From Halobacteriales archaeon QS_3_64_16 (GTDB lineage: Archaea > Halobacteriota > Halobacteria > Halobacteriales > Halococcaceae), in contig PXRJ01000016.1 in assembly GCA_003021705.1 (NCBI GenBank), positions 1,382-65,381 of the forward strand: a stretch of DNA of 64,000 bases, read 5' to 3'. The position numbers were made by a program, and so were the translations under genes. The notes beneath the pieces were generated by a model that worked only from the letters and a program-made list of their open reading frames with translations, did no database searches and had not been told where the DNA came from. Positions 1-64,000 of this stretch are shown one piece after another. The number at the start of each line of letters is the position of its first letter. The first letter of the stretch is position 1.

Positions 1-97
1 CCTCGCGATACCACCCGCCCAGACCAGCCGTTAGGACTGTTTTCCCGACACCTGTCCCGGTGCCGACGACCGCTACGTCCGAGCCATCGGTGCTCAT
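1..97 (-). CDS. bioD: Dethiobiotin synthetase, N-terminal part (runs off window)
   Basis: Only the first 32 residues lie in the window. They carry a P-loop of the form GTGTGVGKT at residues 12-20, the ATP-binding signature of BioD, which closes the ureido ring of dethiobiotin from diaminopelargonic acid, CO2 and ATP. The ATG at 95-97 overlaps the TGA stop of bioF (94-96) in an ATGA arrangement, so the two are translationally coupled. It is the last gene seen in the bioB-bioU-bioF-bioD operon. The P-loop alone would also fit other Mrp/ParA-like ATPases; the identification rests on motif plus operon context. Confidence 0.85.
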   Translation of the reverse strand, partial: MSTDGSDVAVVGTGTGVGKTVLTAGLGGWYRE

Positions 98-1356
98 AGT
101 ATGCCGGTAGTGCGACCCGCAGCCTCGAAGGCGTCGAGGCAATGCCGGATTTCGTCTTCGGTGTGGGTCGCCATCGGCGCGACTCGGAGTCGGCTCGTAC
201 CTTCGGGAACCGTCGGCGGGCGAATGGCGGGGGCGACGATTCCATGCTCTCGAAGCCGGTCGCTAAGAGTCTCTGCGTCCGTGCGGTCGCCAACGACGAC
301 TGGCAGGATCTGGGTCTTTCCCCATACCTCGAAGCCGCTTCCGGCCAGACCCTCGCGCAGACGCTTGACGTTCCTCCAAAGCTGGGTGCGGCAAGTATCG
401 TCCTCACGAGTGATCCGGAGGGATTCGCGCGCCGCGCCGACGGCCGGCGGTGCCAACCCCGTCGAGAACACAAAGGAACGGGCGGCGTTGAGCAGGTATT
501 CGATCAGTTTCTCGCTGCCGGCGACGTACCCGCCCTGGCTCGCTAGCGCCTTCGAGAGCGTCCCCATTTGGACGTGGACGCGATCGGTCAGTTCTTCGTG
601 CCCGACGATCCCCTCGCCGTTCTCGTAGAGGCCGGTGGCGTGAGCCTCGTCGACCATCACCCATGCACCGTAGCGTTCGGCCTCCTCGCAGATCCCTTCG
701 AGGGGCGCGATATCCCCATCCATGCTGAAGACCGAGTCAGTGACGACTAACCACGACTCTTCGTCGGTTTCGCGGTCCACTTGACGATCCATTGCTTTGG
801 CGAGCGCGTCGGCATCCGCGTGGTCATAGACGACCGTCTCCGCACCAGAGAGCCGACAGCCATCGACGATGCTCGCGTGGTTCAATTCGTCGGAGAAGAC
901 GACGTCGGGTTCGAGTGCAGTGAGCACGCCGACGTTCGTCGCATAGCCCGAGGAGAAGACGAGCGCTCGCTCGGTCTTTTTCGCATTCGCGATGTCACGT
1001 TCGAGCGCGCGATGGGCGTCTGTATCACCGGTGAGGAGCCGGCTTGCCCCTGATCCGGAGCCAGTGGTGTGGGCTTTCTCGGCCGCTGCCTGTGCGACGC
1101 GTTCGTCACTCGCCAGCCCGAGATAGTCGTTCGCAGCGAAGAGGAGTTGCTGCTCGCCGTCGTCCGGCACTGCTCCCCTCGGATCGGGAGCCACCCGCGT
1201 TCGGGCCGCGACACGATCGACCGGCTGGAGGTCCCGTCGAAGGTCACGCTGTTCGCGATCAGCGAGGCGGGCAGCGGGATCGAAGCCCCGATCGGTCGCC
1301 CGTCGGGGTTCCCTTCTTCTCTCGCGTGCTGCCAATGAATCGGCGTCGTCGGTCAT
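94..1356 (-). CDS. bioF: 8-amino-7-oxononanoate synthase
   Basis: A 420-residue PLP enzyme of the alpha-oxoamine synthase family. It condenses L-alanine with pimeloyl thioester to give KAPA, the first dedicated step of biotin synthesis. Visible landmarks are ANDYLGL (75-81), the glycine/serine-rich TTGSGSGASRLLTG stretch (97-110), the DELNHASI segment with His160, VDEAHATG (235-242) and the PLP lysine Lys269 in GTLSKALASQGG. The first 70 residues are poorly conserved and arginine-rich, so the exact start is less certain than the rest; ATG at 1356 lies 4 nt after the bioU stop. Third gene of the biotin operon. Confidence 0.93.
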   Translation of the reverse strand: MTDDADSLAARERRREPRRATDRGFDPAARLADREQRDLRRDLQPVDRVAARTRVAPDPRGAVPDDGEQQLLFAANDYLGLASDERVAQAAAEKAHTTGSGSGASRLLTGDTDAHRALERDIANAKKTERALVFSSGYATNVGVLTALEPDVVFSDELNHASIVDGCRLSGAETVVYDHADADALAKAMDRQVDRETDEESWLVVTDSVFSMDGDIAPLEGICEEAERYGAWVMVDEAHATGLYENGEGIVGHEELTDRVHVQMGTLSKALASQGGYVAGSEKLIEYLLNAARSFVFSTGLAPPAVGAARESLRITREDDTCRTQLWRNVKRLREGLAGSGFEVWGKTQILPVVVGDRTDAETLSDRLREHGIVAPAIRPPTVPEGTSRLRVAPMATHTEDEIRHCLDAFEAAGRTTGIL

Positions 1357-1360
1357 CGAC

Positions 1361-2389
1361 TCAAAACCCCGGCATCAGTTCGGCCGGCCCGAACACACCG
1401 TACTCGCCTGCGCGATTGCGCCGGACGCCGGCCTTCAGGTAGCCGATGGCGGGCCCATTGACGTTCGCCTCCATGCTCGTGGCGTCGTCGAGTTCGAAGG
1501 TGTTCGTCCCCTGCTCACCGTCGAAGGTCCGGCCCGTGACCGAGACGGTCGTCGTCGTGGGCTTTTCGTCCGAGCGTAGGTCGAGTATTCCCCCGACCGT
1601 GACGTCTTCAGCGGCACAGATTCCTGCTCGCTCCAAGAGCACGTCGTCGGCGTGCTCCATGTCCTCGAATCCGAGCACGCCGTCGTGCTCGTCGATGACC
1701 GCTTCGATCTCGTTGTCGCTCATCTCACTGGCCGTCTCGATGTCGTAGTCCGGAAGGTGAGCGATGTCTTCTCGAACCGTTCCGCGGTTGTCCGCATAGC
1801 CCGATTTGAGACCGACACCCCAATGGATATCGACTGCTTCGACCTCGACGAACGACTGCGCACAGAGTGCTGCGGCTCCGGTCAGCAATCCGGGTGTTGC
1901 CCCTGCACCACAAATGAAGGTAATACCGCTTTCCTCGAGAAGCCCCTCGCGTTCGTCGAGCATCTCGATGACCCGCGAGCGCTTGAGAACGTCGATAAGC
2001 ACACCCTCGTAGTTAGCCGCGGCGAAGCGCTCGGCGACCCGCGGGATGAAGTCGTGCTCGAAGTTCGGCAGTGCGATCAGTACGGCGTCGATCGCTTCGC
2101 TGTCGGCGATGACGTCCTCGATCGGCGTCTCGCTGGGGTGTGCCTGTGTCGAAGCGGCGACGCCCTTCTCGGCTCCGTGTTGCTTGACAGCGGCCACACC
2201 ACCGTCGCTCGCGACGTTCCCTTCGGTCGCAGCGAGCAGTTCGTCGACGTCGAGTCCGTCGTGATCGATAGCGATCCCATTGCGATCACAGGCCGCGACG
2301 GGCGTTATGCCCTCTTTGTGTGTCGAAACGTCCAGTGCTCGTCGGCCGATGCCACCCGTGCCGAGGACGGCGAAGGTCAGGTCAGTCAT
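1361..2389 (-). CDS. bioU: BioU-like (S)-8-amino-7-oxononanoate aminating enzyme (saccharopine-dehydrogenase-like)
   Basis: A 342-residue oxidoreductase with an N-terminal Rossmann motif (AVLGTGGIGRRAL, about 7-19) and a GAGATPGLLTGAA loop (161-173). Haloarchaeal and cyanobacterial proteins of this type are often annotated saccharopine-dehydrogenase-like; the cyanobacterial member is BioU, which replaces BioA by converting KAPA to DAPA using NAD(P)H, with a lysine of the enzyme itself as amino donor. Position between bioB and bioF, and the absence of bioA here, support that role. Lys136 in DVLKRS is a candidate for the donor lysine (my inference). An in-frame ATG 19 codons upstream is possible, but the intervening residues are threonine-rich and the Rossmann fold starts normally from 2389. 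Confidence 0.8.
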   Translation of the reverse strand: MTDLTFAVLGTGGIGRRALDVSTHKEGITPVAACDRNGIAIDHDGLDVDELLAATEGNVASDGGVAAVKQHGAEKGVAASTQAHPSETPIEDVIADSEAIDAVLIALPNFEHDFIPRVAERFAAANYEGVLIDVLKRSRVIEMLDEREGLLEESGITFICGAGATPGLLTGAAALCAQSFVEVEAVDIHWGVGLKSGYADNRGTVREDIAHLPDYDIETASEMSDNEIEAVIDEHDGVLGFEDMEHADDVLLERAGICAAEDVTVGGILDLRSDEKPTTTTVSVTGRTFDGEQGTNTFELDDATSMEANVNGPAIGYLKAGVRRNRAGEYGVFGPAELMPGF

Positions 2390-2470
2390 GATTGTAGTGG
2401 TGGTTGTGTTAGCAGCGTCGCGTGTGTTCGTCAATCGACTTCTCATCGGTCGTATTGCGCATCGTGAGGA

Positions 2471-3586
2471 TCAATCGCCGGACTCCGCGTTGCTCGTGGC
2501 GGTTCCCGCGGCCGTTTCGAGCGGTGGGTCCTCGCTCGCGCGCACTTTCACGTCGGCCGGATCGAAGCCGGTCACGTCGTTGTTCGGCTCCAAGCCGGCT
2601 TCCTCGATGATCTCGATGTCCTCGGCGGGCGACTGCCCGCTGGTCGTGAGATAATCGCCAGTGAGAACCCCATCCGCACCTGCTTCGAAGGGTAGGTGTT
2701 GCTCGTCTTTCGCGAGATTGACCTCTCGGCCACCTGCGAGCCGAACCCGTGCATGGGGGTGGAGCAGGCGGTAGACGGCGATCGTCGCGATGAGTTCTTC
2801 GGTAGCGATCGCCGCTTCCTCACCGAGTTTCTCGCCCAGTGGTGTCCCTGCTACGGGGTTGAGTACGTTTACTGGGAGCGAGGAGACACCGATGTCTTGC
2901 AGGGCTATTGCGGCCTCTATGCGATCGGTCGGCGTCTCGCCCATCCCGAGGATTACGCCGGCACAGAGGTCCATCCCGGCGGCCTTCGCGACTTCGAGGG
3001 TCGCGACGCGATCCGCGAACGAATGCGTCTCGACGATCTCGGGGAAGAAGCGTGGCGAAGTCTCGATGTTGTGATTGTAGTGATTGATTCCCTCCGCAGC
3101 GAGGATGTCGGCTTCCTCTTCGGTGAGGATGCCGAGGCTCGCGTCGACCTCGATAGTCGTCTCCTCGCGGACTAGCCGGATCGCTCGCAGGACCTCTTGC
3201 CACTCTTCAGGTCGGCGATCCTTCGAGACACCCTTCTCGGCGACGACGATCCCGAAGCGCTGGGCACCGTCGCGCTCCGCACGCTTCGCGGCTTCGAGGA
3301 TCGACTGGGGGTCGAGAAGCCCGTACGTGTCGATCCCAGTGTCGAAATGCACTGACTGGGCACAGAACCCACAGTCCTCGGCGCAGTTGCCGGCTTTGGC
3401 ATTGACGATCGAACAGGCGTCAACGGTTCCGTCACCGAAGTACGCTCGAACTGCATCGGCTGCGGTCGCGAGCTCGTCGACTGGCTGGGCGAGCAGCGCT
3501 AGCCCGTCTGTGCGATCGAGGGACTCGCCGTCTACTACGCGGTTCACCGCGTCGTCGATCGTCCGGTTACCCGTTTCGTAAACCAC
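2471..3586 (-). CDS. bioB: Biotin synthase (radical SAM)
   Basis: A 371-residue protein with the radical-SAM cluster motif CxxxCxxC (Cys68, Cys72, Cys75 in NCAEDCGFC), followed by typical BioB segments such as the ILGMGET stretch and LNPVAGTPLG. It inserts sulfur into dethiobiotin to form biotin. The start is a GTG at 3584-3586; a TATA box at 3609-3617 puts the transcription start close to this codon, so a leaderless transcript fits. A poorly conserved acidic tail of about 35 residues follows the catalytic core. It is the promoter-proximal gene of the operon, and a BirA-like palindrome overlaps its start codon. Confidence 0.95.
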   Translation of the reverse strand: MVYETGNRTIDDAVNRVVDGESLDRTDGLALLAQPVDELATAADAVRAYFGDGTVDACSIVNAKAGNCAEDCGFCAQSVHFDTGIDTYGLLDPQSILEAAKRAERDGAQRFGIVVAEKGVSKDRRPEEWQEVLRAIRLVREETTIEVDASLGILTEEEADILAAEGINHYNHNIETSPRFFPEIVETHSFADRVATLEVAKAAGMDLCAGVILGMGETPTDRIEAAIALQDIGVSSLPVNVLNPVAGTPLGEKLGEEAAIATEELIATIAVYRLLHPHARVRLAGGREVNLAKDEQHLPFEAGADGVLTGDYLTTSGQSPAEDIEIIEEAGLEPNNDVTGFDPADVKVRASEDPPLETAAGTATSNAESGD

Positions 3587-3607
3587 GATCTGCTGCGCGG
3601 TTGACTG
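3576..3607. promoter_or_regulatory. Candidate BirA operator over the bioB start
   Basis: The plus strand reads TCGTAAACC (3576-3584), a 14-nt spacer, then GGTTGACTG (3599-3607). The BirA signal described for bacteria and some archaea is TTGTAAACC-N14/15-GGTTTACAA; the match is 8 of 9 in the left arm and 6 of 9 in the right, with correct spacing. The site abuts the bioB TATA box and covers the GTG start, where a bound repressor would block initiation. The left arm is also bioB coding sequence, so part of the match could be chance. Confidence 0.5.
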
Positions 3608-3608
3608 C

Positions 3609-3617
3609 TTAATAAAA
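3609..3617 (-). promoter_or_regulatory. TATA box of the biotin operon
   Basis: On the minus strand the sequence reads TTTTATTAA, centred about 27 nt upstream of the bioB GTG start, the distance expected for a leaderless haloarchaeal promoter. Confidence 0.6.
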
Positions 3618-3916
3618 CCTGGGCTCGCTCGGTCCGGGAGGATTTCGTCCGGTGTTGTTTCACGACGAGTTCGTCTACCTTCGGCTTACTCGCTACATGC
3701 TAAGAGCGCTCCCAGACGATCCATCTGCGCTCATGCTACTCACGCTGCTCGCTCAGGTCCTTGTCGTCGGTTCGACCATGACCGCAGGGAGATATCACTG
3801 CCTCGTCAGGGAGGTCAGTGGTTCTGCCGAGGGATCTATTAGATTATGGCAGCGGATATTTCGTATCGATCTGTGGTGAGTTGGCTCGGACGGATTGAAC
3901 GCGACCCAACCTTTCG
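3618..3916. other. Intergenic stretch between bioB promoter and DUF5787 gene
   Basis: About 300 bases without a gene I can support. Only short open frames without haloarchaeal composition occur. No RNA gene or repeat was recognised. Confidence 0.5.
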
Positions 3917-4885
3917 TTATCCGAACCGATCGAGCCCGACCTGTCTCCGTGCTCTGCCGTCCGGTTCGCGCACCCAGGGCGTTCGCCGTTCGCGCTCGGT
4001 CTCGGAATCGACGACAGGACTCTCGGCAGGTTCGTGGCCCGGACAGTCCGATCCACACTCGGTAGCCGGATGCACGACTCGATTCTTCCACTGGCAGTAC
4101 GGCAGCGAGGCTGTGCCCGCGCTCTCGCGGGCTTCGACCTGCGCGCAGGCCGGGAACGCGTAAGTCCGCCAGCCCTTTCCATAGGCGCGCTCGGCGAGCC
4201 GGCGGCGAAGGCGGGCTTTCCGGACAGGTGGAACGATTTCGATATCGGTTCGGCCCGGCGCGCGCTCCGAGACTTCGACGCCGTACTCGGTAGGATCCAG
4301 CGGCGTCGGCTCCCGGATCACCTCTCGATTTGCGCTCTCGGGGTCGAATCGCCAGACGCCGACCTCGGCGGGAAGCCGGTTGAGGTGCGCGCGGGTCACA
4401 TAGGTCTCAGTCGCGAGGATCACTTCATCGAACAGGCCGAGGGAGACGTCGATCCTGAGCTGGCGGTCGAGGTCGCCCGGACTACTCAGATCGGGTTTGT
4501 TCTCGATGCCGATAATAGAGCCGAACCACTCGGCCGGATAGCGCGCCGTCTGCCTGACGTACTCGCGGCCCCCGCGCCGGGTGCGCTCGAAGAAGCCCAT
4601 TCCGATCGCTGCCTCACAGGCCTCTCTAACCCACTCCGAGTCGCTCGCGAAGGCCTCTTTCCAGTGACGCCACCGCCCGACGCCGACCGAACTCCTGATC
4701 GCTCGGTCGGGAATAGTTCGGGAGGAGATCGCTGTCCGGTCCTCGAAGTCGGGACCGGGCTCGATAGCGGCGATATCGATCACCCGGTTGCCCCGTGAAC
4801 TCGCCCCGAGTTGGCGGCTCGGGATTCCCGAGGAGTGGCGTTCGAGCCACGCACACAGCGCCACCTCGAAGCCGAACTCGCGCAC
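3917..4885 (-). CDS. DUF5787-type protein with PD-(D/E)xK nuclease-like core
   Basis: A 322-residue haloarchaeal protein that I recognise as resembling DUF5787; no function is established to my knowledge. Features compatible with a PD-(D/E)xK nuclease fold are visible: an acidic residue in VIDIAAIE (Asp37), an ExK element in IGIENKPD (Glu128, Lys130) and a Q-R motif helix (RQLRIDVS, 142-149). The C-terminal third has four cysteines (247, 264, 277, 281) that could bind zinc or an Fe-S cluster, as in Cas4/AddB-type nucleases. The start is GTG at 4885. It stands alone between the biotin operon and the amphi-Trp gene. The nuclease assignment is inference from motif spacing. Confidence 0.65.
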   Translation of the reverse strand: MREFGFEVALCAWLERHSSGIPSRQLGASSRGNRVIDIAAIEPGPDFEDRTAISSRTIPDRAIRSSVGVGRWRHWKEAFASDSEWVREACEAAIGMGFFERTRRGGREYVRQTARYPAEWFGSIIGIENKPDLSSPGDLDRQLRIDVSLGLFDEVILATETYVTRAHLNRLPAEVGVWRFDPESANREVIREPTPLDPTEYGVEVSERAPGRTDIEIVPPVRKARLRRRLAERAYGKGWRTYAFPACAQVEARESAGTASLPYCQWKNRVVHPATECGSDCPGHEPAESPVVDSETERERRTPWVREPDGRARRQVGLDRFG

Positions 4886-4982
4886 ACCTATTGTAGGAAC
4901 GAGACGGACAAAAACGCCGCGACCCGCTGTCGGTCAGGCAGCTGGGTACGGCGAAGAAAGAACCGAGAAGTAAGTCGACGAG

Positions 4983-5225
4983 CTACGATTCGGGCGTCCA
5001 GTTCATATCGAGGCTGAGAGATTCGCGATCGCTGCGGAACCGTCGGGACTGCTCGACGGTCTCGATCGAGAATTTGATCGACGCGCCCGGCGACATTCGG
5101 ATCGCTTTGTTACCGACCCGGACGTCGGCTGGGCCGTCACTCTCGATCGTGTCGGCGAGTTCCCGAAGCCGGTCGGCGAGTTCCGCCTGAGACAGTTCCT
5201 CGTCGTGGGACGTGCGGTCTGCCAT
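4983..5225 (-). CDS. Amphi-Trp domain protein
   Basis: An acidic 80-residue protein of the amphi-Trp type: a helical N-terminal half (SQAELADRLRELADTIE) followed by a beta-rich segment ending in a short tail with the single Trp (DMNWTPES). Members are common in haloarchaea and have no assigned role. The ATG at 5225 is preferred over an upstream in-frame start because a TATA element lies 25-30 nt before it. Confidence 0.8.
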   Translation of the reverse strand: MADRTSHDEELSQAELADRLRELADTIESDGPADVRVGNKAIRMSPGASIKFSIETVEQSRRFRSDRESLSLDMNWTPES

Positions 5226-5248
5226 ACCTCGCCATGTGTTCGCCGAGG

Positions 5249-5257
5249 ATATATAAA
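5249..5257 (-). promoter_or_regulatory. TATA box of the amphi-Trp gene
   Basis: Minus-strand TTTATATAT lies 24-32 nt upstream of the ATG at 5225, typical for a leaderless gene. It is one of the clearest core promoters in the window. Confidence 0.65.
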
Positions 5258-5341
5258 TGCCGCCGGAACACCGCGGAGAAGCCATCGAACAGTGCCAACG
5301 GTCGCCGAAAGCTTATGCCTGATGGATGGGAAATAGCTACC

Positions 5342-5578
5342 ATGTTGCGAGGAGTGATAACGGATCTCGCGACCGACCGGCGCTGGGAGGTCCTCGCGCT
5401 CGTCGTGCTCGTGAACTTCGGGCTCGCCTTCGCGCTCGGGACGACGATCGGGACCGGAACAACGCTCCGTGCAGGAGTCTTTCTGGTAGCCTTCGGAGTG
5501 ATCGCCGGGGTCGAGTACGCCGCGGCCTGTCGGTGGTGTACGCCCCAGGTCCGATCGCTGACCTACTGGATCGGGTGA
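5342..5578 (+). CDS. Small two-helix membrane protein
   Basis: A 78-residue protein with two strongly hydrophobic segments (about residues 17-35 and 42-60) and a short tail with two cysteines around CRWC. No family is recognised. The ATG at 5342 was chosen because upstream in-frame codons are basic and read through the divergent promoter of the amphi-Trp gene. It is transcribed divergently from that gene and precedes the aIF2-gamma operon. It is probably a membrane protein of unknown function. Confidence 0.65.
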   Translation: MLRGVITDLATDRRWEVLALVVLVNFGLAFALGTTIGTGTTLRAGVFLVAFGVIAGVEYAAACRWCTPQVRSLTYWIG

Positions 5579-5712
5579 TTCGACCCGGTTGACCCGACAA
5601 AACCGGACGAATCGGTCAGGTCAGTCGGAGTCGGTCGGAGTGGTCGGGAAGACGGACACGGAACAGCAGCTTTATGACTCGCACGGGGCCAAGTGTCCGT
5701 ATTACTATCGAT

Positions 5713-6948
5713 ATGACGAAAGATAGCCAACCGGAGGTGAACATCGGGCTCGTCGGTCACGTTGATCACGGGAAGACGACTCTCGTACAAGCCCTCTCGG
5801 GTTCCTGGACCGACCAGCACTCCGAGGAGATGAAACGGGGGATCTCGATCCGACTGGGCTATGCCGATGCCACGTTCAGGGACTGTCCGGATTTGGAGGA
5901 GCCCGAACGCTACACGGTTTCCGAGACCTGTCCGGACGGCTCCGCAAGCGACGTCCTTCGTACTGTTTCGTTCGTCGACGCGCCGGGCCACGAGACGCTC
6001 ATGGCGACGATGCTGTCGGGAGCCTCGCTCATGGACGGTGCCGTCTTAGTGGTGAGTGCCACCGAGCAGATCCCCCAGGCCCAGACCGAAGAGCACCTCA
6101 TGGCACTCGATATCATCGGGATCGAGAACATCGTCATTGCCCAGAACAAACTCGATCTCGTCGACGGCGAGCGCGCCAGGCAGAACTACGAGGGGATCCA
6201 AGAGTTCGTCTCGGGGACGGTCGCCGAGGACGCTCCCGTCGTCCCTATCAGTGCTCAACAGGACGTCAATACTGACTTACTCATCCAAGCGATCGAGGAG
6301 GAGATCCCCACGCCCGAGCGCCAGGCCGACGCCGACGCCCGGATGTACGTTGCCCGCAGCTTCGATATCAACCGCCCGGGCACCACGCGGGAAGAGCTCT
6401 CGGGCGGGGTGGTCGGGGGTAGCCTGGTCGAAGGCGGGCTGGAAGTCGGCGAGGAGATCGAGCTCCGGCCGGGCCGGGAGGTCCAGTCCGGCGGCCAAAG
6501 CGAGTGGCAACCCATCACCACCGAGATCCGCTCGCTACAAGCCGGCAGCGAGGGGGTCGATCGCGTCACCCCTGGAGGACTCATCGGCGTCGGCACCGGT
6601 CTCGATCCCAGTCTCACGAAAAGCGATGGACTCGCCGGCCAGGTCGCCGGCCCGCCGGGATCGCTGCCGCCGACTCGAGAGGAGTTTACCATGGGCGTCG
6701 AGTTGCTCGAACAGCTTGTGGGTGAAGGCGAGGCGGGCGGGGAGATCGAGCCGATCAGTACCGGAGAGCCCCTGATGCTTACTGTCGGCACGTCGACGAC
6801 CGTCGGCTCAGTGACGAGCGCACGGGAGGACGAGTGTGAGGTCGGGCTGAAGCGACCGGTCTGTGCGCCCGCGGGAGCGAAGATCGCGATCAACCGCCGG
6901 GTCGGCGCGCGCTGGCGGCTGATCGGCATCGGGACGCTCGCGGAGTAG
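5713..6948 (+). CDS. eif2g: Translation initiation factor aIF2 subunit gamma
   Basis: A 411-residue GTPase that carries initiator methionyl-tRNA to the small ribosomal subunit. The G motifs are plain: GHVDHGKT (15-22), the switch-I stretch [10 protein letters not shown] (41-50), DAPGH (89-93), NKLD (145-148) and a SAQ motif; EF-Tu-like domains 2 and 3 follow. An in-frame ATG at 5674 lies inside a TATA-like CTTTATGA element (about 5669-5676), so 5713 is the likely start. First gene of the conserved archaeal cluster aIF2-gamma / PIN / Rpo7 / Spt4 / DUF359. Confidence 0.95.
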
Positions 6949-6953
6949 TAGCG

Positions 6954-7532
6954 ATGACACGCGTATTACTCGACGCGAACGCGCTGATGATGCCGGTCGA
7001 ACTCGACGTTAGAGTGTTCGACGAGCTCGATCGGCTGCTCGGCGGCCCGGACGATCCTTCCCGACCGACCGGAGCGGTGCTTGGAGCCCCGGCAGGAGGG
7101 CAGTCGGATATGGAGAGGACAGCGGCGATTCGAGCCGAAGCGGACCCGGATCAGAGTTCCGTCGGTGTCGGTGCCGATTCCGATCCCGGTCCCGCGAGCA
7201 GTGAAGACGGGACCGTCGACAGCGGGATCGACGGCGTGACGCTTTTAGTACCGACAGCGGTCGTTCGGGAGTTAGAGGAGCTATCGGGTAGCCACGGCGA
7301 GGAAGCGGTTGCGGCGAGCGTCGGCGCGGATCTCGCCGACGAGCGCTGTCGGGCCCTTCCTCACGAGAAGACCCACGCCGACGACGCGGTAATCGAGATC
7401 GCTACCGATCGGCGGGCGGTGATCGATTTCGTTCTGACGAACGACCGAGCACTCAGAGAACGCTTGCACGCCCGAGGCGTTCCAGTAATCTGTTTACGTG
7501 GGCACGACCAACTGACGATCACGAACCCATAA
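6954..7532 (+). CDS. PIN-domain protein of the aIF2-gamma operon
   Basis: A 192-residue protein with PIN nuclease features: LLDANALMMP at the N terminus (Asp7), VPTAVVREL in the middle and a C-terminal LTNDRAL segment with a conserved Asp. Genes of this family sit beside aIF2-gamma and RpoE in many archaea and resemble Fcf1/VapC-type PIN proteins, suggesting RNA cleavage, perhaps in ribosome biogenesis. A low-complexity acidic insert of roughly 55 residues (about 31-88) separates strand 1 from the rest. It begins 5 nt after the aIF2-gamma stop and ends 2 nt before rpo7. Confidence 0.82.
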   Translation: MTRVLLDANALMMPVELDVRVFDELDRLLGGPDDPSRPTGAVLGAPAGGQSDMERTAAIRAEADPDQSSVGVGADSDPGPASSEDGTVDSGIDGVTLLVPTAVVRELEELSGSHGEEAVAASVGADLADERCRALPHEKTHADDAVIEIATDRRAVIDFVLTNDRALRERLHARGVPVICLRGHDQLTITNP

Positions 7533-7534
7533 TC

Positions 7535-8119
7535 ATGTACAAACGAGTACGCTTGCGCGATACGGTCGAAGTACCGCCCGAGGACCTCGCGGACGTCTCG
7601 CCCGACCTGGTCAAGCGACGCTTGCAGGACGAGTTAGAGGGCCGGATGGACGAGGAGGTCGGCAGCGTTGTCTCGATCACCGAGGTCCACGATGTCGGCG
7701 ACGGCGCGGTGATCCCCAGCCGACCGGGGGTCTACTACGAGGTCGAGTTCGACGCGGTCACCTTCGACCCCGAGATGCAGGAAGTCGTCGATGGCGAAGT
7801 CGTCGAGGTGGTGAACTTCGGCGCGTTCGTCGGGATCGGCCCCGTCGACGGTTTGCTGCACGTCTCCCAGATAAGCGACGAGTACCTCGCGTACGACGAG
7901 GAAAACCAGCGACTCGCCTCCCGGGACTCCGATCAAGCACTGGGCGTCGGCGACGCGGTCCGGGCCCGCATCGTCACCAAGAGCATCGACGAGCGCAATC
8001 CCCGGGACAGCAAGATCGGCCTGACCGCGAAACAGGTGGGATTGGGGCGACTGGCCTGGCTGCGCGATGACCGCGACGAGGACGAAGAGAGCGAGACGGC
8101 GAGCGCGACGGGTGATTAG
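7535..8119 (+). CDS. rpo7: DNA-directed RNA polymerase subunit Rpo7 (RpoE')
   Basis: A 194-residue protein with the N-terminal RNP-like domain (MYKRVRLRDTVEVPPEDL) and an S1 domain (VVEVVNFGAFVGIGPVDGLLHVSQI). With Rpo4 it forms the polymerase stalk that contacts nascent RNA and helps open complex formation. An acidic tail (RDEDEESE) is typical of halophiles. It sits between the PIN gene and spt4, the standard order. Confidence 0.95.
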   Translation: MYKRVRLRDTVEVPPEDLADVSPDLVKRRLQDELEGRMDEEVGSVVSITEVHDVGDGAVIPSRPGVYYEVEFDAVTFDPEMQEVVDGEVVEVVNFGAFVGIGPVDGLLHVSQISDEYLAYDEENQRLASRDSDQALGVGDAVRARIVTKSIDERNPRDSKIGLTAKQVGLGRLAWLRDDRDEDEESETASATGD

Positions 8120-8122
8120 AGT

Positions 8123-8320
8123 ATGGTGACTAGACGCGTCTGCCGGGAATGTCACTTGGTCGTCGACGACGCCGGGGCACAGGCCTGCCCGAACTGTGGC
8201 TCCTCGAGTCTCACCGAGGATTGGGCGGGCTACGTCATCATCGCCCACCCCGAGACCTCCGAGATCGCCGAAGAGATGCAGGTCACCGAGCCGGGCAAGT
8301 ACGCACTGAAAGTTCGGTGA
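8123..8320 (+). CDS. spt4: Transcription elongation factor Spt4 (RpoE'')
   Basis: A 65-residue zinc protein with four cysteines (7, 10, 22, 25) followed by GYVIIAHPETSEIAEEM, the Spt4 core. It pairs with Spt5 to promote processive transcription. It starts 3 nt after rpo7 and ends 4 nt before the next gene, within the same operon. Confidence 0.95.
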   Translation: MVTRRVCRECHLVVDDAGAQACPNCGSSSLTEDWAGYVIIAHPETSEIAEEMQVTEPGKYALKVR

Positions 8321-8324
8321 GCCG

Positions 8325-9008
8325 ATGAGTCCGCCGTCGCCTCACTCGCCGTCGGACGGGTCAGGCGGGAGCGGGGAAAACGATGACGCCGAGGCGACCG
8401 ACGGCGATAATGGTGATGGCGGCGTGGGGGCCGTACTTACCCTACCCGAGGAGCTCAGAGAGGCGTTCAAGGAGCCGTTCGGCCCGGTCTTTACCGACGC
8501 GGGCGCGTTGCTCGATGCAAGCGAGGAGCCAGGGCCGATCGTCGCAGTCGGCGACGTCGTCACCTACCACCTACTCGAGGCCGGGCGGCGACCGGACGTC
8601 GCGGTGCTCGATGGCTACACCGAGCGGACGCCGGTCGCGGCGGAGATCGAAGCGGGGGCGGACACCGGCGCGTACGACATCTACCTCGGAGTCGAGAACC
8701 CCGCGGCGACGCTCACCGCTGGGATCCTCGACGCGCTCGCCGCCGCCCTCGCTGGAGCTAGAGGGAACGGCGACGGCGAGAAAGCAGAACACGCCGTGAT
8801 CGACGTCGAGGGCGAGGAAGACCTGGTTACCGTGCCGGCGATCGCCGCCGCCCCTGAGGGCGCGAGCGTCGTCTACGGGCAGCCGGGCGAGGGTATGGTT
8901 CGGGTTCCGGTCGAGGACTCAACCCGGGAGCGGGCCCGGGAGTTACTCGAGCGGATGGACGGCGATCACGAGCGAGCGTGGGAACTCCTGGGGATCGTGG
9001 GCGACTGA
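8325..9008 (+). CDS. GTP-dependent dephospho-CoA kinase (DUF359)
   Basis: A 227-residue protein of the archaeal DUF359 family, which phosphorylates dephospho-CoA with GTP in the last step of CoA synthesis. Typical elements are the GPVFTDA stretch, IVAVGDVVTYHLLEAG, AVLDGYTER and VEGEEDLVTVPAIAAAPEGASVVYGQPGEGMV (the last conserved toward the C terminus). The N-terminal 35 residues are low-complexity and acidic. Last gene of the aIF2-gamma operon. Confidence 0.88.
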   Translation: MSPPSPHSPSDGSGGSGENDDAEATDGDNGDGGVGAVLTLPEELREAFKEPFGPVFTDAGALLDASEEPGPIVAVGDVVTYHLLEAGRRPDVAVLDGYTERTPVAAEIEAGADTGAYDIYLGVENPAATLTAGILDALAAALAGARGNGDGEKAEHAVIDVEGEEDLVTVPAIAAAPEGASVVYGQPGEGMVRVPVEDSTRERARELLERMDGDHERAWELLGIVGD

Positions 9009-9133
9009 AGGGGGCCCTTTAGGCCCGTGGTCGGCACGGGAAGGCAGGGACGAATCAATCACGGTAGCTCGCTGCCGGCGAGCGGGGACTGGAAATCTGG
9101 AGGTAGCGATCGACCAGCACACAGGACTCAACG

Positions 9134-9140
9134 TTTTAGT
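9134..9140 (+). promoter_or_regulatory. TATA box of the TrkA-like gene
   Basis: TTTTAGT lies 23-29 nt before the ATG at 9163, consistent with a leaderless transcript and marking the end of the preceding operon. Confidence 0.5.
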
Positions 9141-9162
9141 CGGCGGCCGTCTCATACCAGCT

Positions 9163-9828
9163 ATGAAGTTCGTGATCGTCGGGTTCGGTCGTGTCGGGCG
9201 GCGGGTCGCGCGGGTCCTCTCGGAAGAGGGCCACGAAGTGATCGTCATCGACCCCGATTCCGAGAAGGCAGAGCGCGCCGAGCGCGACGGTCTCACCGTG
9301 ATCGAGGGCGACGGCAGCGAGGAGAGTGCGTACGAATCGGTCGATCTCGCGTCGGTCGACGCGCTCGGCGGCCTGACCGGAAACTTAGAGGTCAACCGCG
9401 GGGCGTGTGCGATCGGCCGGGCGGCGGACTGTCGGGTCGTCTTGCGGATCGACGCGGACGTCGGGGAAGGCGAGTACGACGAGTACGAAAGCGAGGTCGA
9501 CGAGGTGGTCTACCCCGAGCGCCTGGGGGCCGCGGGCGCGAAGACCGCCCTCTTAGGGGGAGATTTCAATGCCATTGCAGACCTCACGGAGGAGTTGTCC
9601 CTTTCGAGCCTGATGATCCCGGAGGGGTCGGTCGCGGTCGGTCGGCGCGTCAGCGAACTCGATATCCCGTCCGATGCCCGCCTGTACGCCCACGGCCGCG
9701 CGCACGAACCGATGTCGATTCCCTTGCCCCAGACGACGATCGAACCTGGTGACCGGGTCGCACTGATCGCGACGCCGGAAGCACTCACGAGCGTGCGCGA
9801 ACGCCTCCAGGGCGAGGAGACCCCCTGA
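9163..9828 (+). CDS. TrkA-like potassium-uptake regulator (RCK N+C domains)
   Basis: A 221-residue cytosolic protein with an N-terminal Rossmann RCK domain (FVIVGFGRVGRRVAR, then VIVIDPDSEKA) and a C-terminal RCK_C domain (VAVGRRVSELDIP... IEPGDRVALIATPEAL). Such proteins bind NAD(H) or ATP and gate K+ channels or Trk transporters, important for salt-in osmoadaptation. No channel gene lies next to it, so the partner must be elsewhere. ATG at 9163 follows a TATA box. Confidence 0.85.
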   Translation: MKFVIVGFGRVGRRVARVLSEEGHEVIVIDPDSEKAERAERDGLTVIEGDGSEESAYESVDLASVDALGGLTGNLEVNRGACAIGRAADCRVVLRIDADVGEGEYDEYESEVDEVVYPERLGAAGAKTALLGGDFNAIADLTEELSLSSLMIPEGSVAVGRRVSELDIPSDARLYAHGRAHEPMSIPLPQTTIEPGDRVALIATPEALTSVRERLQGEETP

Positions 9829-10119
9829 GAACCGGGATCGAAGTGAAATCGGCTTCGAGATGAACTGCCAGTGAATGCCGATTCGAGGAGCAGGGAATAG
9901 GAGGCCGACCGAAGCCTGACAGCTGATCGGTGGTCGAATCGTTCCGAATAGGGAGAGGGGTAAGGAGGGCGAGCGTCTCGGGCGCGCGTGTGGGAGGATG
10001 GGAACGTTGCGGCCGTCAGCGCGCGCCCAGTCACTACAGTGGAGCGATTGTACTTAAACCCGCGTCAGACGGACGTATGACCCGTGCACGGCGGCGCGGT
10101 CGCCGGGCGAGCGGAGCTC

Positions 10120-10809
10120 TCAGCGCCGGGCGGTCGCGCGGGTCGCCGTTGCCTTCCAGGTCGCGACGATCGGGTCGCCGACCGAGAGAGCGAGGCGATC
10201 GAGGCTCTCGACGGTCACTAATGCGGCGATCGAGGGGCCGTCGGCCGCGGCGGGTGCGAGGAGTACGCGTGCAACGCTCGCCTCGCGCTCGATGGCCTCG
10301 ACCGCGCCGTCGAGACGGTTACGAGCGCTCGTCCCGGTAGCGGGTGGAGCCTCGGCGGGGGCATGCAGCGTGATCGCGTCCGCCCGGATCGTGATCTGCA
10401 CCTGGTCGGCATCGGCGGGCGCGAGCACGCGGATCGTCCCGACGGCCGTCTCGCAGGTCGCGAGTTCGCCGTCGCGCTCGGCGATCTCGCCGGCGAGAAC
10501 CACTTCCTCGGCGTCGATCGTGTCCGAGACGGCTACCTGCAGTCGATCGAAGCGCGCGAGCAAGTCCCAGGCGCGCTCGGTGAGCGCGCTCCCGCCGCCG
10601 CCCGACCCGCCCCGGGTCCGATCGACGAGTGCTCCGAACTCCGCCTCTAAGGCACCGATCCGCTCGTGGGCCCGCGAGTACGACCGTTCGAGACTCCCTG
10701 CCGCCGCGTTGAGCGAGCCCTCGGCATCGATCGCACGCAGCAAGGCGGCGTCCCGCGTGCCGAAGGCGACGTCGCTGCTGGTGAGAAAAGCGTCGAACTC
10801 ACCGTCCAT
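10120..10809 (-). CDS. ModE-type molybdate-responsive regulator
   Basis: A 229-residue protein with an N-terminal LysR-like winged helix of the ModE kind (AIDAEGSLNAAAGSLERSYSR) and a C-terminal TOBE-like region able to bind oxyanions. ModE represses molybdate uptake genes when the anion is bound. The start at 10809 is set by a strong Shine-Dalgarno match, GAGGTGATC, just before the ATG; an upstream GTG at 10818 lies inside it. The gene is downstream of and collinear with the TupABC-type genes, which it probably regulates. Confidence 0.75.
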   Translation of the reverse strand: MDGEFDAFLTSSDVAFGTRDAALLRAIDAEGSLNAAAGSLERSYSRAHERIGALEAEFGALVDRTRGGSGGGGSALTERAWDLLARFDRLQVAVSDTIDAEEVVLAGEIAERDGELATCETAVGTIRVLAPADADQVQITIRADAITLHAPAEAPPATGTSARNRLDGAVEAIEREASVARVLLAPAAADGPSIAALVTVESLDRLALSVGDPIVATWKATATRATARR

Positions 10810-10882
10810 CGAGATCACCTCGCCGGTTCATAGAAGCGACACGACGGGGAGAAGTATAACCGAACGGTTCGCCGGAAGCCGG

Positions 10883-11650
10883 TTAGTAGACAAGTTCGCC
10901 CGCGATGAACTTCCGTGCACGCTCGTCGCGCGGGTTCTCGAAGACGCGCTCCGTGCGACCGCACTCGATGCACGTCCCGTCTAGTAGGACGGCCGTACGG
11001 TCCGCGATCCGCCTAGCCTGTTGCATATCGTGGGTAGCCATCGCCACGCCGATCCCCCGGTCACGCGCTCGGTCGATGGCGGTTTCGAGCACCGCCGTGT
11101 TGCGCGGGTCGAGATTGGACGTGAACTCGTCTAACAGGAGGATGTCGGGCTCGGTCGCGAGCGCACGCGCGAACGCGACCCGTTGGGCCTCGCCCGCCGA
11201 CAGCGACCCGGCGTGCTGGTCGGCCTTCTCGGCGAGGCCGACGGTTTCGAGCGCGTCGTATGCTCCGTCCGGGCTGCCGTCTCGGCCGAGGAAAGCGGCG
11301 AGCGACGAGCGGAGACGCTCGTCCCACGATCGGCGGACGAAAAGGCCGTAGGCAGCGTTGCGGGCGGCGCTCGTACTGAAGAGACTGCGATCCTGAAACA
11401 CCATCCCGATCCGACGCCGGATCGGGAGACGCCGCTCCTCCGAGCGCGCCCACACGTCCTCGCCGTCGGCGAGTACCGTCCCCTCTTCCGGCGGGTCGAA
11501 CAGCGCGAGCACTCGAAGCAGGGTGGTCTTACCCGTCCCCGAGGGGCCGACGATCGCGAGCACCTCTCCGGGATCGACTTCGAGGGAGACGCCCTCGATG
11601 ACCCCTTCGCCGTCGTAGCTATAGGCGACGTTCTCGGCGGCCAGGATCAC
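10883..11650 (-). CDS. tupC: Tungstate/molybdate-type ABC importer, ATP-binding subunit
   Basis: A 255-residue ABC ATPase: Walker [10 protein letters not shown], signature [15 protein letters not shown], Walker [12 protein letters not shown] and the switch His in MATHDMQQA. It powers import through the adjacent permease. The start is taken as the GTG at 11648-11650, which overlaps the TGA of the permease gene (11647-11649) in a GTGA arrangement. Adjacent TupA-like binding protein and TupB-like permease make tungstate the most likely substrate, but molybdate is possible. Confidence 0.85.
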
Positions 11651-12333
11651 GTTCCGCCCCCTCGTCTCCGGGCCCACGAACCGATCGCGTTCACGCCGAG
11701 AACGAGGACGAGCAACACGGCACCGAGGGCGATGCCGACCTCGTAGCGGCCCTGACGGGCTTCGAGCGTGACCGCCGTCGTCAGCGTTCGCGTGAAGGCC
11801 GTCCCGTCGGCGAAGGCGATGTTGCCGCCGACGACGAGCACCGAGCCGACCTCGCTGATCGCCCGTCCGTAGCCCGCGAGAATCGCCGTGACGATGCCAT
11901 ACCGTGCTTCCTTGACGACGACGAGTCCGACGTCACGACTCGTCCCGCCGGCGGCGAAGGCAGCGTCCCGGATCCGTTGGTCCACGCCTTCGACCGCCGA
12001 GAGGCTGACGCTCATTATGACGGGCGTCGCGAGGACGAACTGTGAGATGATCATCGCTTTCGGGGTGAAAAGTAGCCCGAGCGAGCCGAACGGGCCGGCG
12101 TTCGATAGGAACAGGAGCACGACCAGTCCGACGACGACGCTCGGAAACCCCATCCCGGTGTTGATGACCGTCGTCACGGCGTTTTTGCCCCGAAAGTCGC
12201 TGAACCCGATCGCGAGTGCGATCGGGAGGCTGGCGAGCGTGCTCAATCCCACTGCCGCCGTGCTCACGTACAGCGAGACGATCGCAGTGCTGATGACGTA
12301 CTGCGTGTTCAGGTCGCCGAAGATTCCCACCAC
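11647..12333 (-). CDS. tupB: Tungstate/molybdate-type ABC importer, permease
   Basis: A 228-residue inner-membrane permease with about five hydrophobic helices and the cytoplasmic EAA loop ([25 protein letters not shown]) that docks the ATPase. The sequence type, including the [23 protein letters not shown]-like middle segment, fits TupB. It follows the binding protein by 14 nt and overlaps the ATPase gene. Confidence 0.85.
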
Positions 12334-12347
12334 GATCGGTCTCCGTC

Positions 12348-13388
12348 TCAGTGGTCCTTCGGTACCAGGTTCTCGGCCCAGTAGTGGTACTGTTTCTCCC
12401 GCCGGGAGAGCGAACCGGCTCCTGGTGCGGAGTAGTCCTGCGGGACGTACTGCCCGAAGTTCGGGTCCTCGGCGAGCGCGTTCGGGAGGAACAGCTGCGA
12501 GCCCTCCACAGTGTAGTTCTCGATCGCGCTCTGGCCCTGCGGGCTCGTCAGAAAGCCCGCATAGGCCATCGCGAGTTGGTAGTTCACGTTCGGATGGATC
12601 GCCGGATCGACCGGGATCACTCCATACGGGTTGAGCAGGATCATCGGTCCGTCCTTGAGCGGTCCCTGGACCGCGATCTCAAGCTCGAGTTCGGATTTCT
12701 GTGAGAGGAAGGTCCCTCGGTCGGCGAGCGTATACGCTCCGCGCTGGCTCGCCTGGTTAAGCGTATCGCCCATTCCTTGCCCGGTCTCCTGGTACCACTG
12801 GCCGCTCGGCTGGACGCCCGCTTCCTCCCAGATTGAGAGTTCTTTCGTGTTCGTCCCCGAGTCGTCGCCCCGGGAGAGGAAAGTCGCTTGCTGCTTGGCG
12901 ATCGTGCCGAAGGCCTCGGTGGCGCTTTGCGTACCGCTGACCCCGGCGGGGTCGTTCGGCGGGCCGACGACCACGAAGTCGTTGAACATCACGTCCCGAC
13001 GGTTGACGCCGTACTCACGCAGGAACTCGTCTTCGGCGTCGCGGGCGTGGACGAGGATCACGTCGGCGTCGCCATTAGACCCCGTCTCGATGGCCGCGCC
13101 GGTTCCCTGGGAGATGGCCTCGACTTTCGCGCCATATGCCTGCTGGAACATCGGGTTGAGTTCGTCGAGCAGTCCGGTGTCGTACGTACTCGTCGTCGTC
13201 GCGAGCGTGAGGTTGCCACCGCGGCCGATGCCCGACCTGCCCTGTTGGGCCTGCGTGCCGTTCGCACCACCGCCGCTTCCGTTTCCGCTGCCGTTCTGGC
13301 CCTGGTTCTCGTCGCCACCCGTACACCCCGCGAGGCCGAGGATCGCCCCGGTACCCGCAGCTTGAAGGAATCGCCGTCGTTGTATCAT
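12348..13388 (-). CDS. tupA: Tungstate-type ABC substrate-binding lipoprotein
   Basis: A secreted binding protein with a twin-arginine signal and lipobox at the start ([20 protein letters not shown]), so it is exported folded and anchored by a lipid. After a low-complexity GNGSGGG linker comes a TupA/PstS-like fold with [16 protein letters not shown] and [20 protein letters not shown], the latter typical of TupA. A TATA box at 13415-13423 favours this start or the ATG at 13397; the GTG at 13433 is too far upstream. First gene of tupABC, divergent from wtpBC. Confidence 0.83.
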
Positions 13389-13414
13389 TGCCGGCATATC
13401 GGATGCCGTACTGC

Positions 13415-13423
13415 TTGTTAAAA
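13415..13423 (-). promoter_or_regulatory. TATA box of the tupABC operon
   Basis: The minus strand reads TTTTAACAA about 27-35 nt upstream of the ATG at 13388, consistent with a very short leader. Confidence 0.5.
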
Positions 13424-13782
13424 CTTCGGTCACGTCGCGTGGCGGTGTTTAGTTAAGCGTCGAAGGCCGCTATAGGTCGCATCGGGCGGGACTGGAGGGG
13501 GCCGGGCGCTCGGCGAGCGAGACGAAGCAAGGACCGCAGGACGAAGGACGAGGACCGAAGCGAGTCGCAGCCGTCGAGCGCTCGGGGGCTTCCAAAACTG
13601 GTCTCGTCGGTGCTTTCCCGCAAAAACTGCTACACTAAACACTACCCGTCGCGTAGTGACCGCTCACTGCCCTCGTTGCTCTCGCTCGACGTCGGCGACC
13701 CGCTCGTTCGATCGACCGCGAGCGCCCCGGACGATCACCCAGGACCTCGCCTTGTAAACGCCTGGAACCCGTCGAAGCAATC
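13424..13782. other. Divergent tup/wtp intergenic region with inverted repeat
   Basis: About 360 bases without a supported gene. It contains GTGTTTAGT at 13445-13453 and its exact inverse complement ACTAAACAC at 13634-13642, 180 bases apart, one near each divergent gene. They could be paired operators or promoter elements. The middle is purine-rich (GACGAAG-type tracts). A 10-codon frame (13783-13815) ends in an ATGA overlap with the next start. Confidence 0.4.
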
Positions 13783-13811
13783 ATGAGTCCCGACATCCCC
13801 CGAACCCGACG

Positions 13812-14831
13812 ATGAGTACTGGATCGCCAGCCGCCGGTTCGACGGGCGCGGACACGGGGCCGGTTGCGGGGTCGACCGGACGGCTCGGCCGCGGGTCGGC
13901 GGTGCTCGCCTTCGTCCTCGTCCAGGTCATCGTCTTCGCGCTCGCCTACAGTGCCGGCCGCACGGGGCTGTACGTCTTCTTCGCGCTCGGCAGCGCCGCC
14001 ACCGTGGGCTATCTCTCCCATCGAGGGTGGTTCGCGGTCGCGGCGGCCTCGCTCGGGGCAATCCTTCTGATCGCAGTCGGTCTGCCGATCGCCATGTTCG
14101 TTGCTCGCCAGCAGCCCTCGTTAGTGATCGAGAAGGCCCTCTCGACGGAGGTCCATCGGATGCTTTATCTCTCGATCTACGGCCCGCTGCTCGCGGCGCT
14201 GTTCACCGTTGTCTTCGGGACGCCACTCGCGTATCTGCTCTCGGAGGGCTTTCCCGGTGACACGCTGATCGAGAGCCTCGTTGACCTTCCCTTAGTGGTA
14301 CCCCATTCGGTCGCCGGTCTGTTGATCCTCTTCGGTTTCGGCGGCGGGGGCGCGTTTCCGAGCGTGTTCGTCCTCGGGACGATGATCGGGCTCGTCCTCG
14401 CGATGGCCTTCGTGAGCGCGCCCTTCGCCGTTAATGTCATCCGGGAGGCCTTCGAGACGATCGACGCCCAGATGGAATACGCTGCCCGAGTTCATGGAGC
14501 GAATCGCTTCGAGACCTTCCGGCGAGTGACCTTCCCCCTCTCGGCGCGCAGCGTGGTTACCGGCGGCGTGCTCGCGTGGGCGCGGTCGGTCTCGGAGTTC
14601 GGTGCCGTGGCGATCGTCGCCTATAACGTCCAGTTCTTCTACCCGCCCGCGGGCGAACAGATCACCGGTCAGCACGCCCCCGTGTTCATCTTCAACGCCT
14701 ACACGGCGGGATCGCTCGCCGAATCGAGCGCGGTCGGCTTCATCCTACTCGTCGTGAGCGTGCTCATCTTCCTGTTGATCAGGTGGCTGGCCTACGGCGA
14801 GAACGACACCTCCGCGAGTGCCATGCCATGA
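13812..14831 (+). CDS. wtpB: Molybdate/tungstate ABC importer permease (WtpB/ModB type)
   Basis: A 339-residue permease. Two extra N-terminal hydrophobic segments (about residues 30-75) precede the usual ModB core with GTPLAYLLSEGFPG, DLPLVVPHSVAGLLIL and the EAA loop QMEYAARVHGANRFETFRRV. It transports oxyanions with the ATPase encoded next, whose ATG overlaps its TGA. No WtpA-like binding protein precedes it, which is unusual; the upstream neighbour is the divergent TupA. Confidence 0.85.
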   Translation: MSTGSPAAGSTGADTGPVAGSTGRLGRGSAVLAFVLVQVIVFALAYSAGRTGLYVFFALGSAATVGYLSHRGWFAVAAASLGAILLIAVGLPIAMFVARQQPSLVIEKALSTEVHRMLYLSIYGPLLAALFTVVFGTPLAYLLSEGFPGDTLIESLVDLPLVVPHSVAGLLILFGFGGGGAFPSVFVLGTMIGLVLAMAFVSAPFAVNVIREAFETIDAQMEYAARVHGANRFETFRRVTFPLSARSVVTGGVLAWARSVSEFGAVAIVAYNVQFFYPPAGEQITGQHAPVFIFNAYTAGSLAESSAVGFILLVVSVLIFLLIRWLAYGENDTSASAMP

Positions 14832-15934
14832 CCCTCGAGGTCGATGTCGCGGCTCGCTTCACCGCGACCGGCACGGACCCCTTCGTTATCGACGTGGCGT
14901 TCTCGGTCGAGGAGGGTGAATCGCTCGTGATTCTCGGCCCGAGCGGCAGCGGCAAAACTCTAGTACTAGAGACGATCGCCGGCTTTCATCTCTCGAAGGG
15001 AGCTATCAGAAACGGCGATCGGGACCTCACCGACCTGCCCTCCGAAAAGCGGGACTTCGGGTTCGTCTTCCAGGACTACGCCCTCTTTCCGCATATGACC
15101 GTCCGCGAGAACGTCGCCTTCGGGGCACGCTACCACGAGGAGACACGGGACCCCGAAACCGTCCTCGCGGAACTCGGGGTGGCGAACCTCGCAGATCGCA
15201 CGCCGCCGACACTCTCCGGGGGCGAAGCTCAGCGAGTGGCGCTCGCTCGATCGCTCGCGATCGGTCCCGAGGTGTTCTTACTCGACGAACCGCTCTCGGC
15301 GCTCGACGTCCCGACCCGACAGGCCCTCCGGGACGACGTTGCCGACCTCTTGGCCGACGTGACCGCCGTCTACGTCACCCACAACCGGACGACGGCCAGG
15401 GCGATCGCCGACCGGATCGCGATCATGCGTGACGGGGAACTCGTCCAAAGGGGCACCCCCGAGACGATCTTCGAGCGGCCGGCGTCGCCCTTTGTCGCCC
15501 GTTTTACCGGCGCGAACTGCCTCCCGCTCGACGCACTCGGCGAGTTCGGGCGGGAACTACGCGAAAGAGAGGGAGACGAGGAGGCGACCCACGTCGCGCT
15601 CCGCCCCGAATACGTCGAACTCGAGCCCGAAGAGTCCGACCTCGAGACGACAGTGCAACGCTGCACCCGGGAGGACGCCACGAACCGCCTCGTCCTCTCG
15701 CTACCCGCGGCGGCGACCGAGCCTACGGCGTCGAGTGAGTCCTCGGAGCCGATCGGCGCGCGCTCGACTGACGGCGGGCAACGAAGCGAGGACGATCGGG
15801 ACCTCACTCTCGAGGTCTTCAGCGACCGCGTTCCGGAATCGGGTGCGGAGATCGGCGTGTCGTTCCCGCGCGAGCACCTGACGCTGCTCGACGATAGCGA
15901 CGAGTACGACGACCCTGCTGGTGAAACTGAGTAA
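14828..15934 (+). CDS. wtpC: Molybdate/tungstate ABC importer ATPase (WtpC/ModC type)
   Basis: A 368-residue ABC ATPase with Walker A GPSGSGKT, signature LSGGEAQRVALARSL, Walker B FLLDEPLSALD and switch His in YVTHNRTTA, then a C-terminal TOBE-like domain interrupted by an acidic serine-rich insert (around residues 295-325). The domain arrangement matches ModC/WtpC-class importers in which the anion can feed back on transport. Start ATG at 14828 overlaps the permease stop. Confidence 0.88.
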   Translation: MTLEVDVAARFTATGTDPFVIDVAFSVEEGESLVILGPSGSGKTLVLETIAGFHLSKGAIRNGDRDLTDLPSEKRDFGFVFQDYALFPHMTVRENVAFGARYHEETRDPETVLAELGVANLADRTPPTLSGGEAQRVALARSLAIGPEVFLLDEPLSALDVPTRQALRDDVADLLADVTAVYVTHNRTTARAIADRIAIMRDGELVQRGTPETIFERPASPFVARFTGANCLPLDALGEFGRELREREGDEEATHVALRPEYVELEPEESDLETTVQRCTREDATNRLVLSLPAAATEPTASSESSEPIGARSTDGGQRSEDDRDLTLEVFSDRVPESGAEIGVSFPREHLTLLDDSDEYDDPAGETE

Positions 15935-16021
15935 CTGGTTTCGGTTTCGCACGACCGATCGAGTAGCCCTCTCTGATTTCTGCAAACGTTCAACCGTACT
16001 CGGCCGATATCGGGCGACAGA

Positions 16022-17122
16022 ATGGCTATCGCGCGTTCGCGCCTCGACCTTTCCGCGATAACGTTCTCGCGAGGCGAGGTGACGGGCGCGATAGGGGATA
16101 CGGTTACAGTCCTGCCGATCGTCGTCGCGCTGGCGACGCTGACGCCGATCTCCTTACCCCACACGCTACTCGCCTTCGGCGTCTTCCAGGTCGTCTGGGG
16201 TGTGTGGTACGGCCTGCCGATGTCCGTCGAGCCGATGAAGGCCCTGGCCGCGCTCGCGATCGCCGGAACTCTCACGTATTCGGAATTTCTGCTGGCCGGC
16301 CTCGTAAGTGGGGTCGTGCTCCTCGCACTCGGGACCGGCGGGGGGCTCGCGCGTGCCGAGCGGTTCGTCGGCCGGCCGGTCGTCCGCGGGGTGCAGTTGG
16401 CGGTGGCACTCCTGCTCGCCCGAACCGGGCTTGACCTCGCGCTCGGCGACCCGACACTCGCGCTCGCGGGCCTCGCCATCACCGTTCTCGCTATCGCAAT
16501 CGGGCGTGCGAACGTCGCCGCACTTCTCGTTCTCGGACTCGGCGTCGGAATTACGACCGTCCTCGCCGGAGCCCCGGCACTCACTGTCCCCGGCGTTCCA
16601 GCAGTGCCGCTCGGGAAACTAGCGCCCTCCGTTGGCGTCCTCGAAGGCGCTCTCGCCCAGCTCGCGATGACCGTGGGCAACGCCGCGGTCGCGACATCGC
16701 TGCTCGTCTCCGATTTCTTCGATCGTGAACTCTCACCCGACGAACTCTCGCGAGGCATGGGCGCGATGACGCTGCTATCGATTCCACTGGGCGGCGTGCC
16801 AATGTGTCACGGCAGCGGCGGGCTCGCCGGCAAGCACGCCTTCGGCGCGCGGAGTGCGGGCGCGAACGTCGTCCTCGGCGTGCTGTATGGACTCGCCGCG
16901 CTGGTCGCTGGCGGGGGATTTTTCGCGCTCTTCCCGATGTCCACACTCGGAATCGTTCTCGTCCTCGTTGCCTGGGAACTGGGTAAAAGTGCCCTCGGCA
17001 GCGAGTCAAAGGGACTTACGGCCGCGATCGGCGCGCTCGGCCTGTTGGCGAACGTCGGCGTCGCTTTTGTCTGTGGGATCGCCGGCTACTGGCTGCTCGA
17101 GGGAATCCACGAAGAGGGTTGA
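16022..17122 (+). CDS. MOT1-type molybdate/sulfate permease
   Basis: A 366-residue polytopic protein with about ten hydrophobic segments, matching the putative sulfate/molybdate transporter family related to eukaryotic MOT1. Family-like motifs are GDTVTVLPIVVALATLTP near the N terminus, GLPMSVEPMKALAALAIAG and PMCHGSGGLAGKHAFGAR. It sits 87 bases after wtpC, making this locus a multi-transporter oxyanion cluster. It needs no binding protein or ATPase. Confidence 0.82.
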   Translation: MAIARSRLDLSAITFSRGEVTGAIGDTVTVLPIVVALATLTPISLPHTLLAFGVFQVVWGVWYGLPMSVEPMKALAALAIAGTLTYSEFLLAGLVSGVVLLALGTGGGLARAERFVGRPVVRGVQLAVALLLARTGLDLALGDPTLALAGLAITVLAIAIGRANVAALLVLGLGVGITTVLAGAPALTVPGVPAVPLGKLAPSVGVLEGALAQLAMTVGNAAVATSLLVSDFFDRELSPDELSRGMGAMTLLSIPLGGVPMCHGSGGLAGKHAFGARSAGANVVLGVLYGLAALVAGGGFFALFPMSTLGIVLVLVAWELGKSALGSESKGLTAAIGALGLLANVGVAFVCGIAGYWLLEGIHEEG

Positions 17123-17192
17123 GGATACCAGGGACGAAAAACGAAGAGAGCGGAGCCGACGGCTTTAGCCGGCGAGCGACCGACGAGAGTCC

Positions 17193-17309
17193 ATGAGCTG
17201 GGCGGCGCTCTTCGAGCGCGCGGAGGAGCACGATACGACGACCGACGCCATCACGCGAGCGCTCGAGATAGTTCGCGAGGAGCGCAGCGCGGGAAGCGAG
17301 GAGGGGTGA
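17193..17309 (+). CDS. 38-residue acidic small protein
   Basis: A short gene encoding a helical, acidic peptide that begins MSWAALFERAEEHDTT and ends SAGSEEG. A TTTAG element about 30 nt upstream could be its promoter. It precedes the PIN-like gene by 6 nt and is cotranscribed. No family name is secure. Size, helical composition and tight pairing with a PIN-like protein resemble an antitoxin, but no DNA-binding motif is visible. Confidence 0.6.
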   Translation: MSWAALFERAEEHDTTTDAITRALEIVREERSAGSEEG

Positions 17310-17315
17310 GCGACG

Positions 17316-17801
17316 ATGCGTAAGAGCGACGCCGACCGTCCGAACCCCGCTCGCGTCGTCGCCGACGCCGACGTGCTGGCCGCCGACCTGCTGGTAGGCG
17401 GGGCCCCGCGCGAGGCGCTCGATCTCGTGCGCTCGCACTCCTGGGTCGAACTCCCTGCGAGCGACGCGCTGCTCGCCGAGAGCGAGCGGGTGATCGAGCG
17501 CTGTAGTGATCGGGGCCTCGCCGCGGCGTGGCGCGATCGGATCGAACGCGAACGCGTGGCAGTAAGCCATCCCACCGGCGATCACCCCGCACTGGCCTCG
17601 GCCTATCAGGGAAACGCCGCCCACCTCCTCTCGCTGGACGAGGAGCTACGAAGTGCACGCACCGGTGCGAAACTACGAACCCGACTCCCGGTGAGCGTCA
17701 AGACGCCCGAAGGATTCTCTCGGCTGTTCGATCCCGAGAGCCTCTACACGGTGGTCGAAGGCGGGACCTACCCCGGCCCGGATCGCGACCCGCGCGAGTG
17801 A
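17316..17801 (+). CDS. PIN-like conserved haloarchaeal protein
   Basis: A 161-residue protein with a PIN-like layout: acidic residues at the end of a first strand (VVADADVLAADLL, Asp17 and Asp19), a central Glu in ALLAESERVIE and a late Asp in HLLSLDEEL (Asp108). A C-terminal extension of about 40 residues is not PIN-like. This pattern suggests an RNase or an inactive relative. It follows the 38-residue gene by 6 nt. The PIN assignment is inferred from motif spacing; I do not recognise a characterised homologue. Confidence 0.65.
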   Translation: MRKSDADRPNPARVVADADVLAADLLVGGAPREALDLVRSHSWVELPASDALLAESERVIERCSDRGLAAAWRDRIERERVAVSHPTGDHPALASAYQGNAAHLLSLDEELRSARTGAKLRTRLPVSVKTPEGFSRLFDPESLYTVVEGGTYPGPDRDPRE

Positions 17802-17816
17802 GGTTAGCGGATGAGA

Positions 17817-18170
17817 TTACGCGGGTGGGTCCGGGAGCCACTCCTCGGCCCAGGCTTCGATCTCGGCGAAGACGGGTTCGAGCGCGCGACCCTTCTCGGT
17901 GAGCCGGTAGTACGCCGCGACCGGAGCGTCGGGTTCGAGGCGGCGATCGACCAGATCCGCCTCGGCGAGGTCGTCGAGAACCCGCGAGAGCGTCCTCGAG
18001 CTCGCGCCGGTCGATCGCTTGAGTTCGTTGAAGCGCTTCTCGTCGTCCTGGAGGTCATGCAGTACGATGAGACGCCACTGGGAGCCGATCTGCCCGAGCG
18101 AATCGATCACCGCACAAGCGTGCTCGTCGTAGCGTTCCTCCGGGGGCGGTCGGTTCGGTGCCGATGTCAT
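17817..18170 (-). CDS. HxlR-family transcriptional regulator
   Basis: A 117-residue winged-helix protein with the HxlR features: an N-terminal Cys (HACAVID), SQWRLIVLHDL, RFNELKRSTGASSRTLSRVLDDL as the recognition region and the wing YYRLTEKGRALEPVF. These regulators often respond to thiol or aldehyde stress. No obvious target adjoins it; it converges on the PIN-like gene. Confidence 0.85.
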   Translation of the reverse strand: MTSAPNRPPPEERYDEHACAVIDSLGQIGSQWRLIVLHDLQDDEKRFNELKRSTGASSRTLSRVLDDLAEADLVDRRLEPDAPVAAYYRLTEKGRALEPVFAEIEAWAEEWLPDPPA

Positions 18171-18415
18171 GCTGGTAGCCGGCGGTAACTACGTCCCCGA
18201 GAGCGTATATCGGTTCGGCTCGGAACCAGGTACGGTACTGCAACCGATCTCGCGTGGAGCGGGCGAGCTGCGACTCGTCTACTTCGCCTCGCTACTGCTC
18301 GGCGAACTTCTGAAAGACGCGAAGCGTCTGTCAACGTATCACTCGCTTCGCTCGCGATACCACGCCGAGACGGTCGCTCTCGATAGTCGCGCCGCGACTC
18401 GTCTGGTTTGCTTCA

Positions 18416-18943
18416 CTAACGTTCAGCAAACCACGCCGAAAACGAGGCAAGCGCTCGTCCACGGTGGGAGACGGCGTTCTTCTCTTCGGGGCTCATTTCG
18501 GCGAAGGTCCGCTCGTTGTGCTCGAAGATCGGGTCGTAGCCAAAACCCCCCTCACCCCGCGGGGGGACGATCCGACCGCGAACGCTTCCCTCGAAGGTCT
18601 CGGTGCGATCGCCATCACAGTAGGCGACGGTCGCCCGGAAGCGCGCGCGGTGGCTGTCTTCCCGGCGTGCCAGTTCGGCGACGCGCTCGATGCCGAGGGT
18701 GTCCTCGACGTACGCGGAGAACGGACCAGGAAACCCCGAGAGTGCGTCGACGAACAGCCCCGCGTCGTCGACGAGCACCGGGTCGCCGACGTGTTCGTAG
18801 GCGTCCCGAGCACCGTAGGCGGCGATCGTCTCGAGGTCGTCGGCCTGGATCTCGGGGTAGTCGTACTCGACGCCCTCAATGTCGTCCAAGTACTCGCGTG
18901 CCTCCCGCAGTTTCCCCTCGTTGCCGGTGACGAAGTGGAGCAT
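18416..18943 (-). CDS. XTP/dITP diphosphatase (RdgB/HAM1)
   Basis: A 175-residue house-cleaning enzyme that hydrolyses non-canonical purine triphosphates to monophosphates. Landmarks are the N-terminal FVTGNEGKLREA, VDDAGLFVDALSGFPGPFSAYV, GEGGFGYDPIF and the C-terminal SHRGRAL. The ATG at 18943 is chosen because the protein fold begins with MLHFVTGN; upstream in-frame residues are basic and not conserved in type. Confidence 0.92.
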   Translation of the reverse strand: MLHFVTGNEGKLREAREYLDDIEGVEYDYPEIQADDLETIAAYGARDAYEHVGDPVLVDDAGLFVDALSGFPGPFSAYVEDTLGIERVAELARREDSHRARFRATVAYCDGDRTETFEGSVRGRIVPPRGEGGFGYDPIFEHNERTFAEMSPEEKNAVSHRGRALASFSAWFAER

Positions 18944-19028
18944 ACCGATAGGGCGAGCGGGCCGGAGACGTACCTGTCGGTAGCGCTCGACCGTCGTCAA
19001 TCGTCGCCGTCGATCGACCGTGCTCGTC

Positions 19029-19379
19029 TTACTCCCGGGACGTAACGACCGTCCCGAGGGTCTGGGCGACGATCTCGCCGTCTTGGATCACGAAGGTATC
19101 GGTCGCGAACTCGTAGTCATTGTCGGGGGTCCGAGCGTTCCAGACGATGTAGGCGTACTCGCCTTCGACCGTCTGCTCTTCCACGGAGAGCTCAACGCCT
19201 TCCTGTGAGAACTCCGCGTAGAAGTCCTCGAAGACGCCACGGATCTCCTCGTGACCGCGAAACGTCGCTCCCTGGGTGATGAGGACGGCGTCCTCGCCGT
19301 AATCGACCATCGTCTCCTCTAAGTCCTGATCGCCGAAGGCCGCCAAGTGGTGCTCCAAAACGGATGCTGTCGTGCTCAT
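19029..19379 (-). CDS. SnoaL/NTF2-like protein
   Basis: A 116-residue protein with the NTF2-like cone fold pattern: N-terminal helix VLEHHLAAFGDQDLEETMVDYGEDAVLI, FRGHEEIRGVFEDFY and an alternating hydrophobic C-terminal sheet. Such proteins bind small molecules or act as isomerases; the substrate is unknown. It is monocistronic, upstream of and collinear with rdgB. Confidence 0.75.
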   Translation of the reverse strand: MSTTASVLEHHLAAFGDQDLEETMVDYGEDAVLITQGATFRGHEEIRGVFEDFYAEFSQEGVELSVEEQTVEGEYAYIVWNARTPDNDYEFATDTFVIQDGEIVAQTLGTVVTSRE

Positions 19380-19640
19380 GATTGTCTCCCCCGCCGTCGA
19401 CTCGACGTCACGGCTGGAGTCGCCTCTCTATTATCACGATCGATAGTAAAGCTTTCCCGCGGATGGCGCCCACTCACTCATCGGCGTCCGTCGGTCCGAC
19501 CCGCTCGACCCGCGATCGGTGACTCAGGATCGAAGATGGCACTGACGGGAGCAAGGGCTCTTCCCTGGTCGGTTACCGGGGGCTACGTACGATCGGTTCC
19601 TCGACCGTCGAAGCGAGCGAAAAGGGAGAGAGAAGTGACG

Positions 19641-19907
19641 TTAGTCGACGATGACTTCGACGGGTTCGTCTTCGGAGTCCGCCTCGGTCGAATCATCTCC
19701 TTCCTGCCAGCGCAGTGCCGCGACGACCGCAAGCACCGCCCAGGAGCGCCAGCTGGCGAGGTTGAGCGTGTACCCGACGCCGAAGGGTTTCTCGACTAGC
19801 ATGTTCTTGCCGGGCTGCCAGTACGCCGAAAGCATACGACCGAGACTTGGCTGCTCGAAGTTGTACGGGACGCCGAATATCTCGCCCGAGGGTGGTCTGT
19901 CAGCCAT
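19641..19907 (-). CDS. DUF5808-type small membrane protein
   Basis: An 88-residue protein with a conserved N-terminal segment (GVPYNFEQPSLGRML, then AYWQPG and KPFGVGYTLNLA), one hydrophobic helix (SWAVLAVVAAL) and an acidic tail. The pattern is that of the DUF5808 family of haloarchaea and Gram-positive bacteria, with no established role. A TATA-like GATTTAGTA lies about 25-30 nt upstream on the minus strand. Confidence 0.75.
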   Translation of the reverse strand: MADRPPSGEIFGVPYNFEQPSLGRMLSAYWQPGKNMLVEKPFGVGYTLNLASWRSWAVLAVVAALRWQEGDDSTEADSEDEPVEVIVD

Positions 19908-19930
19908 ACTGCGTCATAGAGCGGCCCGTA

Positions 19931-20704
19931 CTAAATCGTTTGTGTCGGAGAACCGAGAGCCGGCCACAGGCCGTCCGCAGCCGGACCGCCGGCCGGACGT
20001 AGCCGGGGTGACCGTCGACCTGGAGCCGGGTCGAAACAGGAACCGATCGGACGACCGGTGCGAAGCGGCAATCGAGGAATCCCAAGGGGGACTAAGTGGA
20101 CGGCGGCGACGGTGGCTCCGAGCGCGCGGCCGGTCTTTCGGGTCGCGCCGAGCAGGTAGTGCCAAGCGCTGCGATGGATCGGCTGGGGGGCCATCCGGGT
20201 GAGGTAGGCGTCGCTGCCGGCCACCCCTGGATACTCGCGACGGCGGGCAAAGCGTGTGGCCCGGCGGTTCTCGTAGCCGGTGAACAGCCACGGATTGTAC
20301 ACCTCGATCGCGTCGGGATCGGCGCTCCGGAGCCGGCGCTTACGGACCCCGTGCCGGGAGCGCTGGAAGGGATGGAGGACGACCGCGACGCCACCGAGAT
20401 CCCGAATTCACGCGATGGTCTCGCCGAGGGGTTCGCCGGGTGGAGGGAGTTCCTCGACGCCGATCGCCAACAGGTGGTCGTGTGCGGTCGAGAGCTCCAC
20501 ACCCGGGATCCCGATCAGGTCGTAGGCCGGTGCGAGCACGGCGGCTCGCAGCGGCTGGGAAATCGTGTCGTGGTCAGTCACGACGATCGCGTCGAGACCG
20601 ATGGCCTGCGCCTGCTCTAAGAGCACTTCGATAGGTGCGCGCCCATCGTAGGAGCCCTCCGAGTGGACGTGGAGATCGACGACGAGGGTAGGACCGGGGG
20701 ACAT
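19931..20704 (-). pseudogene. PHP-domain phosphoesterase interrupted by an in-frame stop
   Basis: The reading frame starts at 20704 with VVDLHVHSEGSYDG and TDHDTI, the first metal motifs of a PHP (TrpH-type) phosphoesterase. It meets TGA at 20408-20410 after 98 residues. The same frame then continues with GGVAVVLHPFQRSRHG, EVYNPWLFTGY and VAGSDAYL, the remaining metal-binding motifs, up to a stop at 19931; the real C terminus may be earlier. Because the frame is unchanged, one C-to-T change (CGA to TGA) explains the break. It may be a recent pseudogene, a sequencing error, or rarely read through. Confidence 0.75.
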
Positions 20705-20867
20705 GGATGTATCGGGTAGGGGCTTTTTCGTACAAAGACGACAGACTGGATAGAAGGGAGGTTTCAGACGGAGCGTGGCGATCCCCGGCCACCCTGAGAG
20801 CAGAGCAACGCAGCACGGATGGCCTTCGGCCGACGGTGGGACGCCGACGCGAGAACTAATAGATCGA

Positions 20868-22640
20868 TCACTGGTAGCGACCGCGGCCTTCGATCTCGCG
20901 CAGCCGATCGAGAACCCTCTCCTCGCCGACCGTGGCGTAGGCTGCCTCGAAGCGCTCTCGGAGAACGTCGGCGTCCTCGGCGGTACCCGCGAGACTCCCG
21001 CCGAAGACGTGCAGATCCATCGCGTGGTCCTCGGCTCGCTCGGTGTGATAGCCCAAGCCGAAGTCGATGAGATAGGTGCGGCCGATAGCGGTCCCGGCCG
21101 CCGAGGAGCGGTCGTCTTCCCCGTTCCCCGGGAGCGAGACGCGGACGTTCCGTGTCGTGGGGTCGCCGTGGACGATGCCGGCATCGTGCAGCGTCGCGAG
21201 GTACTGGGCGACGCGCTCGATGGCCGCCGTGGCGGGCGGGGCGTCACCGCTCGAAGGGGACTCGACGTCGGTCCGGAGGAGGTCACGCAGATCCCTATCG
21301 CCGACATATTCGAGGGTGAGCGAGCGTTCGCGGATATCGAGGGCCTCGATCACCGGCGTCGGCACTCCCAGGCGGCGGGCCCCGCTCGTGAGCCGGGCCT
21401 CGAGGACCGTGCGCTCGCGGCCCAGTCGCTCGTCGAGTGCGGGGTGGCGGTAGGCCTTTCTCGGACGGCGTTTCACCACGCGACCAGCATCGCGATCGAT
21501 CTCGACGACCGCCTCCGCGCCCTGAACCACCGCCTCGGCACTCGAGTCTCCCTGATTTCGTGGGTCGCCCGGATCAGCCAGGTCGTCTCGGTCGTTCGCA
21601 CCACGAGCCGTCTCTCTGGGGTCCCCGGAGCGACCGGGTTCGGCAACCGGCCAGCTCACGGCCACCTCGTCCGGGCGGAAGTCCGGCCGGACGCTCGAGT
21701 CGGCGACCGGGAGACTATCGCCCGCCGCGTACATCTTCGCGCCCAGAGCGGCGATCATTCCGGCGTTGTCCCGGAGTAATCGAGGTTCGGGAGCGTAAAA
21801 CTCCGCACCGCGCTCCCGACACATCTCCCCGAGCATCGCTTGCAAGCGATCGTTCTGCCCGACCCCTCCCCCGAGGACGAGTTCCTCAGCGTCGGTGAGC
21901 GAGAGCGCCCGTTCGGCGACCTCGGTTAGCATCGCGAAGACCGTCTCCTGTAAGGAATTACAGACGTCCTCGACTGCCTCCCCGTCGTCGATCGCTTGCT
22001 TCGCGGCGCTCACGAGCCCCGAGAAGGACAGATCCATCCCCTTGACGACGTAAGGCAAGGGGAGATACTCCCCCTCTTCAGCGGCAGCTTCGATCTTCGG
22101 CCCCCCGGGATGGGACCACTCGAGGTACCGCGCGAACTTATCCAAGGCGTTGCCCACTCCTGTATCCATTGTCTCGCCGAGGATTCGGTACTTCCCGTTT
22201 CGGTAGCCGAGCACGTGAGCGTTCGCGCCACTGGCATTGAGACAGACCGGCGCGGTAAATCCCGAGCGATCGCGCCCGATCTCCGCGTGGGCGATCATGT
22301 GATTCACCCCGATCAGCGGGATCTCACGCGAAAGTGCGAAGGCCCGGGCGGCGCTGGCGACGATCCGTAGACAGGGTCCCAGCCCGGGCCCCCGCGAGAA
22401 GGCCACGGCGTCGATCCCCGAGCTACCGTTTTTCTCCCCTCGCTCGCGGTCGGCCTCGAGGACTCGTTCGATCACTCGAGGGATCGCCTCGGCCATGTGT
22501 TCGGCGGCCTCTCGCGGGTGGAGCCCGCCGCTATCGGGCACGTAGGGGTCGGTCTCGATGCAAAGCGGGTCCGAACTGTCGGTATCGAATATCGCAGCAC
22601 TGGCCGCCCAGGCGGTGCCTTCGATGCCGAGAACGCGCAT
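20868..22640 (-). CDS. Kae1-Bud32 fusion, tRNA t6A synthesis protein with kinase
   Basis: A 590-residue fusion. The N-terminal Kae1/TsaD domain (about 1-330) has the metal-binding HMIAH motif and GNALDKFAR, and transfers threonylcarbamoyl to A37 of ANN-decoding tRNAs. After a charged linker the C-terminal Bud32 kinase/ATPase domain (about 385-590) shows VVKRRPRKAYRHP, LTLEYV, HGDPTTRN and LIDFGLGY. Archaeal fusions of this order are well known parts of the KEOPS complex. A TTAGTTA element upstream of 22640 suggests its own promoter in addition to read-through from rps24e. Confidence 0.95.
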   Translation of the reverse strand: MRVLGIEGTAWAASAAIFDTDSSDPLCIETDPYVPDSGGLHPREAAEHMAEAIPRVIERVLEADRERGEKNGSSGIDAVAFSRGPGLGPCLRIVASAARAFALSREIPLIGVNHMIAHAEIGRDRSGFTAPVCLNASGANAHVLGYRNGKYRILGETMDTGVGNALDKFARYLEWSHPGGPKIEAAAEEGEYLPLPYVVKGMDLSFSGLVSAAKQAIDDGEAVEDVCNSLQETVFAMLTEVAERALSLTDAEELVLGGGVGQNDRLQAMLGEMCRERGAEFYAPEPRLLRDNAGMIAALGAKMYAAGDSLPVADSSVRPDFRPDEVAVSWPVAEPGRSGDPRETARGANDRDDLADPGDPRNQGDSSAEAVVQGAEAVVEIDRDAGRVVKRRPRKAYRHPALDERLGRERTVLEARLTSGARRLGVPTPVIEALDIRERSLTLEYVGDRDLRDLLRTDVESPSSGDAPPATAAIERVAQYLATLHDAGIVHGDPTTRNVRVSLPGNGEDDRSSAAGTAIGRTYLIDFGLGYHTERAEDHAMDLHVFGGSLAGTAEDADVLRERFEAAYATVGEERVLDRLREIEGRGRYQ

Positions 22641-22725
22641 TGGTCGCGGTAAGGTGGTGGTAACTAATGAATCGATCCTCTATCGTCCTCTGTCGTCGGT
22701 GGCCGTCCCCGTGTTCGTCCTGGGG

Positions 22726-23031
22726 CTATTCGTCCTCGGCGTCCTCGGCGTCGTCGCCGATCTTGTTCCGATCGAGCATGTGAGCGTGTTCGACGTCCTT
22801 CGCGTCCGCCGAGGACTGATAGACCTTCGCATAGCCCATTGTTTTCGCCATGCCGAACTTGGTGTCGAGTTTCCGGATCACGACCTCGCCGGCGTCCTTG
22901 TTGAGCCGGGCGGCCAAGCTATCACGAACCGAGAGCCTGGAGGGGGTCTCGGCGTCGTGGATGAGCGCGAAGCGAACGTCGGTGCGATGTAACATCGGGT
23001 TCGCCTCCTCGTCGAGCACTTCGATGTCCAT
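22726..23031 (-). CDS. rps24e: Ribosomal protein S24e
   Basis: A 101-residue small-subunit protein beginning MDIEVLDEEANPMLHRTDV, with GEVVIRKLDTKFG and TMGYAKVY in the core and an acidic C terminus, all typical of archaeal S24e. In most archaea rps27ae lies between this gene and kae1-bud32; here only 85 bases separate them, too few for that gene. The ATG at 23031 has a minus-strand GCTTTTGAT promoter element about 30 nt upstream. Confidence 0.93.
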   Translation of the reverse strand: MDIEVLDEEANPMLHRTDVRFALIHDAETPSRLSVRDSLAARLNKDAGEVVIRKLDTKFGMAKTMGYAKVYQSSADAKDVEHAHMLDRNKIGDDAEDAEDE

Positions 23032-23314
23032 AGTACGAGTAGTTCGCCGCGAACCGATCAAAAGCATTTCGAAGCCGGGAAGCGGGAAGACGGTAAAATC
23101 GTCAGGGTCGATCCGATTCGACGTGCGATCGGCGCGGGAACGAACCTCGAATCGAGGCACTAGTCGAGCTGGCACGAGGCGTCGTCTCGATCGGACGACC
23201 GGCCGACCGGAAAGCGGAGCGGCCGTGATCGATGTTCGCACGACGGTCGGCGATAAAAATCGTAAAGAAGTGATATGCAAAGATATTTCTACTAGAACCC
23301 GATATGGCTATTCG

Positions 23315-23713
23315 ATGAACTTCGCGACGGCGCTCCTGGAACGGTTAGTGCCGGGACGGGGTGAGGCAGAAACCGACGATTCCACCCCGACGGAGCAGGG
23401 AAGCGAACCGACGAGCGTACCCGATGTCTCGGAGAGCGGCCTCGAGGCCGAGTCCGAACGCCCCACCCCCCGGATCGCCGCGGAGGACGTCTCCGAGGAG
23501 GATCAGGTGCTCCGCAAGCTGATCGCTCACGGCGGACGGGTCTCCCGATCGACCCTCGTAAGCGAGACCGACTGGAGCGAGTCGGAACTCGACGAGATCC
23601 TCAAAGGGATGGAAGCGGACGCACAGATCAGTACGATCCGCCGGCGCGACCCGCTCGTCTGCCGACGGGGGTTCGAACCCGCCGGCGCGCCGCTTCGGTT
23701 CAAAAACGACTGA
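23315..23713 (+). CDS. Winged-helix DNA-binding protein
   Basis: A 132-residue protein with an acidic, low-complexity N-terminal half and a C-terminal winged helix: VLRKLIAHGGRVSRSTL, TDWSESELDEILKGME, then a wing rich in arginine (RRRDPLVCRR). It resembles MarR/HTH modules used in haloarchaeal regulators. The start at 23315 lies about 30 nt after a GATATTTCTA element. Target unknown; divergent from rps24e. Confidence 0.65.
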   Translation: MNFATALLERLVPGRGEAETDDSTPTEQGSEPTSVPDVSESGLEAESERPTPRIAAEDVSEEDQVLRKLIAHGGRVSRSTLVSETDWSESELDEILKGMEADAQISTIRRRDPLVCRRGFEPAGAPLRFKND

Positions 23714-23954
23714 TCGTCCTCACCGCCCGGCCGCAAGCGCAGCCGTCCGGTCTCACCGCTCGAGCGCGACCGGATTTCGCGAGAACAGTAGCAGTACTGG
23801 TACGTTCTACGACGGCTTGCTCTGGAAGCCTCCCCGCCGCGGAAACCGATAGGCCGAACGGACGGAAACGCTAGCCGCGGGTCGGCCCGGAGCGCACACA
23901 GCGGGGAAACAATCATTACAGTGGGGGTTGTCTTCAGTTGCGGAGAGTTACACA

Positions 23955-25124
23955 ATGTCGATGAAAGGCGTGGTCTATCAAGGACCACACGAAGTCGAAG
24001 TACAGGACGACGTGGACGAACCGGAACTCCAGCATCCAAACGACGTGGTGATCGACATCACGACGAGCTGTATCTGTGGGTCGGACCTCCACATGTACGA
24101 GGGACGGACCGATGCCGAGCCCGGTATCGTCTTCGGCCACGAGAACATGGGGATCGTCAGCGAGGTCGGCGACGGGGTGAGCACTCTAGAATCAGGCGAT
24201 CGAGTTGTTCTGCCCTTCAACGTCGCCTGTGGGTTCTGTCGAAACTGTGAGAGCGGCAAGACCGGCTTCTGTACGAACGTCAATCCCGGTTTTGCCGGCG
24301 GGGCCTATGGCTACGTCGCGATGGGACCCTACCAAGGTGGGCAAGCGGAGAAGCTTCGCGTGCCGTATGCCGACTTCAACGCGCTGAAACTGCCCGAAGG
24401 GGACGAACACGAGGACGCCTTCTCGTTGCTCGCCGATATCTTCCCGACGGGCTGGCACGGTACGCGGCTCGCGAACCTCCAGCCGGGCGAGTCGATCGCG
24501 ATCTACGGCGCGGGCCCTGTCGGGACGATGGCCGCCTACAGCGCGAAGCTACAGGGGGCCTCGGACATCTACATCGTCGATCGAGTGCCCAGCCGTCTGG
24601 AGTTGGCCGAGGAGCACTGCGATGCCCACCCGATCAACTTCGAGGAGGCCGATCCGGTCGAACAGATCAAAGACCAACACGGCGGCGAGGGTGTCGACAA
24701 GGGGGTCGATGCCGTGGGCTACCAGGCGATCGACTCGGACAAGGAGGGCGACAGCGACTACGACCCGGCGCGGGAGAACCCCGCGATCGTCTTCAACAAC
24801 CTCGTCCAGACCGTCCGTGCGACCGGTCAGCTCGGGATCGTCGGCCTATATGTCCCATCCGATCCGGGGGCACCCGACGAGATGGCCGCCGAAGGACGAC
24901 TCGGCCTCGACTTCGGGAAGCTCTTCGAGAAGGGCCAGAAGCTAGGGACGGGACAGTGTGACGTCAAGTCCTATAACCGCCGGCTGCGCGATATGATCAT
25001 CGAGGGCCGTGCGGACCCGAGCTTCTACGTCTCCCACCGCGAGTCCTTGGACGACGCCGCGGAGATGTACCAGCGCTTCGACGACCGCGAGGAGGGCGTC
25101 ACGAAGGTTCTACTCGAACCCTAG
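23955..25124 (+). CDS. Zinc-dependent alcohol/formaldehyde dehydrogenase
   Basis: A 389-residue medium-chain dehydrogenase. Catalytic zinc ligands are Cys41 and the His-Glu pair 62-63; structural zinc cysteines are 92, 95, 98 and 106. The Rossmann motif is IAIYGAGPVGTMAA. An extended C-terminal half (ENPAIVFNNLVQTVRATG) marks the glutathione-independent formaldehyde dehydrogenase-like subgroup, which keeps NAD tightly bound and dismutates aldehydes. Substrate not determined. ATG at 23955 preferred over 23928 because the fold begins with MSMKGVVYQGP. Confidence 0.85.
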   Translation: MSMKGVVYQGPHEVEVQDDVDEPELQHPNDVVIDITTSCICGSDLHMYEGRTDAEPGIVFGHENMGIVSEVGDGVSTLESGDRVVLPFNVACGFCRNCESGKTGFCTNVNPGFAGGAYGYVAMGPYQGGQAEKLRVPYADFNALKLPEGDEHEDAFSLLADIFPTGWHGTRLANLQPGESIAIYGAGPVGTMAAYSAKLQGASDIYIVDRVPSRLELAEEHCDAHPINFEEADPVEQIKDQHGGEGVDKGVDAVGYQAIDSDKEGDSDYDPARENPAIVFNNLVQTVRATGQLGIVGLYVPSDPGAPDEMAAEGRLGLDFGKLFEKGQKLGTGQCDVKSYNRRLRDMIIEGRADPSFYVSHRESLDDAAEMYQRFDDREEGVTKVLLEP

Positions 25125-25164
25125 ACCGACTCCCGACCGAGGGACCGAACACGTTTCTTTCGAG

Positions 25165-25347
25165 TTACGCTCGGAGCCACGCGTCCGGGTGGGTCTCCCT
25201 GAGATGGTCCTGGTAGCGCTCGACCATCGCCGTATGGGAGTCCGCGACGGCCGACCACGTACAAAACGCACAGCGGCCGACGACTCCCTCCTCGCTCTGG
25301 GTGTGATTACCGGTCCAGGGCTGTTCATCGCCGTCGCGTACGGTCAT
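25165..25347 (-). CDS. Small C2H2-type zinc-finger protein
   Basis: A 60-residue protein with Cys26-x2-Cys29 and His48-x4-His53, separated by an amphipathic stretch, fitting a single zinc finger. Haloarchaea encode many such one-finger micro-proteins, some tied to stress or swarming phenotypes; this one is not individually recognised. A GAGGAG ribosome-binding sequence sits just upstream of the ATG at 25347. It converges on the dehydrogenase gene. Confidence 0.6.
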   Translation of the reverse strand: MTVRDGDEQPWTGNHTQSEEGVVGRCAFCTWSAVADSHTAMVERYQDHLRETHPDAWLRA

Positions 25348-25488
25348 AGCTCCTCAGCGTACTCGACGTACCTGTATTCCGGGCCTGCGAGCGCACCCCA
25401 CGAGCGAGGGGTGCCGTGCGTCGAACTCGACCTCGTTCCGAGCTGACGGTCGCCAGAGCCACGACCGAGTATGGACGTCTGAGTCCGA

Positions 25489-25908
25489 TCAGCCGCTTAG
25501 CTCCTCGAACGCGTCGATGCCGGCCCGTGCGACTTCCATGTCTTCGTCGACCTGCCCGCCGCTAGAGCCGATCGTCCCGACGATCTCGCCGTCGCGACGG
25601 AGCGGGAACCCGCCGCCGAAGATCACGATCCGTCCATCGTCGGTCGTCTGCAACCCATACAAGGGCTCGCCGGGTTCGCTCGGTTTCGCGAGTTCGTGAG
25701 TCGGCATCTGTAGTGCAGCCGCCGTGTAGGCCTTGTTCTTCGAGATGTTTACGCTCGCGAGCCACGCGCCGTCCATCCGGTGTTGGGCAATGAGATTGCC
25801 ATCGCTGTTCGCGACTGTGACTACTGATGGAACGCCAATCTCCTCTGCTTTCGCTTGCGATGCTTCGATTAGTTCCGTCGCCGTCTCGAGGTCGATCGTT
25901 CGAGTCAT
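25489..25908 (-). CDS. GlcG/HbpS-family heme-binding-like protein
   Basis: A 139-residue protein of the DUF336 family: N-terminal LETATELIEASQAKAEEIG, VVTVANSDGNLIAQHRMDGAWLASV, KAYTAA, and the glycine-rich GRIVIFGGGFPLRRDGEIVGTIG-like core. Relatives include HbpS (heme-binding, secreted) and PduO C-terminal domains. No export signal is seen here, so a cytosolic role is likely. It appears monocistronic. Confidence 0.85.
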   Translation of the reverse strand: MTRTIDLETATELIEASQAKAEEIGVPSVVTVANSDGNLIAQHRMDGAWLASVNISKNKAYTAAALQMPTHELAKPSEPGEPLYGLQTTDDGRIVIFGGGFPLRRDGEIVGTIGSSGGQVDEDMEVARAGIDAFEELSG

Positions 25909-26143
25909 AGGTTCTATAGGACGCGGTAGATAGCACTACTGACCGCGATCCTGCATTCGATCCAGGACGGTCGGTCACTAAACGCTGGGGCTTGATCGGC
26001 CCGAGCGGCGAAACCGACGACGCCATCGAAGGAAGTCGGGACCGGAACGGGAAGGGAATAAGGGGGAGCGAAGGGCACCCGAACGACGGTCGGCACACGA
26101 ACCGTTATGATCGACAGGACAGTAGCGAGAGGCAGGGACCAGC

Positions 26144-26299
26144 ATGTGTAAGTACTGCAACTACACGATGGACGACGGCTGGACGCAACTGGTCGACTAC
26201 GACGACACCTACCAGGCCGCGATACGGGAGGAGGCCCAGCGCCAGTCGAACTACGGGTTCTACGAAGAGTGGGACGATCTGCGCGAGCAGGTCGCCTGA
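26144..26299 (+). CDS. 51-residue CxxC micro-protein
   Basis: A small acidic, tyrosine-rich protein starting MCKYCNYT with a single CxxC pair and ending in YEEWDDLREQVA. Codon use is like that of its neighbours and a GTTATGA element about 35-40 nt upstream may be the promoter. One CxxC could bind zinc only as a dimer, or act as a thiol switch. No family is recognised. Confidence 0.6.
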   Translation: MCKYCNYTMDDGWTQLVDYDDTYQAAIREEAQRQSNYGFYEEWDDLREQVA

Positions 26300-26369
26300 G
26301 AATCGAGTCGGAGCGTCCCGGGGTCGAGACCGGAGGTCGATCGCGACCACTCAGCAGAGCCGGGACCGA

Positions 26370-27338
26370 TTAGTAGTGACGGCGCTCGACTAGGGCGTCG
26401 AAGGCGTTCGCGAGTTGCCGAGTTATCGGTCCACCCTCGCCCTCGTTCTCGCCGTCGCCGGCAGGGATTTCCCGGTCGTCGAGTCGGGTTACGGGCCGGA
26501 GTTCCCAGGTCGTGTTCGTGAGGAACAGTTCCTCGGCCGCACGACACTCCGCGCGGGTGTACGACCCCGTATCGGTCGGGATTCCCTCGGACGCAGCGAG
26601 ATCGAGAACGACCGACCGGGTGATTCCCGGCAGCAGTGGGCACTCGGCGCTCGGCGTCCGGAGCACGCCGTCGGTCACGAAAAAGACGTTGCTCGTCGCA
26701 CCCTCGGTGATCGCTCCGCTTTCCTCCCGGAGCAACGCTTCGTCTGCGGAACGGTGTTCCTGGTCGGTATCGGTCGAAACGGGCACGCTGGACCCATCGG
26801 GCTGGCTGGTCCCGTTCGCCGACATGTCCGACTCGGAGTCCCGCAGTTCGAGGCGTGCGAGAATGCCATTGAGATAGTTGTGGGTCTTGGTCCCTGCGGG
26901 GATCGCGGCGTCCGGTATCGCCCGGGTCTCGACGGTTGCGACAGTCGCCGGGCCGTCCCATGCCGAACTACCTTCTCGACCGCCGCGCGGGAGCGAATCG
27001 ACGATAACGACGACCGACGGGGAGACCTCCGGCTGGGGGGTGAGTTTGCCGGGCTGGGTGCCCCGCGTCACCGAGACCCGGACGTACGCCTCGGCCAGGT
27101 CGTTCGCCGCGAGCGTCTCGGCGATCCGTTCGGAGAGGTCCGCGGGCACTGCCTTCTCCATCCCGAGACTCTCACAGGTGTCCCGGAGGCGTTCGAGATG
27201 GGCCTCGGGTTCGAAGACCGCGCCCCCGTAGGCCCGCAGCGTCTCGAAGGCCGCGTCGCCGTAGAGAAAGCCCCGGTCGCGGACGCTTACGGTCGCTTCC
27301 TCGGCGGGCACCACCTCGCCGTTCACGTGGTAGTACAT
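26370..27338 (-). CDS. Class IV aminotransferase (PabC / branched-chain type)
   Basis: A 322-residue PLP enzyme with MYYHVNGEVVPAEEA, VRDRGFLYGDAAFETLRAYGG, the PLP-lysine region AGTKTHNYLNGILAR and ITEGATSNVFFV. This family includes aminodeoxychorismate lyase (PabC, folate/p-aminobenzoate) and branched-chain aminotransferase; haloarchaeal members are usually called PabC. An acidic insert of about 35 residues follows the lysine region. It is the second gene after a CobW-type GTPase, 13 nt away, and no pabA or pabB is near, so the reaction remains open. Confidence 0.8.
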   Translation of the reverse strand: MYYHVNGEVVPAEEATVSVRDRGFLYGDAAFETLRAYGGAVFEPEAHLERLRDTCESLGMEKAVPADLSERIAETLAANDLAEAYVRVSVTRGTQPGKLTPQPEVSPSVVVIVDSLPRGGREGSSAWDGPATVATVETRAIPDAAIPAGTKTHNYLNGILARLELRDSESDMSANGTSQPDGSSVPVSTDTDQEHRSADEALLREESGAITEGATSNVFFVTDGVLRTPSAECPLLPGITRSVVLDLAASEGIPTDTGSYTRAECRAAEELFLTNTTWELRPVTRLDDREIPAGDGENEGEGGPITRQLANAFDALVERRHY

Positions 27339-27351
27339 CCTCGGTCCCTCG

Positions 27352-28530
27352 TTAGGCCGGGAACGGGTCGGCGAGGGTTTTCGAGTCGAGTTCCGCCTCG
27401 GTCGCGAGACAGTCCTCGAGGTCGGCGAGCATCGCTTCCTCGTCCATGCCCGTGCCGATGAACACGAGTTTCGTCTCCGGACTCTCCTCGCCCCACTCGC
27501 CGATCGGGCCGGCCCGGACCGACTGTCCCGCGCGACTGAGGCCCATCACCGCTCCCTCGCGGCCCGCGATGTGGAAAAAGCCCTTCGCGCGGATGACGTC
27601 GCCGGCCCACGTATCGAGCCACTCGTCGAAGCGCTCGGGGTGAAACGGGCGGGATTCCCGATAGACGAAGGAGCTGACACCGTGGGCGTCGGCCGCCGAC
27701 CGGCCCTCGGCGTGCTCGTGGCCGACGTGATCGACGTGTTCGGTATCGTCACCGTCGCCCGCGGCGAGTTCGCGCTTCCAGCCCGGAGCCCGGGCCGCTT
27801 CTTCGAAGTCGAATCGTCCCGTATCGAGGATTTCGGCAGGATCGACCTCGCTGTGGGTCGTTCGGAGTATCTCCGCGCGAGGTCCGAGCCGCGAGACGAC
27901 CGTCTCGATCTCGCCCAGGACCTCGTCGGGCACCATATCACATTTGTTCATCAACAGGATGTCACAGAACTCGATGCCATCGACTAAGACGTCCGCGAGC
28001 GGGCGGGTCGGGTCGGGTTCGTCGGGAACTGACTGGCCGGCGTCGAACTCCTTCCAGAATCCGTAGGTATCGAGCACGGTGACCATCGTATCGAGGTCGA
28101 ACAGTTCAGTGGGGTCGAGATCGCTGTCGTCGGTGCCGAGGGTAAAGGCCCGTGCGATCGGGATCGGCTCGGAGATACCGGAGGCTTCGACCACGAGGTA
28201 ATCGAACTCCCGACTGTCGAGCAGGCGCTTGGCTTCAGTAAGTAAATCGTCCTGCAAACGACAGCAGATGCAGCCGTTCGAGAGGTCGACGATCCCGCTT
28301 TCTTCGTTGGTGTCCCCCGCGTCCGCGCTCTCCGCGCCCGATTCGTCCTCGCTTTCGGTCCCATCCGCGAGCAACTCGGCGTCGATGTTGATCTCGCCCA
28401 TGTCGTTGACGATCACGGCGATCTCGTGCTCGCCGGGGTTCGCCAAGAGGTGGTTGACCAGCGTGGTTTTGCCCGCACCGAGGTAGCCACTGAGTACGGT
28501 TACCGGGATGCGGTCGTCCGTCCGTGCCAT
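27352..28530 (-). CDS. CobW/ZNG1-type metal chaperone GTPase
   Basis: A 392-residue G3E GTPase. Walker [10 protein letters not shown], the metal-binding GCICC motif, VEASGISEP and the NKCD specificity motif are clear, followed by the CobW C-terminal domain. A histidine-rich stretch ([12 protein letters not shown]) precedes that domain and could bind Zn or Co. Such proteins deliver metals to client enzymes. An acidic insert (residues about 57-76) lies just before the GCICC region. The downstream PabC-like gene may be cotranscribed. Confidence 0.85.
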
Positions 28531-28652
28531 TGTGCGATCACGGCTCGCCAGCCCTAAAACGTCTCAGTCGTGCTCACTGACAGCTTCGGAGAACTAGGGA
28601 ATCGAGTACGATCGAGTGTCCTCGAGCGGGACCGAACGATCGGTCGAGGAGG

Positions 28653-29465
28653 CTACTCACCGGTTCGAAAGGAGAGATCGAGCGCCGGGGCGCTGTGGGT
28701 GAGCGAGCCGAGCGAGATCACGTCCACACCGGTCCGCGCGTAGGCGGGCACGTCGGCGATCGAGATCCCGCCGCTCGCTTCCGCGAGCACGTCCTCGGGC
28801 AGGGTCGCGACGCCCTCGCTCACTTCCTCCGGCGAGAGGTTATCGAAGAGGACGATATCCGCACCGCAGTTCGCGGCCCGGCGGCCCTCGGCGGGGGTCT
28901 CGACTTCGACCTCTACCTTCGTCGCGAAGGAGGCCTGCTCGCGAGTGCTCGATATCGCGTCTTCAAGTCCCAGTTCGGCGATCTGGTTGTCCTTCACCAT
29001 GACCATATGCGAGAGCGAGAGTCGATGCGTGTCCCCGCCGCCCGCGGCGATCGCGCGCTTCTCGACGCCCCGGAGGCCGGGTGTGGTCTTTCGCGTCCCG
29101 GCGACCCGTACGCGATCGCTCTCCTCGCGGGCAGCGGCGACCGCCTCGCTCGTCTTCGTCGCGATCCCCGAGGCGTGAGCGAGGAGATTGACCGCGACGC
29201 GCTCGGCCCGAAGCACGTCTCGTGTCCCTCCTTCGACGTGGAGGACTGCCTTACCCTCCTCAACGCGCTCGCCGTCCGCCCGCCGATCGGTAACCTCGAC
29301 GCCGAGATAGGTGAAGACCGCTTCGGCGGCTTCCGTCCCGGCGATCGTCCCCGACTCCGTGGCGAGAAGGCGGCCCGTCGTCTCACCGGGTAGGTCGTTC
29401 GTGACGTCGTGGTGACCCAGATCCTCCCGGAGCCACCGCTCGACCTGGCTGTCGGTCACGACCAT
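28653..29465 (-). CDS. nadC: Nicotinate-nucleotide pyrophosphorylase (carboxylating)
   Basis: A 270-residue enzyme that converts quinolinate and PRPP to nicotinate mononucleotide. Typical motifs: EDLGHHDVTNDL, NLLAHASGIAT, AGTRKTTPGLR, the GGGDTHRLSLSHMVMVKDNQI region and a C-terminal EASGGI phosphate loop. It follows nadB by 6 nt as the last gene of the nadABC operon. Confidence 0.95.
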   Translation of the reverse strand: MVVTDSQVERWLREDLGHHDVTNDLPGETTGRLLATESGTIAGTEAAEAVFTYLGVEVTDRRADGERVEEGKAVLHVEGGTRDVLRAERVAVNLLAHASGIATKTSEAVAAAREESDRVRVAGTRKTTPGLRGVEKRAIAAGGGDTHRLSLSHMVMVKDNQIAELGLEDAISSTREQASFATKVEVEVETPAEGRRAANCGADIVLFDNLSPEEVSEGVATLPEDVLAEASGGISIADVPAYARTGVDVISLGSLTHSAPALDLSFRTGE

Positions 29466-29471
29466 CGTCGG

Positions 29472-31190
29472 TCAGTCGTCGGCATGGCTCTCGGCTTCGG
29501 CGGTCGTCTCCGATCCGGCCTCGTCGTCGGCCGCCGTTTCACTCGCGGTGTCCTCGGTCAGGTAATGACAGCCCCGCGACTCGGGATTGGCCGCGGCGGC
29601 CCGGGCGACGAGCAACCCGGCGACAACGGCGTTTCGCAACTCGTACAGGCTCCGGGAGGTCCGGGTGCGGGTGTAGGCATCGACCTCGCCTTTGAGCCGG
29701 CGGATCGCGGCGGTCGCGCGGTTCAATTCGGCTGGCGACCGGGTGAGGCCACAGTATCCGTCCATCACGCGGCCCAGTCGAGCGAGCTTCTCCTCGCTGA
29801 AGTTCGCCGGCAGCGCAGGGTCGCTATCGGCGAAATCGGGCGCTTCGATGATTTCGGGAGTGTGTCCGGAGGCCGCCCGGCCGGCGCGTCGCCCCCAGAC
29901 GAGGCCCTCGAGCAGGCTCGTACTCGCCAGCCGGTTCGCACCGTGGACCCCCGTGCGAGAGCACTCCCCGACCGCAAAGAGGCGATCGAGGCTCGTCTTT
30001 CCCACGAAATCGACGTCGATCCCCCCACAGAGGAAGTGTTCGGCCGGCGCGACCGGGATCCCCTCCGCGGGGTCGACGCCGCGCTGCCGGCACTCGGAAG
30101 CCAGGTCGGGGAAGTCTGCCTCGAAGTCGAGTTCCTCCCCATCAAGGTCGATCGCCCGTTCGCGAACCGCCGCGGAGGCGACGTCGAGGAAAACCTCGCC
30201 GGTGCGCTCGCGCTCCGTTGCGACCGCGCGGGAAACAACGTCACGGGGTGCGAGTTCCGCGTTGGCGTGGTACTCGGGCATGAACCGTTCGTCCTCGCCG
30301 TTGCGAAGGAGTGCCCCCTCGCCGCGGACGGCCTCGCTCAGCAGGAAGGTTCCCGTCGTGTCTCCGGTATCGCCATTGCCGCTCCCGGCGTCGCTGTCCC
30401 CGTCCGCTCCCGCCTTGCCTTCACCGACTGCCCCTCCGCCCGCGAAGGCCGTCGGGTGGAACTGGACGTACTCCATGTCCGCGACGTCAGCGCCGGCGAG
30501 GGCGGCCATCGCGATGCCGTCGCCGGTACCCCCGGGATTCGTCGAGCGCGGATAGAGCGAGCCGATCCCGCCGGTGGCAAGCACCGTCGCGCCCGCGTAG
30601 ATCGCTTCGTGCTCGCCATCGGACTCACAGATCGCGCCGTGAACCCGCCCTTCGTGGGTCAGCAGGTCGAGCGCGGCGGTGTCCTCACGGATCCGTACGT
30701 TCGGATGGGCGTCGAGATGCGAGAGGAAGGGCCCGAGCACGTGGCGGCCAGTGCTCGCGTTCACGTGGAGGATGCGGCGCTCGGAGTGGGCCGCCTCCCG
30801 GCCGAAGTCGAACGCTCCGGCGTCGCGAGCCGCTTCGTTCGCCTCGCTGCCGGGATTCGCGTCGGTAGAATCCTTGACGTCGAAGGGAATCTCCAGGGTA
30901 TCGATCAGGACCTCGGCGACCGCTTCGTCGGCCTCCTCGACCAGCACCTCAACGGCCTCGGGGTCTCCGGCTCCATTACCGGCCGCGAGTACGTCCTCGC
31001 CGAACGTCTCGGGATCGGACCGCGAGACGGCGATCCCACCCTGTGCCCACCAACTCGTCGACTGTTCGGGCCGGGTGGCCTTCGTCGCCAACAGTACGTC
31101 ACTACCTTCGCGGGCGGCACGCAGCGCGGCCGCACAACCGGCGATCCCGCTGCCCAGTACCAGCACGTCGGCTTCGGTGTGCTCTCCCAT
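29472..31190 (-). CDS. nadB: L-aspartate oxidase
   Basis: A 572-residue FAD enzyme oxidising L-aspartate to iminoaspartate. The dinucleotide fold is VLVLGSGIAGCAAAL at the N terminus; STSWWAQGGIAV, YVQFHPTAF and GVHGANRLASTSLLEGLVWG are NadB hallmarks. Acidic, low-complexity inserts and a C-terminal acidic tail are halophilic additions. It begins 2 nt after the nadA stop. Confidence 0.95.
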   Translation of the reverse strand: MGEHTEADVLVLGSGIAGCAAALRAAREGSDVLLATKATRPEQSTSWWAQGGIAVSRSDPETFGEDVLAAGNGAGDPEAVEVLVEEADEAVAEVLIDTLEIPFDVKDSTDANPGSEANEAARDAGAFDFGREAAHSERRILHVNASTGRHVLGPFLSHLDAHPNVRIREDTAALDLLTHEGRVHGAICESDGEHEAIYAGATVLATGGIGSLYPRSTNPGGTGDGIAMAALAGADVADMEYVQFHPTAFAGGGAVGEGKAGADGDSDAGSGNGDTGDTTGTFLLSEAVRGEGALLRNGEDERFMPEYHANAELAPRDVVSRAVATERERTGEVFLDVASAAVRERAIDLDGEELDFEADFPDLASECRQRGVDPAEGIPVAPAEHFLCGGIDVDFVGKTSLDRLFAVGECSRTGVHGANRLASTSLLEGLVWGRRAGRAASGHTPEIIEAPDFADSDPALPANFSEEKLARLGRVMDGYCGLTRSPAELNRATAAIRRLKGEVDAYTRTRTSRSLYELRNAVVAGLLVARAAAANPESRGCHYLTEDTASETAADDEAGSETTAEAESHADD

Positions 31191-31192
31191 TC

Positions 31193-32326
31193 TCAGACCT
31201 CCAGCATCCGGTCGAGCGCGACGCGGGCGAGCTCTTTCTCCTGGGGGGCGACCTCGACGACGTTTCGCTCGGTACCTTCAGTAAGGCCTTCGAGCACCCA
31301 GGTCAGGTAGTTCGGATCGACCTGGCGCATCGCATTACAGTCCATGCAGGCGTCCCCACAGAGTGGCAGCACCTCGATCTCGGGATGCCAGCGTTCGAGG
31401 TGGTTCGCGAGGTGGATCTCGGTGCCGATCGCCCACGTCTCGCCGGCCGCGGCCTCCTCGATCGTATCACGGATCGTGCTCGTCGAGCCGACGACGTCCG
31501 CGGCTTCGACCACCTCGCGGCGACACTCGGGGTGGACGACGACCTGTGCATCGGAATGAGCCTTCCGGATGTCTTCGACGTGATCGGCGCGGAAACGCTC
31601 GTGAACCTGACAGTAGCCGTCCCAGAGGATTACTTCTGAGTCGGCCACCTCCTCGGGGTCCTTGCCTTCAGGGTCCCAGGGGTCCCACTCGGCGGTCGAG
31701 TCCTGTAGTCCCAGGCGGTGGGCGGTGTTCTCGCCTAAGTGTTTGTCGGGCAGGAAGAGAACCTTATCGCCCCGATCCAGTGCCCACTCGAAGGCGCGAT
31801 GGGCATTGGAGGACGTACAGACCAACCCGCCCTGTTCGGCACAGAATGCCTTGAGGTCAGCATAGGAGTTCATGTACGTGATCGGGATTATCTCTTCGTC
31901 GGGTGCGGCGGCGGTCAACTCCTCCCAAGCGGCGTCGACCTGGAGAGCTTCTGCCATCCCCGCCATCGGGCAGGAGGCCTCCATCGAGGGCAGGAGCACG
32001 GTTTGATCGTCGTCGGTAATGATGTCGGCGGATTCGGCCATGAACGTCACCCCACAGAAGACGATGTTCGAAGCGTCGGCCTCGGCGGCGCGTTTCGAGA
32101 GGGCATAGGAATCGCCGATGAAGTCGGCGTGTTCGACGATCTCGCGCCGCTGGTAGTTGTGCCCGAGGATCAGGACATCGTCGCCCAGCTCCTCGAGTGC
32201 CACCTCGATCCGGTCGGTGCGTTCGTCTTCCCCGAGATCACGGTAGCTCGGCGGGAGCTGTTCCAAGTTGTCGTATTTGAACAGGCTGAGGTCGGTCTCC
32301 AGCCCGATGGTCTCCATTTCTGCCAT
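31193..32326 (-). CDS. nadA: Quinolinate synthase A
   Basis: A 377-residue 4Fe-4S enzyme joining iminoaspartate and dihydroxyacetone phosphate to give quinolinate. Seen are LGHNYQRREIVEHADFIGDS, FCGVTFMAESA, YMNSYADLKAF, LPDKHLGENTA, and conserved cysteines in VFCGV, GDACMDCNAM and HPECRREV. First gene of nadABC. Its promoter region carries a tandem GTAGTAGA repeat. Confidence 0.96.
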   Translation of the reverse strand: MAEMETIGLETDLSLFKYDNLEQLPPSYRDLGEDERTDRIEVALEELGDDVLILGHNYQRREIVEHADFIGDSYALSKRAAEADASNIVFCGVTFMAESADIITDDDQTVLLPSMEASCPMAGMAEALQVDAAWEELTAAAPDEEIIPITYMNSYADLKAFCAEQGGLVCTSSNAHRAFEWALDRGDKVLFLPDKHLGENTAHRLGLQDSTAEWDPWDPEGKDPEEVADSEVILWDGYCQVHERFRADHVEDIRKAHSDAQVVVHPECRREVVEAADVVGSTSTIRDTIEEAAAGETWAIGTEIHLANHLERWHPEIEVLPLCGDACMDCNAMRQVDPNYLTWVLEGLTEGTERNVVEVAPQEKELARVALDRMLEV

Positions 32327-32337
32327 GATGGGAGTGT

Positions 32338-32360
32338 TCTACTACAATCTAGTCTACTAC
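32338..32360 (-). promoter_or_regulatory. Tandem 8-bp repeat in the nadA promoter
   Basis: On the minus strand GTAGTAGA occurs twice, at 32353-32360 and 32338-32345, exactly 15 bp apart, 12-34 nt upstream of the nadA ATG. This overlaps where the TATA box should be, a likely place for a repressor of NAD synthesis. Function is inferred from position only. Confidence 0.4.
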
Positions 32361-32373
32361 CTGCGTCTTTGAA

Positions 32374-32395
32374 GAACTTTCGTCTTCGAAAGTTC
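32374..32395. repeat. Perfect 9-bp hairpin between amidohydrolase and nadA
   Basis: GAACTTTCG (32374-32382), a 4-nt loop, and CGAAAGTTC (32387-32395) form a perfect stem-loop. It lies downstream of the amidohydrolase stop and upstream of nadA, so it could be a terminator for the former or part of an operator for the latter. No long T-run follows. Confidence 0.5.
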
Positions 32396-32488
32396 GCGTA
32401 GCGAATACGACGTCGTTCGATATACTGCGCTCACGGTCGAGAGAAGTTTTCGGAGGAAGGAAAGCGACGAAAACCGACGGTGCGGCGT

Positions 32489-34060
32489 TCAGCGACTGTT
32501 GTAGACGATCCGGCTGTCGACGACGGTGAGCGAGACGTCGACATCCTCAATGTCCTCAGAGTAGTCCCAGGGCGATCGATCGAGCGCCACCAGATCGGCC
32601 TGCTTGCCCGTCTCGATCGTCCCCAGTCGATCCTCGTCGAACCCGGCGTAGGCCGCTCCGTGGGTGTAGGCACGCAGCGCTTCCGTGACCGGGAGGCGCT
32701 GGCCCTCGGTAGGGGCGTTTACCACCCGGTGGATGCCGTACAGGGGTCCGAGTGGCATGCAGTCGCTGCCGAAGGCGAGCGGAATATCACTACCAAGCAG
32801 ATCGGCGTAGCGATTCGTCCGCTTTCGCCGACGCTCCCCGAGGCGTTGGTCGTACAGTCCGCCTTCCTCGGCCCACCGCAAGAAATTGGGCTGGACCGAC
32901 GCGACCGCGCCAGTTCGACGAAACCGCTCGATCAGGTCCTCGTTGAGCAACTCGGCGTGTTCGATTCGGTGGCGAGCGCTTTCCGGATCGTCGGCTTTGG
33001 CCTCGTAGGCCTCGAGCGTGGCTTCGATCGCCCGATCGCCGATCGCGTGGGCGGTCATCTGGAAGCCCTCCCCGTCGGCCCGACGAACGAGGTCGTGCAG
33101 ATCCTCGGGCGCGACGACCCACTGACCGGTGTCTTCCGCGGCATCGGTTGTCACGCCGTCGTCCCCCTCGGTGTCGCCGTCGGCGTAGGGCTCGGCGAGT
33201 TTGGCGGTGCGCGCGCCGAAGCTCCCGTCCGTGTAGGTCTTGATCGCGCCGGTTCGAACGAACTCGCCCCCGTGATTCGTCCCGAGGCCGATCTCGGTGA
33301 GCCCATCGAGGTGATCGGACCAGTAGTTGAGCCGCACGCGGATCGGGAGCGCTCCTTCTCGAGCGAGGTCGCGATAGACGCGCGGAGCCTGTGATCCACG
33401 CACCATCTCGTGAACGCTCGTGATGCCCAGTTCGGTCGCGCGCTCGGTCGCGGCTCCGAGCAGGTCCTGTAGTTCCTCTCGACCCGGTTCAGTCGCTTCG
33501 AAGAGGGGGTCGAGTGCCTCTTCGACGAGAACGCCGGTCGGTTCGCCGCTTTCGGTCCTGACGTCCGCGTCGGGCATTTCCTCGTGAAACCGGTCCAAAG
33601 CTACCGAGTTGACTCCGGCAGTGTGCAAATCCTCGCGGAAGGCGACTACCGGGCGATCCTCGCTCACTCGATCGAGATCCTCGCGAGTGAGGAGGCGTGA
33701 CTCGGCCCAGGAACTCTCGTCGTAGCCATAGCCCAGGATCCACTCGCGATCGGGATTGACCGCGTCGTCGAGCAGGGAGAGACACCCCTCGGGTGAGTCC
33801 GCTTCCGAGAGGTCGGCGTGGACGAGACGGCGACCGACCATCTCTAAGTGCGTATGCGCGTCGATGAATCCCGGGAGCAGGACGTGACCATCCAGGTCGA
33901 TCTCCTCGGTCTCGACGCCGGCGAGGAAAGTGACGTCGTAGTCGGTGCCAAGGCGGACGATCTCGCCATCGCGGATCGCGACCGCCTCGTAGGTCTCGTC
34001 GGGGTCGGTAAGGGTGTGGATCTCGGCGTTCGTGAGAACGAGGTCGGCGGCTGCGGACAT
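32489..34060 (-). CDS. Amidohydrolase (YtcJ-like, metal-dependent)
   Basis: A 523-residue amidohydrolase-superfamily protein. The N-terminal beta-sandwich is followed by LPGFIDAHTHLEMVG (metal HxH), later HAIGDRAI, RHRIEHAELL and FGSDCMPLGPLYG with the catalytic Asp. Relatives include YtcJ-like exoenzyme-type N-substituted formamide hydrolases; the substrate is not predictable. The open frame extends far upstream, but MSAAADLVLTNAEIHT at 34060 is the natural N terminus. Divergent from hmgA. Confidence 0.85.
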   Translation of the reverse strand: MSAAADLVLTNAEIHTLTDPDETYEAVAIRDGEIVRLGTDYDVTFLAGVETEEIDLDGHVLLPGFIDAHTHLEMVGRRLVHADLSEADSPEGCLSLLDDAVNPDREWILGYGYDESSWAESRLLTREDLDRVSEDRPVVAFREDLHTAGVNSVALDRFHEEMPDADVRTESGEPTGVLVEEALDPLFEATEPGREELQDLLGAATERATELGITSVHEMVRGSQAPRVYRDLAREGALPIRVRLNYWSDHLDGLTEIGLGTNHGGEFVRTGAIKTYTDGSFGARTAKLAEPYADGDTEGDDGVTTDAAEDTGQWVVAPEDLHDLVRRADGEGFQMTAHAIGDRAIEATLEAYEAKADDPESARHRIEHAELLNEDLIERFRRTGAVASVQPNFLRWAEEGGLYDQRLGERRRKRTNRYADLLGSDIPLAFGSDCMPLGPLYGIHRVVNAPTEGQRLPVTEALRAYTHGAAYAGFDEDRLGTIETGKQADLVALDRSPWDYSEDIEDVDVSLTVVDSRIVYNSR

Positions 34061-34206
34061 ACCCGAAGCGGGCGAGCGCGACACAAAAGGCTGGCCCGGT
34101 CCGGGACCGACAGCCGACCGACCCGGCTCGATGGTAGCCCGGTCGACGTTCGGGGAGTAGGGAAGAACAGGGTTGACCGGAAGCGAGACGGAAGCCCAAT
34201 GGGCAA

Positions 34207-34215
34207 CGCTTAGCT
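34207..34215 (+). promoter_or_regulatory. TATA-like element of hmgA
   Basis: CGCTTAGCT lies 23-31 nt before the hmgA ATG, consistent with a leaderless start at 34238. Confidence 0.4.
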
Positions 34216-34237
34216 TCCCCCGCTTCGACGCGCGGGT

Positions 34238-35488
34238 ATGACCAACGACCCGAAGGCGGGCGACGGTGCCGACGTCGATCCTGCCGACCTCGCTGATCGC
34301 GTCGCGAGCGGCGATATCCGGCTCCACGAGCTCGAAGCCCATACCGACCACGAGACCGCCGCCGCGGCCCGACGCCTGCTCGTTGCCCGCGAGACCGACG
34401 CCGACCTCGATGCGGTAGGCGAATATTCCTTCGACGCCGCCGATGCCGAGTCCACTATCGAGAACATGATCGGCGCGGTCGGCGTTCCGGTCGGCATCGT
34501 CGGCCCGGTGTCCGTCGCGGGCGGGGCGGTCGAGGGCGAGAAATACCTGCCGTTGGCGACGACGGAGGGGGCGCTGCTCGCGAGCGTGAACCGGGGCTGT
34601 AGCGTCCTCAGGCAGTCGGGTGGAGCGAGCGCCCGGGTACTTAAATCCCGGATGACCCGTGCGCCGGTCTTCCGCGTGAGCGGCGTCGCCGAAGCCGAGA
34701 CCGTCCTCGCCTGGGTACGAGGACACACCGAGGAACTGCGAGCGACCGCCGAGGAAACCACGAGCCACGGCGAACTGGTAGAAGTAACGCCCTACGTCGT
34801 CGGCGACTCGGTGTTTCTGCGCTTCGGGTTCGATACGAAAGACGCGATGGGGATGAACATGGCGACGATCGCCTCCCAAGCCGCCTGTGATCTGGTCGAG
34901 GAGGAGACCCCCGCCGAACTGGTAGCGCTCTCGGGCAATCTCTGTACGGACAAGAAACCCGCCGCGATCAACGCGATCGAGGGCCGGGGCCGGAGCGTCA
35001 CCGCCGACGTCGAGATCGATCGAGATCTCCTCGAGGACCGATTGCATACCACCCCCGAGGCCATCGACGAGATCAACACCCGAAAGAACATGGTCGGAAG
35101 CGCGAAGGCTGCCAGTCTGGGCTTTAACGCTCAGGCCGCGAACGTGATCGCTGCCGCCTTCCTCGCGATGGGTCAGGACAGCGCCCAGGTCGTCGAAGGG
35201 GCGAACACGATCACGACGACCGAGGTGTGCGAAGCGGGCGAGACGCTGTACGCGAGCGTCTCGCTGGCGAGCCTCGAGGTCGGCACCGTGGGTGGAGGCA
35301 CGAAACTGCCGGCTCAGGCGGAGGGCCTCGATGTCGTCGGGGTCCGCGGTGGGGGCGACCCGCCGGGATCGAACGCCGACGCCCTCGCTGAGGTAATCTC
35401 GGTCGGTGTGCTCGCCGGGGAACTGTCCTTGCTGGGCGCACTTGCCTCCCGGCACCTCTCGAGCGCCCACGAGCAATTGGGGCGCTAG
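34238..35488 (+). CDS. hmgA: HMG-CoA reductase (NADPH, class I)
   Basis: A 416-residue enzyme reducing HMG-CoA to mevalonate, the committed step to archaeal isoprenoid lipids. Catalytic elements are TTEGALLASV with Glu, the DKKPAAIN lysine, GQDSAQVVEG with Asp and the late His in RHLSSAHEQLG; ENMIGAVGVPVGIVGP is the family signature. It is the target of statins in haloarchaea. It stands alone, convergent with the small membrane gene downstream. Confidence 0.96.
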   Translation: MTNDPKAGDGADVDPADLADRVASGDIRLHELEAHTDHETAAAARRLLVARETDADLDAVGEYSFDAADAESTIENMIGAVGVPVGIVGPVSVAGGAVEGEKYLPLATTEGALLASVNRGCSVLRQSGGASARVLKSRMTRAPVFRVSGVAEAETVLAWVRGHTEELRATAEETTSHGELVEVTPYVVGDSVFLRFGFDTKDAMGMNMATIASQAACDLVEEETPAELVALSGNLCTDKKPAAINAIEGRGRSVTADVEIDRDLLEDRLHTTPEAIDEINTRKNMVGSAKAASLGFNAQAANVIAAAFLAMGQDSAQVVEGANTITTTEVCEAGETLYASVSLASLEVGTVGGGTKLPAQAEGLDVVGVRGGGDPPGSNADALAEVISVGVLAGELSLLGALASRHLSSAHEQLGR

Positions 35489-35536
35489 TCGGGGGTCACC
35501 GGGACCGAACCGGCATGGAGGCACTGAAACGCTGTT

Positions 35537-35917
35537 TCACTTGCCGCGCGATGTCTGTGCGACGAGAAACGCAGAGCCACCAACGAGCACTACTACGCCG
35601 CCGAACAGGAAGAGCTGACTGCCCAGGACCATCGCACCCGCGAGGAATCCGAAACCTATCGCGGCGATCGCGTGCGCGATCCCGATCAGCCGGCGGCCCC
35701 GCCGACCGTAGAGAACGGCCCCGAGCCCGAATCCGCTTGTGAGGAAAATCGCCGACAGCGCGATCGACCGGATCGCAAGACTGAACACCCCAACTGGGCC
35801 GACGAGCGGTTCCACGAGAAAGAGCCCGCCCGCACAGGCGACGAGCACCCCGACGGCGATCGAGGGGCCGTCGATCTCGCGACCATCAGCATCAGCGTCG
35901 GCGTCGGGGGCGCTCAC
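35537..35917 (-). CDS. Four-helix membrane protein of unknown function
   Basis: A 126-residue protein with an acidic N terminus and four hydrophobic segments (about 20-37, 43-68, 80-97, 100-118), separated by RRGRR-type loops. No family recognised. It begins in a 4-nt ATGA overlap with the DUF5817 gene, so the two are cotranscribed and perhaps cooperate. Confidence 0.65.
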   Translation of the reverse strand: MSAPDADADADGREIDGPSIAVGVLVACAGGLFLVEPLVGPVGVFSLAIRSIALSAIFLTSGFGLGAVLYGRRGRRLIGIAHAIAAIGFGFLAGAMVLGSQLFLFGGVVVLVGGSAFLVAQTSRGK

Positions 35918-36438
35918 AGGAGTCGATACCGCCCGCCGGTCGCCGAGACCGCGCCCTGGCGGCGGAGCTTCTCGAGGAGGCGTTCGGCGTCCGCGGCGGG
36001 AACGCCCCGGTCGGTCGCGTACTCGAGAACCTCGGCTTCGGTCGGCCGATCGAGGGCCTCGAGGGCCTCGGTGAGGATCTCCTGCCGATTCGAAGAATCC
36101 CTAGTCCCCCCCTCAGCGCGCTCGCCCGCGGCGGCCACGCTCTCGGCGTCGAGGCCCGATGCTTCGAGGTAGGTCGCCTCCTCGATACCGCTGTCCTCGA
36201 TTCGATCGTCCATCTCGGCGAAGGATTCCACCTCGCTGAAGGCGTCGCTGTAGCCTTCCCGGTCGGCAAGCAGCGCGGCCCGGGCCTGGCGTGCTTCGTC
36301 GGCGTCCTCGGTCTCGAGGAAGCGTTTCAGCCGCTCGTACTGGTGGCGTTTCCCACAGCGCGGACAGCCCGTCGTTTCCGGCTCGCTTTCGACGACCCAG
36401 AACGCCCCACAGTCCCCACAGCCGACCACCGCGTACAT
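35914..36438 (-). CDS. DUF5817-type zinc-ribbon protein
   Basis: A 174-residue protein with an N-terminal zinc ribbon (Cys7, Cys10, then CPRC) around GCGDCGAFWVV, a charged middle region and a C-terminal winged-helix-like domain (TEAEVLEYATDRGVPAADAERLLEKLRRQGAV). This matches the DUF5817 haloarchaeal family. The architecture suggests nucleic-acid binding. Upstream partner of a membrane protein gene. Confidence 0.75.
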   Translation of the reverse strand: MYAVVGCGDCGAFWVVESEPETTGCPRCGKRHQYERLKRFLETEDADEARQARAALLADREGYSDAFSEVESFAEMDDRIEDSGIEEATYLEASGLDAESVAAAGERAEGGTRDSSNRQEILTEALEALDRPTEAEVLEYATDRGVPAADAERLLEKLRRQGAVSATGGRYRLL

Positions 36439-36563
36439 AGTCTCCCTCCGGCCGCGATCGAATTGAACCTACCGCTCGCGGACGATGCGATGGCCCGCCT
36501 GCCGCGACGAACGGGTGCGCTCTCCTGAACTGTGGTCGGGCCACCGGGAAGAATGCCGGGACG

Positions 36564-36570
36564 TTCTTAA
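36564..36570 (+). promoter_or_regulatory. TATA box of the DnaJ-domain gene
   Basis: TTCTTAA lies 23-29 nt before a GTG at 36593, supporting that codon over the upstream ATG at 36485. Confidence 0.5.
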
Positions 36571-36592
36571 CGCCGCCTTCCCTACGGTCGGT

Positions 36593-37213
36593 GTGCTCGC
36601 GGAGGTACTCGATGCCCTGGCGCGGCTGGAGTGGCTCGCGCTGGGAACGCTGCTCGGCATCGCCTTCACCATGCTTGCCGCCGGGGCCTTCCTGCTGGGC
36701 GGGAAGCTCTTCCCGACGGCGAGCCGGGACGACAGGACGGGTGGAACGCAGGAAGCCCGAAACACCTCCGAAAGCGGCGAGACGCGACGACGAACCGAGA
36801 TCCGCCAGTACCTCCGGGCGATCGACGAACCCTTCGCTGAGGACCACCCAGTAGGAGCGGAGACGGTCGCCTTTTACTTGCCCGAACGCGACGTCGCGAT
36901 CACGTTCGACCCCCGGACGTACTACCGGATCGAACGCTCTCGGAGCTACGGTGTGCTCGCCGAACACGAGATGCCCGGCTTCCAACTGGGTGCACGACTC
37001 CCCTTCGAGACCCCCGCGGTAACCGAGGCGGCCACGGACCCGGCCGAGGCCGCCTTCGCCGTGCTCGGGATCCCTTCGGGCGCGAGTACCGAAGAGATCA
37101 AAGCCGCCTACCGCCGAAAAGTGAAGGAAGTCCACCCGGATCAGGGCGGGGATAGGGAATCGTTCCGGCGCGTCAGGGACGCCTACACCGCAGCGAGAGA
37201 AGACGCTGGCTGA
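36593..37213 (+). CDS. Membrane-anchored J-domain protein
   Basis: About 206 residues: one hydrophobic helix (LGTLLGIAFTMLAAGAFLLGG) near the N terminus, a middle domain containing AVAFYLPERDVAITFDP-like strands, and a C-terminal J domain with AFAVLGIPSGASTEEIKAAYRR and the HPD motif (VHPDQGG). It would recruit Hsp70/DnaK to the membrane. The GTG at 36593 is chosen because a TATA box is correctly spaced before it and the preceding residues look non-coding. Confidence 0.78.
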   Translation: MLAEVLDALARLEWLALGTLLGIAFTMLAAGAFLLGGKLFPTASRDDRTGGTQEARNTSESGETRRRTEIRQYLRAIDEPFAEDHPVGAETVAFYLPERDVAITFDPRTYYRIERSRSYGVLAEHEMPGFQLGARLPFETPAVTEAATDPAEAAFAVLGIPSGASTEEIKAAYRRKVKEVHPDQGGDRESFRRVRDAYTAAREDAG

Positions 37214-37416
37214 GTAGCGAACTCCGAACGACGAGTCCCGACGCGGCCGTGTCGGTCAGTGACTTCCGGCCGAGAGCCGACCGTCGGACCGATGATCGAC
37301 GATCGATGGGTCGGTCGATTCAGCGGCCTAATACGACTATTAATATCGCCCTGTTCGCCCCCTCGGGTATTAGTTCGGCCGGAAAGCTCATACCGGCTCG
37401 TTCCCCCAGTGGCCCT

Positions 37417-38616
37417 ATGAGCGTCCGCACTGCCGTGGTCCTCGCGGCCGGCGAGGGAACGCGGTTACATCCCCTCACCCACAACCGCCCTAAGCCCATG
37501 CTCCCCGCCGCGAACCGTCCCGTTCTCGAATACGTCCTCGACGCATTGATCGACGCCGGTATCGAGCGCGTCTGTCTCGTCGTCGGCTACAAGCGCGATC
37601 GCGTCCAAGAGCACTTCGGGCCCCGTTATCGGGACGCCCCAATCACCTACGTCCACCAGGAAAAACAGCTCGGCAGCGGCCACGCCCTCCTCCAAGCCCG
37701 GGAGAGCGTCGACGGGCCGTTGCTGGTCGTGAATGGCGATCGAGTGATCGAACCGAGTCTCGTCTCGGACGTCATGCGAGCGTTCGAGCGCGACGCCGGG
37801 CCCGCAGTACTGGGCGTGATCGAACGGCCCAACGCTCGTCAGTACGGCGCGGTCGTCCTCCAGGGCGGGCGCATCGAGCAGATCGTCGAGAAACCCGATT
37901 CCGACGAGTACCGGCTCATCAACGCCGGCGTCTATGCCTTCGATTCCTCAGTGTTCGACGCGATCGCCGCCACGCCCCGCCGGGAGGGCGAGCTCCAGCT
38001 CCCCGATACCATCGCCGAGCTGATCGACGAGGGCGACGTGCAAGGCATCAGAACCGAGGGGCTGTGGGCGGATGCGACCTACCCCTGGGACATCCTCACC
38101 GTGACCCAGGAGCTGCTCGCGCGCGGCCGGGTCGACGAGCCCGAACGGCGGGAGGAGTCGCGAGTCTGGATCAACGACTCCGCACGCGTTCACGACGACG
38201 CCTCCCTCCAGGCACCCGTCGTGATCGGCGCGGACTGTGAGGTCGGCCCCGGCGCGGTCGTCGGGCCGACAACGGCGCTGGGCCACAACGTCACCGTGGG
38301 TTCGAACGCGACGATCGAACGATGCGTGCTCGACGCCGATACGCGAGTCGGGGCAGGCTCGGTGCTGATCGATTGTGTTACCGGCCAGGACGTCGATCTC
38401 GGTTCGGCAACCGTGGGCTCCGGCGGGCCCGCGGACGTCCGTATCGGCTCGTCGGTCTTCGAGAATCGGCGGTTGGGCGCGGTCGTCGCCGATCGCGTCC
38501 ACGCGGTGGGCGAGGCGAGCTTCGCGCCCGGCACCCTCGTCGGACCGAACGCTACCCTGCATCACGGGGCCCGGGCGAGCGGTCGGGTCGCCGCAGGCGC
38601 GGAGGTGGTGCGCTGA
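37417..38616 (+). CDS. glmU: Bifunctional sugar-1-phosphate nucleotidyl/acetyl-transferase (GlmU type)
   Basis: A 399-residue protein. The N-terminal nucleotidyltransferase shows VVLAAGEGTRLHPLT and RPKPMLP; the C-terminal half is a left-handed beta helix with hexapeptide repeats (VVIGADCEVGPGAVVGP). It makes UDP-GlcNAc from glucosamine-1-phosphate, or a similar sugar nucleotide. The in-frame ATG at 37249 is rejected since the fold begins at MSVRTAVVLAAG and AAAGCTCATA sits about 30 nt upstream. Its TGA overlaps the glmS ATG (TGATG). Confidence 0.88.
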   Translation: MSVRTAVVLAAGEGTRLHPLTHNRPKPMLPAANRPVLEYVLDALIDAGIERVCLVVGYKRDRVQEHFGPRYRDAPITYVHQEKQLGSGHALLQARESVDGPLLVVNGDRVIEPSLVSDVMRAFERDAGPAVLGVIERPNARQYGAVVLQGGRIEQIVEKPDSDEYRLINAGVYAFDSSVFDAIAATPRREGELQLPDTIAELIDEGDVQGIRTEGLWADATYPWDILTVTQELLARGRVDEPERREESRVWINDSARVHDDASLQAPVVIGADCEVGPGAVVGPTTALGHNVTVGSNATIERCVLDADTRVGAGSVLIDCVTGQDVDLGSATVGSGGPADVRIGSSVFENRRLGAVVADRVHAVGEASFAPGTLVGPNATLHHGARASGRVAAGAEVVR

Positions 38617-40415
38617 TGTGTGGGATCATCGGCTGTGTCGGCCGGCAGGAAGAGACCTTAGACGCACTCTTGCATGGCCTCTCGAAACTCGAGTATCGTG
38701 GCTACGATTCAGCAGGTGTCGCCCTCGCCGGGAAGCGAGACGCCGTCGACATCGAGAAGCGCGCCGGCAAGTTAGAGAACCTCCAGGAAGCCCTCGAGGG
38801 CGTCGAGATGGCTGGGACTGTGGGGATCGGCCATACGCGCTGGAGCACGCATGGCCCGCCGACCGACGAGAACGCCCACCCACACACCGACTGTGAGGGA
38901 CAGGTCGCGGTCCTCCATAATGGCATCATCGAGAACTTCCAGGAAATCAGGGACGAACTCGTCGCAAGCGGCCACGAGTTCCGAAGCGATACCGACACCG
39001 AAGTCGTCCCCCACCTCATCGAGGAGGCCTTAGCGGAGGGCGCGAGCCCCGAGGAAGCGTTTCGAAGCGCACTCGCCCGGATCGAAGGGAGTTACGCGAT
39101 CGCCGCGATATTCACGGGCACCGAGGCAGTCTTCTGTGCCCGCCAAGACTCACCACTGGTACTCGGCCTCGACGCCGACGCCTACTATCTCGCGAGCGAC
39201 GTGCCCGCCTTCAGGGACTATACTGATCGGGTGATCTACATGGAAGACGGCGAGGTCGCCTGCCTCAATCCCGAGGGCTGGGCAATCACCGATCGATCGG
39301 GCGACCCGATCGAGAAGGAACCCCACGTCGTCGAGTGGGACGCCGAGGAGACCGGGAAAAGCGGCTACGACCACTACATGATAAAGGAGATCCACGAACA
39401 GCCCCGCACGCTGCGCGAGTGTCTCCGGGGCCGCGTGGACGAACTCGGCGACGAAGTACAATTAGAGGAGTTCGCCGGCCTCGCCCCTCCTAGTACTGTT
39501 CAGTTCGTCGCCTGCGGGACGAGCTATCACGCGGCGCTGTACGGCGCTCAGTTATTCAGGGAAGCCGGGATCCCAGCCCAGGCCTTCCTCGCGAGCGAGT
39601 ATCGCACCTCGCCCCCGCCGATCGGCTCGAACCTGGTCATCGGCATCACCCAGAGCGGCGAGACCGCAGATACCCTGAGCGCACTCCGGGAAGCATCCCG
39701 TCGAGGTGCGCCGACGCTCGCAGTGACGAACGTCGTCGGATCGAGTGCCGCCCGGGAATGCGATCACACCCTCTATATTCGAGCGGGCCCGGAGATCGGC
39801 GTCGCGGCCTCGAAGACCTTCGCGAGCCAGTTGGCGGCGCTCAACGTGCTCTCGCTCGCGATCACCCGCAGTCCCGATAGCCGTGAGGCGATCGGGGCAC
39901 TACGGGACCTCCCGAGTGCCGTACAGGAAGTCCTCGACGAGTCGAGATCCGAGGCGGTCGCGAAAGAGTACATCGAGGCCGACGCCTACTTCTTCATCGG
40001 CCGGGGCTATCAGTATCCCGTTGCGCTCGAGGGCGCGCTGAAGATGAAGGAGATCACCTACAAACACGCCGAAGGCTTCGCGGCGGGCGAACTCAAACAC
40101 GGCCCGCTCGCATTGGTAACCGAACGAACCCCCGTGATCGCCATCGCGGTCGGCGAGGGCGACGCCGCACAAAAGACCGTGGGTAATATCAAGGAAGTCG
40201 AAGCCAGAAACGCCCCCGTGATCGCCGTTACGGACGGGGAGTCGGGCGTCGAGCGGTATGCCGATCACGTCCTGCCGGTCCCCGAGTCCCACCCCCGGAC
40301 CGCGGCGGTCACCGCGAGCGTCCAGCTCCAGTTACTCGCCTACCACAGCGCCGCCCAGCTCGGCCGATCGATCGACAAACCCCGGAATCTCGCGAAAAGC
40401 GTCACCGTCGAATAG
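38616..40415 (+). CDS. glmS: Glucosamine-6-phosphate synthase, isomerizing
   Basis: A 599-residue enzyme making glucosamine-6-phosphate from fructose-6-phosphate and glutamine. Cys2 (MCGIIGC) is the glutaminase nucleophile; GHTRWSTHG and two SIS domains (ACGTSYHAALYGA, ITQSGETADTL) follow, ending with the family-typical KPRNLAKSVTVE. Coupled with glmU by overlapping stop/start codons. A decayed copy of its 3' end occurs at 42553-42653, so this gene borders a recombination-active island. Confidence 0.95.
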   Translation: MCGIIGCVGRQEETLDALLHGLSKLEYRGYDSAGVALAGKRDAVDIEKRAGKLENLQEALEGVEMAGTVGIGHTRWSTHGPPTDENAHPHTDCEGQVAVLHNGIIENFQEIRDELVASGHEFRSDTDTEVVPHLIEEALAEGASPEEAFRSALARIEGSYAIAAIFTGTEAVFCARQDSPLVLGLDADAYYLASDVPAFRDYTDRVIYMEDGEVACLNPEGWAITDRSGDPIEKEPHVVEWDAEETGKSGYDHYMIKEIHEQPRTLRECLRGRVDELGDEVQLEEFAGLAPPSTVQFVACGTSYHAALYGAQLFREAGIPAQAFLASEYRTSPPPIGSNLVIGITQSGETADTLSALREASRRGAPTLAVTNVVGSSAARECDHTLYIRAGPEIGVAASKTFASQLAALNVLSLAITRSPDSREAIGALRDLPSAVQEVLDESRSEAVAKEYIEADAYFFIGRGYQYPVALEGALKMKEITYKHAEGFAAGELKHGPLALVTERTPVIAIAVGEGDAAQKTVGNIKEVEARNAPVIAVTDGESGVERYADHVLPVPESHPRTAAVTASVQLQLLAYHSAAQLGRSIDKPRNLAKSVTVE

Positions 40416-40591
40416 CGGAGCGAACCGATCGGCAAGCCTTCGAGACCGCCAGTCGAATCTCCTTTTACCCCACTCCGAACCCGATCCCGCGTTGGCTATC
40501 GACCCGGATCACCCGACTGGAACGCGCTCGTAAGGAATGTGAGCGACAGTTATTTCGTCACTCACGATAGCCGTATAAACAAGACAGAATC

Positions 40592-40837
40592 ATGACGATC
40601 CTCGTTACCGGGGCCGACGGGTACGTCGGCTGGCCAACGGCACTGCGGATCGCCGACCGCACCGACGAGCGCGTCCTCGGCGTCGATAACCTCGCCCGTC
40701 GCCGATGGGTCGAGACAGTTGGGTCGGTAAGCGCAGTACCGATCGCTCCTATTGAGGAGCGGTCCGCTGCGGCGGCCAGCGACGAACACCGTTTCTCTCT
40801 ACTCCAGGGCATCGTTGTGCCCGCCGTTCTCGATTGA
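40592..40837 (+). pseudogene. 5' fragment of an NAD-dependent sugar epimerase (UDP-sulfoquinovose-synthase-like), copy 1
   Basis: The frame starts ILVTGADGYVGWPTALRIAD, the NAD-binding N terminus of an extended short-chain dehydrogenase of the SQD1 type, and runs to about residue 60 (VGSVSAVPIAPIEERSAAAA) before the homology ends. A full enzyme would have about 390 residues. A TATAAA at 40574-40579 precedes it. A second, further deleted copy lies at 63918. Truncation is clear; transcription is possible but no complete product can be made from the visible DNA. Confidence 0.75.
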
Positions 40838-41242
40838 CGACCGGTTAACGAACTCCTCGGTCTCATCAGCGTGCTCCTCACTATTGGTACCCGCCTCCTC
40901 AGCGGCCCGAACGATTTCGATCGCTATTCGAACCATGCAGAACCAACAGCAGTCACCCATCCGACGGTAGTAGCACCCGCCTTTTTCTTTCGGGAAGTGG
41001 ATCACGACACTGTATTTTTCTACTGCTTGATTAAAGTTTTGTCTGTTGTAAATGATAAGCCGACTGTGGGAGCCCATACTCAAGTACTAGTTGCTTTAAT
41101 GGATGCTCTAACGTATCAGATCCCTGCTTCAACGCTCGTTCACGTGTAGCTCGCGGAATACTTAGCAGAACTACTATCTATTTAATAAGTAGCATGAAAG
41201 TAATATTGGAATACTATCATCGCTACTCGCTTGGGGATTCAA
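40838..41242. other. AT-richer stretch between fragments, no supported gene
   Basis: About 400 bases of lower GC than the neighbourhood, with short frames only. A 45-codon acidic frame on the minus strand (40799-40936) is possible but overlaps the epimerase fragment and has no recognisable relatives. Probably debris between recombination joints. Confidence 0.5.
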
Positions 41243-42046
41243 ATGCCATCGACTTGGTTCACCAAACTTGACATCCTCGGTTTGATCGGGATTACTCTCG
41301 GGCTGCTCGCGGTCGCGTACGCGCCTACTGTGTACAATCATGTTGGAGCGACCTCAGCATAGTGCCGCGTTGTTACGATCTCGATGATCGCTTCGTCGGA
41401 TTGTTGCTGTCGGTAATGTATCTCACTTCGACGCTCAATAATACTCGAAACAAGATCGATGGGCTTGCTCCGATGCTCTCGGCGGATCAGGCCACGAACA
41501 CCCGTTCAATAGAGGGAAGTAGTGTCTACGTCCTTATTCCAGGGTACAATGAGGAGAACGCGATCAACAGCGTTATTGAGTCGCTGTCGGCGTCGATCTA
41601 CGGCCATGAGGTCGTCCCCGGTCACGATGGATGGAGACTGCCGACACTCCACCGACGCGCTCGATGAGTGGATCCGTCCGATTATTGAGGATGAGGCGGA
41701 TTTCGTCATAGGATCGTGACGTCGGGGTATAGATTACTTGAAGAGTGGTCCCGCCTGCCAGGGCGGCATTCACTCCTTTACCCTCCTGATTGCTGCGCTA
41801 ACGAGCCTCTTGATCACCGACTGTACGAGCGGCTTCCACGCGATCCGCGGGTCATCGCTCGAAACGCTGTGGCCCCACCGAAGAACGATTCAGTGCCCGG
41901 GGCTCGTTGTTGAGGCCGAAACAAGCAACTCCGGGTCACGGAGGTTCCGATCACGATCGAGCGGCGACAGGCCGGCGAGACGAAGAAACCACAACTCAAG
42001 TACGCTATTGGCCTCCTACGAACGATCATCGTGACCCGGATCCGAT
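41243..42046 (+). pseudogene. Decayed GT2 glycosyltransferase (paralogue of 61146-62171)
   Basis: Translation in shifting frames matches the intact GT2 gene on the other side of the island: FTKLDILGLIGITLGLL corresponds to FIKLDLLASIGVACALF, YVLIPGYNEENAINSVIESL to YIVIPAYNEEDTIQSVVKSL, WIRPIIEDEADFVIGS to LIRPIVEDEADFVMGS, and ITDCTSGFHAIRGSSLETL to ITDCTNGFRAIRSSSLETL. Several stops, frameshifts and internal deletions (including the metal-binding DGDGQ region) show it is dead. It is on the plus strand, opposite to the intact copy. Confidence 0.85.
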
Positions 42047-42124
42047 GGTCCATCTAAGGGGAACGATCAACCGGCGTCGGCGAGACGAGAACCCGAACGC
42101 GACGATCCGGCACGCCTATCGATC

Positions 42125-42569
42125 GTGAACGTCCTTCGGGTCTCGAAAATGTCGCTCTTCTCGAAGGGTGGTGGTGGCAGGGAGCGTGCCGACGTGATTT
42201 TCGAACGCCTCGCCGAACAGGGTCACGCCGTGACCGCACCCTCGGGAAAAACGGCTCCAAATCTCCTGCGACGCACCTCGGTGGGCAGTTGATCGTCCAC
42301 GTGAGGTGCGTCTCTGACCACATTTTCGCCTAGTTGACGTTCGCCTTCCATGCGACGCGTTACCTATTCGTCCTGGCTAGACTGCTGACATTACTCTTCT
42401 TTCCGTATTGCCGGGAGATTGTCGTCGTCGAGAATATGACCCCTTATCCGACCTTCGCCATTGTCGTTGCGAAAGCGTCTGACCTGCCGGTCGTCGCGTT
42501 ATAACACGAGTTCTTCGATACAAGCAGCTATCGAACATGCGACCCGCTCATCGGGAGCGTTCAAGTCCA
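42125..42569 (+). pseudogene. Decayed GT4 N-terminal fragment (paralogue of 59774-60982)
   Basis: A GTG-started frame reads NVLRVSKMSLFSKGGGGRER, matching NVLYISKTSILSGGGGGEER of the intact GT4, then ENMTPYPTFAIVVAKA and HEFFDTSSY, matching ENMTPYPTFAVFLARF and HEFFDASSY. Stops and frameshifts are frequent. It ends near the equivalent of DPLTASIQ and runs directly into a decayed glmS tail. It follows the dead GT2 in the same order as the intact pair. Confidence 0.85.
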
Positions 42570-42653
42570 GTTGTTCGCCTGCCACAGCGCCGCCGACTCG
42601 GCCGGTCGATCGACAAGCCTCGGAACCTCGTGAGAAGCGTCACCGTCGAGTAA
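42553..42653 (+). pseudogene. Decayed copy of the glmS 3' end
   Basis: About 100 bases closely resemble the last part of glmS (40311-40415): CCACAGCGCCGCC, GATCGAC and AGCGTCACCGTCGA match exactly, with scattered changes and a one-base loss that shifts frame. It is fused to the dead GT4 at a place where the intact GT4 and glmS share a 17-base stretch with one mismatch. Confidence 0.85.
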
Positions 42654-42982
42654 TCGGCTCTCGACTGCGGACCTTTTCCCATTAGTTTCTCTCCGGTCCC
42701 AATGGATGCCGACCGGTCGATCGGTCCCGCTGTAATCCGCCACCCTAATAAGGACTACCGGCGGAGACTCATGGGAACGATTTAAGAACCGATAGCAGAG
42801 CGGCCTTGGCCCTCTCTGGCGGCCGACGACCGGTTGATACCCTATGCCCCCTTCGTTCGGTCGAGACCCGGGGTTCGTCGCCTGGGCATGCGCGGGCCGA
42901 CTCCCACTGGCGAACCACACGGAGTAGTGGGGGTTGCCAAGAAGTAATCGACCGATTCGGGAGCCGAGGACAAACGACTCAA
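42654..42982. other. Leader region before the flippase
   Basis: No supported gene. A TATA-like CGATTTAAG at 42778-42786 would give a leader of about 170 nt before the flippase ATG, unusually long for a haloarchaeon. Alternatively the flippase starts upstream of 42983 within an unconserved, tryptophan- and arginine-rich stretch. Confidence 0.4.
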
Positions 42983-44398
42983 ATGAACATCGCTAAGTCC
43001 AGTGCCAAGTTGTTTGCTTCGCGGGCCGCGCGGGCGTTGTTCCTGTTCATTGGAACGACCTACTTCGCGAGGCAACTCGGCGCATCGGAGATTGGCGTGT
43101 TCTTTCTGTTCCAGGCGCTAGTGCGGTTACTGTCGGTCATCGCCGATTTTGGCCTCCGGGGAGCGATCGAGAAGCGAATGAGCGAAGGACGGCACGCCCC
43201 GACAATATTAAGCGCGGGCGTATCGCTTAAACTCGCCCCCCTATCGATCGTCGCCGCAGCGGTCTGGCTCCTCCGAGGGTTTGTCAACGAGTACCTCGGC
43301 GCTGATCTCGCGCCCCTACTACTCGTGGCCGTCGTGCTCTACGAGAGTTCACGTCTAAGCATCGATGTGCTGAGAGGTCGGATGCGTGCTGGCGAGACGG
43401 CCTCGCTCGAAGTACTCGAACAGGCGACGTGGCTTCTGACCGGAGCGGCGCTCCTCGAACTGGGTTTCGGCGTTCGGGCGCTCGTATACGCGCTTTTGGT
43501 CGGGTACGCGATGATGACTCTAGGAGGATTGTACAAACAACCGCCGCGCGTGGCCCGACCGTCGATGTCGATGATGCGGTCAATCGCGGACTACGCGAAG
43601 TACCACTCGGTGAACATAGCGGGCGGGTACGTCTACAGTTGGATGGACCTCGCGATAATCGGGTTGTTCCTTACTCAAGCCGATGTTGGTGCCTACGAGG
43701 TCGCCTGGCGGATCAGCCTGTTCGCGACGATCCTCAGTACGTCCATCGGCGTCGCGATCTTCCCGCAGATGAGTGCCTGGGACACAAGCGGCGCAATCGA
43801 TCGGATCGAGAGTCTCATTCCGACCGCGATGGTCTTCTCGGCGCTGTTTGTCATCCCAGCATTCGTCGCCATGCCGGTGCTCTCCGCGGACATTCTCCGC
43901 GTCCTATTCGGACAAGAGTACACGATCGCCTCGGCGGCCCTCATCGTCCTCATGAGTCAAAAGGTCATCAGCGCAATCGGGACCACAATTACGAAAGCAC
44001 TCAACGCGATCGACAGGCCGAACCTGCGAGCCCGTGCTACGGTGGGATCGCTACTGACGAACGTCGTCCTCAACGTCGTGTTGGTGTTGCAGTTCGGTCT
44101 CCTCGGTGCTGCGGTCGCGACTACTATTGCCGCCGCGATAAACACCGGTATACAGGTCTATTACCTCTCGCGATTCGTAACGATCGACTTTCCCTACTAC
44201 GACGTCGGGTGGCTCGCCTTCTCGTCGCTATGTATGGCGGCCATCATATTCGGGATCAAATCTATCTATACTGTCAATGCGATCGTCGGGTTGGCCGGTA
44301 TCGTTCTTGTCGGCGGTGCGACCTACACCGCGTTCGTCTTCGTCTCGCCCCGTCTTCGCTTCCGTCTCCGTCTGACGATCGATCGACTGCTGGCCTAA
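42983..44398 (+). CDS. Polysaccharide flippase (MOP superfamily, Wzx-like)
   Basis: A 471-residue membrane protein with about 12-14 hydrophobic segments, starting NIAKSSAKLFASRAARALF and containing GTTYFARQLGASEIGVFFLF, the usual N-terminal pattern of oligosaccharide flippases. It would move lipid-linked glycans across the membrane for N-glycosylation or exopolysaccharide. ATG at 42983 is where the conserved pattern begins. Its TAA overlaps the stop of the convergent DUF1616 gene. Confidence 0.85.
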   Translation: MNIAKSSAKLFASRAARALFLFIGTTYFARQLGASEIGVFFLFQALVRLLSVIADFGLRGAIEKRMSEGRHAPTILSAGVSLKLAPLSIVAAAVWLLRGFVNEYLGADLAPLLLVAVVLYESSRLSIDVLRGRMRAGETASLEVLEQATWLLTGAALLELGFGVRALVYALLVGYAMMTLGGLYKQPPRVARPSMSMMRSIADYAKYHSVNIAGGYVYSWMDLAIIGLFLTQADVGAYEVAWRISLFATILSTSIGVAIFPQMSAWDTSGAIDRIESLIPTAMVFSALFVIPAFVAMPVLSADILRVLFGQEYTIASAALIVLMSQKVISAIGTTITKALNAIDRPNLRARATVGSLLTNVVLNVVLVLQFGLLGAAVATTIAAAINTGIQVYYLSRFVTIDFPYYDVGWLAFSSLCMAAIIFGIKSIYTVNAIVGLAGIVLVGGATYTAFVFVSPRLRFRLRLTIDRLLA

Positions 44399-45591
44399 TA
44401 CGACGGAGCGCCGACCCGATGAGCACTTCGACTCTCGTTTCGACTCGCCGGCCCAGTATTGACTCCGATATTGCGGTTGTCCAACGCTCGGTTCGCCTTC
44501 GCGTCGCGCCGAGCGCTCGCGTTAGCCGGGCTGTGGTCCGCAACGTTGATTCGTAGGTGAACCTCCTGGTAGGCGGTGTCTATGGTCGGTTCGCTCGGCG
44601 GGTCCCCGCGATAGAGGAGATACGTCAGCCGCAGTTGCCGACCGGTCAGCGTCGGCTCGATACGGTGGGGCCGTTGCCACGTCTCGTCGACCCCGAGGGA
44701 GGGGGTGAACCGATGGAGCGTCTCCTCTCTGAGCACGCGCGTCGAGCCGCTCTCGGCGCCGAGATACTGTAGTTCGACGACGAGCGTGTACTGGGCCGGT
44801 TCGTTTTCGTGGTTCTCGACGCCGACGACCAGTGATTCGCTCTCACCGACGGTGAAGTTCTCCGGATAGCCACTCGCTGTCAGGTCGCCGGAGGCATCCC
44901 GGTCGAGCAGGTACAGCGAGGAGAATGGCTCGTCGTCCTTCGGGTTCGAGGCTACATACGACACCCCGCCTGCCGCGAGGATTAGGCATACGACAACGAG
45001 AATGTTCAAGACGGCGTCCGTTCGCGAGTCGGGACGCAGTGCGCTCGAATACAGTTCCTTTCGACGCTGTCGGATCGGCATATGGAAGCGTTCCTCGGCG
45101 GGCAGCCGCCAGCGACGTATCACCGCGATGCCCGCGGTAAAGAGCACAAACCCGCTGATGGCGAGGACAACCGGAACGAGTCTGATCCCGACGGTAGCAT
45201 CGAGTCCCAGTCCGATCAACGGCGTGATCGCGATGCTGAGGCCGAGAGCGAGCGCTATCCGTTCGAGGCCGCTGATACTGATACCACCCCGAACCGATGA
45301 GTGATCCTTGCCAGTTTCTCTGACTGGCCCCGCCGGGTTGTCCGCTGTGATGTCGGGTCCTTCTTCGGACGGTTTAGAGTTCTCCGGAAAGAGCGCTGCG
45401 ATGGCTACGTAGCCGGGCAGAAAGAGCGCGAGTGGGAGACCAGCGAGGACCTGCAGTATTGTCCCGTCGGCAACCGACGAAAGGACGACGACGTCCGCGA
45501 TAAGCACTGCGAGAACGACGAGAAGAAGATCACCGGACAGACGAAAGGGATCGCCCGAATTCGAAGCGTTCACTTCTCCATCCTCCGACAT
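44395..45591 (-). CDS. DUF1616 membrane protein
   Basis: A 398-residue protein with four or five hydrophobic helices in two groups (about 18-66 and 108-155, then one near 195-212), followed by an extracytoplasmic beta-rich domain (NFTVGESESLVVGVENHENEPAQYTLVV). This is the DUF1616 layout found in archaeal glycan loci. It begins 2 nt after the GT-C-like gene stop, so the two form an operon with the AlkP gene upstream. Role unknown. Confidence 0.8.
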   Translation of the reverse strand: MSEDGEVNASNSGDPFRLSGDLLLVVLAVLIADVVVLSSVADGTILQVLAGLPLALFLPGYVAIAALFPENSKPSEEGPDITADNPAGPVRETGKDHSSVRGGISISGLERIALALGLSIAITPLIGLGLDATVGIRLVPVVLAISGFVLFTAGIAVIRRWRLPAEERFHMPIRQRRKELYSSALRPDSRTDAVLNILVVVCLILAAGGVSYVASNPKDDEPFSSLYLLDRDASGDLTASGYPENFTVGESESLVVGVENHENEPAQYTLVVELQYLGAESGSTRVLREETLHRFTPSLGVDETWQRPHRIEPTLTGRQLRLTYLLYRGDPPSEPTIDTAYQEVHLRINVADHSPANASARRDAKANRALDNRNIGVNTGPASRNESRSAHRVGAPSY

Positions 45592-45593
45592 TG

Positions 45594-47792
45594 CTATCTG
45601 CTTGTTCGTGCGGTGCTAAAAGCGGCTTGGTGTCGCCCGACCACGAGTCGCTCGGTGTGCCGGCCGGGAACATCAATCCGGGTGCTGCTCAAGCGCTCGT
45701 TGGCACCGATAGCCGCTCGGCCACTGGTAGATCCATTGGTTCCGTTCGCTTTGCTTCGTTGGTCCGTTCCTCGGTCCAGATCTGTCTCCCGCCCGGTGTC
45801 CCGCCGCTGGTACACGTCGAAGCCGCCGCCGGCATATACGTGGTCGTCTACCGATCGGTCGGGCGGCGGAGCGGCAAACACGAACGCCGCACCGCCGAGC
45901 CGGGCATCACCGCCGAGTTCGATGCCGGATTGGGCGGCCAGCCGGCTATAAACATAGGTCTGTCCGGGGACAATTCGACCCCGATCGACCACTCCGGTTC
46001 GTGTGGTGAGTCGGCGGATCGGAACGGTTGTCTGGGGAACCGACATGGTGAGTGCGTCCTGACCGTACTGATCGACCCACTCGGTACCGGTCGTGTGGCT
46101 AATCGTATCGTACCGCCTGAAATGCGGGATCTGATCGCCAGTCGGTGACAGCGCGAAGCCGGCGACTGACGAGGATAGCGCGAGCGCGGCGAACAAGTAG
46201 ACGGTCCCGACCACCACGTACCGTCCTGTATCGGGCGGTAACCGACGGTCGAACTGATCGAGTGCCACGGCGGCGAGGGCGTTCAGTCCGAACAGCGTCA
46301 ACAGCGAGTAGATCCGCTGTGGGGGGATGTCAGTCGCGTTCAGTAGTATCCCCATAGCCAGTGTGGCCGCGCCGACGGCCACCCAGGCGAGCATGAGGTC
46401 GTAACTCCAGGAGCGATAGCGGAAGACGACGATCGCTCCGATAGCAGTCAGTGCGAATAGAACGGCCTGGTTGGCGGTATTGAACACCAGGATTGCAAGG
46501 GGTAGTTGGGAGTACCGCCCGGCACCCCCGGACCCGGTAGCCGTTCCCGTCCCCGTGATCGACATCGCAATGCTAACGAGGCGACCGATCAGTGCCGTGT
46601 CGTACAGCAGTGAATACCCTAGAGCGATGCCGACCGTCAAAGCGAACACCGGTATGGGTAGCCGGACCGAGGTGTGATAATCGAGCGGGCGGAGGTCCTC
46701 GTATCGATCTCGGAGAGGCATCGTTAACCGCCGGCGGAGACGCGAGGTGAGCGAGTACTGGTCCCTGTCATCGCTGTCGGATGGTTGCGAGCGGGGGATT
46801 GGGTGATTGAATGGGCTGAAACGATCGAAGCGGTCAAAGGGGCTACAGCGATCGAGAACCGAGAAGACGGTGATCGTAGCGAGCAACATCATCGCAGCCC
46901 CTGAACTGAACGTATGGCCCGAGGCGAGTGCGAACGCGACGATCGCGGTGAGAAACAACCAGCGCCGACGATCACGCTGAAAGACCGTCGCGAATGCTGC
47001 AATGGCTAACAGGACGATCAGCGGGTAGAAGAAGTTCAGCTTGTTCGGGCGCAGCCCTCGGCCCAGAATGAAACTTGTCGTCGCGAATAGGAGCGTCGCG
47101 TACAACGTGATGCGGCGATCGATGTCCGGTAGCAGGCGAAACAGGAGTGGCAACAGGAACACGACCGTCGTGAGGGCAATCGTCGCCGTGAGGTAGTAGG
47201 CGACTTCGGGGGACAGCCCGGTTAGCCGCACCGTTTGAGCAACGAGCAGCATATGGCCGGGGGTCTGTGCGTAGATGAGTCCCGGCGTGATATGCCCGAC
47301 GTCAAGGATCGTCCGGATCGCTGGGAGGAACCCGTTCGGTACGTCCGGCGAGTATGCGCCGCTCGGGAAGGCGAACTGTGAGCTCCAATAGGTGAGAAAG
47401 CCGAGCAGAGCGATCTGTGGAACGACGGTTTCGTGCGAACCGTCGCCAGCAACCTGGTAGGCGATGAACGCCGCGTACCCGCTGAACAGCAGGTAGTGCG
47501 CAAATGGCCGAGTACCGATGGCCGAGAACCGGTAGAGAGCCATTACACCGAGGAGGTACACCGTACCGAACGTGACGACTACCCGCCGGTCGGAGACCAC
47601 CGATACCCGCTCACCCAGCGGATAGCGAAGCATGACGGCAGCAATCAAGCTCCCGATAGTCGCACCCGCGACGGGTATGAGAAACGAGTAATAGCCTGCA
47701 TAGAAGAACGCCGCTGTTAGGACGGCAGTAGTGAAGAAAACCGGAATGCCGGGTGAGCGCCGAACTCGATCGCTTACGTTGGCCAGCGACAC
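45594..47792 (-). CDS. Large polytopic membrane protein, possible GT-C glycosyltransferase
   Basis: About 732 residues with roughly 13-15 hydrophobic segments and a hydrophilic loop rich in Asp and Arg near the middle. The first large outer loop (SQFAFPSGAYSPDVPNGF) followed by HITPGLIYAQTPGHMLLV resembles the topology of GT-C-fold, polyprenyl-phosphate-sugar-dependent transferases. The C terminus is soluble and polar. The frame opens far upstream inside the AlkP gene; a GTG at 47792 (VSLANVSDRV) is the likely start but is uncertain. The glycosyltransferase role is inference from topology and context. Confidence 0.6.
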   Translation of the reverse strand: MSLANVSDRVRRSPGIPVFFTTAVLTAAFFYAGYYSFLIPVAGATIGSLIAAVMLRYPLGERVSVVSDRRVVVTFGTVYLLGVMALYRFSAIGTRPFAHYLLFSGYAAFIAYQVAGDGSHETVVPQIALLGFLTYWSSQFAFPSGAYSPDVPNGFLPAIRTILDVGHITPGLIYAQTPGHMLLVAQTVRLTGLSPEVAYYLTATIALTTVVFLLPLLFRLLPDIDRRITLYATLLFATTSFILGRGLRPNKLNFFYPLIVLLAIAAFATVFQRDRRRWLFLTAIVAFALASGHTFSSGAAMMLLATITVFSVLDRCSPFDRFDRFSPFNHPIPRSQPSDSDDRDQYSLTSRLRRRLTMPLRDRYEDLRPLDYHTSVRLPIPVFALTVGIALGYSLLYDTALIGRLVSIAMSITGTGTATGSGGAGRYSQLPLAILVFNTANQAVLFALTAIGAIVVFRYRSWSYDLMLAWVAVGAATLAMGILLNATDIPPQRIYSLLTLFGLNALAAVALDQFDRRLPPDTGRYVVVGTVYLFAALALSSSVAGFALSPTGDQIPHFRRYDTISHTTGTEWVDQYGQDALTMSVPQTTVPIRRLTTRTGVVDRGRIVPGQTYVYSRLAAQSGIELGGDARLGGAAFVFAAPPPDRSVDDHVYAGGGFDVYQRRDTGRETDLDRGTDQRSKANGTNGSTSGRAAIGANERLSSTRIDVPGRHTERLVVGRHQAAFSTARTSR

Positions 47793-47920
47793 GGTCTGAA
47801 CATTTATCCGAAGGGCGGCGGCATACGTTTGTCGAACGTTGCCGCGAACTTCTCGTGGCGGCCGAGCGCGGCCGACCTCGGGCTGACGACAGTGAAGGTG
47901 AGGAAGGCGTTGTGGGCGAC

Positions 47921-49021
47921 TCAGCGGTAGCCGAGGTCCGCAAGCCGTTCGTGGACTGCCGTCTCGTCGATACGCTTCTTGACTAGTTCGTAGCCGTCCT
48001 TCTCCTGAGGAGGCTCGACATCGATGCCGAAGTACTCGAGAATCGCGGGTGTCACGTCGAGCTGTCGTTCTAGTCCGAACGGCGCGGTCCCACCCCACAC
48101 TCCTCGCGTCGTATCGTGATCTAAGCCAATGTTCTTCCCGACGCGGAGCGGGGAACGCGGTCCCATTCCGTGATCGGAAAGAACGAGGACGTCGTCCGGG
48201 TTGATCTCATCGATGACGCGTCGTGTGGCTCTGTCGGTCGCTCGATAGATCCGCTCGATTACTCCCTTGTCTGTTGTTGAGTGCAGGACGTCGTCGATCG
48301 AGCGAAGCATGACGAACCCGAACTCGAAGTCCTCTCGTTCGTCGTGGTCGCTGTAGAGGTCGATATACCGATCCGCGACCGCCTCGGTTTTGTCGACGTG
48401 AGCGTCGCAGAACGCTTCGACTGAGGTATTCTCGTCGTTGACCGGGGAGTCCATTTGGACGTGATACCCGGTAAAGTCCTCGTCGAAGACCGTTGGTTGG
48501 AGTTCGGCTGGGGAGACGAGCGGTTGTGTGGCTTCCTCGGGCGTCGGAGCGGGGACGCCGCTGATAAGGATGCCGTTCGTTTCCCACGTCGGGTAGCTCA
48601 CCGGCAGGCCGAAGACTAGCGCGTTCCCCGACAGGTACTCCCAAACGCGCTTGAACGGCACGTCGGTGCTTTGGGGACTTGCGCCACGTCCGCCCTCGGT
48701 TGCGACGTTCCCGAGACCGAATGCGAGTACGCCACGGCGGACCAGCCGCGGCAGTACCGATCGGTTCGCTACCCACTTGATCGGCCCCGCGAGCGGGTGG
48801 CCGACGTACGGTCCGTGAACGAACCCGAGGACCCGGTGGTCTTCGAAGGGCGCGCCGGTCGTGATCGTCGTCCAGGCATTGCCGGTGCTGATGTACGTGT
48901 CGTGGAACAGCTCCTCGGGAAGTAACGTCCCGGAGTGATCGAGCGAGTCCCAGAACGGGAGGTCGATCGCCCGGAGGTGTGTCGAGGTCGCTGCATCCCA
49001 CCCGACTACCAGTAAGTCCAT
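47921..49021 (-). CDS. Alkaline-phosphatase-superfamily hydrolase (phosphodiesterase type)
   Basis: A 366-residue enzyme: metal-binding Asp in LLVVGWDAATSTHL, a Thr nucleophile region AWTTITTGAPFEDHRV, and the late metal motif LVLSDHGMGPRSP. The residues suit a type I phosphodiesterase/pyrophosphatase rather than a formylglycine sulfatase, as there is no CxPSR. It ends LADLGYR, a tail shared with three other AlkP-fold proteins in the island. First gene of the operon with the GT-C-like and DUF1616 genes. Confidence 0.78.
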   Translation of the reverse strand: MDLLVVGWDAATSTHLRAIDLPFWDSLDHSGTLLPEELFHDTYISTGNAWTTITTGAPFEDHRVLGFVHGPYVGHPLAGPIKWVANRSVLPRLVRRGVLAFGLGNVATEGGRGASPQSTDVPFKRVWEYLSGNALVFGLPVSYPTWETNGILISGVPAPTPEEATQPLVSPAELQPTVFDEDFTGYHVQMDSPVNDENTSVEAFCDAHVDKTEAVADRYIDLYSDHDEREDFEFGFVMLRSIDDVLHSTTDKGVIERIYRATDRATRRVIDEINPDDVLVLSDHGMGPRSPLRVGKNIGLDHDTTRGVWGGTAPFGLERQLDVTPAILEYFGIDVEPPQEKDGYELVKKRIDETAVHERLADLGYR

Positions 49022-49178
49022 TGACCGCCGATTGCGCACCGTTCCTCATAGGCCCTTCCATGTGACCGGCCGTTCTCCTCGTCGGGGGGTTTACGTACGT
49101 CCGTTCGGTCCCAGAGTGAGGCCGATCGAGCGCCGAGGGGAGTTAACAGCTATACGACCGGCCGACGTGACGTGATCT

Positions 49179-50480
49179 ATGCCCCGCGATGTGTTCCTCG
49201 TCACGATCGATTGCTGGCGCTGGGACGCCCTCAAAGCCATGCCGCGGCTCCGCTCGCGAACCGAGTCCTGGCAGCAACGCCCGGCGATCTGTGCGGGACA
49301 CGCCACTAACTGGGCGTTTCCCGCGATTCTCAACGGGACGTACTACCCGCGCGCCTATACTGAGTCAGGCGAATTGAAAAGCGGGACCCGACCGCTGCCC
49401 CAGGTTCTCGGCGAGAAAGGCTACCGGAGGAGGGGTGTCGTCGGATCGAACGTCTACCTAGCGAAGTGGGAACCGTATTTCGATGCCTACTGGAATGACG
49501 GAATGGAAGGCGAAGACGCCGCGATGTACGGCTCCGACGTCGAGAAGTGGGCCACGAGGGCGTTTCTGACGCTTGCGATGCGAAAACGTGCCCCGATCGA
49601 AGAAGTCATCGATCGCGTTCGCGCCGGCCGACCGGTTCCCGCGAGGAGTCTTCAGGGGAACAATGGGAAAGGCGAGCACGAGAACGGGGACGAAAGCAAA
49701 AGCGGAAGCGGAAGTGAGGGAAAGCCACGATTCGACTGGATACACCTCATGGACTTGCACATGCCCTTTTACCCCGGCATCGGGCGCGCGGCAGGTGTCG
49801 GGTTGGTCGAGAGCTACCGTGCGGTCGTGGAGTTCTACCGGCGGGGAAACGACGCGAGCGAACGAACCCTGCGGACGATCCAACGGCTGTACTGGGCGTG
49901 TGTGAAACGGCTGGACGAGCGAATCGACCTCCTGTTCGAGACGATCCCCAAAGACGCAGTCGTGATCGTACTCGGCGATCACGGGGAGGACTTCGGTCAC
50001 GGCGTCTATGGACCCCTCCAGCCGTACGACGAGTGTCTGAAAGTGCCGCTGCTGGCGCGGAATCTTCCCGACCTCCCCGAGACCGTCCGTCAGATCGACG
50101 TTCCGGCCCACCTGCTCGATGCGCTGGGAGTTCCGATACCGGAGCAGTGGGACAGCGACCTCGACCGCGAGGAGTTCGTTGCACCGTTCTTGAGCCCCGG
50201 GGCACGGAACGAGGAGCTGTTCGCCGGCGTGCGCACGCGCGACCGAAAGCTGATCCGAACTTACGACGCCGAGACGCTCCGACACACTACCACCGAGATG
50301 TATGACCTCGACCAAGACCCGAACGAACAACGGGACCTCTCCGAGCGGGAGCAGGCCTCGGACCTCGAGGAGTACCTCGATGCGTTCATCGAACGCGAGG
50401 AGATCGGTAAGGTCATTGACCCGCGGGAGAACGCCTCCGAAGCCGCCAGGGAACGACTAGAAGAACTCGGCTACATGTAG
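49179..50480 (+). CDS. Sulfatase-like AlkP-superfamily enzyme
   Basis: A 433-residue protein with VFLVTIDCWRWDALKAM (metal Asp), HATNWAFPAILNGTYYP at the nucleophile position with Thr instead of formylglycine Cys, and VIVLGDHGEDFGHGVYG. After the core comes a charged tail ending LEELGYM. A low-complexity KSGSGSEG insert lies near residues 160-187. Without the Cys it may act as a phosphohydrolase or phosphotransferase on surface glycans. No signal peptide, so it appears cytosolic. Divergent from the AlkP operon. Confidence 0.75.
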   Translation: MPRDVFLVTIDCWRWDALKAMPRLRSRTESWQQRPAICAGHATNWAFPAILNGTYYPRAYTESGELKSGTRPLPQVLGEKGYRRRGVVGSNVYLAKWEPYFDAYWNDGMEGEDAAMYGSDVEKWATRAFLTLAMRKRAPIEEVIDRVRAGRPVPARSLQGNNGKGEHENGDESKSGSGSEGKPRFDWIHLMDLHMPFYPGIGRAAGVGLVESYRAVVEFYRRGNDASERTLRTIQRLYWACVKRLDERIDLLFETIPKDAVVIVLGDHGEDFGHGVYGPLQPYDECLKVPLLARNLPDLPETVRQIDVPAHLLDALGVPIPEQWDSDLDREEFVAPFLSPGARNEELFAGVRTRDRKLIRTYDAETLRHTTTEMYDLDQDPNEQRDLSEREQASDLEEYLDAFIEREEIGKVIDPRENASEAARERLEELGYM

Positions 50481-50622
50481 CAATTGGACCCTCGACCCCA
50501 GTCCCGTCCTATCGCCGCCGAAACTCGCTGCCTTGAGTCGAGATTTGGTCGCCGTCGAACCCGCCGACACTGCTGACGCGCCGCCGGGGCCGACAGTTGT
50601 TTCCCTCGTTTTCGCACATCGA

Positions 50623-50641
50623 ATTTAAGTACAGGGAGGAG
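50623..50641 (+). promoter_or_regulatory. TATA box and ribosome-binding site of the Tat-exported protein
   Basis: ATTTAAGT at 50623-50630 is followed by GGGAGGAG at about 50634-50641, 13 nt before the ATG at 50655. The close packing means the Shine-Dalgarno may lie at or before the transcription start. Confidence 0.4.
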
Positions 50642-50654
50642 ACCACGGCGTCTC

Positions 50655-52127
50655 ATGGAACCGACCCGACGGACGTACCTGAGGGGACTCGGTCTCGGAT
50701 CGCTTTCGATGACTTCGTTGGCCGCTGCCGGCCGCGAGCGGGACCGATCGTCGATCGGCGGCCCACAACAACAGACTGAAACCCAGTCACTGTCGCTCGC
50801 GAACGTTCTGACGATCAGCGGTACCGGTCCAAGAACCCGGTATCGATTCGAGATCAACGGCACCGTCGAGAAGTCCGGCGAGTACGGGTCGATCCAGGGC
50901 AGCGACACGCTTGACGGCGGGGCAGGGGAGGGTGTCGTTGGCGGCGGAACGGACGCCTACCTGTTCGAGGGCGCGATTACCGCCTTCGCCGTTGAGGAGC
51001 CGAGCAACGTCGTCGTCCGAATAAACGGCCACGCGATCGCGCCGAGCACGCTCGGAAACGGCAGTACGGCCGTTGCCGGATCGGGCGGATCGTCGGTCGC
51101 CGAGGCACTGTTCGCCTCGAACGGCAGCGGGATCGGTGTCGTCGCGCCCTCGCTCGCGAGCGCGTATAACTCGCTCACGGCGGCGATCAGCGCCGGTCAC
51201 CGGGAGATATGGCTCGCCGAGTCCATCGCGGAGAACGGGATCCCGATTCCGTTCCTCCCCGTCAACAGCGGCGGGCTGGCGATCAGAGGCGTCGGTGAGA
51301 AATGGCAGACGATCACCGATCCCGACCAGGACGGCACCCCGATCTTCGATGTGGACACGAGCGAGTACTCCTGGGATGTCGTCATGGAGGACATCGCCGT
51401 CGAGGGTGGCGAAGGATCAGGCCGGGCGATCAACTGCAATTATACCGAGGTCGGCCAGCCCCAAGACGGCGGGAAACGCCCCCATCGGTGGTTCCTCAAG
51501 AACTGCCATTTCGACGCCGGGCCAGCAATCGTCATGGGCGGGATCAACATGAAGTTCGAGAACACGGTGTTCAACGCCGCCGAGTCGACCAACTGGAGTC
51601 CCCACTGGCTCTCGGGGCGATCGAAGGAGTCGATCGAAGTCGGCGCGGGTCTCGTGACCGGCGGCGGGACGACCCACCGAATCGATCACTGCTTCTTCGG
51701 CAGTGCGGGGTCACAGGACACGCGCGGGGACGTGACGTTCATGTTGATCTCGTGCAACGGCTTCCTCGATACGTCGAGCATCTACCACTACGGCGAGGCG
51801 ACACACGCCAACATGTATGTCGACGGGACGCGCGGCGCGACATGGGTCAAGCCGTGGTTCGAGTCGGGCCAGCTCGATAACGACTTCCACGTCGGCAGTT
51901 ACTTCCAAGACATCCGCAACCAGGCGCTCGGGTTCTACCAGCCGAGCACTGGGGCGGGCCGTTTAATCCTAGAGAACTGCTACGATAGCGTTATCAATCG
52001 ATCGGAGGGCGGCGGCGAAATCGAGGCTACCGATGTCGGCGGCATCGAAGTCATCAACGGCCGAGGACGATGGGAGGCCGTCGGTTCCGACCCGGACGAC
52101 GTGCTGATTCGATCGGTCTCAGCCTGA
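50655..52127 (+). CDS. Tat-exported beta-helix-like surface protein
   Basis: A 490-residue protein beginning with a twin-arginine signal (TRRTYLRGLGLGSL) and an Ala-rich cleavage region. The remainder is rich in Gly, Asn and short strands (NGHAIAPSTLGN, FKNCHFDAGPAIVMGGINMKFENTVF), typical of right-handed beta-helix proteins such as pectate lyase-like enzymes or glycan-binding tail proteins. No catalytic residues are assignable. It may act on or bind the surface polysaccharide made by this locus. Confidence 0.7.
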   Translation: MEPTRRTYLRGLGLGSLSMTSLAAAGRERDRSSIGGPQQQTETQSLSLANVLTISGTGPRTRYRFEINGTVEKSGEYGSIQGSDTLDGGAGEGVVGGGTDAYLFEGAITAFAVEEPSNVVVRINGHAIAPSTLGNGSTAVAGSGGSSVAEALFASNGSGIGVVAPSLASAYNSLTAAISAGHREIWLAESIAENGIPIPFLPVNSGGLAIRGVGEKWQTITDPDQDGTPIFDVDTSEYSWDVVMEDIAVEGGEGSGRAINCNYTEVGQPQDGGKRPHRWFLKNCHFDAGPAIVMGGINMKFENTVFNAAESTNWSPHWLSGRSKESIEVGAGLVTGGGTTHRIDHCFFGSAGSQDTRGDVTFMLISCNGFLDTSSIYHYGEATHANMYVDGTRGATWVKPWFESGQLDNDFHVGSYFQDIRNQALGFYQPSTGAGRLILENCYDSVINRSEGGGEIEATDVGGIEVINGRGRWEAVGSDPDDVLIRSVSA

Positions 52128-52320
52128 CTGGCGAGCAGCGCGAGCGATCCGGCGGGCGGTATCGAGGCGAGCAACGTACTGATACGAGGATAGCGACAAC
52201 CCACTGAGCGCTGCGACGCTTTGAGCCCTCCGGACGGCCGCCTTCAAAGGGGGGCCCAGCAATGGCTCCGGCCGGGACCGTGCTTCGATTTGCCCAACCC
52301 CCAAGACACCGGCAAGCGAT

Positions 52321-53523
52321 TCAGGACACGCCCGGCAGGACATCGAGAGCGCGGCGGATGAACGGGCCGGGGTCGTCGACGAAGAGGTAATCGAACTGTG
52401 GCTGTCGGTACACTGATGATAGGACCTCCCACAGCGCGGTTCGGAACCGGGGGCGTTCGACAGTTGGGTCCTCACCCCGAAGCACGCTGAGGAGGTACTG
52501 GACTTCGCCGAACAGCGAGTGGACCGCAAAACCAGTCTCGTAGCCGGGGTCGGTAGGTATGATCCCGCCCGCGACGAGCCAGTAGTAATATGGAAAGTCC
52601 GCGCCTGCGCCGATGTCACAGCTAATCGAGCCCCAGGCCCGCGGGTTCACGTCCATCAGCTTGAACTCGTCCGTTGCTGGGTCCTGTAGGAACTCGACGT
52701 CTACGAGACCCTCCCAGTCGAGGTAATTGAGCAGCGCACAACCTGTTTTTTCTAGCTTCGGCATCGAGATCGACTCGCGATAGACGCTCACGCCGCCGGT
52801 ATAGGAGTTCTGTCGCCATTCCCTGTTTAGACATACCGCCACCGGCTCGCCTTCCTCGTAGAGCGCTCGGAAACAGTATATATCGCCCGGGATGACCTCT
52901 TGAGCGATCGGAGTATGACCCATTGCTGTCCGGATCGCTTCTACGTCCGGTCCGCTATCCGCCGCCGAAACCCGCCAGGTATCCAGTTCTGTCTCGGCTG
53001 ATACGGATGGCCCGACGTATTCCTCGACGAGGAGGTTGTATCGCGATTTGACGATCAGCTCACGATCTAACTCGGCCGTTCCGTCGAGCAGCCATGTCTT
53101 AGGGGTCGATACTCCGGCCTCCATGGCGGTTTCGACCAAACGCATCTGATCGTGGATCGTCCTGAGCGCCTCGAACGGCGGTACCACCACTGAGACGTGT
53201 GATTCAAACTCCGAGCGGTACTTCGAGAGGAGGTAGGTGTCTTCCTCCCAAACCGGAAGGATCGTCCGTATATCCGGGCGTTCCGCGAGCGATAGCAATG
53301 CCTCCTTATAGGCGAGTACATTCTTTTGGGGCGAGGGAACGACGACGGCTTCGTCGCAGTACTGCGAGGCGAACGCCGGGACGTTCCGGTAGGGCGAGAC
53401 GACGACCGTATAGACCTCGCGCGAGGCAAGCGAGCGCAGACACGCATAGCAGGACGGCGAGTAGTTCGCCGGCAGAACGACTGCCTCCCCCTCGTTAGCC
53501 GATTCGATCACGGCCACTAGCAC
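52321..53523 (-). CDS. ATP-grasp enzyme (carboxylate-amine ligase-like)
   Basis: A 400-residue protein with a preATP-grasp N-terminal domain (VVLPANYSPSCYACLRSLASR), a central ATP-grasp region (IVKSRYNLLVEEYV, QEVIPGDIYCFRALYEEG) and the metal-binding VDVEFLQDPATDEFKLMDVNPRAWG. Such ligases join amino acids to carboxylates and may add an amino acid to a glycan. Several GTGs occur at the start. The first 29 nt overlap the end of the upstream propeller gene, so the two are translationally linked. Confidence 0.78.
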   Translation of the reverse strand: MLVAVIESANEGEAVVLPANYSPSCYACLRSLASREVYTVVVSPYRNVPAFASQYCDEAVVVPSPQKNVLAYKEALLSLAERPDIRTILPVWEEDTYLLSKYRSEFESHVSVVVPPFEALRTIHDQMRLVETAMEAGVSTPKTWLLDGTAELDRELIVKSRYNLLVEEYVGPSVSAETELDTWRVSAADSGPDVEAIRTAMGHTPIAQEVIPGDIYCFRALYEEGEPVAVCLNREWRQNSYTGGVSVYRESISMPKLEKTGCALLNYLDWEGLVDVEFLQDPATDEFKLMDVNPRAWGSISCDIGAGADFPYYYWLVAGGIIPTDPGYETGFAVHSLFGEVQYLLSVLRGEDPTVERPRFRTALWEVLSSVYRQPQFDYLFVDDPGPFIRRALDVLPGVS

Positions 53524-54700
53524 TGTCTAAGGAGTCATCAACTTTTGGGTCCGGCGAGACGTACATCCCGATGCTCCAGTATGGTTTCGCGACCGGGTTC
53601 GGTCTGGGTCCGACGTCGCCATCGACCGCACAGAGCCAGCCATCGCCGGTATACCAGGGATCGATGTGGTGCATCCGCCCGGCGTTCCAACCGATCGCCC
53701 GGTTTACCGGTCGCAAAAGGGGCGATCGGGCCAGCTCGCGGTCGACATATGTCGAGGGGGTTAGTTCCGTGATCTCGTAGCCTCTAACCTTCTCGCCGTA
53801 GTTGATGACACAGTCCTGAAAGAAAGCAATGATTCGGTTATCCCTGACGATCGGTCGGCCGCCCGGTCGTGCCGCGGCGGGTCGGTCGGTTACGATTGGG
53901 TTCTCCCGGTGTGGAGACCAGCCTTCCGTCGTAAGATCGTCACTGAAGTACGCGTACGTTCGATCGCCGGCCGTCGACCCGCCGACGAGCGCCCACCACC
54001 TCTCCTTCCACCGGAAGAGAACGGTGTCGTTCACCGGGTGGTTCGCAGAGATCAGGACTGCTCGCTCGCTCCAGTCCGTCGGGAACTCCCTCGCCGCGTA
54101 GAGAACGACGCTCTCGCCGGACGCTCCACCCTGCTCAGGGAGCATATAGTGTGTGCCGTCCCACTCGAAGACATAGGGAAACGATAGGTGCGAGTCCGCT
54201 TCCAGTACTACGCGGTCATACCGCCAGTGACGGCCGCCGTCGGGGCTCGTAGCATGGCCAATCACTGCGTCGGGCCGTCGGTCGCCGTTGTAGACCTCGA
54301 AGAAGAGGTGATAGCCCTCGTCCTCGGAGACGAACAGGAACGGGTCGGCGACGTACTCGACGCGCCCATAATCGGTTACGTCTGCGGCACTCAACACCGG
54401 ATTTGGGATTCGCAGGTCGGGACAGGCTGAGAGGGGTTCGCTCAGCGTCGGGGAGTAGGGATAGGTCGGGATCGTTGTTCCGCTGGGGAGGTCGCTGTAG
54501 AGCGACGCGAGCGGGGGTCTTGCGTCTGACCACCTCGTCTCTGGCTCCGTGAGACCGCGCTCCCGTAGCGCTGCCGGGAGTTCGTGATGGATTGATCGAT
54601 TGGCTGCCCGCGCCAGTAAAACGATGGACGGCAGGTTGCCCGCCGCCGATCGTATCCAGTCGAATCGGAGATATCGCCTCGGGAACAGGCGGTCGGTCAT
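53495..54700 (-). CDS. Five-bladed beta-propeller protein (GINT1 N-terminal-domain type)
   Basis: A 401-residue protein with repeated strands of the glycosidase-43/62-like propeller: YVADPFLFVSEDEGYHLFFEV, SFPYVFEWDGTHYMLPE, DTVLFRWKERWWALVG and RPGGRPIVRDNRIIAFFQDC. The family is linked to the N-terminal domain of glucosamine inositolphosphorylceramide transferase and occurs beside formyl- or glycosyltransferases. Here the partner appears to be the ATP-grasp gene, overlapping by 29 nt. Likely a glycan-modifying or binding protein. Confidence 0.7.
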   Translation of the reverse strand: MTDRLFPRRYLRFDWIRSAAGNLPSIVLLARAANRSIHHELPAALRERGLTEPETRWSDARPPLASLYSDLPSGTTIPTYPYSPTLSEPLSACPDLRIPNPVLSAADVTDYGRVEYVADPFLFVSEDEGYHLFFEVYNGDRRPDAVIGHATSPDGGRHWRYDRVVLEADSHLSFPYVFEWDGTHYMLPEQGGASGESVVLYAAREFPTDWSERAVLISANHPVNDTVLFRWKERWWALVGGSTAGDRTYAYFSDDLTTEGWSPHRENPIVTDRPAAARPGGRPIVRDNRIIAFFQDCVINYGEKVRGYEITELTPSTYVDRELARSPLLRPVNRAIGWNAGRMHHIDPWYTGDGWLCAVDGDVGPRPNPVAKPYWSIGMYVSPDPKVDDSLDSASGRDRIG

Positions 54701-54844
54701 CCGTTGCTGAACAGTAGGGATTGACTCGTAACTAGCTTCCGAACCGGTGCTCCGAGCTGTCGTTTCACAGCGGCCATTCGGTAGGCAGCCACGACATGCT
54801 CGTCATTTCGCGGATCACGGCTCGGCCCTAGCGGATATACAGCT

Positions 54845-55403
54845 CATGTTGAGTCCATCTTCGTGAGCGACAGCGACCAGTTCGATCGATTGAGTAGACC
54901 GACATCCCCCACTGACCAGGGGAACTCGTCGGTCCCAGTCGGCCGAACGATCAGGACTCGCTATGTGGAGACGGCCGACAGCGGAAAGGATCCATCGGAG
55001 CAAGACCTACGTCGCCGGAGCACCGATTGCGGAACTGTCGTCCCTCGGATCGCGATGTGGTTCGATCCAGCGTATTCAGCGACGATCCGAGCGAGCAACG
55101 CCGACAGCGCCGCCGACCGTCGCTAGCCGCCGATGAGCGGGACAACATCAGTAAGATGCATCGTCGTTTCCTGGTCCGATGCCCACGTCCTGACAATGAT
55201 CCCGGCGACCGTCGTGTCATCCCTATGGCTGTATACGCTCCGTAACTCCATTGTGGGTCACTGAATTGCCAGTGATAGAACGCTCCTCGCTCCTCGCGGC
55301 AGGCGTGGATCGTGGGCAGTATCGATCGCCGATAGAGCGAGAGAAAGTCGGCTCGACTGTTTAGTTCGAGAAAGCGAATCGTGTACTTCCCCTCGCTCCT
55401 CAT
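54845..55403 (-). pseudogene. Decayed GNAT acetyltransferase copy 1
   Basis: In shifted frames this strand resembles the intact GNAT gene at 55874: it opens with YTIRFLELNSRADFLSLY, like YTIREFKPGDREGFRALF, then jumps to FYHWQFSDPQWSYGAYTAIG, like FYRWRFGNPEWDYTAYTAIQ, and ends with DRSNW-like LNRSNWSLSL. A large internal deletion and frameshifts make it non-functional. It is opposite in orientation to the intact gene. Confidence 0.75.
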
Positions 55404-55464
55404 AGCGGGTTGTTTAACGCTCAGTTCCTGGGATCGGGCGTCGTGAGGCTATTGCTACCGTCCG

Positions 55465-55713
55465 AGAGAGCAACTGATCACCGCGTTCGGCACCGCTGTC
55501 TCGCCCGCCTCACTACTGGCCGCCCACGGGTTCGTGAGCAATCACTGTGCGCCGTTGTCGTGGGTCACCACCGCGACGCCGATGGTAGTCAATCCACTCA
55601 CAGACGAGCGGTCCGGAGAGACAAGCGAAGCCGACGAGTGGGACATTAATGGGTTCGATCCAACCCAAGAGACGAATTAGCTGTTCTTCTATAGCAATCG
55701 AGACATGGTCTAA
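55465..55713 (+). pseudogene. Decayed GNAT acetyltransferase C-terminal fragment, copy 2
   Basis: The frame LITAFGTAVSPASLLAAHGF matches LIAAFGTAVSPALLDSYGF of the intact GNAT, with the nucleotide stretch CGCGTTCGGCACCGC identical. It continues with SWVTTATPMVVN, INGFDPTQETN, a stop, and FFYSNRDMV, paralleling FWVAAANSMVVH, LDGFDPSDRSN and LLSYSDWDVI. Only the last quarter of the gene remains. Confidence 0.8.
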
Positions 55714-55831
55714 GTTCTCAGTCCGCGCTCGAAGCCGGAAACCTCGAAGGCGACGACTCGCGATCGTCAGATCCTGTCCGACCCCAACGGGCGCTGCGCT
55801 CCATGGAGCCGCTTCACAGTTTTCACAAGGA

Positions 55832-55838
55832 TTTATGA
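55832..55838 (+). promoter_or_regulatory. TATA box of the GNAT gene
   Basis: TTTATGA lies 36-42 nt before the ATG at 55874, leaving a short leader that contains GAGGGGA as a ribosome-binding site. Confidence 0.45.
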
Positions 55839-55873
55839 CGACATAGAAGAGACGATGCGGTTACTGAGGGGAA

Positions 55874-56974
55874 ATGACGAGTGATACATATACGATTAGA
55901 GAATTCAAACCAGGCGATCGTGAGGGCTTCCGGGCGCTGTTCGAGATGGTCTTCGAACGTCCGCTCTCCAGGGAGACCTTCGAGTGGAAGTTCGAGCGCA
56001 ATCCCTATATCTCACACGTTCCGATACTGATCGCCGAGGCTAACGGGACGATCGTGGGTGCGCGAGCCTTTCTCGCCCGCCGACTTCGGGTCGGCGAGGG
56101 AACTGTCCTGGCGCTCGAAGGAACGGACGTAATGGTCCGACCCGATCACCGCCGGCAGGGGATATACACCCGGCTCTCCGAGTCCGCGCTCAAGCGGTAC
56201 GCTGATAGCGAGGCAGCCCTTTGGTTTGGCTTCGCCAATCAGATCTCCTTTCGCGGCAACCTGGACCACAGCGTACGTTTAACCGACGCGGTCCCGACGT
56301 ACTACCGGTTGCAGGACCCGACGGCGCTGCTCAGTTCGACTGACAGCATATGGACGCGTCTCGTCAGCCGGATCGGCGCGCCGCTCGTCAGGAGTTACCT
56401 CGGCGTTCGCGATCGGACTCGATCGGAGTCGTCTGATGCTGTAAGCGTCCACCGTCACGCCGAGATCCCAGCCGAAGCCCTTGGGGCACTGTACGAGCGA
56501 ACCACCCCCGACATGTTGCACACCGTTCGGGACGCGTCGTTCTACCGCTGGCGCTTCGGTAATCCCGAATGGGACTACACTGCTTATACTGCTATCCAGG
56601 GCGGGCGGGTCGTCGGCGGGACAGTAGTCGGCACGCAGTCCGTAGGTGGGACGACAACCACCAGGATCGCGGACGTGTTGCCGATGGGCCGGAGCGCCCG
56701 AACACCGGCTATAAAAGGAGTGCTCGAAGCCGCGATCGCCGACCACGAGGATTCGGATCTGATCGCCGCGTTCGGCACCGCCGTCTCGCCCGCCTTATTG
56801 GATTCGTACGGCTTTCTTTCGAACTGCCGGCCGCCGCTGTTCTGGGTTGCTGCCGCCAACTCGATGGTCGTCCACTCGCTCGTCTCGGGTCAGCCCGAAT
56901 GGAATCTCGACGGGTTCGACCCGAGCGACCGGTCGAACTGGCTGCTGTCCTACAGCGACTGGGACGTGATCTGA
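55874..56974 (+). CDS. GNAT-family N-acetyltransferase
   Basis: A 366-residue protein. The N-terminal GNAT domain runs from YTIREFKPGDREGFRALF to the acetyl-CoA loop RPDHRRQGIYTRLSE; the second half (FYRWRFGNPEWDYTAYTA onward) looks like another GNAT-like domain, the arrangement of Eis- or FemAB-like modifying enzymes. Within this locus it may acylate an amino sugar. It is the only intact member of three copies within 2.1 kb, and lies in a segment with evident duplication. Confidence 0.78.
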   Translation: MTSDTYTIREFKPGDREGFRALFEMVFERPLSRETFEWKFERNPYISHVPILIAEANGTIVGARAFLARRLRVGEGTVLALEGTDVMVRPDHRRQGIYTRLSESALKRYADSEAALWFGFANQISFRGNLDHSVRLTDAVPTYYRLQDPTALLSSTDSIWTRLVSRIGAPLVRSYLGVRDRTRSESSDAVSVHRHAEIPAEALGALYERTTPDMLHTVRDASFYRWRFGNPEWDYTAYTAIQGGRVVGGTVVGTQSVGGTTTTRIADVLPMGRSARTPAIKGVLEAAIADHEDSDLIAAFGTAVSPALLDSYGFLSNCRPPLFWVAAANSMVVHSLVSGQPEWNLDGFDPSDRSNWLLSYSDWDVI

Positions 56975-57044
56975 TCCCAGCCGGTCGGTTCATTCCTGTT
57001 CTTCCCGAGAGGAGCGCGAATGAAGGCCCAAATCCTTTCTTCCC

Positions 57045-58220
57045 TTAGCTCCCTTGGTCCGAACATACCGCAGCGTACACTCCCTCGACTCGCTCGGCGA
57101 CGCTATCCCAGCTCAGTTCCTCCGCACGCGCCCGTGCTGCCCGTCCCATTTCCGTGCGCAGCGTGGCGTCCTCTAGCGCCGCGAGCCGCGCGGCGAGCGC
57201 GGTGGGCGAACGCGATACGAGAAAGCCCGTTGTTCCGTCCTCGATGACGGTTGGAATCCCCCCGACGTCGGTACCAATGACCGGCGTTCCACACGCCATT
57301 GCCTCTAGCAGTACTAAGCCGAAGGAATCGAACCGCGAGGGCAGAACGAAGGCGTCCGCACTCGCATATAGCGCCGGCAGCTCCTCGTGAGCAACGGCTC
57401 CGAGGAATCGAACTTGCTGGGTGATTTCCAGTTCGGCTGCGAGCCCACGCAGATACGACTCCCGGCCTCCGGTGCCCGCTACCAGTAACTCGGCGTCCAC
57501 GCCGTCGGCAGCGAGTTTCGCCACTGCACGGATCGCGAGGCCGACGCCCTTCAACGGTCCTAGCCGGCCGACGAATAGTACAGATAGGGCCTCGGGATCG
57601 ACGGTCGGATGGACCCCCCCATGCTGACCTGCGGCTGGCCGGAAGGTCTCGGTGTCGATACCGTGTGGGATCACGGACACCGCTTCTGGATCGAGGTGAC
57701 TGGTTTCGATGAGTTCCTCGCGCATGTACTCGCTGGTCGCGATGACCCGATCGGCCGTCCGTCCCGCGATCGTATCGAAGAGAAAGTTCACGGGGTGGAG
57801 CCCGTATTTCAGGACGTAGTCGGTCGGCGAGCGCGCGATGGTCCGGAGCGCGAAGTCGATCGCCAGACCGTGACAGGTGAGTACGACTGGAACGTCGGTC
57901 ATTCCGATGCCGGGGGAAAGCGCGATCGTCGAGGCCGGGCTGATGGTTCCGTGAACGACGTCATAGGCCTCGAAGTCGATCTCTCGTCGAGCGACAAGAC
58001 TGAAGTACGCGGTATCGATGAACAGGAGCCGACGTCGGGGGATGAGCCGGCGAACGGTCACATCAGCCGTGGTCGGCATCTCGCCGTCCGAGGCCGGCTC
58101 GGTCGTGTAGACGGTTACCTCGTGGCCGCGCTCCGCGAGTGCGCTCGCGATCTCGAAGGCATAGGTTTCGGCCCCGCCGACGTCCGGCGGGAACATCTTC
58201 GTGAGGAGACAGACGTTCAC
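57045..58220 (-). CDS. GT4-family glycosyltransferase
   Basis: A 391-residue GT-B enzyme. N-terminal VCLLTKMFPPDVGGAETYAF, mid GIDTETF, then LFVGRLGPLKGVGLAIRAVA and the nucleotide-sugar site with SFGLVLLEAMACGTPVIGTD (E-x7-E type). It would extend a lipid-linked glycan in the cytosol. The GTG at 58220 follows an AGGAG ribosome-binding site; the upstream in-frame codons read ICPEGVLS and are unlikely to be protein. Confidence 0.88.
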   Translation of the reverse strand: MNVCLLTKMFPPDVGGAETYAFEIASALAERGHEVTVYTTEPASDGEMPTTADVTVRRLIPRRRLLFIDTAYFSLVARREIDFEAYDVVHGTISPASTIALSPGIGMTDVPVVLTCHGLAIDFALRTIARSPTDYVLKYGLHPVNFLFDTIAGRTADRVIATSEYMREELIETSHLDPEAVSVIPHGIDTETFRPAAGQHGGVHPTVDPEALSVLFVGRLGPLKGVGLAIRAVAKLAADGVDAELLVAGTGGRESYLRGLAAELEITQQVRFLGAVAHEELPALYASADAFVLPSRFDSFGLVLLEAMACGTPVIGTDVGGIPTVIEDGTTGFLVSRSPTALAARLAALEDATLRTEMGRAARARAEELSWDSVAERVEGVYAAVCSDQGS

Positions 58221-58347
58221 GGAAAGAACTCCTTCCGGGCAAATTCGGGCCATGGCTCAGCGGTGCTGTCCGGTCCGGGCTGGAGGGCTCGCCGATGCCG
58301 GTCCCGCCGACCTTTCTGTCTCCGTCGCGACCATTCCGAGAGAGCCC

Positions 58348-59784
58348 TCATTTGTAGCCGAGTGCCTCCAGCCGGTCTTCGATCTCCTCGGTCGTCTCGG
58401 TCTCGACGTCGGGTCCGATGCTGGGATCGCCCTCGCGTAGCCTGGTGGCGCTGTGCTCTCGAAGCCGTGATCGCAGTTCCTCGAACCGTCCTTCGGTCGG
58501 TGTCGACTCCAGGCCGACCTCAATCGGCTCGCGCTCCAATCGATCGACCGTGAGGTCGAAGCTCTGCTCGTTGGTTACCTTCCCAGTATCTATGTGCCGA
58601 TCTAGAACGTGTTTCGAGCGCTCGTCTCGGGCGGCGAACCGGACTACGTCCCTGTCGTTGCCGTTCTCGTCTTCGAGCCGCGCGCTGCTGTAGACCACGC
58701 CTGGGTGGCTCTCGGACGCCGAACCTGAGCCTGGCTCGCTTTCGGCCAGCAGGTTGAGCAGGGAGGTTCCCGGGAGCGCGCTCGCGTCCCCGCCAACGAA
58801 GTCGAGGATCGTCGGCACAATATCGAGCGTACTGACCGGCGTGTCGATCCGGGCTGCCCCGGCGGTTCCAGGAAGAGAGATGAGCAGCGGCACAGCCAAC
58901 AACTCCTCGTGAAGCTGCCGGGGATGGGTGTAGTAGCCGTGCTCGCCGAACCCGTCGCCGTGATCGGCCGTGAGGATCACCAACGACTCCTTGAGTAATC
59001 CGCGCTCGGTTAGTTCCTCGAAGAAGGCCTCGATCTGTGCGTCGAGATACCTGATCTCGCCGTCGTAGAGGTCAACCAACAGCCGACGCTCGCTCTCAGT
59101 GATCGCCTCCGGGCGCTTGATGCATTTCTGGTAGAGCGCCTGGGCGTCACCATCGGAGGGTTCCTGATCGGCATAGGAGTAGTCCCCAGGGGGGTTGTAC
59201 GGCCCATGAACGTCCATGTAGTGATTCCAGAGAAAGATGGGCTCGGGGTCGGTTGGGTCCGATGCGCTAGGCGTGGCAGGCCTGTCGAGGGAATCAAGCC
59301 ATTCTAGCGATCGCCGGTTGAGCTCTGCGGCTCGGACGTGATATCGGCCTCGCTTGAATACGAACTTACTGAGAGCCCGCTGTGCCAGCGCAACGAGCCT
59401 GTTCCTACCGAGAACGAGGTCGTCGAAGAAGGCATCGAACCCGTCGTCGTAGCCATACGCCCGCGAGAGATAGGGGTTCGAGTGAAAACCCGCGGTCCGG
59501 TACTCGCGAGCCGAAAGCATCGTCGCTACGCTCTCGGCCACCAGCCGATACCCGTTCTGCCCAAATATGTCCGGGTATTGCCCGGTGAGCAGCGCTGGCA
59601 TTGCCTCGCGAGTGTGTGAACTCGCTGAGATGGCCGTCCTGAAGTTCGCTGTCCGATCCGTGAGTGAATCGAGGAAGGGACTGGTCGTCCGGTCGTAGCC
59701 GTGATAGGAAAGGTGATCGGCCCGGAGTGCATCGATACTAAGCAACACGACGTTTCGCGGTTCGGCGGTCGTTCTATCGGTCAT
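58348..59784 (-). CDS. Sulfatase-like AlkP-superfamily enzyme
   Basis: A 478-residue protein: NVVLLSIDALRADHLSYHGY (metal Asp18), SPFLDSL, SSHTREAMPALLTGQYP with Ser/Thr in place of the formylglycine Cys, LWNHYMDVHGPY, and LTADHGDGFGEHGYY. It ends RLEALGYK. It is not N-terminally hydrophobic, so probably cytosolic. The ATG at 59784 overlaps the end of the GT4 gene (stop at 59774) by 11 nt, so it belongs to the GT2-GT4-sulfatase-GT4 series. Confidence 0.82.
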   Translation of the reverse strand: MTDRTTAEPRNVVLLSIDALRADHLSYHGYDRTTSPFLDSLTDRTANFRTAISASSHTREAMPALLTGQYPDIFGQNGYRLVAESVATMLSAREYRTAGFHSNPYLSRAYGYDDGFDAFFDDLVLGRNRLVALAQRALSKFVFKRGRYHVRAAELNRRSLEWLDSLDRPATPSASDPTDPEPIFLWNHYMDVHGPYNPPGDYSYADQEPSDGDAQALYQKCIKRPEAITESERRLLVDLYDGEIRYLDAQIEAFFEELTERGLLKESLVILTADHGDGFGEHGYYTHPRQLHEELLAVPLLISLPGTAGAARIDTPVSTLDIVPTILDFVGGDASALPGTSLLNLLAESEPGSGSASESHPGVVYSSARLEDENGNDRDVVRFAARDERSKHVLDRHIDTGKVTNEQSFDLTVDRLEREPIEVGLESTPTEGRFEELRSRLREHSATRLREGDPSIGPDVETETTEEIEDRLEALGYK

Positions 59785-60982
59785 GGATTTGATTCCCCGT
59801 TCTGCTGCTCGTCCGTCCGCGCTCGCCATTGCTTCTGACGCGTTTCAATACCGTCTCCGTTCGTTCCGCGGCCGATTCCCACGTATACTGCTTCGCGGTC
59901 TCGCGAGCCCGCTGCCCCATCGCCTCGATCGAGGCAGGGTCCTCGAGCAGTCCTTCGATCTCCGCTGCGAACGCTTCCGGCTCGCGGTCTTCGATCAGAT
60001 GTCCGTTCTCGCCGTCGTGAACGAACTCTCTATAGACGGGAAGCTGTGCGGCCACGACTGGGAGACCAACCGACATCGCTTCGAGCAATACGATGCCAAA
60101 GCCCTCCTGTTCGGAGGCGAAGACGAATAACTGTGCCCGGTTGAGCAGCGTTGCCTTGTGCTCTTCGCTCACGAACCCGTGGAACCGTACAGCCGTTGTG
60201 AGATCGAGGTCTTCGACCACCCCTTCGAGCCTCGTCCGCATCGGTCCCTCGCCGGCGATATCGAGTCGGACGCTATGTCCCGCGTCCCGAACGATTCGAA
60301 GTGCGCGGAGGAGTCGCTCGTGGTTCTTGCGTTTGGTGAGCCGGCCGATCACGAGCAGCCGTCCGTGCTCGGGCTCGATTGCCGGCCTTCGGTACGCGTC
60401 AGTTCGGATGCCGTTAGGAACGACCTCGATTCGGTCTTCGGCGACGCCGTAGCGAACGAACTGGCCCTTCGTGTGGGCGCTTGGGACAATTAGTGCTTCG
60501 TACTCGAAGAGCCGGAGGAAGTTCTGGACGAGAAGCTGGATGCTCGCGGTCAGCGGGTCGTAGAGGTCGTAGCTGCTTGCATCGAAGAACTCGTGTTGAA
60601 CGGCGACGATCGGGATGCCGAAGAACCTCGCGAGGAACACGGCGAAGGTCGGGTACGGCGTCATGTTCTCGATGAGGATCTCTACGTCTCGGCGGTACAA
60701 CAGCGAGGCGAGAACCGGCAGGCTAAGGAAGGCAAAGAGGTATCGCGTCGCATAGAAGGCCAGCGTCGGCCACCGAAAGAGACCGTCGGGAACGCACTTG
60801 ATGTGGACGATCGATCGATCGTCCGCCGTGGTGTGTCGCGGGAGGTTGGGGGTCGTTTTCCCCGAGAGCACGGTTACGGCATGGCCCCGCTCGGCGAGGC
60901 TCTTGGTGATCGCGTCGGCCCGCTCCTCGCCGCCACCACCGCCGGAGAGGATTGACGTCTTCGAGATATAGAGCACATTCAT
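59774..60982 (-). CDS. GT4-family glycosyltransferase
   Basis: A 402-residue GT-B enzyme starting NVLYISKTSILSGGGGGEER, with VVPNGIRTDAY, LLVIGRLTKRKNHERLLRAL and EGFGIVLLEAMSVGLPVVAA. The two middle hydrophobic stretches (FYATRYLFAFLSLPVLASLL) suggest membrane association. A decayed N-terminal copy is at 42125. It shares a 17-base stretch, one mismatch, with the glmS 3' end at 60534-60550. Second gene after the GT2. Confidence 0.88.
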   Translation of the reverse strand: MNVLYISKTSILSGGGGGEERADAITKSLAERGHAVTVLSGKTTPNLPRHTTADDRSIVHIKCVPDGLFRWPTLAFYATRYLFAFLSLPVLASLLYRRDVEILIENMTPYPTFAVFLARFFGIPIVAVQHEFFDASSYDLYDPLTASIQLLVQNFLRLFEYEALIVPSAHTKGQFVRYGVAEDRIEVVPNGIRTDAYRRPAIEPEHGRLLVIGRLTKRKNHERLLRALRIVRDAGHSVRLDIAGEGPMRTRLEGVVEDLDLTTAVRFHGFVSEEHKATLLNRAQLFVFASEQEGFGIVLLEAMSVGLPVVAAQLPVYREFVHDGENGHLIEDREPEAFAAEIEGLLEDPASIEAMGQRARETAKQYTWESAAERTETVLKRVRSNGERGRTSSRTGNQIHDR

Positions 60983-61145
60983 GATCGATAGGTACGCCTC
61001 GCAGTCGCCGTCAGTGTGACTGCTGCCGAGATCGTGCTTTCGATTTCGGTTTCTGTCTTGATTCCGGCTTTGTTCTCGTCTTTCTCCATTCTTGGGCTTT
61101 TGTCTTCCCGATCCCGACGAGCGACTTTGAGCGGGTGAGGGCAGT

Positions 61146-62171
61146 TCACCGAATCCAGGTCACGATGATCGTTCGTAGCAGTCCAACGGCATATTTGAGC
61201 TGTGGTTTCTTCGTCTCGCCGGCCTGCCGTTCTTCGATCGTGATCGGGATCTCCCTAATGCGGAGCCCCTTCTTGCGGGCTTCGATGATGAGTTCGGGGG
61301 CACTGAATCGCTCCTCGGCGAGGCGCAGCGTTTCGAGCGACGAGCTACGGATCGCACGGAAGCCATTCGTACAGTCGGTAATTGAGAGTTGTGTGAGCGC
61401 GTTGATCAACCGGGTGAACGCGTGGATACCGCTCCGGCGGACGATACCGTTTTCCGAGTGGTCGGTCCCTCGGTGGCGCGACCCCATAACGAAGTCCGCC
61501 TCGTCCTCAACGATCGGGCGGATCAGCTCCTCGAGGGCTGCCGTGGGGTGTTGGCCGTCGCCGTCCATGGTAACGACGACCGCCGCGCCATCCCGTCTCG
61601 CAATCTCGAAGCCGGTTTTCAGCGCGCCGCCCTGACCCTGGTTCAGGGGATGTTCGGTGACGATTGCGCCGGCGTCCGCCGCTTGTTGTGCGGTCGCGTC
61701 GGCCGAGCCGTCGGAGACGACGACGGGAACGACTTCGAGCCCGTGGACCGACGCCGGCAGCGACTTGACGACCGATTGGATCGTGTCTTCCTCGTTGTAC
61801 GCTGGAATCACGATATAGACGCTTTCGCCGTCAATCTGGCGTGCGTTCGTCGTCTGATCGACCGAGAGTGTCCGGGTCAAGTCTTCGAGGTTACTCTGGG
61901 TGGTACGCAGCGCCGAGGTGAGGTAGAACACCGACAGTAACAACACGACCGAAGCGAGCATCGAGATCGTCGTGACGCGTCGCTGGATACTAAGGGTCGT
62001 CCCAACTCGATCGTAGATCGCGGGCATGTACGCGATCGCGAATAACGCACAGGCGACCCCGATCGACGCGAGCAGGTCGAGTTTGATGAACCGGCGGCGA
62101 TAGCGGCTGAAACCCCAGACGAGCGCCCCAAGCGCAAGCGATGTCAGCAGAGCTTCTAGTATTATGTTCAT
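61146..62171 (-). CDS. GT2 dolichol-phosphate-type glycosyltransferase with N-terminal membrane segment
   Basis: A 341-residue protein. Three hydrophobic helices (about 5-20, 33-53, 69-86) precede a GT2 domain: YIVIPAYNEEDTIQSV, VSDGSADAT, GQGGALKTGFE, TMDGDGQHP (metal-binding), VMGSRHRG and SITDCTNGFRAIR. This matches dolichyl-phosphate mannose/glucose synthase-like enzymes, with an unusual N-terminal rather than C-terminal membrane part. It probably makes a polyprenyl-phosphate sugar for the GT-C-like enzyme. A dead copy lies at 41243. Confidence 0.87.
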   Translation of the reverse strand: MNIILEALLTSLALGALVWGFSRYRRRFIKLDLLASIGVACALFAIAYMPAIYDRVGTTLSIQRRVTTISMLASVVLLLSVFYLTSALRTTQSNLEDLTRTLSVDQTTNARQIDGESVYIVIPAYNEEDTIQSVVKSLPASVHGLEVVPVVVSDGSADATAQQAADAGAIVTEHPLNQGQGGALKTGFEIARRDGAAVVVTMDGDGQHPTAALEELIRPIVEDEADFVMGSRHRGTDHSENGIVRRSGIHAFTRLINALTQLSITDCTNGFRAIRSSSLETLRLAEERFSAPELIIEARKKGLRIREIPITIEERQAGETKKPQLKYAVGLLRTIIVTWIR

Positions 62172-62723
62172 TTATGTTCTTTCAGTCCTGATACGACCGG
62201 TCCACCGTGGACCGAGGGCGGACCGATGATGATTGAGAGAACTAACACGATTGTGTAGCTATGATCGGAAGGAAATTCAGTAACGTGGCACATAGTTTCA
62301 GCATTTTTGAGTCTCACCGATAGAGGAGCTAAATGCAACTGGGGGAGTGTTCGGTCGGGTGGCTCACTTTCCGAAGCGAACCATTAGATGTTACTACCGC
62401 TGGCTGGATGATTGCTGCTAACTGTGTACGTTCGGATAGAAATCAGCGTCGTCCGGTCCGCTCGGGAAGGAAGCGACGATCGGAGCGACGCCGACGGCGC
62501 CGATGAACTCGCCGATCCCGCCGAGGACCGAACGTGAAGCCGTGCTAACTGATCGGTCGATCCGACACATCGGCTCGCGGTCCGTGAGGGTGCCGAGTCG
62601 ACGACCGATCTGATCGGTAATTTGCCGACTCGAAGGCGGTCGAAGGGCTCACCCTATGTCCACAAGCCGCTCCGGCGAGCGTGGACGGCACTGAGGCATA
62701 GCCCCTTGTTTCCGGGAAACGGT
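62172..62723. other. Intergenic stretch between GT2 and AlkP genes
   Basis: About 550 bases without a supported gene. Frames are short. The part at 62440-62700 is GC-rich and could be the remnant of a coding gene, but I could not match it to any gene in the window. No RNA gene seen. Confidence 0.45.
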
Positions 62724-63740
62724 TCATTGCTTGTACCCGAGCGCTTCGAGCTGCTCCGAGAGGTCCGCTTCGTGGTCGTTTCCTGGGGTCTCGAGGGTTA
62801 CTGTCGGGGTGTAATCGTGCGTGTCGTGTGCCGTCGTCTCGACCCATGGAACTGACCTGAGTTTCGGATGTAATAGTCCTACGGCGTGGCTATACAGCCC
62901 AAGTTCGCCGAAGAGTTCGCCATGGTCGGCAGTGATCGCCACCCGGGGTGCATCGACATTACGGAGGAGGACCGCTACCTGATCGAGGACGTATCGGAGG
63001 TTATCGAGATACGCCCCCCAGACGGTTTCGATCGTCGCCTCGCCACGCCGGAGAGAATCGAATGGGTCCGACTCCCACGGTTCGAGATAGCTCCGCTCGG
63101 ACGCCGCCGCCAGGAATGGCTGATGGGGTTGCATATAGTGGATGATCATTCGATCGACGTCGCGCTCGCGGCCTGCGACGATCGCTCGGTCAGTCATTTC
63201 CTCGGGCCGTGGCATGCTCGTCTCGATACCGTCCTCATGGGCGCCCGTATCGATCGAAAAGAAGACCGGATCGTAGGACGCGAAGCTATCGGCACTGACG
63301 GTGGTGTCTTTAATCAGCCGATTTAATTCACTGTGTTCGGCGAGGAACGTCTCGCTAACTGAACTGTACCCGAGGTAATCGATCGGCGGCTCGCGCATCT
63401 GATTAGCGAAGGGGTTCGCGGTCAGATATGCCGTTTGTTCGATCTCCTCGCGATAGCTCTCGGTGAATGTCCGGTCGATCCACTCTTTGGAGGTGCTGCC
63501 GATTGAGCGGATCTCACCGACGCCGTCGACAAAGGAGTACTCCTCCTCGACGGCCCGCAAGGCATCTGCCCGGCAGGCATCGAGAACGATCAATAGGTCC
63601 CAGTCCGCCTCGAAGACATTCATCCCGATAGGGTACCGCGACGTGAGAGTCGTGTATAATAATACGTACAGTGCGAACGCCTCGCGCGCTGCCGAACCGC
63701 TATACAACCGCCGGCACAGTTTCTCCGCAGTCGAGGGCAT
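62724..63740 (-). CDS. AlkP-superfamily enzyme with N-terminal hydrophobic segment
   Basis: A 338-residue protein with metal Asp54 in LLIVLDACRADALRAV, the nucleophile region IRSIGSTSKEWIDRTF, IHYMQPHQPF and ITADHGELFGELGLY. It ends LEALGYKQ. The ATG at 63740 is preferred over the frame's first codon because upstream residues look non-coding. An N-terminal amphipathic/hydrophobic stretch (FALYVLLYTTL) may attach it to the membrane. Fourth AlkP-fold member of the island. Confidence 0.78.
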   Translation of the reverse strand: MPSTAEKLCRRLYSGSAAREAFALYVLLYTTLTSRYPIGMNVFEADWDLLIVLDACRADALRAVEEEYSFVDGVGEIRSIGSTSKEWIDRTFTESYREEIEQTAYLTANPFANQMREPPIDYLGYSSVSETFLAEHSELNRLIKDTTVSADSFASYDPVFFSIDTGAHEDGIETSMPRPEEMTDRAIVAGRERDVDRMIIHYMQPHQPFLAAASERSYLEPWESDPFDSLRRGEATIETVWGAYLDNLRYVLDQVAVLLRNVDAPRVAITADHGELFGELGLYSHAVGLLHPKLRSVPWVETTAHDTHDYTPTVTLETPGNDHEADLSEQLEALGYKQ

Positions 63741-63917
63741 TGACCCGCTTGCGAGGCCGACCCGTATAAGCAATATGCACTGTCGCGGAGCCGAAAGCCA
63801 CGGCGAAGCAAGTGATGAATCGACCATAACAGAATAATTAGAAGAAACACATTTGTTCGTTAATATCGTCAAACGACAGTTACTTGACCGGGCCTCGCTT
63901 TCTACGGCTAGCACTGC

Positions 63918-64000
63918 ATGGCAATTCTCGTTACCGGGGCCGACGGGTACGTCGGCTGGCCAACGGCACTGCGGATCTCGCTCCTATTGAGGAGCGGTCC
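63918..64000 (+). pseudogene. 5' fragment of the same sugar epimerase, copy 2 (91-bp deletion, runs off window)
   Basis: The frame starts AILVTGADGYVGWPTALRIS; bases 63927-63976 are identical to 40601-40650 apart from sequence before them. The next bases jump to the equivalent of 40743, so 91 bases (40652-40742) are missing and the frame shifts. Same orientation as copy 1, 23.3 kb away. What follows beyond 64000 is not visible. Confidence 0.75.

What the first reader, a model, noticed from the sequence alone, without database searches (positions are those of the whole stretch)
40592..64000. Glycan island bracketed by direct repeats of a truncated sugar-epimerase gene
The same 5' fragment of a UDP-sulfoquinovose-synthase-like gene occurs at 40592 and 63918 in the same orientation; 50 consecutive bases (40601-40650 versus 63927-63976) are identical. 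The second copy lacks 91 bp. Everything between is surface-glycan genes, suggesting insertion or exchange of the 23-kb block at this gene, with the fragments as scars or substrates for further exchange.
Basis: partly seen in the sequence, partly recalled or inferred. Interest (0 to 1): 0.6.

Follow-up and report, generated by a model that had tools for sequence, protein, structure and literature searches.

The report
Imported sugar-gene island splitting sulfosugar gene
A salt-loving archaeon carries a 23,000-base block of cell-surface sugar genes dropped into the start of a sulfosugar-making gene that is whole in its relatives, and the scars suggest that surface-sugar cassettes are swapped at this chromosome site.

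Summary
The two sqdB-like (UDP-sulfoquinovose-synthase-like) 5' pieces share exact direct repeats of 51 bp (40601-40651/63927-63977) and 35 bp (40743-40777/63978-64012). The rest of the gene follows past 64000. Nine of 18 family genomes, including the nearest congener, have glmS-sqdB uninterrupted, so this is an insertion. Joining the flanks at the 35-bp repeat (removing 23,235 bp) gives a gap-free 387-codon gene 92% identical to the congener's. As assembled, the gene is broken: the right copy lacks 91 bp and stops at codon 41.

The block carries flank relics: a diverged glmS 3' tail inside its left end, and a diverged sqdB leader and start at its right end. I infer a donor with the same glmS-island-sqdB layout and import by recombination at shared flanks. 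In 80 named haloarchaeal loci, the 10 kb upstream of sqdB holds glmS in 19 and island-type glycan genes in 16, without overlap. Two congeners in another family have different glycan sets between glmS and sqdB.

No integrase or transposase model and no tRNA was found. Excision is untested. Misassembly, above all of the 91-bp gap, is the main rival. Variable haloarchaeal glycan islands are already known.

The parts
37249..38616 (+). glmU-type nucleotidylyltransferase/acetyltransferase; conserved left flank
   Evidence: TIGR03992 above cut-off; syntenic in relatives
38619..40415 (+). glmS, intact; conserved left flank
   Evidence: TIGR01135 730 bits; 94% aa identity to G003
40592..40777 (+). sqdB 5' piece, nt 1-186 of the gene, with the native leader; reads on into a stop (81-aa ORF)
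40601..40651 (+).
40743..40777 (+). 35-bp exact direct repeat, left copy; joining at this repeat restores sqdB
40778..41225 (.). left end of the inserted DNA; no homologue found beyond 32-42 bp scraps
   Evidence: (392 genomes)
41226..42047 (+). decayed GT2 gene (pseudogene), frameshifted
   Evidence: sister to the intact GT2 at 61146-62171
42115..42558 (+). decayed N-terminal part of a GT4 gene, running into the glmS tail copy
42545..42652 (+). diverged glmS 3' tail (83% to own glmS, 86% to G003): read as a relic of the donor's left flank
42806..44398 (+). polysaccharide flippase-type membrane protein
   Evidence: PF13440, PF01943
44395..45591 (-). DUF1616 membrane protein
   Evidence: PF07760
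45594..48098 (-). 834-aa ORF without a Pfam or NCBIfam hit
47921..49039 (-). type I phosphodiesterase-like protein
   Evidence: PF01663
49179..50480 (+). sulfatase-fold protein
   Evidence: PF00884
50655..52127 (+). 490-aa protein without a Pfam or NCBIfam hit
52321..53523 (-). ATP-grasp protein
   Evidence: PF02655, just above cut-off
53495..54700 (-). GINT1_N-like protein
   Evidence: PF24793
55874..56974 (+). GNAT acetyltransferase
   Evidence: PF13527
57045..58253 (-). GT4 glycosyltransferase
   Evidence: PF00534, PF13439
58348..59829 (-). sulfatase
   Evidence: PF00884
59774..60982 (-). GT4 glycosyltransferase
   Evidence: PF00534
61146..62171 (-). DUF2304-GT2 glycosyltransferase
   Evidence: PF10066, PF00535
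62724..63914 (-). protein without a Pfam hit; weak similarity to STM4013-family hydrolases, below cut-off
63874..63917 (+). diverged sqdB leader, read as the donor's; keeps CGACAGTTA 44 bp before the ATG (native copy: 48 bp)
63918..64000 (+). right sqdB copy, continuing to 64990: nt 4, 6 and 9 differ, then identical to the left copy up to nt 186 except for the missing 91 bp; frameshift, stop at codon 41
63927..63977 (+). 51-bp exact direct repeat, right copy
63978..64000 (+). 35-bp exact direct repeat, right copy (runs on to 64012, past the window end)

Best explanation
A haloarchaeal surface-glycan cassette was imported into the glmS-sqdB junction. The ancestor had glmU-glmS-sqdB. A donor with the same layout, but with a glycan island between glmS and sqdB, supplied a piece running from its glmS tail (plus decayed DNA before it) to its sqdB leader and start. 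At the right end the incoming DNA recombined with the resident sqdB by homology. At the left end it was joined, without homology that I can see, after nt 186 of a resident copy. The shared part of sqdB was thereby duplicated on both sides, and 91 bp were lost from the right copy. Shown: the empty site in relatives, the exact repeats, the restored reading frame on joining, and the diverged flank relics. Inferred: the donor's layout, one-sided homologous plus illegitimate joining, and the effect on the cell surface (new glycan, loss of the SqdB product). It works like replacement of a capsule locus between conserved flanking genes.
For: Nine of 18 family genomes have glmS and sqdB adjacent. Joining at the 35-bp repeat gives 387 codons, 92% identical and ungapped to G003; the joined 1,357-bp stretch is 88% identical to G003. 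The block carries a glmS tail no closer to its own glmS (83%) than to other species' (86% G003, 84% G001 and G015). The right copy has a diverged leader. The island's GT2 has no blastn match in the 3 congeners, but has one in 8 of the 14 other family members, outside their glmS-sqdB contig positions. One named genome has sulfatase-GT4-GT2 in the same order and strand upstream of sqdB (L103). Two congeners of another family hold different glycan sets between glmS and sqdB.
Against: One draft genome (79% complete, 70 contigs) and no reads. No donor was found: matches over 400 bp outside this contig are only 63-72% identical. The left end (40778-41225) has no counterpart, so its joining mode is a guess. 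The inverted, decayed GT2-GT4 pair needs an extra event. The other glmS-sqdB intervals checked show no repeats of their flanks (L167, L168 and four shorter ones).
Confidence: 0.72

Rival explanations
1. Assembly artefact. Short reads could not cross the repeat, so the assembler either joined island and glmS-sqdB wrongly, or (milder) clipped 91 bp from a right copy that is really full length, in which case sqdB is intact on the right.
For: If this genome comes from the study that produced its three named congeners (inferred), reads were 100 bp and the assembler IDBA_UD (PMC5532433, passages). A full duplicate of nt 10-186 would exceed the read length. sqdB beyond the gap has no stop in 326 codons, and dN 0.052 / dS 0.395 against G003.
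Against: The 35- and 51-bp repeats alone are shorter than a read. The diverged leader and glmS tail are features that a wrong join would not be expected to create. The low dN/dS mostly reflects time before the insertion.
Confidence: 0.17
2. Integrative mobile element: a site-specific recombinase inserted the block at a 35-bp core in sqdB, and the sqdB start carried at its right end was meant to repair the gene.
For: Exact 35-bp repeats at both ends; precise restoration on joining; a start codon and leader carried next to the right repeat.
Against: No recombinase model among the Pfam hits and no tRNA. The carried start is out of frame. The 51-bp repeat directly beside the 35-bp one points to ordinary homology.
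Confidence: 0.06
3. The island is old at this site and the relatives lost it.
For: Glycan genes lie next to sqdB in several other genera.
Against: It needs repeated precise losses in nine family members; the direct repeats are still identical; the congeners lack the island's GT2.
Confidence: 0.04

Closest known systems
Variable surface-glycan / S-layer genomic islands of haloarchaea (Haloquadratum walsbyi, Halorubrum lacusprofundi, Haloferax)
   Same: Strain- or species-variable blocks of glycosylation genes in a conserved background (PMC3119063, PMC6011602, PMC5867893, passages)
   Different: Here the site is the glmS-sqdB junction, the insertion interrupts sqdB, and pieces of both flanking genes are carried inside the block
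Haloquadratum deletion-coupled insertions and repeat-bounded indels
   Same: Large foreign blocks, and indels bounded by short direct repeats, mostly under 20 bp (PMC3119063, passages)
   Different: No host DNA was lost at this site (gap-free join), and the repeats are 35 and 51 bp
Bacterial capsule or O-antigen loci exchanged between conserved flanking genes (recalled, no call)
   Same: Variable glycan cassette between conserved sugar-nucleotide genes
   Different: Archaeal; scars and a broken flank gene remain; no population data
Homology-facilitated illegitimate recombination (PMC3240628, abstract)
   Same: One end joined by homology, the other not
   Different: Described in bacteria with small linear DNA; only inferred here

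Membership tests
Haloarchaeal surface-glycan genomic island | Glycosyltransferase, flippase and sugar-modifying genes | tested here: met
Haloarchaeal surface-glycan genomic island | Absent from close relatives at the same place | tested here: met
   adjacent glmS-sqdB in 9 of 18 family genomes
Haloarchaeal surface-glycan genomic island | Variable within a population (low read recruitment) | not testable with these tools
   no reads available
Deletion-coupled insertion (Haloquadratum) | Insertion replaces host DNA at the site | tested here: not met
   flanks join without loss
Site-specific integrative element | Recombinase gene in the element | tested here: not met
   no such Pfam hit among the island ORFs scanned; ORFs without any hit remain
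Site-specific integrative element | Direct repeats at both ends | tested here: met
   35 bp
Capsule-type cassette between conserved flanks | Different gene sets between the same two flanking genes in different species | tested here: met
   G371 and G279, same genus, different sets apart from one shared 1.6-kb gene next to glmS
Capsule-type cassette between conserved flanks | Flank homology drives the exchange | tested here: inconclusive
   glmS tail and sqdB leader relics; no donor genome found
UDP-sulfoquinovose synthase (NF041015) | Score above the curated cut-off | tested here: not met
   intact G003 protein 338 bits, cut-off 575; best solved relative is SQD1, E 2e-71

The most novel reading that the evidence does not exclude
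The glmS-sqdB junction is an order-wide docking site for exchangeable surface-glycan cassettes. In this population the cassette is reversible: recombination at the 35-bp repeats excises a 23.2-kb circle and restores sqdB, switching cells between a surface with the SqdB sulfosugar and the cassette's glycan.
Probability: 0.08. Interest if true: 0.75.

Novelty: new variant of a known kind. Interest (0 to 1): 0.42.

Why it matters
Haloarchaeal cell surfaces differ between near-identical strains, and this is tied in print to virus attack and to mating (PMC5867893, passages; PMC5496957, search listing). How whole glycan sets move is little known; for Haloquadratum the authors call the mechanism of their deletion-coupled insertions undescribed (PMC3119063, passages). 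A conserved junction with a readable empty site, flank relics and several different cassettes in other genera makes glycan switching by flank recombination directly testable by PCR, reads and crosses in laboratory haloarchaea. The site also links amino-sugar supply (glmU, glmS) to a SQD1-like enzyme. Haloarcula hispanica has a 6-sulfo-quinovosamine in its S-layer N-glycan (PMC9943897, passages), so this trio may be a sulfo-aminosugar module (inference, not tested).

Tried and rejected
Rejected: chance similarity. Rejected: both fragments in unrelated places, as the rest of sqdB follows. Rejected: deletion-coupled insertion, as no host DNA is missing. Rejected: slippage between the two GATCGC words as a clean cause of the 91-bp loss; that would remove 93 bp and keep the frame, whereas the junction has two extra bases (read by eye).

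Led nowhere: the 448-bp left end has no homologue among 392 genomes, plasmids (only its sqdB, GT2 and glmS neighbours matched) or phages. No self-repeats of flanks in the other glmS-sqdB intervals checked. The genus of G006, G008 and G010 has a 4-kb insert between glmS and sqdB, but its genes showed no glycan family (only one of its ORFs was scanned). The donor was not found. A paper search for haloarchaea with glmS gave 12 papers; in the one I opened, glmS is named in a Halorubrum legionaminic-acid context. None of my seven paper searches listed a paper on a glmS-sqdB cassette site; I read only listings and passages.

Limits of the counts: in the order survey the sqdB search gave 159 of 392 genomes. 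I left 4 of the 80 (G028, G041, G052, G186, no glmS match at 1e-200) out of the tally of 76. Only two of the 7-70 kb intervals were read.
Full report
WHERE IT IS. The window lies at C16:1382-65381 of a 70-contig, 2.83-Mb haloarchaeal draft genome, 79% complete. The contig ends at 69,687, so I could read 4.3 kb past the window. Three congeners are held; their contigs match in length the records Halobacteriales archaeon QH_8_64_26, QH_6_64_20 and QS_8_65_32. These name patterns fit the Atacama salt-crust genomes of PMC5532433 (passages); that the window comes from the same study is my inference.

THE OBSERVATION. The 5' end of an sqdB-like gene stands at 40592 and again at 63918, same strand. 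Two exact repeats link them: 51 bp, and a 35-bp one that in the right copy follows at once but in the left copy comes 91 bp later. No other exact direct repeat of 21 bp or more exists in the 68.3 kb, and 20 Markov surrogates gave at most 18 bp. The left piece covers nt 1-186. The right copy has nt 1-60 and nt 152 to the end of the gene at 64990, followed by two epimerase genes. The gene is SQD1-like: the best solved relative is Arabidopsis SQD1 (E 2e-71; species recalled), and the best NCBIfam model is UDP-sulfoquinovose synthase, at 338 bits against a cut-off of 575, so the exact product is not settled.

IT IS AN INSERTION. In the nearest congener G003 the order glmU-glmS-sqdB-epimerase-epimerase is uninterrupted. 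Over the 18 family genomes (including this one), glmS was found in 18 and sqdB at E below 1e-150 in 17; the two are 0.1-0.5 kb apart in 9, about 4 kb apart in 3, on different contigs in 3 (G002, G004, G016), on one contig but 16.6 kb apart on opposite strands in G005, absent (sqdB) in G014, and 23 kb apart here. Joining the flanks at the 35-bp repeat, which removes 23,235 bp, gives an open 387-codon gene, 92% identical to G003 without a gap; the joined DNA is 88% identical over 1,357 bp. As assembled, the left copy reads into a stop after 81 codons and the right copy stops at codon 41, because 91 is not a multiple of three. The rest of the gene has dN 0.052 and dS 0.395 against G003, so any damage is recent relative to that split.

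THE BLOCK CARRIES PIECES OF BOTH FLANKS. Just inside the left end, at 42545-42652, is a second glmS 3' tail. It is 83% identical to this genome's own glmS, 86% to G003 and 84% to G001 and G015, so it is not a fresh copy of the resident gene. At the right end the sqdB leader is diverged, yet keeps CGACAGTTA 44 bp before the ATG, as the resident and congener leaders do at about 48 bp; nt 4, 6 and 9 of the gene differ and from nt 10 on it equals the resident gene. A donor with glmS-island-sqdB explains both (inference). The 13 island ORFs scanned with a Pfam hit include a flippase, three glycosyltransferases, sulfatase- and phosphodiesterase-fold proteins and modifiers. Between the left junction and the glmS tail lie 448 bp without homologue, then a frameshifted GT2 and the first third of a GT4, in the opposite orientation to the intact GT2-GT4 pair at 59774-62171. 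In a small tree the decayed GT2 is sister to the intact one (support 0.999; 18 sequences), so the island already held an inverted, decaying duplicate. Island G+C is 61% against 65% to its left. Blastn of the island found its GT2 in none of 3 congeners and in 8 of the 14 other family members, with one further 81-bp match in G008.

THE SITE IN OTHER HALOARCHAEA. Among 80 named loci with sqdB (best 80 of 117), 19 have glmS upstream on the same strand within the 10 kb fetched, at distances of 0.3-5.8 kb, and 16 have homologues of island-type genes upstream; the two sets do not overlap. Within Halosimplex, H. carlsbadense and H. aquaticum have glmS there, H. salinum and H. pelagicum have glycan genes. 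L103 has sulfatase, GT4 and GT2 in the same order and strand as here, upstream of sqdB. In 76 non-family genomes, glmS stood upstream on the same strand within 0.6 kb in 3, 0.6-7 kb in 8, 7-70 kb in 7 and further in 2; in 25 it pointed towards sqdB from the other strand within 70 kb; the remaining 31 had other arrangements, larger distances, other contigs or no listed glmS. I read two of the 7-70 kb intervals: G371 and G279, one genus of another family, each with about 16 kb. G371 has three GT4s, a GT8-like and methyltransferases; G279 has GT4s, an asparagine-synthase-like protein, and dTDP-rhamnose-type genes. The two intervals share one 1.6-kb stretch next to glmS and otherwise only scraps. 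Neither shows repeats of its flanks.

HOW IT PROBABLY WORKED. The right-end anatomy (diverged leader and first nine bases, then resident sequence) looks like a homologous crossover inside sqdB. The left end, where the resident gene stops at nt 186 and unrelated DNA begins, looks like illegitimate joining. One homologous and one illegitimate end is a described way to take up DNA in bacteria (PMC3240628, abstract), and it would duplicate the sqdB stretch between the two ends, as seen. Haloarchaea are polyploid (PMC10085750, search listing), which would let an intact copy persist during such an event (inference). The 91-bp loss in the right copy is either a later deletion or an assembly fault. 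A single crossover of a circle would give the same structure; I cannot tell these apart.

WHAT SPEAKS AGAINST. One draft genome, no reads, no donor, no second example with the same scars, and an unexplained left end. If the right copy is really complete, the island would sit between glmS and an intact sqdB and nothing would be broken; the import story would stand but the gene-disruption part would fall.

VERDICT. Confirmed observation, supported interpretation, with the key repeat moved to the 35-bp copy and the empty site shown. The kind of thing (variable surface-glycan islands of haloarchaea) is known; the junction, the flank relics and the restorable gene are the new parts.

Noticed in passing
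window 54846-55224 and 55474-55710: Decayed pieces of GNAT-like genes, on both strands, next to the intact GNAT gene at 55874-56974 (also repeat D16).
   Followed up: partly
window 41621-42047 and 61147-61574: The decayed and intact GT2-GT4 pairs form imperfect inverted repeats (71-80%) 19 kb apart inside the island, which could in principle support inversion of the island interior.
   Followed up: partly
window 42530-42660: The decayed GT4 runs into the glmS tail at a short stretch similar in both genes (overlap about 42545-42558), suggesting a microhomology join.
   Followed up: no
L045, L172, L173 (G006, G010, G008): A genus of the same family has a shared 4-kb insert of three ORFs between glmS and sqdB, its largest ORF without a Pfam hit.
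   Followed up: no
L005 2410-4393 (ext 65028-67011): Two consecutive, distantly related NAD-dependent epimerase genes follow sqdB in most of the 80 named loci.
   Followed up: no
L175 (G005): sqdB and glmS lie 16.6 kb apart on opposite strands, with long ORFs and no island homologues between.
   Followed up: no

Follow-up and report, generated by a model that had tools for sequence, protein, structure and literature searches.

Four known systems come closest to the present locus. Homology-facilitated illegitimate recombination (HFIR), in which one end of an incoming fragment is anchored by ordinary homologous recombination and the free end is joined illegitimately, is rare in bacteria where it has been measured. 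It is known from S. pneumoniae, A. baylyi, P. stutzeri and E. coli, and its junctions mostly show 3-10 bp of microhomology (PMC3240628). At the T6SS loci of Vibrio, serial one-sided imports leave displaced fragments (PMC5361080); in the V. cholerae arrays, these imports occur at a conserved anchor gene and the fragments represent truncated 3' remnants of earlier residents. Cell-surface islands of Haloquadratum and other haloarchaea carry variable surface-glycan clusters that are exchanged between lineages, and these exchanges were described as homologous recombination together with mobile elements (PMC4535781). Furthermore, microhomology-mediated end joining, yielding deletions or joints at short repeats, was shown at induced breaks in the haloarchaeon Haloferax volcanii (PMC7521656).

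The locus analysed here lies within a stretch of 64,000 nucleotides, referred to as the window, and shares features with each of these systems. As in HFIR products, a microhomology of a few base pairs (a 9-mer within a match of 16/17 bases) was found at an illegitimate junction, and foreign DNA may be trapped beside a homologous flank; unlike them, the event is read from an archaeal fossil in which the homologous end is not directly seen. The resemblance to the V. cholerae arrays lies in truncated 3' remnants near a conserved anchor gene, but the remnants are dead and non-coding and only one clear old scar is present. The locus shares a variable surface-glycan cluster with the Haloquadratum-type islands, but differs from them in its split flanking gene and its preserved illegitimate joint. 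Like the H. volcanii case, it concerns a joint at a short shared sequence in a haloarchaeon, at which end joining may have acted. Mosaic and insert are recombination scars of an already known kind at a surface-glycan island, and they are well preserved: joints of this type are usually erased, whereas this one is kept to about 10 bp beside a younger insertion with a restorable empty site. The locus offers a concrete archaeal example in which imprecise joining, in addition to clean homologous exchange, appears to bring in surface-glycan islands. The arrival broke a conserved sugar-nucleotide gene.

A Decayed GT2-GT4-glmS Mosaic with a Microhomology Joint

Based on blastn and base-level alignments, a dead GT2, the N-terminal part of a dead GT4 and a dead glmS 3' end follow each other on the + strand. 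The features concerned and their intact counterparts in the window are the following:

38322..40415, + strand: resident glmS (glutamine-fructose-6-phosphate transaminase), intact; Pfam SIS x2 and GATase_6; 92% aa identity to glmS of G002
40778..41225: A+T-rich stretch (47.5% GC) between the split epimerase and the dead GT2 (composition, tblastx)
41226-42558, + strand: decayed GT2-GT4 pair, running into the decayed glmS 3' end
41226..42047, + strand: dead GT2 of the DUF2304-GT2 type, with several frameshifts and ~140 bp lost internally
42115..42549, + strand: dead GT4, N-terminal part only (blastn, alignments, breakpoint scan)
42549..42559, + strand: joint interval; the 9-mer ACCGCGAGC, ancestrally common to both parents, lies within the 16/17 stretch at 42550-42566
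42548..42653 (from 42545 by blastn), + strand: decayed 3' end of a glmS, non-resident in type and lacking one base
59774..60982, - strand: intact island GT4
61146..62171, - strand: intact DUF2304-GT2 of the island (domains DUF2304 and Glycos_transf_2)

Blastn within the window matched 41226-41620 and 41610-42047 to the intact GT2 (62123-61724, 68%, E 1e-31, and 61581-61147, 73%, E 3e-69), 42115-42558 to the intact GT4 (60992-60542, 70%, E 7e-46) and 42545-42652 to glmS (40306-40414, 83%, E 3e-26). In the preliminary description, the region was read as a decayed copy of the intact GT2-GT4 pair with its GT4 part fused to a decayed glmS tail; decay and fusion are borne out by these matches, whereas the pair is not a copy of the intact one, as outlined below. 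The GT2 segment 61582-61723 (~140 bp) is absent from the dead GT2 according to both blastn and alignment. GTCGT-type short repeats flank the corresponding gap (41610-41620 vs 61582-61723), and this loss may be a short-homology deletion too. No Pfam family was detected in 40778..41225, and 26 residues encoded on its minus strand show a 62% match to a short segment of contig C54 from this genome (L064 9911-9988). Frameshifts are located on both sides of the GT4/glmS joint. A functional GT4-GlmS fusion gene is ruled out, since no + strand ORF of at least 80 aa runs across the joint. As part of the history proposed below, the mosaic may well represent a non-coding fossil carried on the left side of an island of surface-glycan genes.

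GT4 and glmS were previously noted to share 16 of 17 bases at the joint (60534-60550 and 40311-40327), and precisely this pair, ACCGCGAGCATCCAGCT / ACCGCGAGCGTCCAGCT, was recovered. The register is unique and the best among 2,531,646 GT4 x glmS registers. In the mosaic, the 17-base stretch corresponds to 42550-42566, and in the alignment the similarity breaks inside this stretch and not outside it. A breakpoint scan gave 42548/42549 as the best position, and breakpoints within one match of it all fall in 42545-42559. Just 5' of the 17-base stretch, two other family GT4s carry CTC, likewise found in the dead copy. Position 42549 therefore no longer favours glmS, which places the crossover at ~42549-42559, in the 9-mer ACCGCGAGC common to both parents. 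An old microhomology joint is present, with its crossover placed to within about 10 bp. The reading frame over the joint is the same for both genes (GT4 ...DPLTASIQ..., glmS ...VTASVQ...). The initial interpretation as illegitimate recombination between paralogous segments, followed by decay, is upheld regarding the microhomology joint and the decay; the word 'paralogous' does not apply, as GT4 is unrelated to glmS and has only the short stretch in common with it.

The parent proxies used are 17-30% diverged from the dead copy, and a search of 392 genomes from the order yielded no strain or donor with the joint in undecayed form. All evidence originates from one genome, available as a draft assembly of 70 contigs with 79% completeness, a status that would allow for a contig erroneously joining reads of several strains or repeats. 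Assemblers normally make no joins at 9 bp or zero overlap; moreover, divergence is gradual and accompanied by indels on both sides of the GT4/glmS joint, and the flanks keep their gene order with congeners. An assembly artefact is considered highly improbable.

Origin of the Dead GT2-GT4 Pair and of the Dead glmS Tail

Mismatches were counted by codon position. Between dead and intact GT2, values of 0.22/0.15/0.41 and 0.18/0.16/0.44 were obtained for positions 1/2/3, compared to 0.20/0.14/0.40 and 0.19/0.15/0.44 for controls, i.e., functional GT2s of other family members vs the intact GT2. Because this pattern equals that of interspecies functional controls, dead and intact GT2 are regarded as separately evolved homologues, and a recent decayed copy of the intact GT2-GT4 pair is ruled out. 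Judging from codon positions, most of the dead/intact GT2 difference accrued while both genes worked, the dead pair having diverged before its death. The dead GT4 part shows a weaker third-position bias vs the intact gene (0.22/0.17/0.30), as expected because of more decay. Transitions and transversions in the dead GT2 amount to 145 to 65, vs 111 to 120 in one control; this transition excess, the frameshifts and the ~140-bp loss were added after GT2 death. The nearest relative found of the dead GT2 is the intact GT2 (78% in the best block; no other exceeds 74%), and no close relative of GT2-GT4 was detected among 392 genomes.

In an alignment with eleven relatives, the dead glmS tail lacks both codons that distinguish the resident glmS, namely CGA and, within the genus, AAT. 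It has the TTC codon of a sister genus and, most simply and probably, also its GAC codon, and carries the AGC codon of its own genus. When all tails tested were scored, two congeners came out marginally ahead of the resident, with the sister genus closely behind it. The tail does not derive from the neighbouring resident glmS, and a recent duplication of the resident glmS end is ruled out, since resident-specific letters are absent. The tail is thus of a non-resident type; its lineage is weakly resolved because it comprises only ~106 bp, a length at which precise placement is not possible.

A plain microhomology-mediated deletion would give the same joint. In this case, a second, complete glmS would once have followed GT2-GT4 in the same orientation, and end joining at the 9-mer after a break would have eliminated the 3' half of GT4 together with the greater part of glmS. 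GT2, GT4 and glmS tail are all encoded on the + strand in the right order, the microhomology is exact, and microhomology-mediated end joining is documented in H. volcanii (PMC7521656). However, the otherwise unseen second glmS downstream of GT4 is a requirement of this scenario, no GT2-GT4 pair is located upstream of glmS in the genomes examined, glmU being almost always there, and the foreign type of the glmS tail is not explained by deletion alone. Such a deletion is therefore rated as rather unlikely.

A 23.2-kb Glycan-Gene Insert Splits a Conserved Epimerase Gene

The affected region is larger than the interval 41243-42653 initially described, extending from the split epimerase at 40592 to about C16:65393 and including a 23.2-kb insert that had been missed; the mosaic itself lies within it. 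In seven family genomes (G001, G002, G004, G005, G007, G010, G013), glmU and glmS are followed by the sqd1-like epimerase and then by another two epimerases, and G012 has the epimerase directly next to glmS. Most members of the family thus carry this epimerase intact beside glmS. The best NCBIfam model of the epimerase is UDP-sulfoquinovose synthase, with a score below the model cut-off. The insert and its borders include the following elements:

40592..40777, + strand: epimerase 5' fragment, first 186 nt, sqd1-like NAD-dependent, undecayed, cut off at 40777
40743..40777, + strand: left copy of a perfect 35-bp direct repeat bounding the insert
40778..63977: insert of 23,200 bp, glycan-gene island and scars
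42984..44398, + strand: flippase (Polysacc_synt), first intact island gene (Pfam on ORF 42806-44398)
63917..63977, + strand: 61 bp repeating the epimerase start, with the genus-type element CGACAGTTACTT upstream of them
63978-64012 (C16:65359-65393): right copy of the 35-bp direct repeat, reaching beyond the window end

The interval 40423-40777, spacer included, shows 86% nt identity to G002, and the matches of all relatives end at 40777. The epimerase body is found 23 kb away, from C16:65359 on; the right part of the gene, second start included, occupies 63917-64000 and continues in L007 5299-6372. Joining the flanks over the 35-bp repeat yields a stop-free ORF of 387 aa, 356/387 of which are identical to G002, and the empty site is present in G001, G002 and more distant relatives. 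Between the second epimerase start and the remaining body 91 bp are missing, and the right copy is therefore out of frame. Since the gene is split by the insert and its right part is out of frame, this conserved sqd1-like epimerase is probably dead in this genome, as deduced from its sequence; no other copy was found above the strict cut-off in the 79%-complete genome.

According to Pfam, the island encodes the flippase, GT4s, a GT2, sulfatase-like proteins, an acetyltransferase and an ATP-grasp protein. Its GC content is 61% vs 66% upstream, and nothing above ~72% nt identity to its genes was found in family genomes, short conserved stretches apart, whereas congeners match the flanks at ~85-90%. 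The glycan genes are absent at this site in close relatives, and the genes constitute an acquired surface-glycan island. An integrase-borne integrative element is ruled out, as neither an integrase or transposase among the scanned island ORFs nor a tRNA was found. Within the island, 55474-55510 and 56759-56795 form a 37-bp direct repeat with 95% identity.

Proposed History of the Locus

Based on these results, the old microhomology joint is proposed to be the illegitimate end of a one-sided homologous import that was later carried in by the recent island insertion, a history to which an even chance is assigned. In an ancestor or donor, a segment ending in GT2-GT4 would have been joined to a glmS 3' end by pairing over the ~9-bp ACCGCGAGC within the 16/17 match. 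Most likely, and by analogy to HFIR, the joint was the free end of the incoming fragment, the other end being homologous and anchored by ordinary recombination; the joint would accordingly have been made during import and not by later deletion. The truncated GT4 and its GT2 partner would then have decayed. Later, the whole block, consisting of dead GT2-GT4', glmS tail, the island from flippase to GT2 and the epimerase start, would have entered the sqd1-like epimerase gene that follows the resident glmS. The first 186 nt of the epimerase would have remained to the left of the block and the epimerase body to the right of it, the 35-bp repeat being common to both. We place the insertion after the GT4/glmS joint because the left epimerase fragment is undecayed and the mosaic is heavily decayed.

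Within the block 42545-63977, a glmS end is located at the start and an epimerase start at the end. These are the two neighbours of the normal locus, which suggests that the donor was a relative carrying the island between glmS and epimerase. At the right end of the block, epimerase start and upstream element would be compatible with a homologous crossover; none is demonstrable there, however, and the 91-bp gap follows. The import scheme leaves the loss of these 91 bp unexplained, which counts against it, as do the rarity of HFIR in bacteria, the divergence of the parent proxies, the failure to find the undecayed joint in the 392 genomes, the shortness of the glmS tail and the reliance on one draft genome.

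The arrangement of the two scars is also what serial displacement in place would produce. Imports homologous in glmU/glmS and illegitimate downstream would have fused first GT4 into the old resident glmS tail and then the epimerase fragment into 40778. Anchored in glmS, such imports would leave remnants ordered by age away from this gene, and indeed the undecayed scar adjoins glmS, with the decayed scar further out and the orphan glmS 3' end behind, matching the Vibrio T6SS pattern (PMC5361080). In addition, a separate genus-type upstream element accompanies the epimerase copy on the right. However, it would have to be coincidental that the cut on the left (nt 186) and the deletion in the right copy (nt 62-152) lie within 35 bp of each other. 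Moreover, the flanks look as if inherited vertically and together restore an intact gene, for which a single insertion is the simpler explanation. Serial displacement is thus judged improbable. It is equally doubtful that, in these haloarchaea, the locus after glmS acquires glycan islands through recurrent one-sided homologous imports, with a truncated remnant left behind each time; if true, it would be an archaeal counterpart of the bacterial serial-displacement arrays, with the import order readable from the scars.

The Region between glmS and the Epimerase in Other Haloarchaea

Unrelated genes, not a glycan island, are located between glmS and epimerase in G014, and an uncharacterised gene pair occupies this place in Halosimplex/Halorientalis. 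A family-wide glycan-island hotspot between the two genes is unsupported by these intervening genes. A gene whose product starts with M-x-x-I-D-x-x-G-R-x-F-G-x-x-N-V/I was observed between glmS and epimerase in L076, L092, L093, L097 and L114; in the several genera concerned, it is usually accompanied by a second gene. In most haloarchaea outside the window's genus (L076, L086, L093, L160-L169 and others), the epimerase start codon directly adjoins the palindrome GTTACTC-N6/7-GAGTAAC, which fits the Halobacterium TrmB motif TACT-N7-8-GAGTA (PMC4158304). In the window's genus, this palindrome is absent, and GAGCGACAGTTATTT is found ~45-50 bp upstream of the epimerase start instead.
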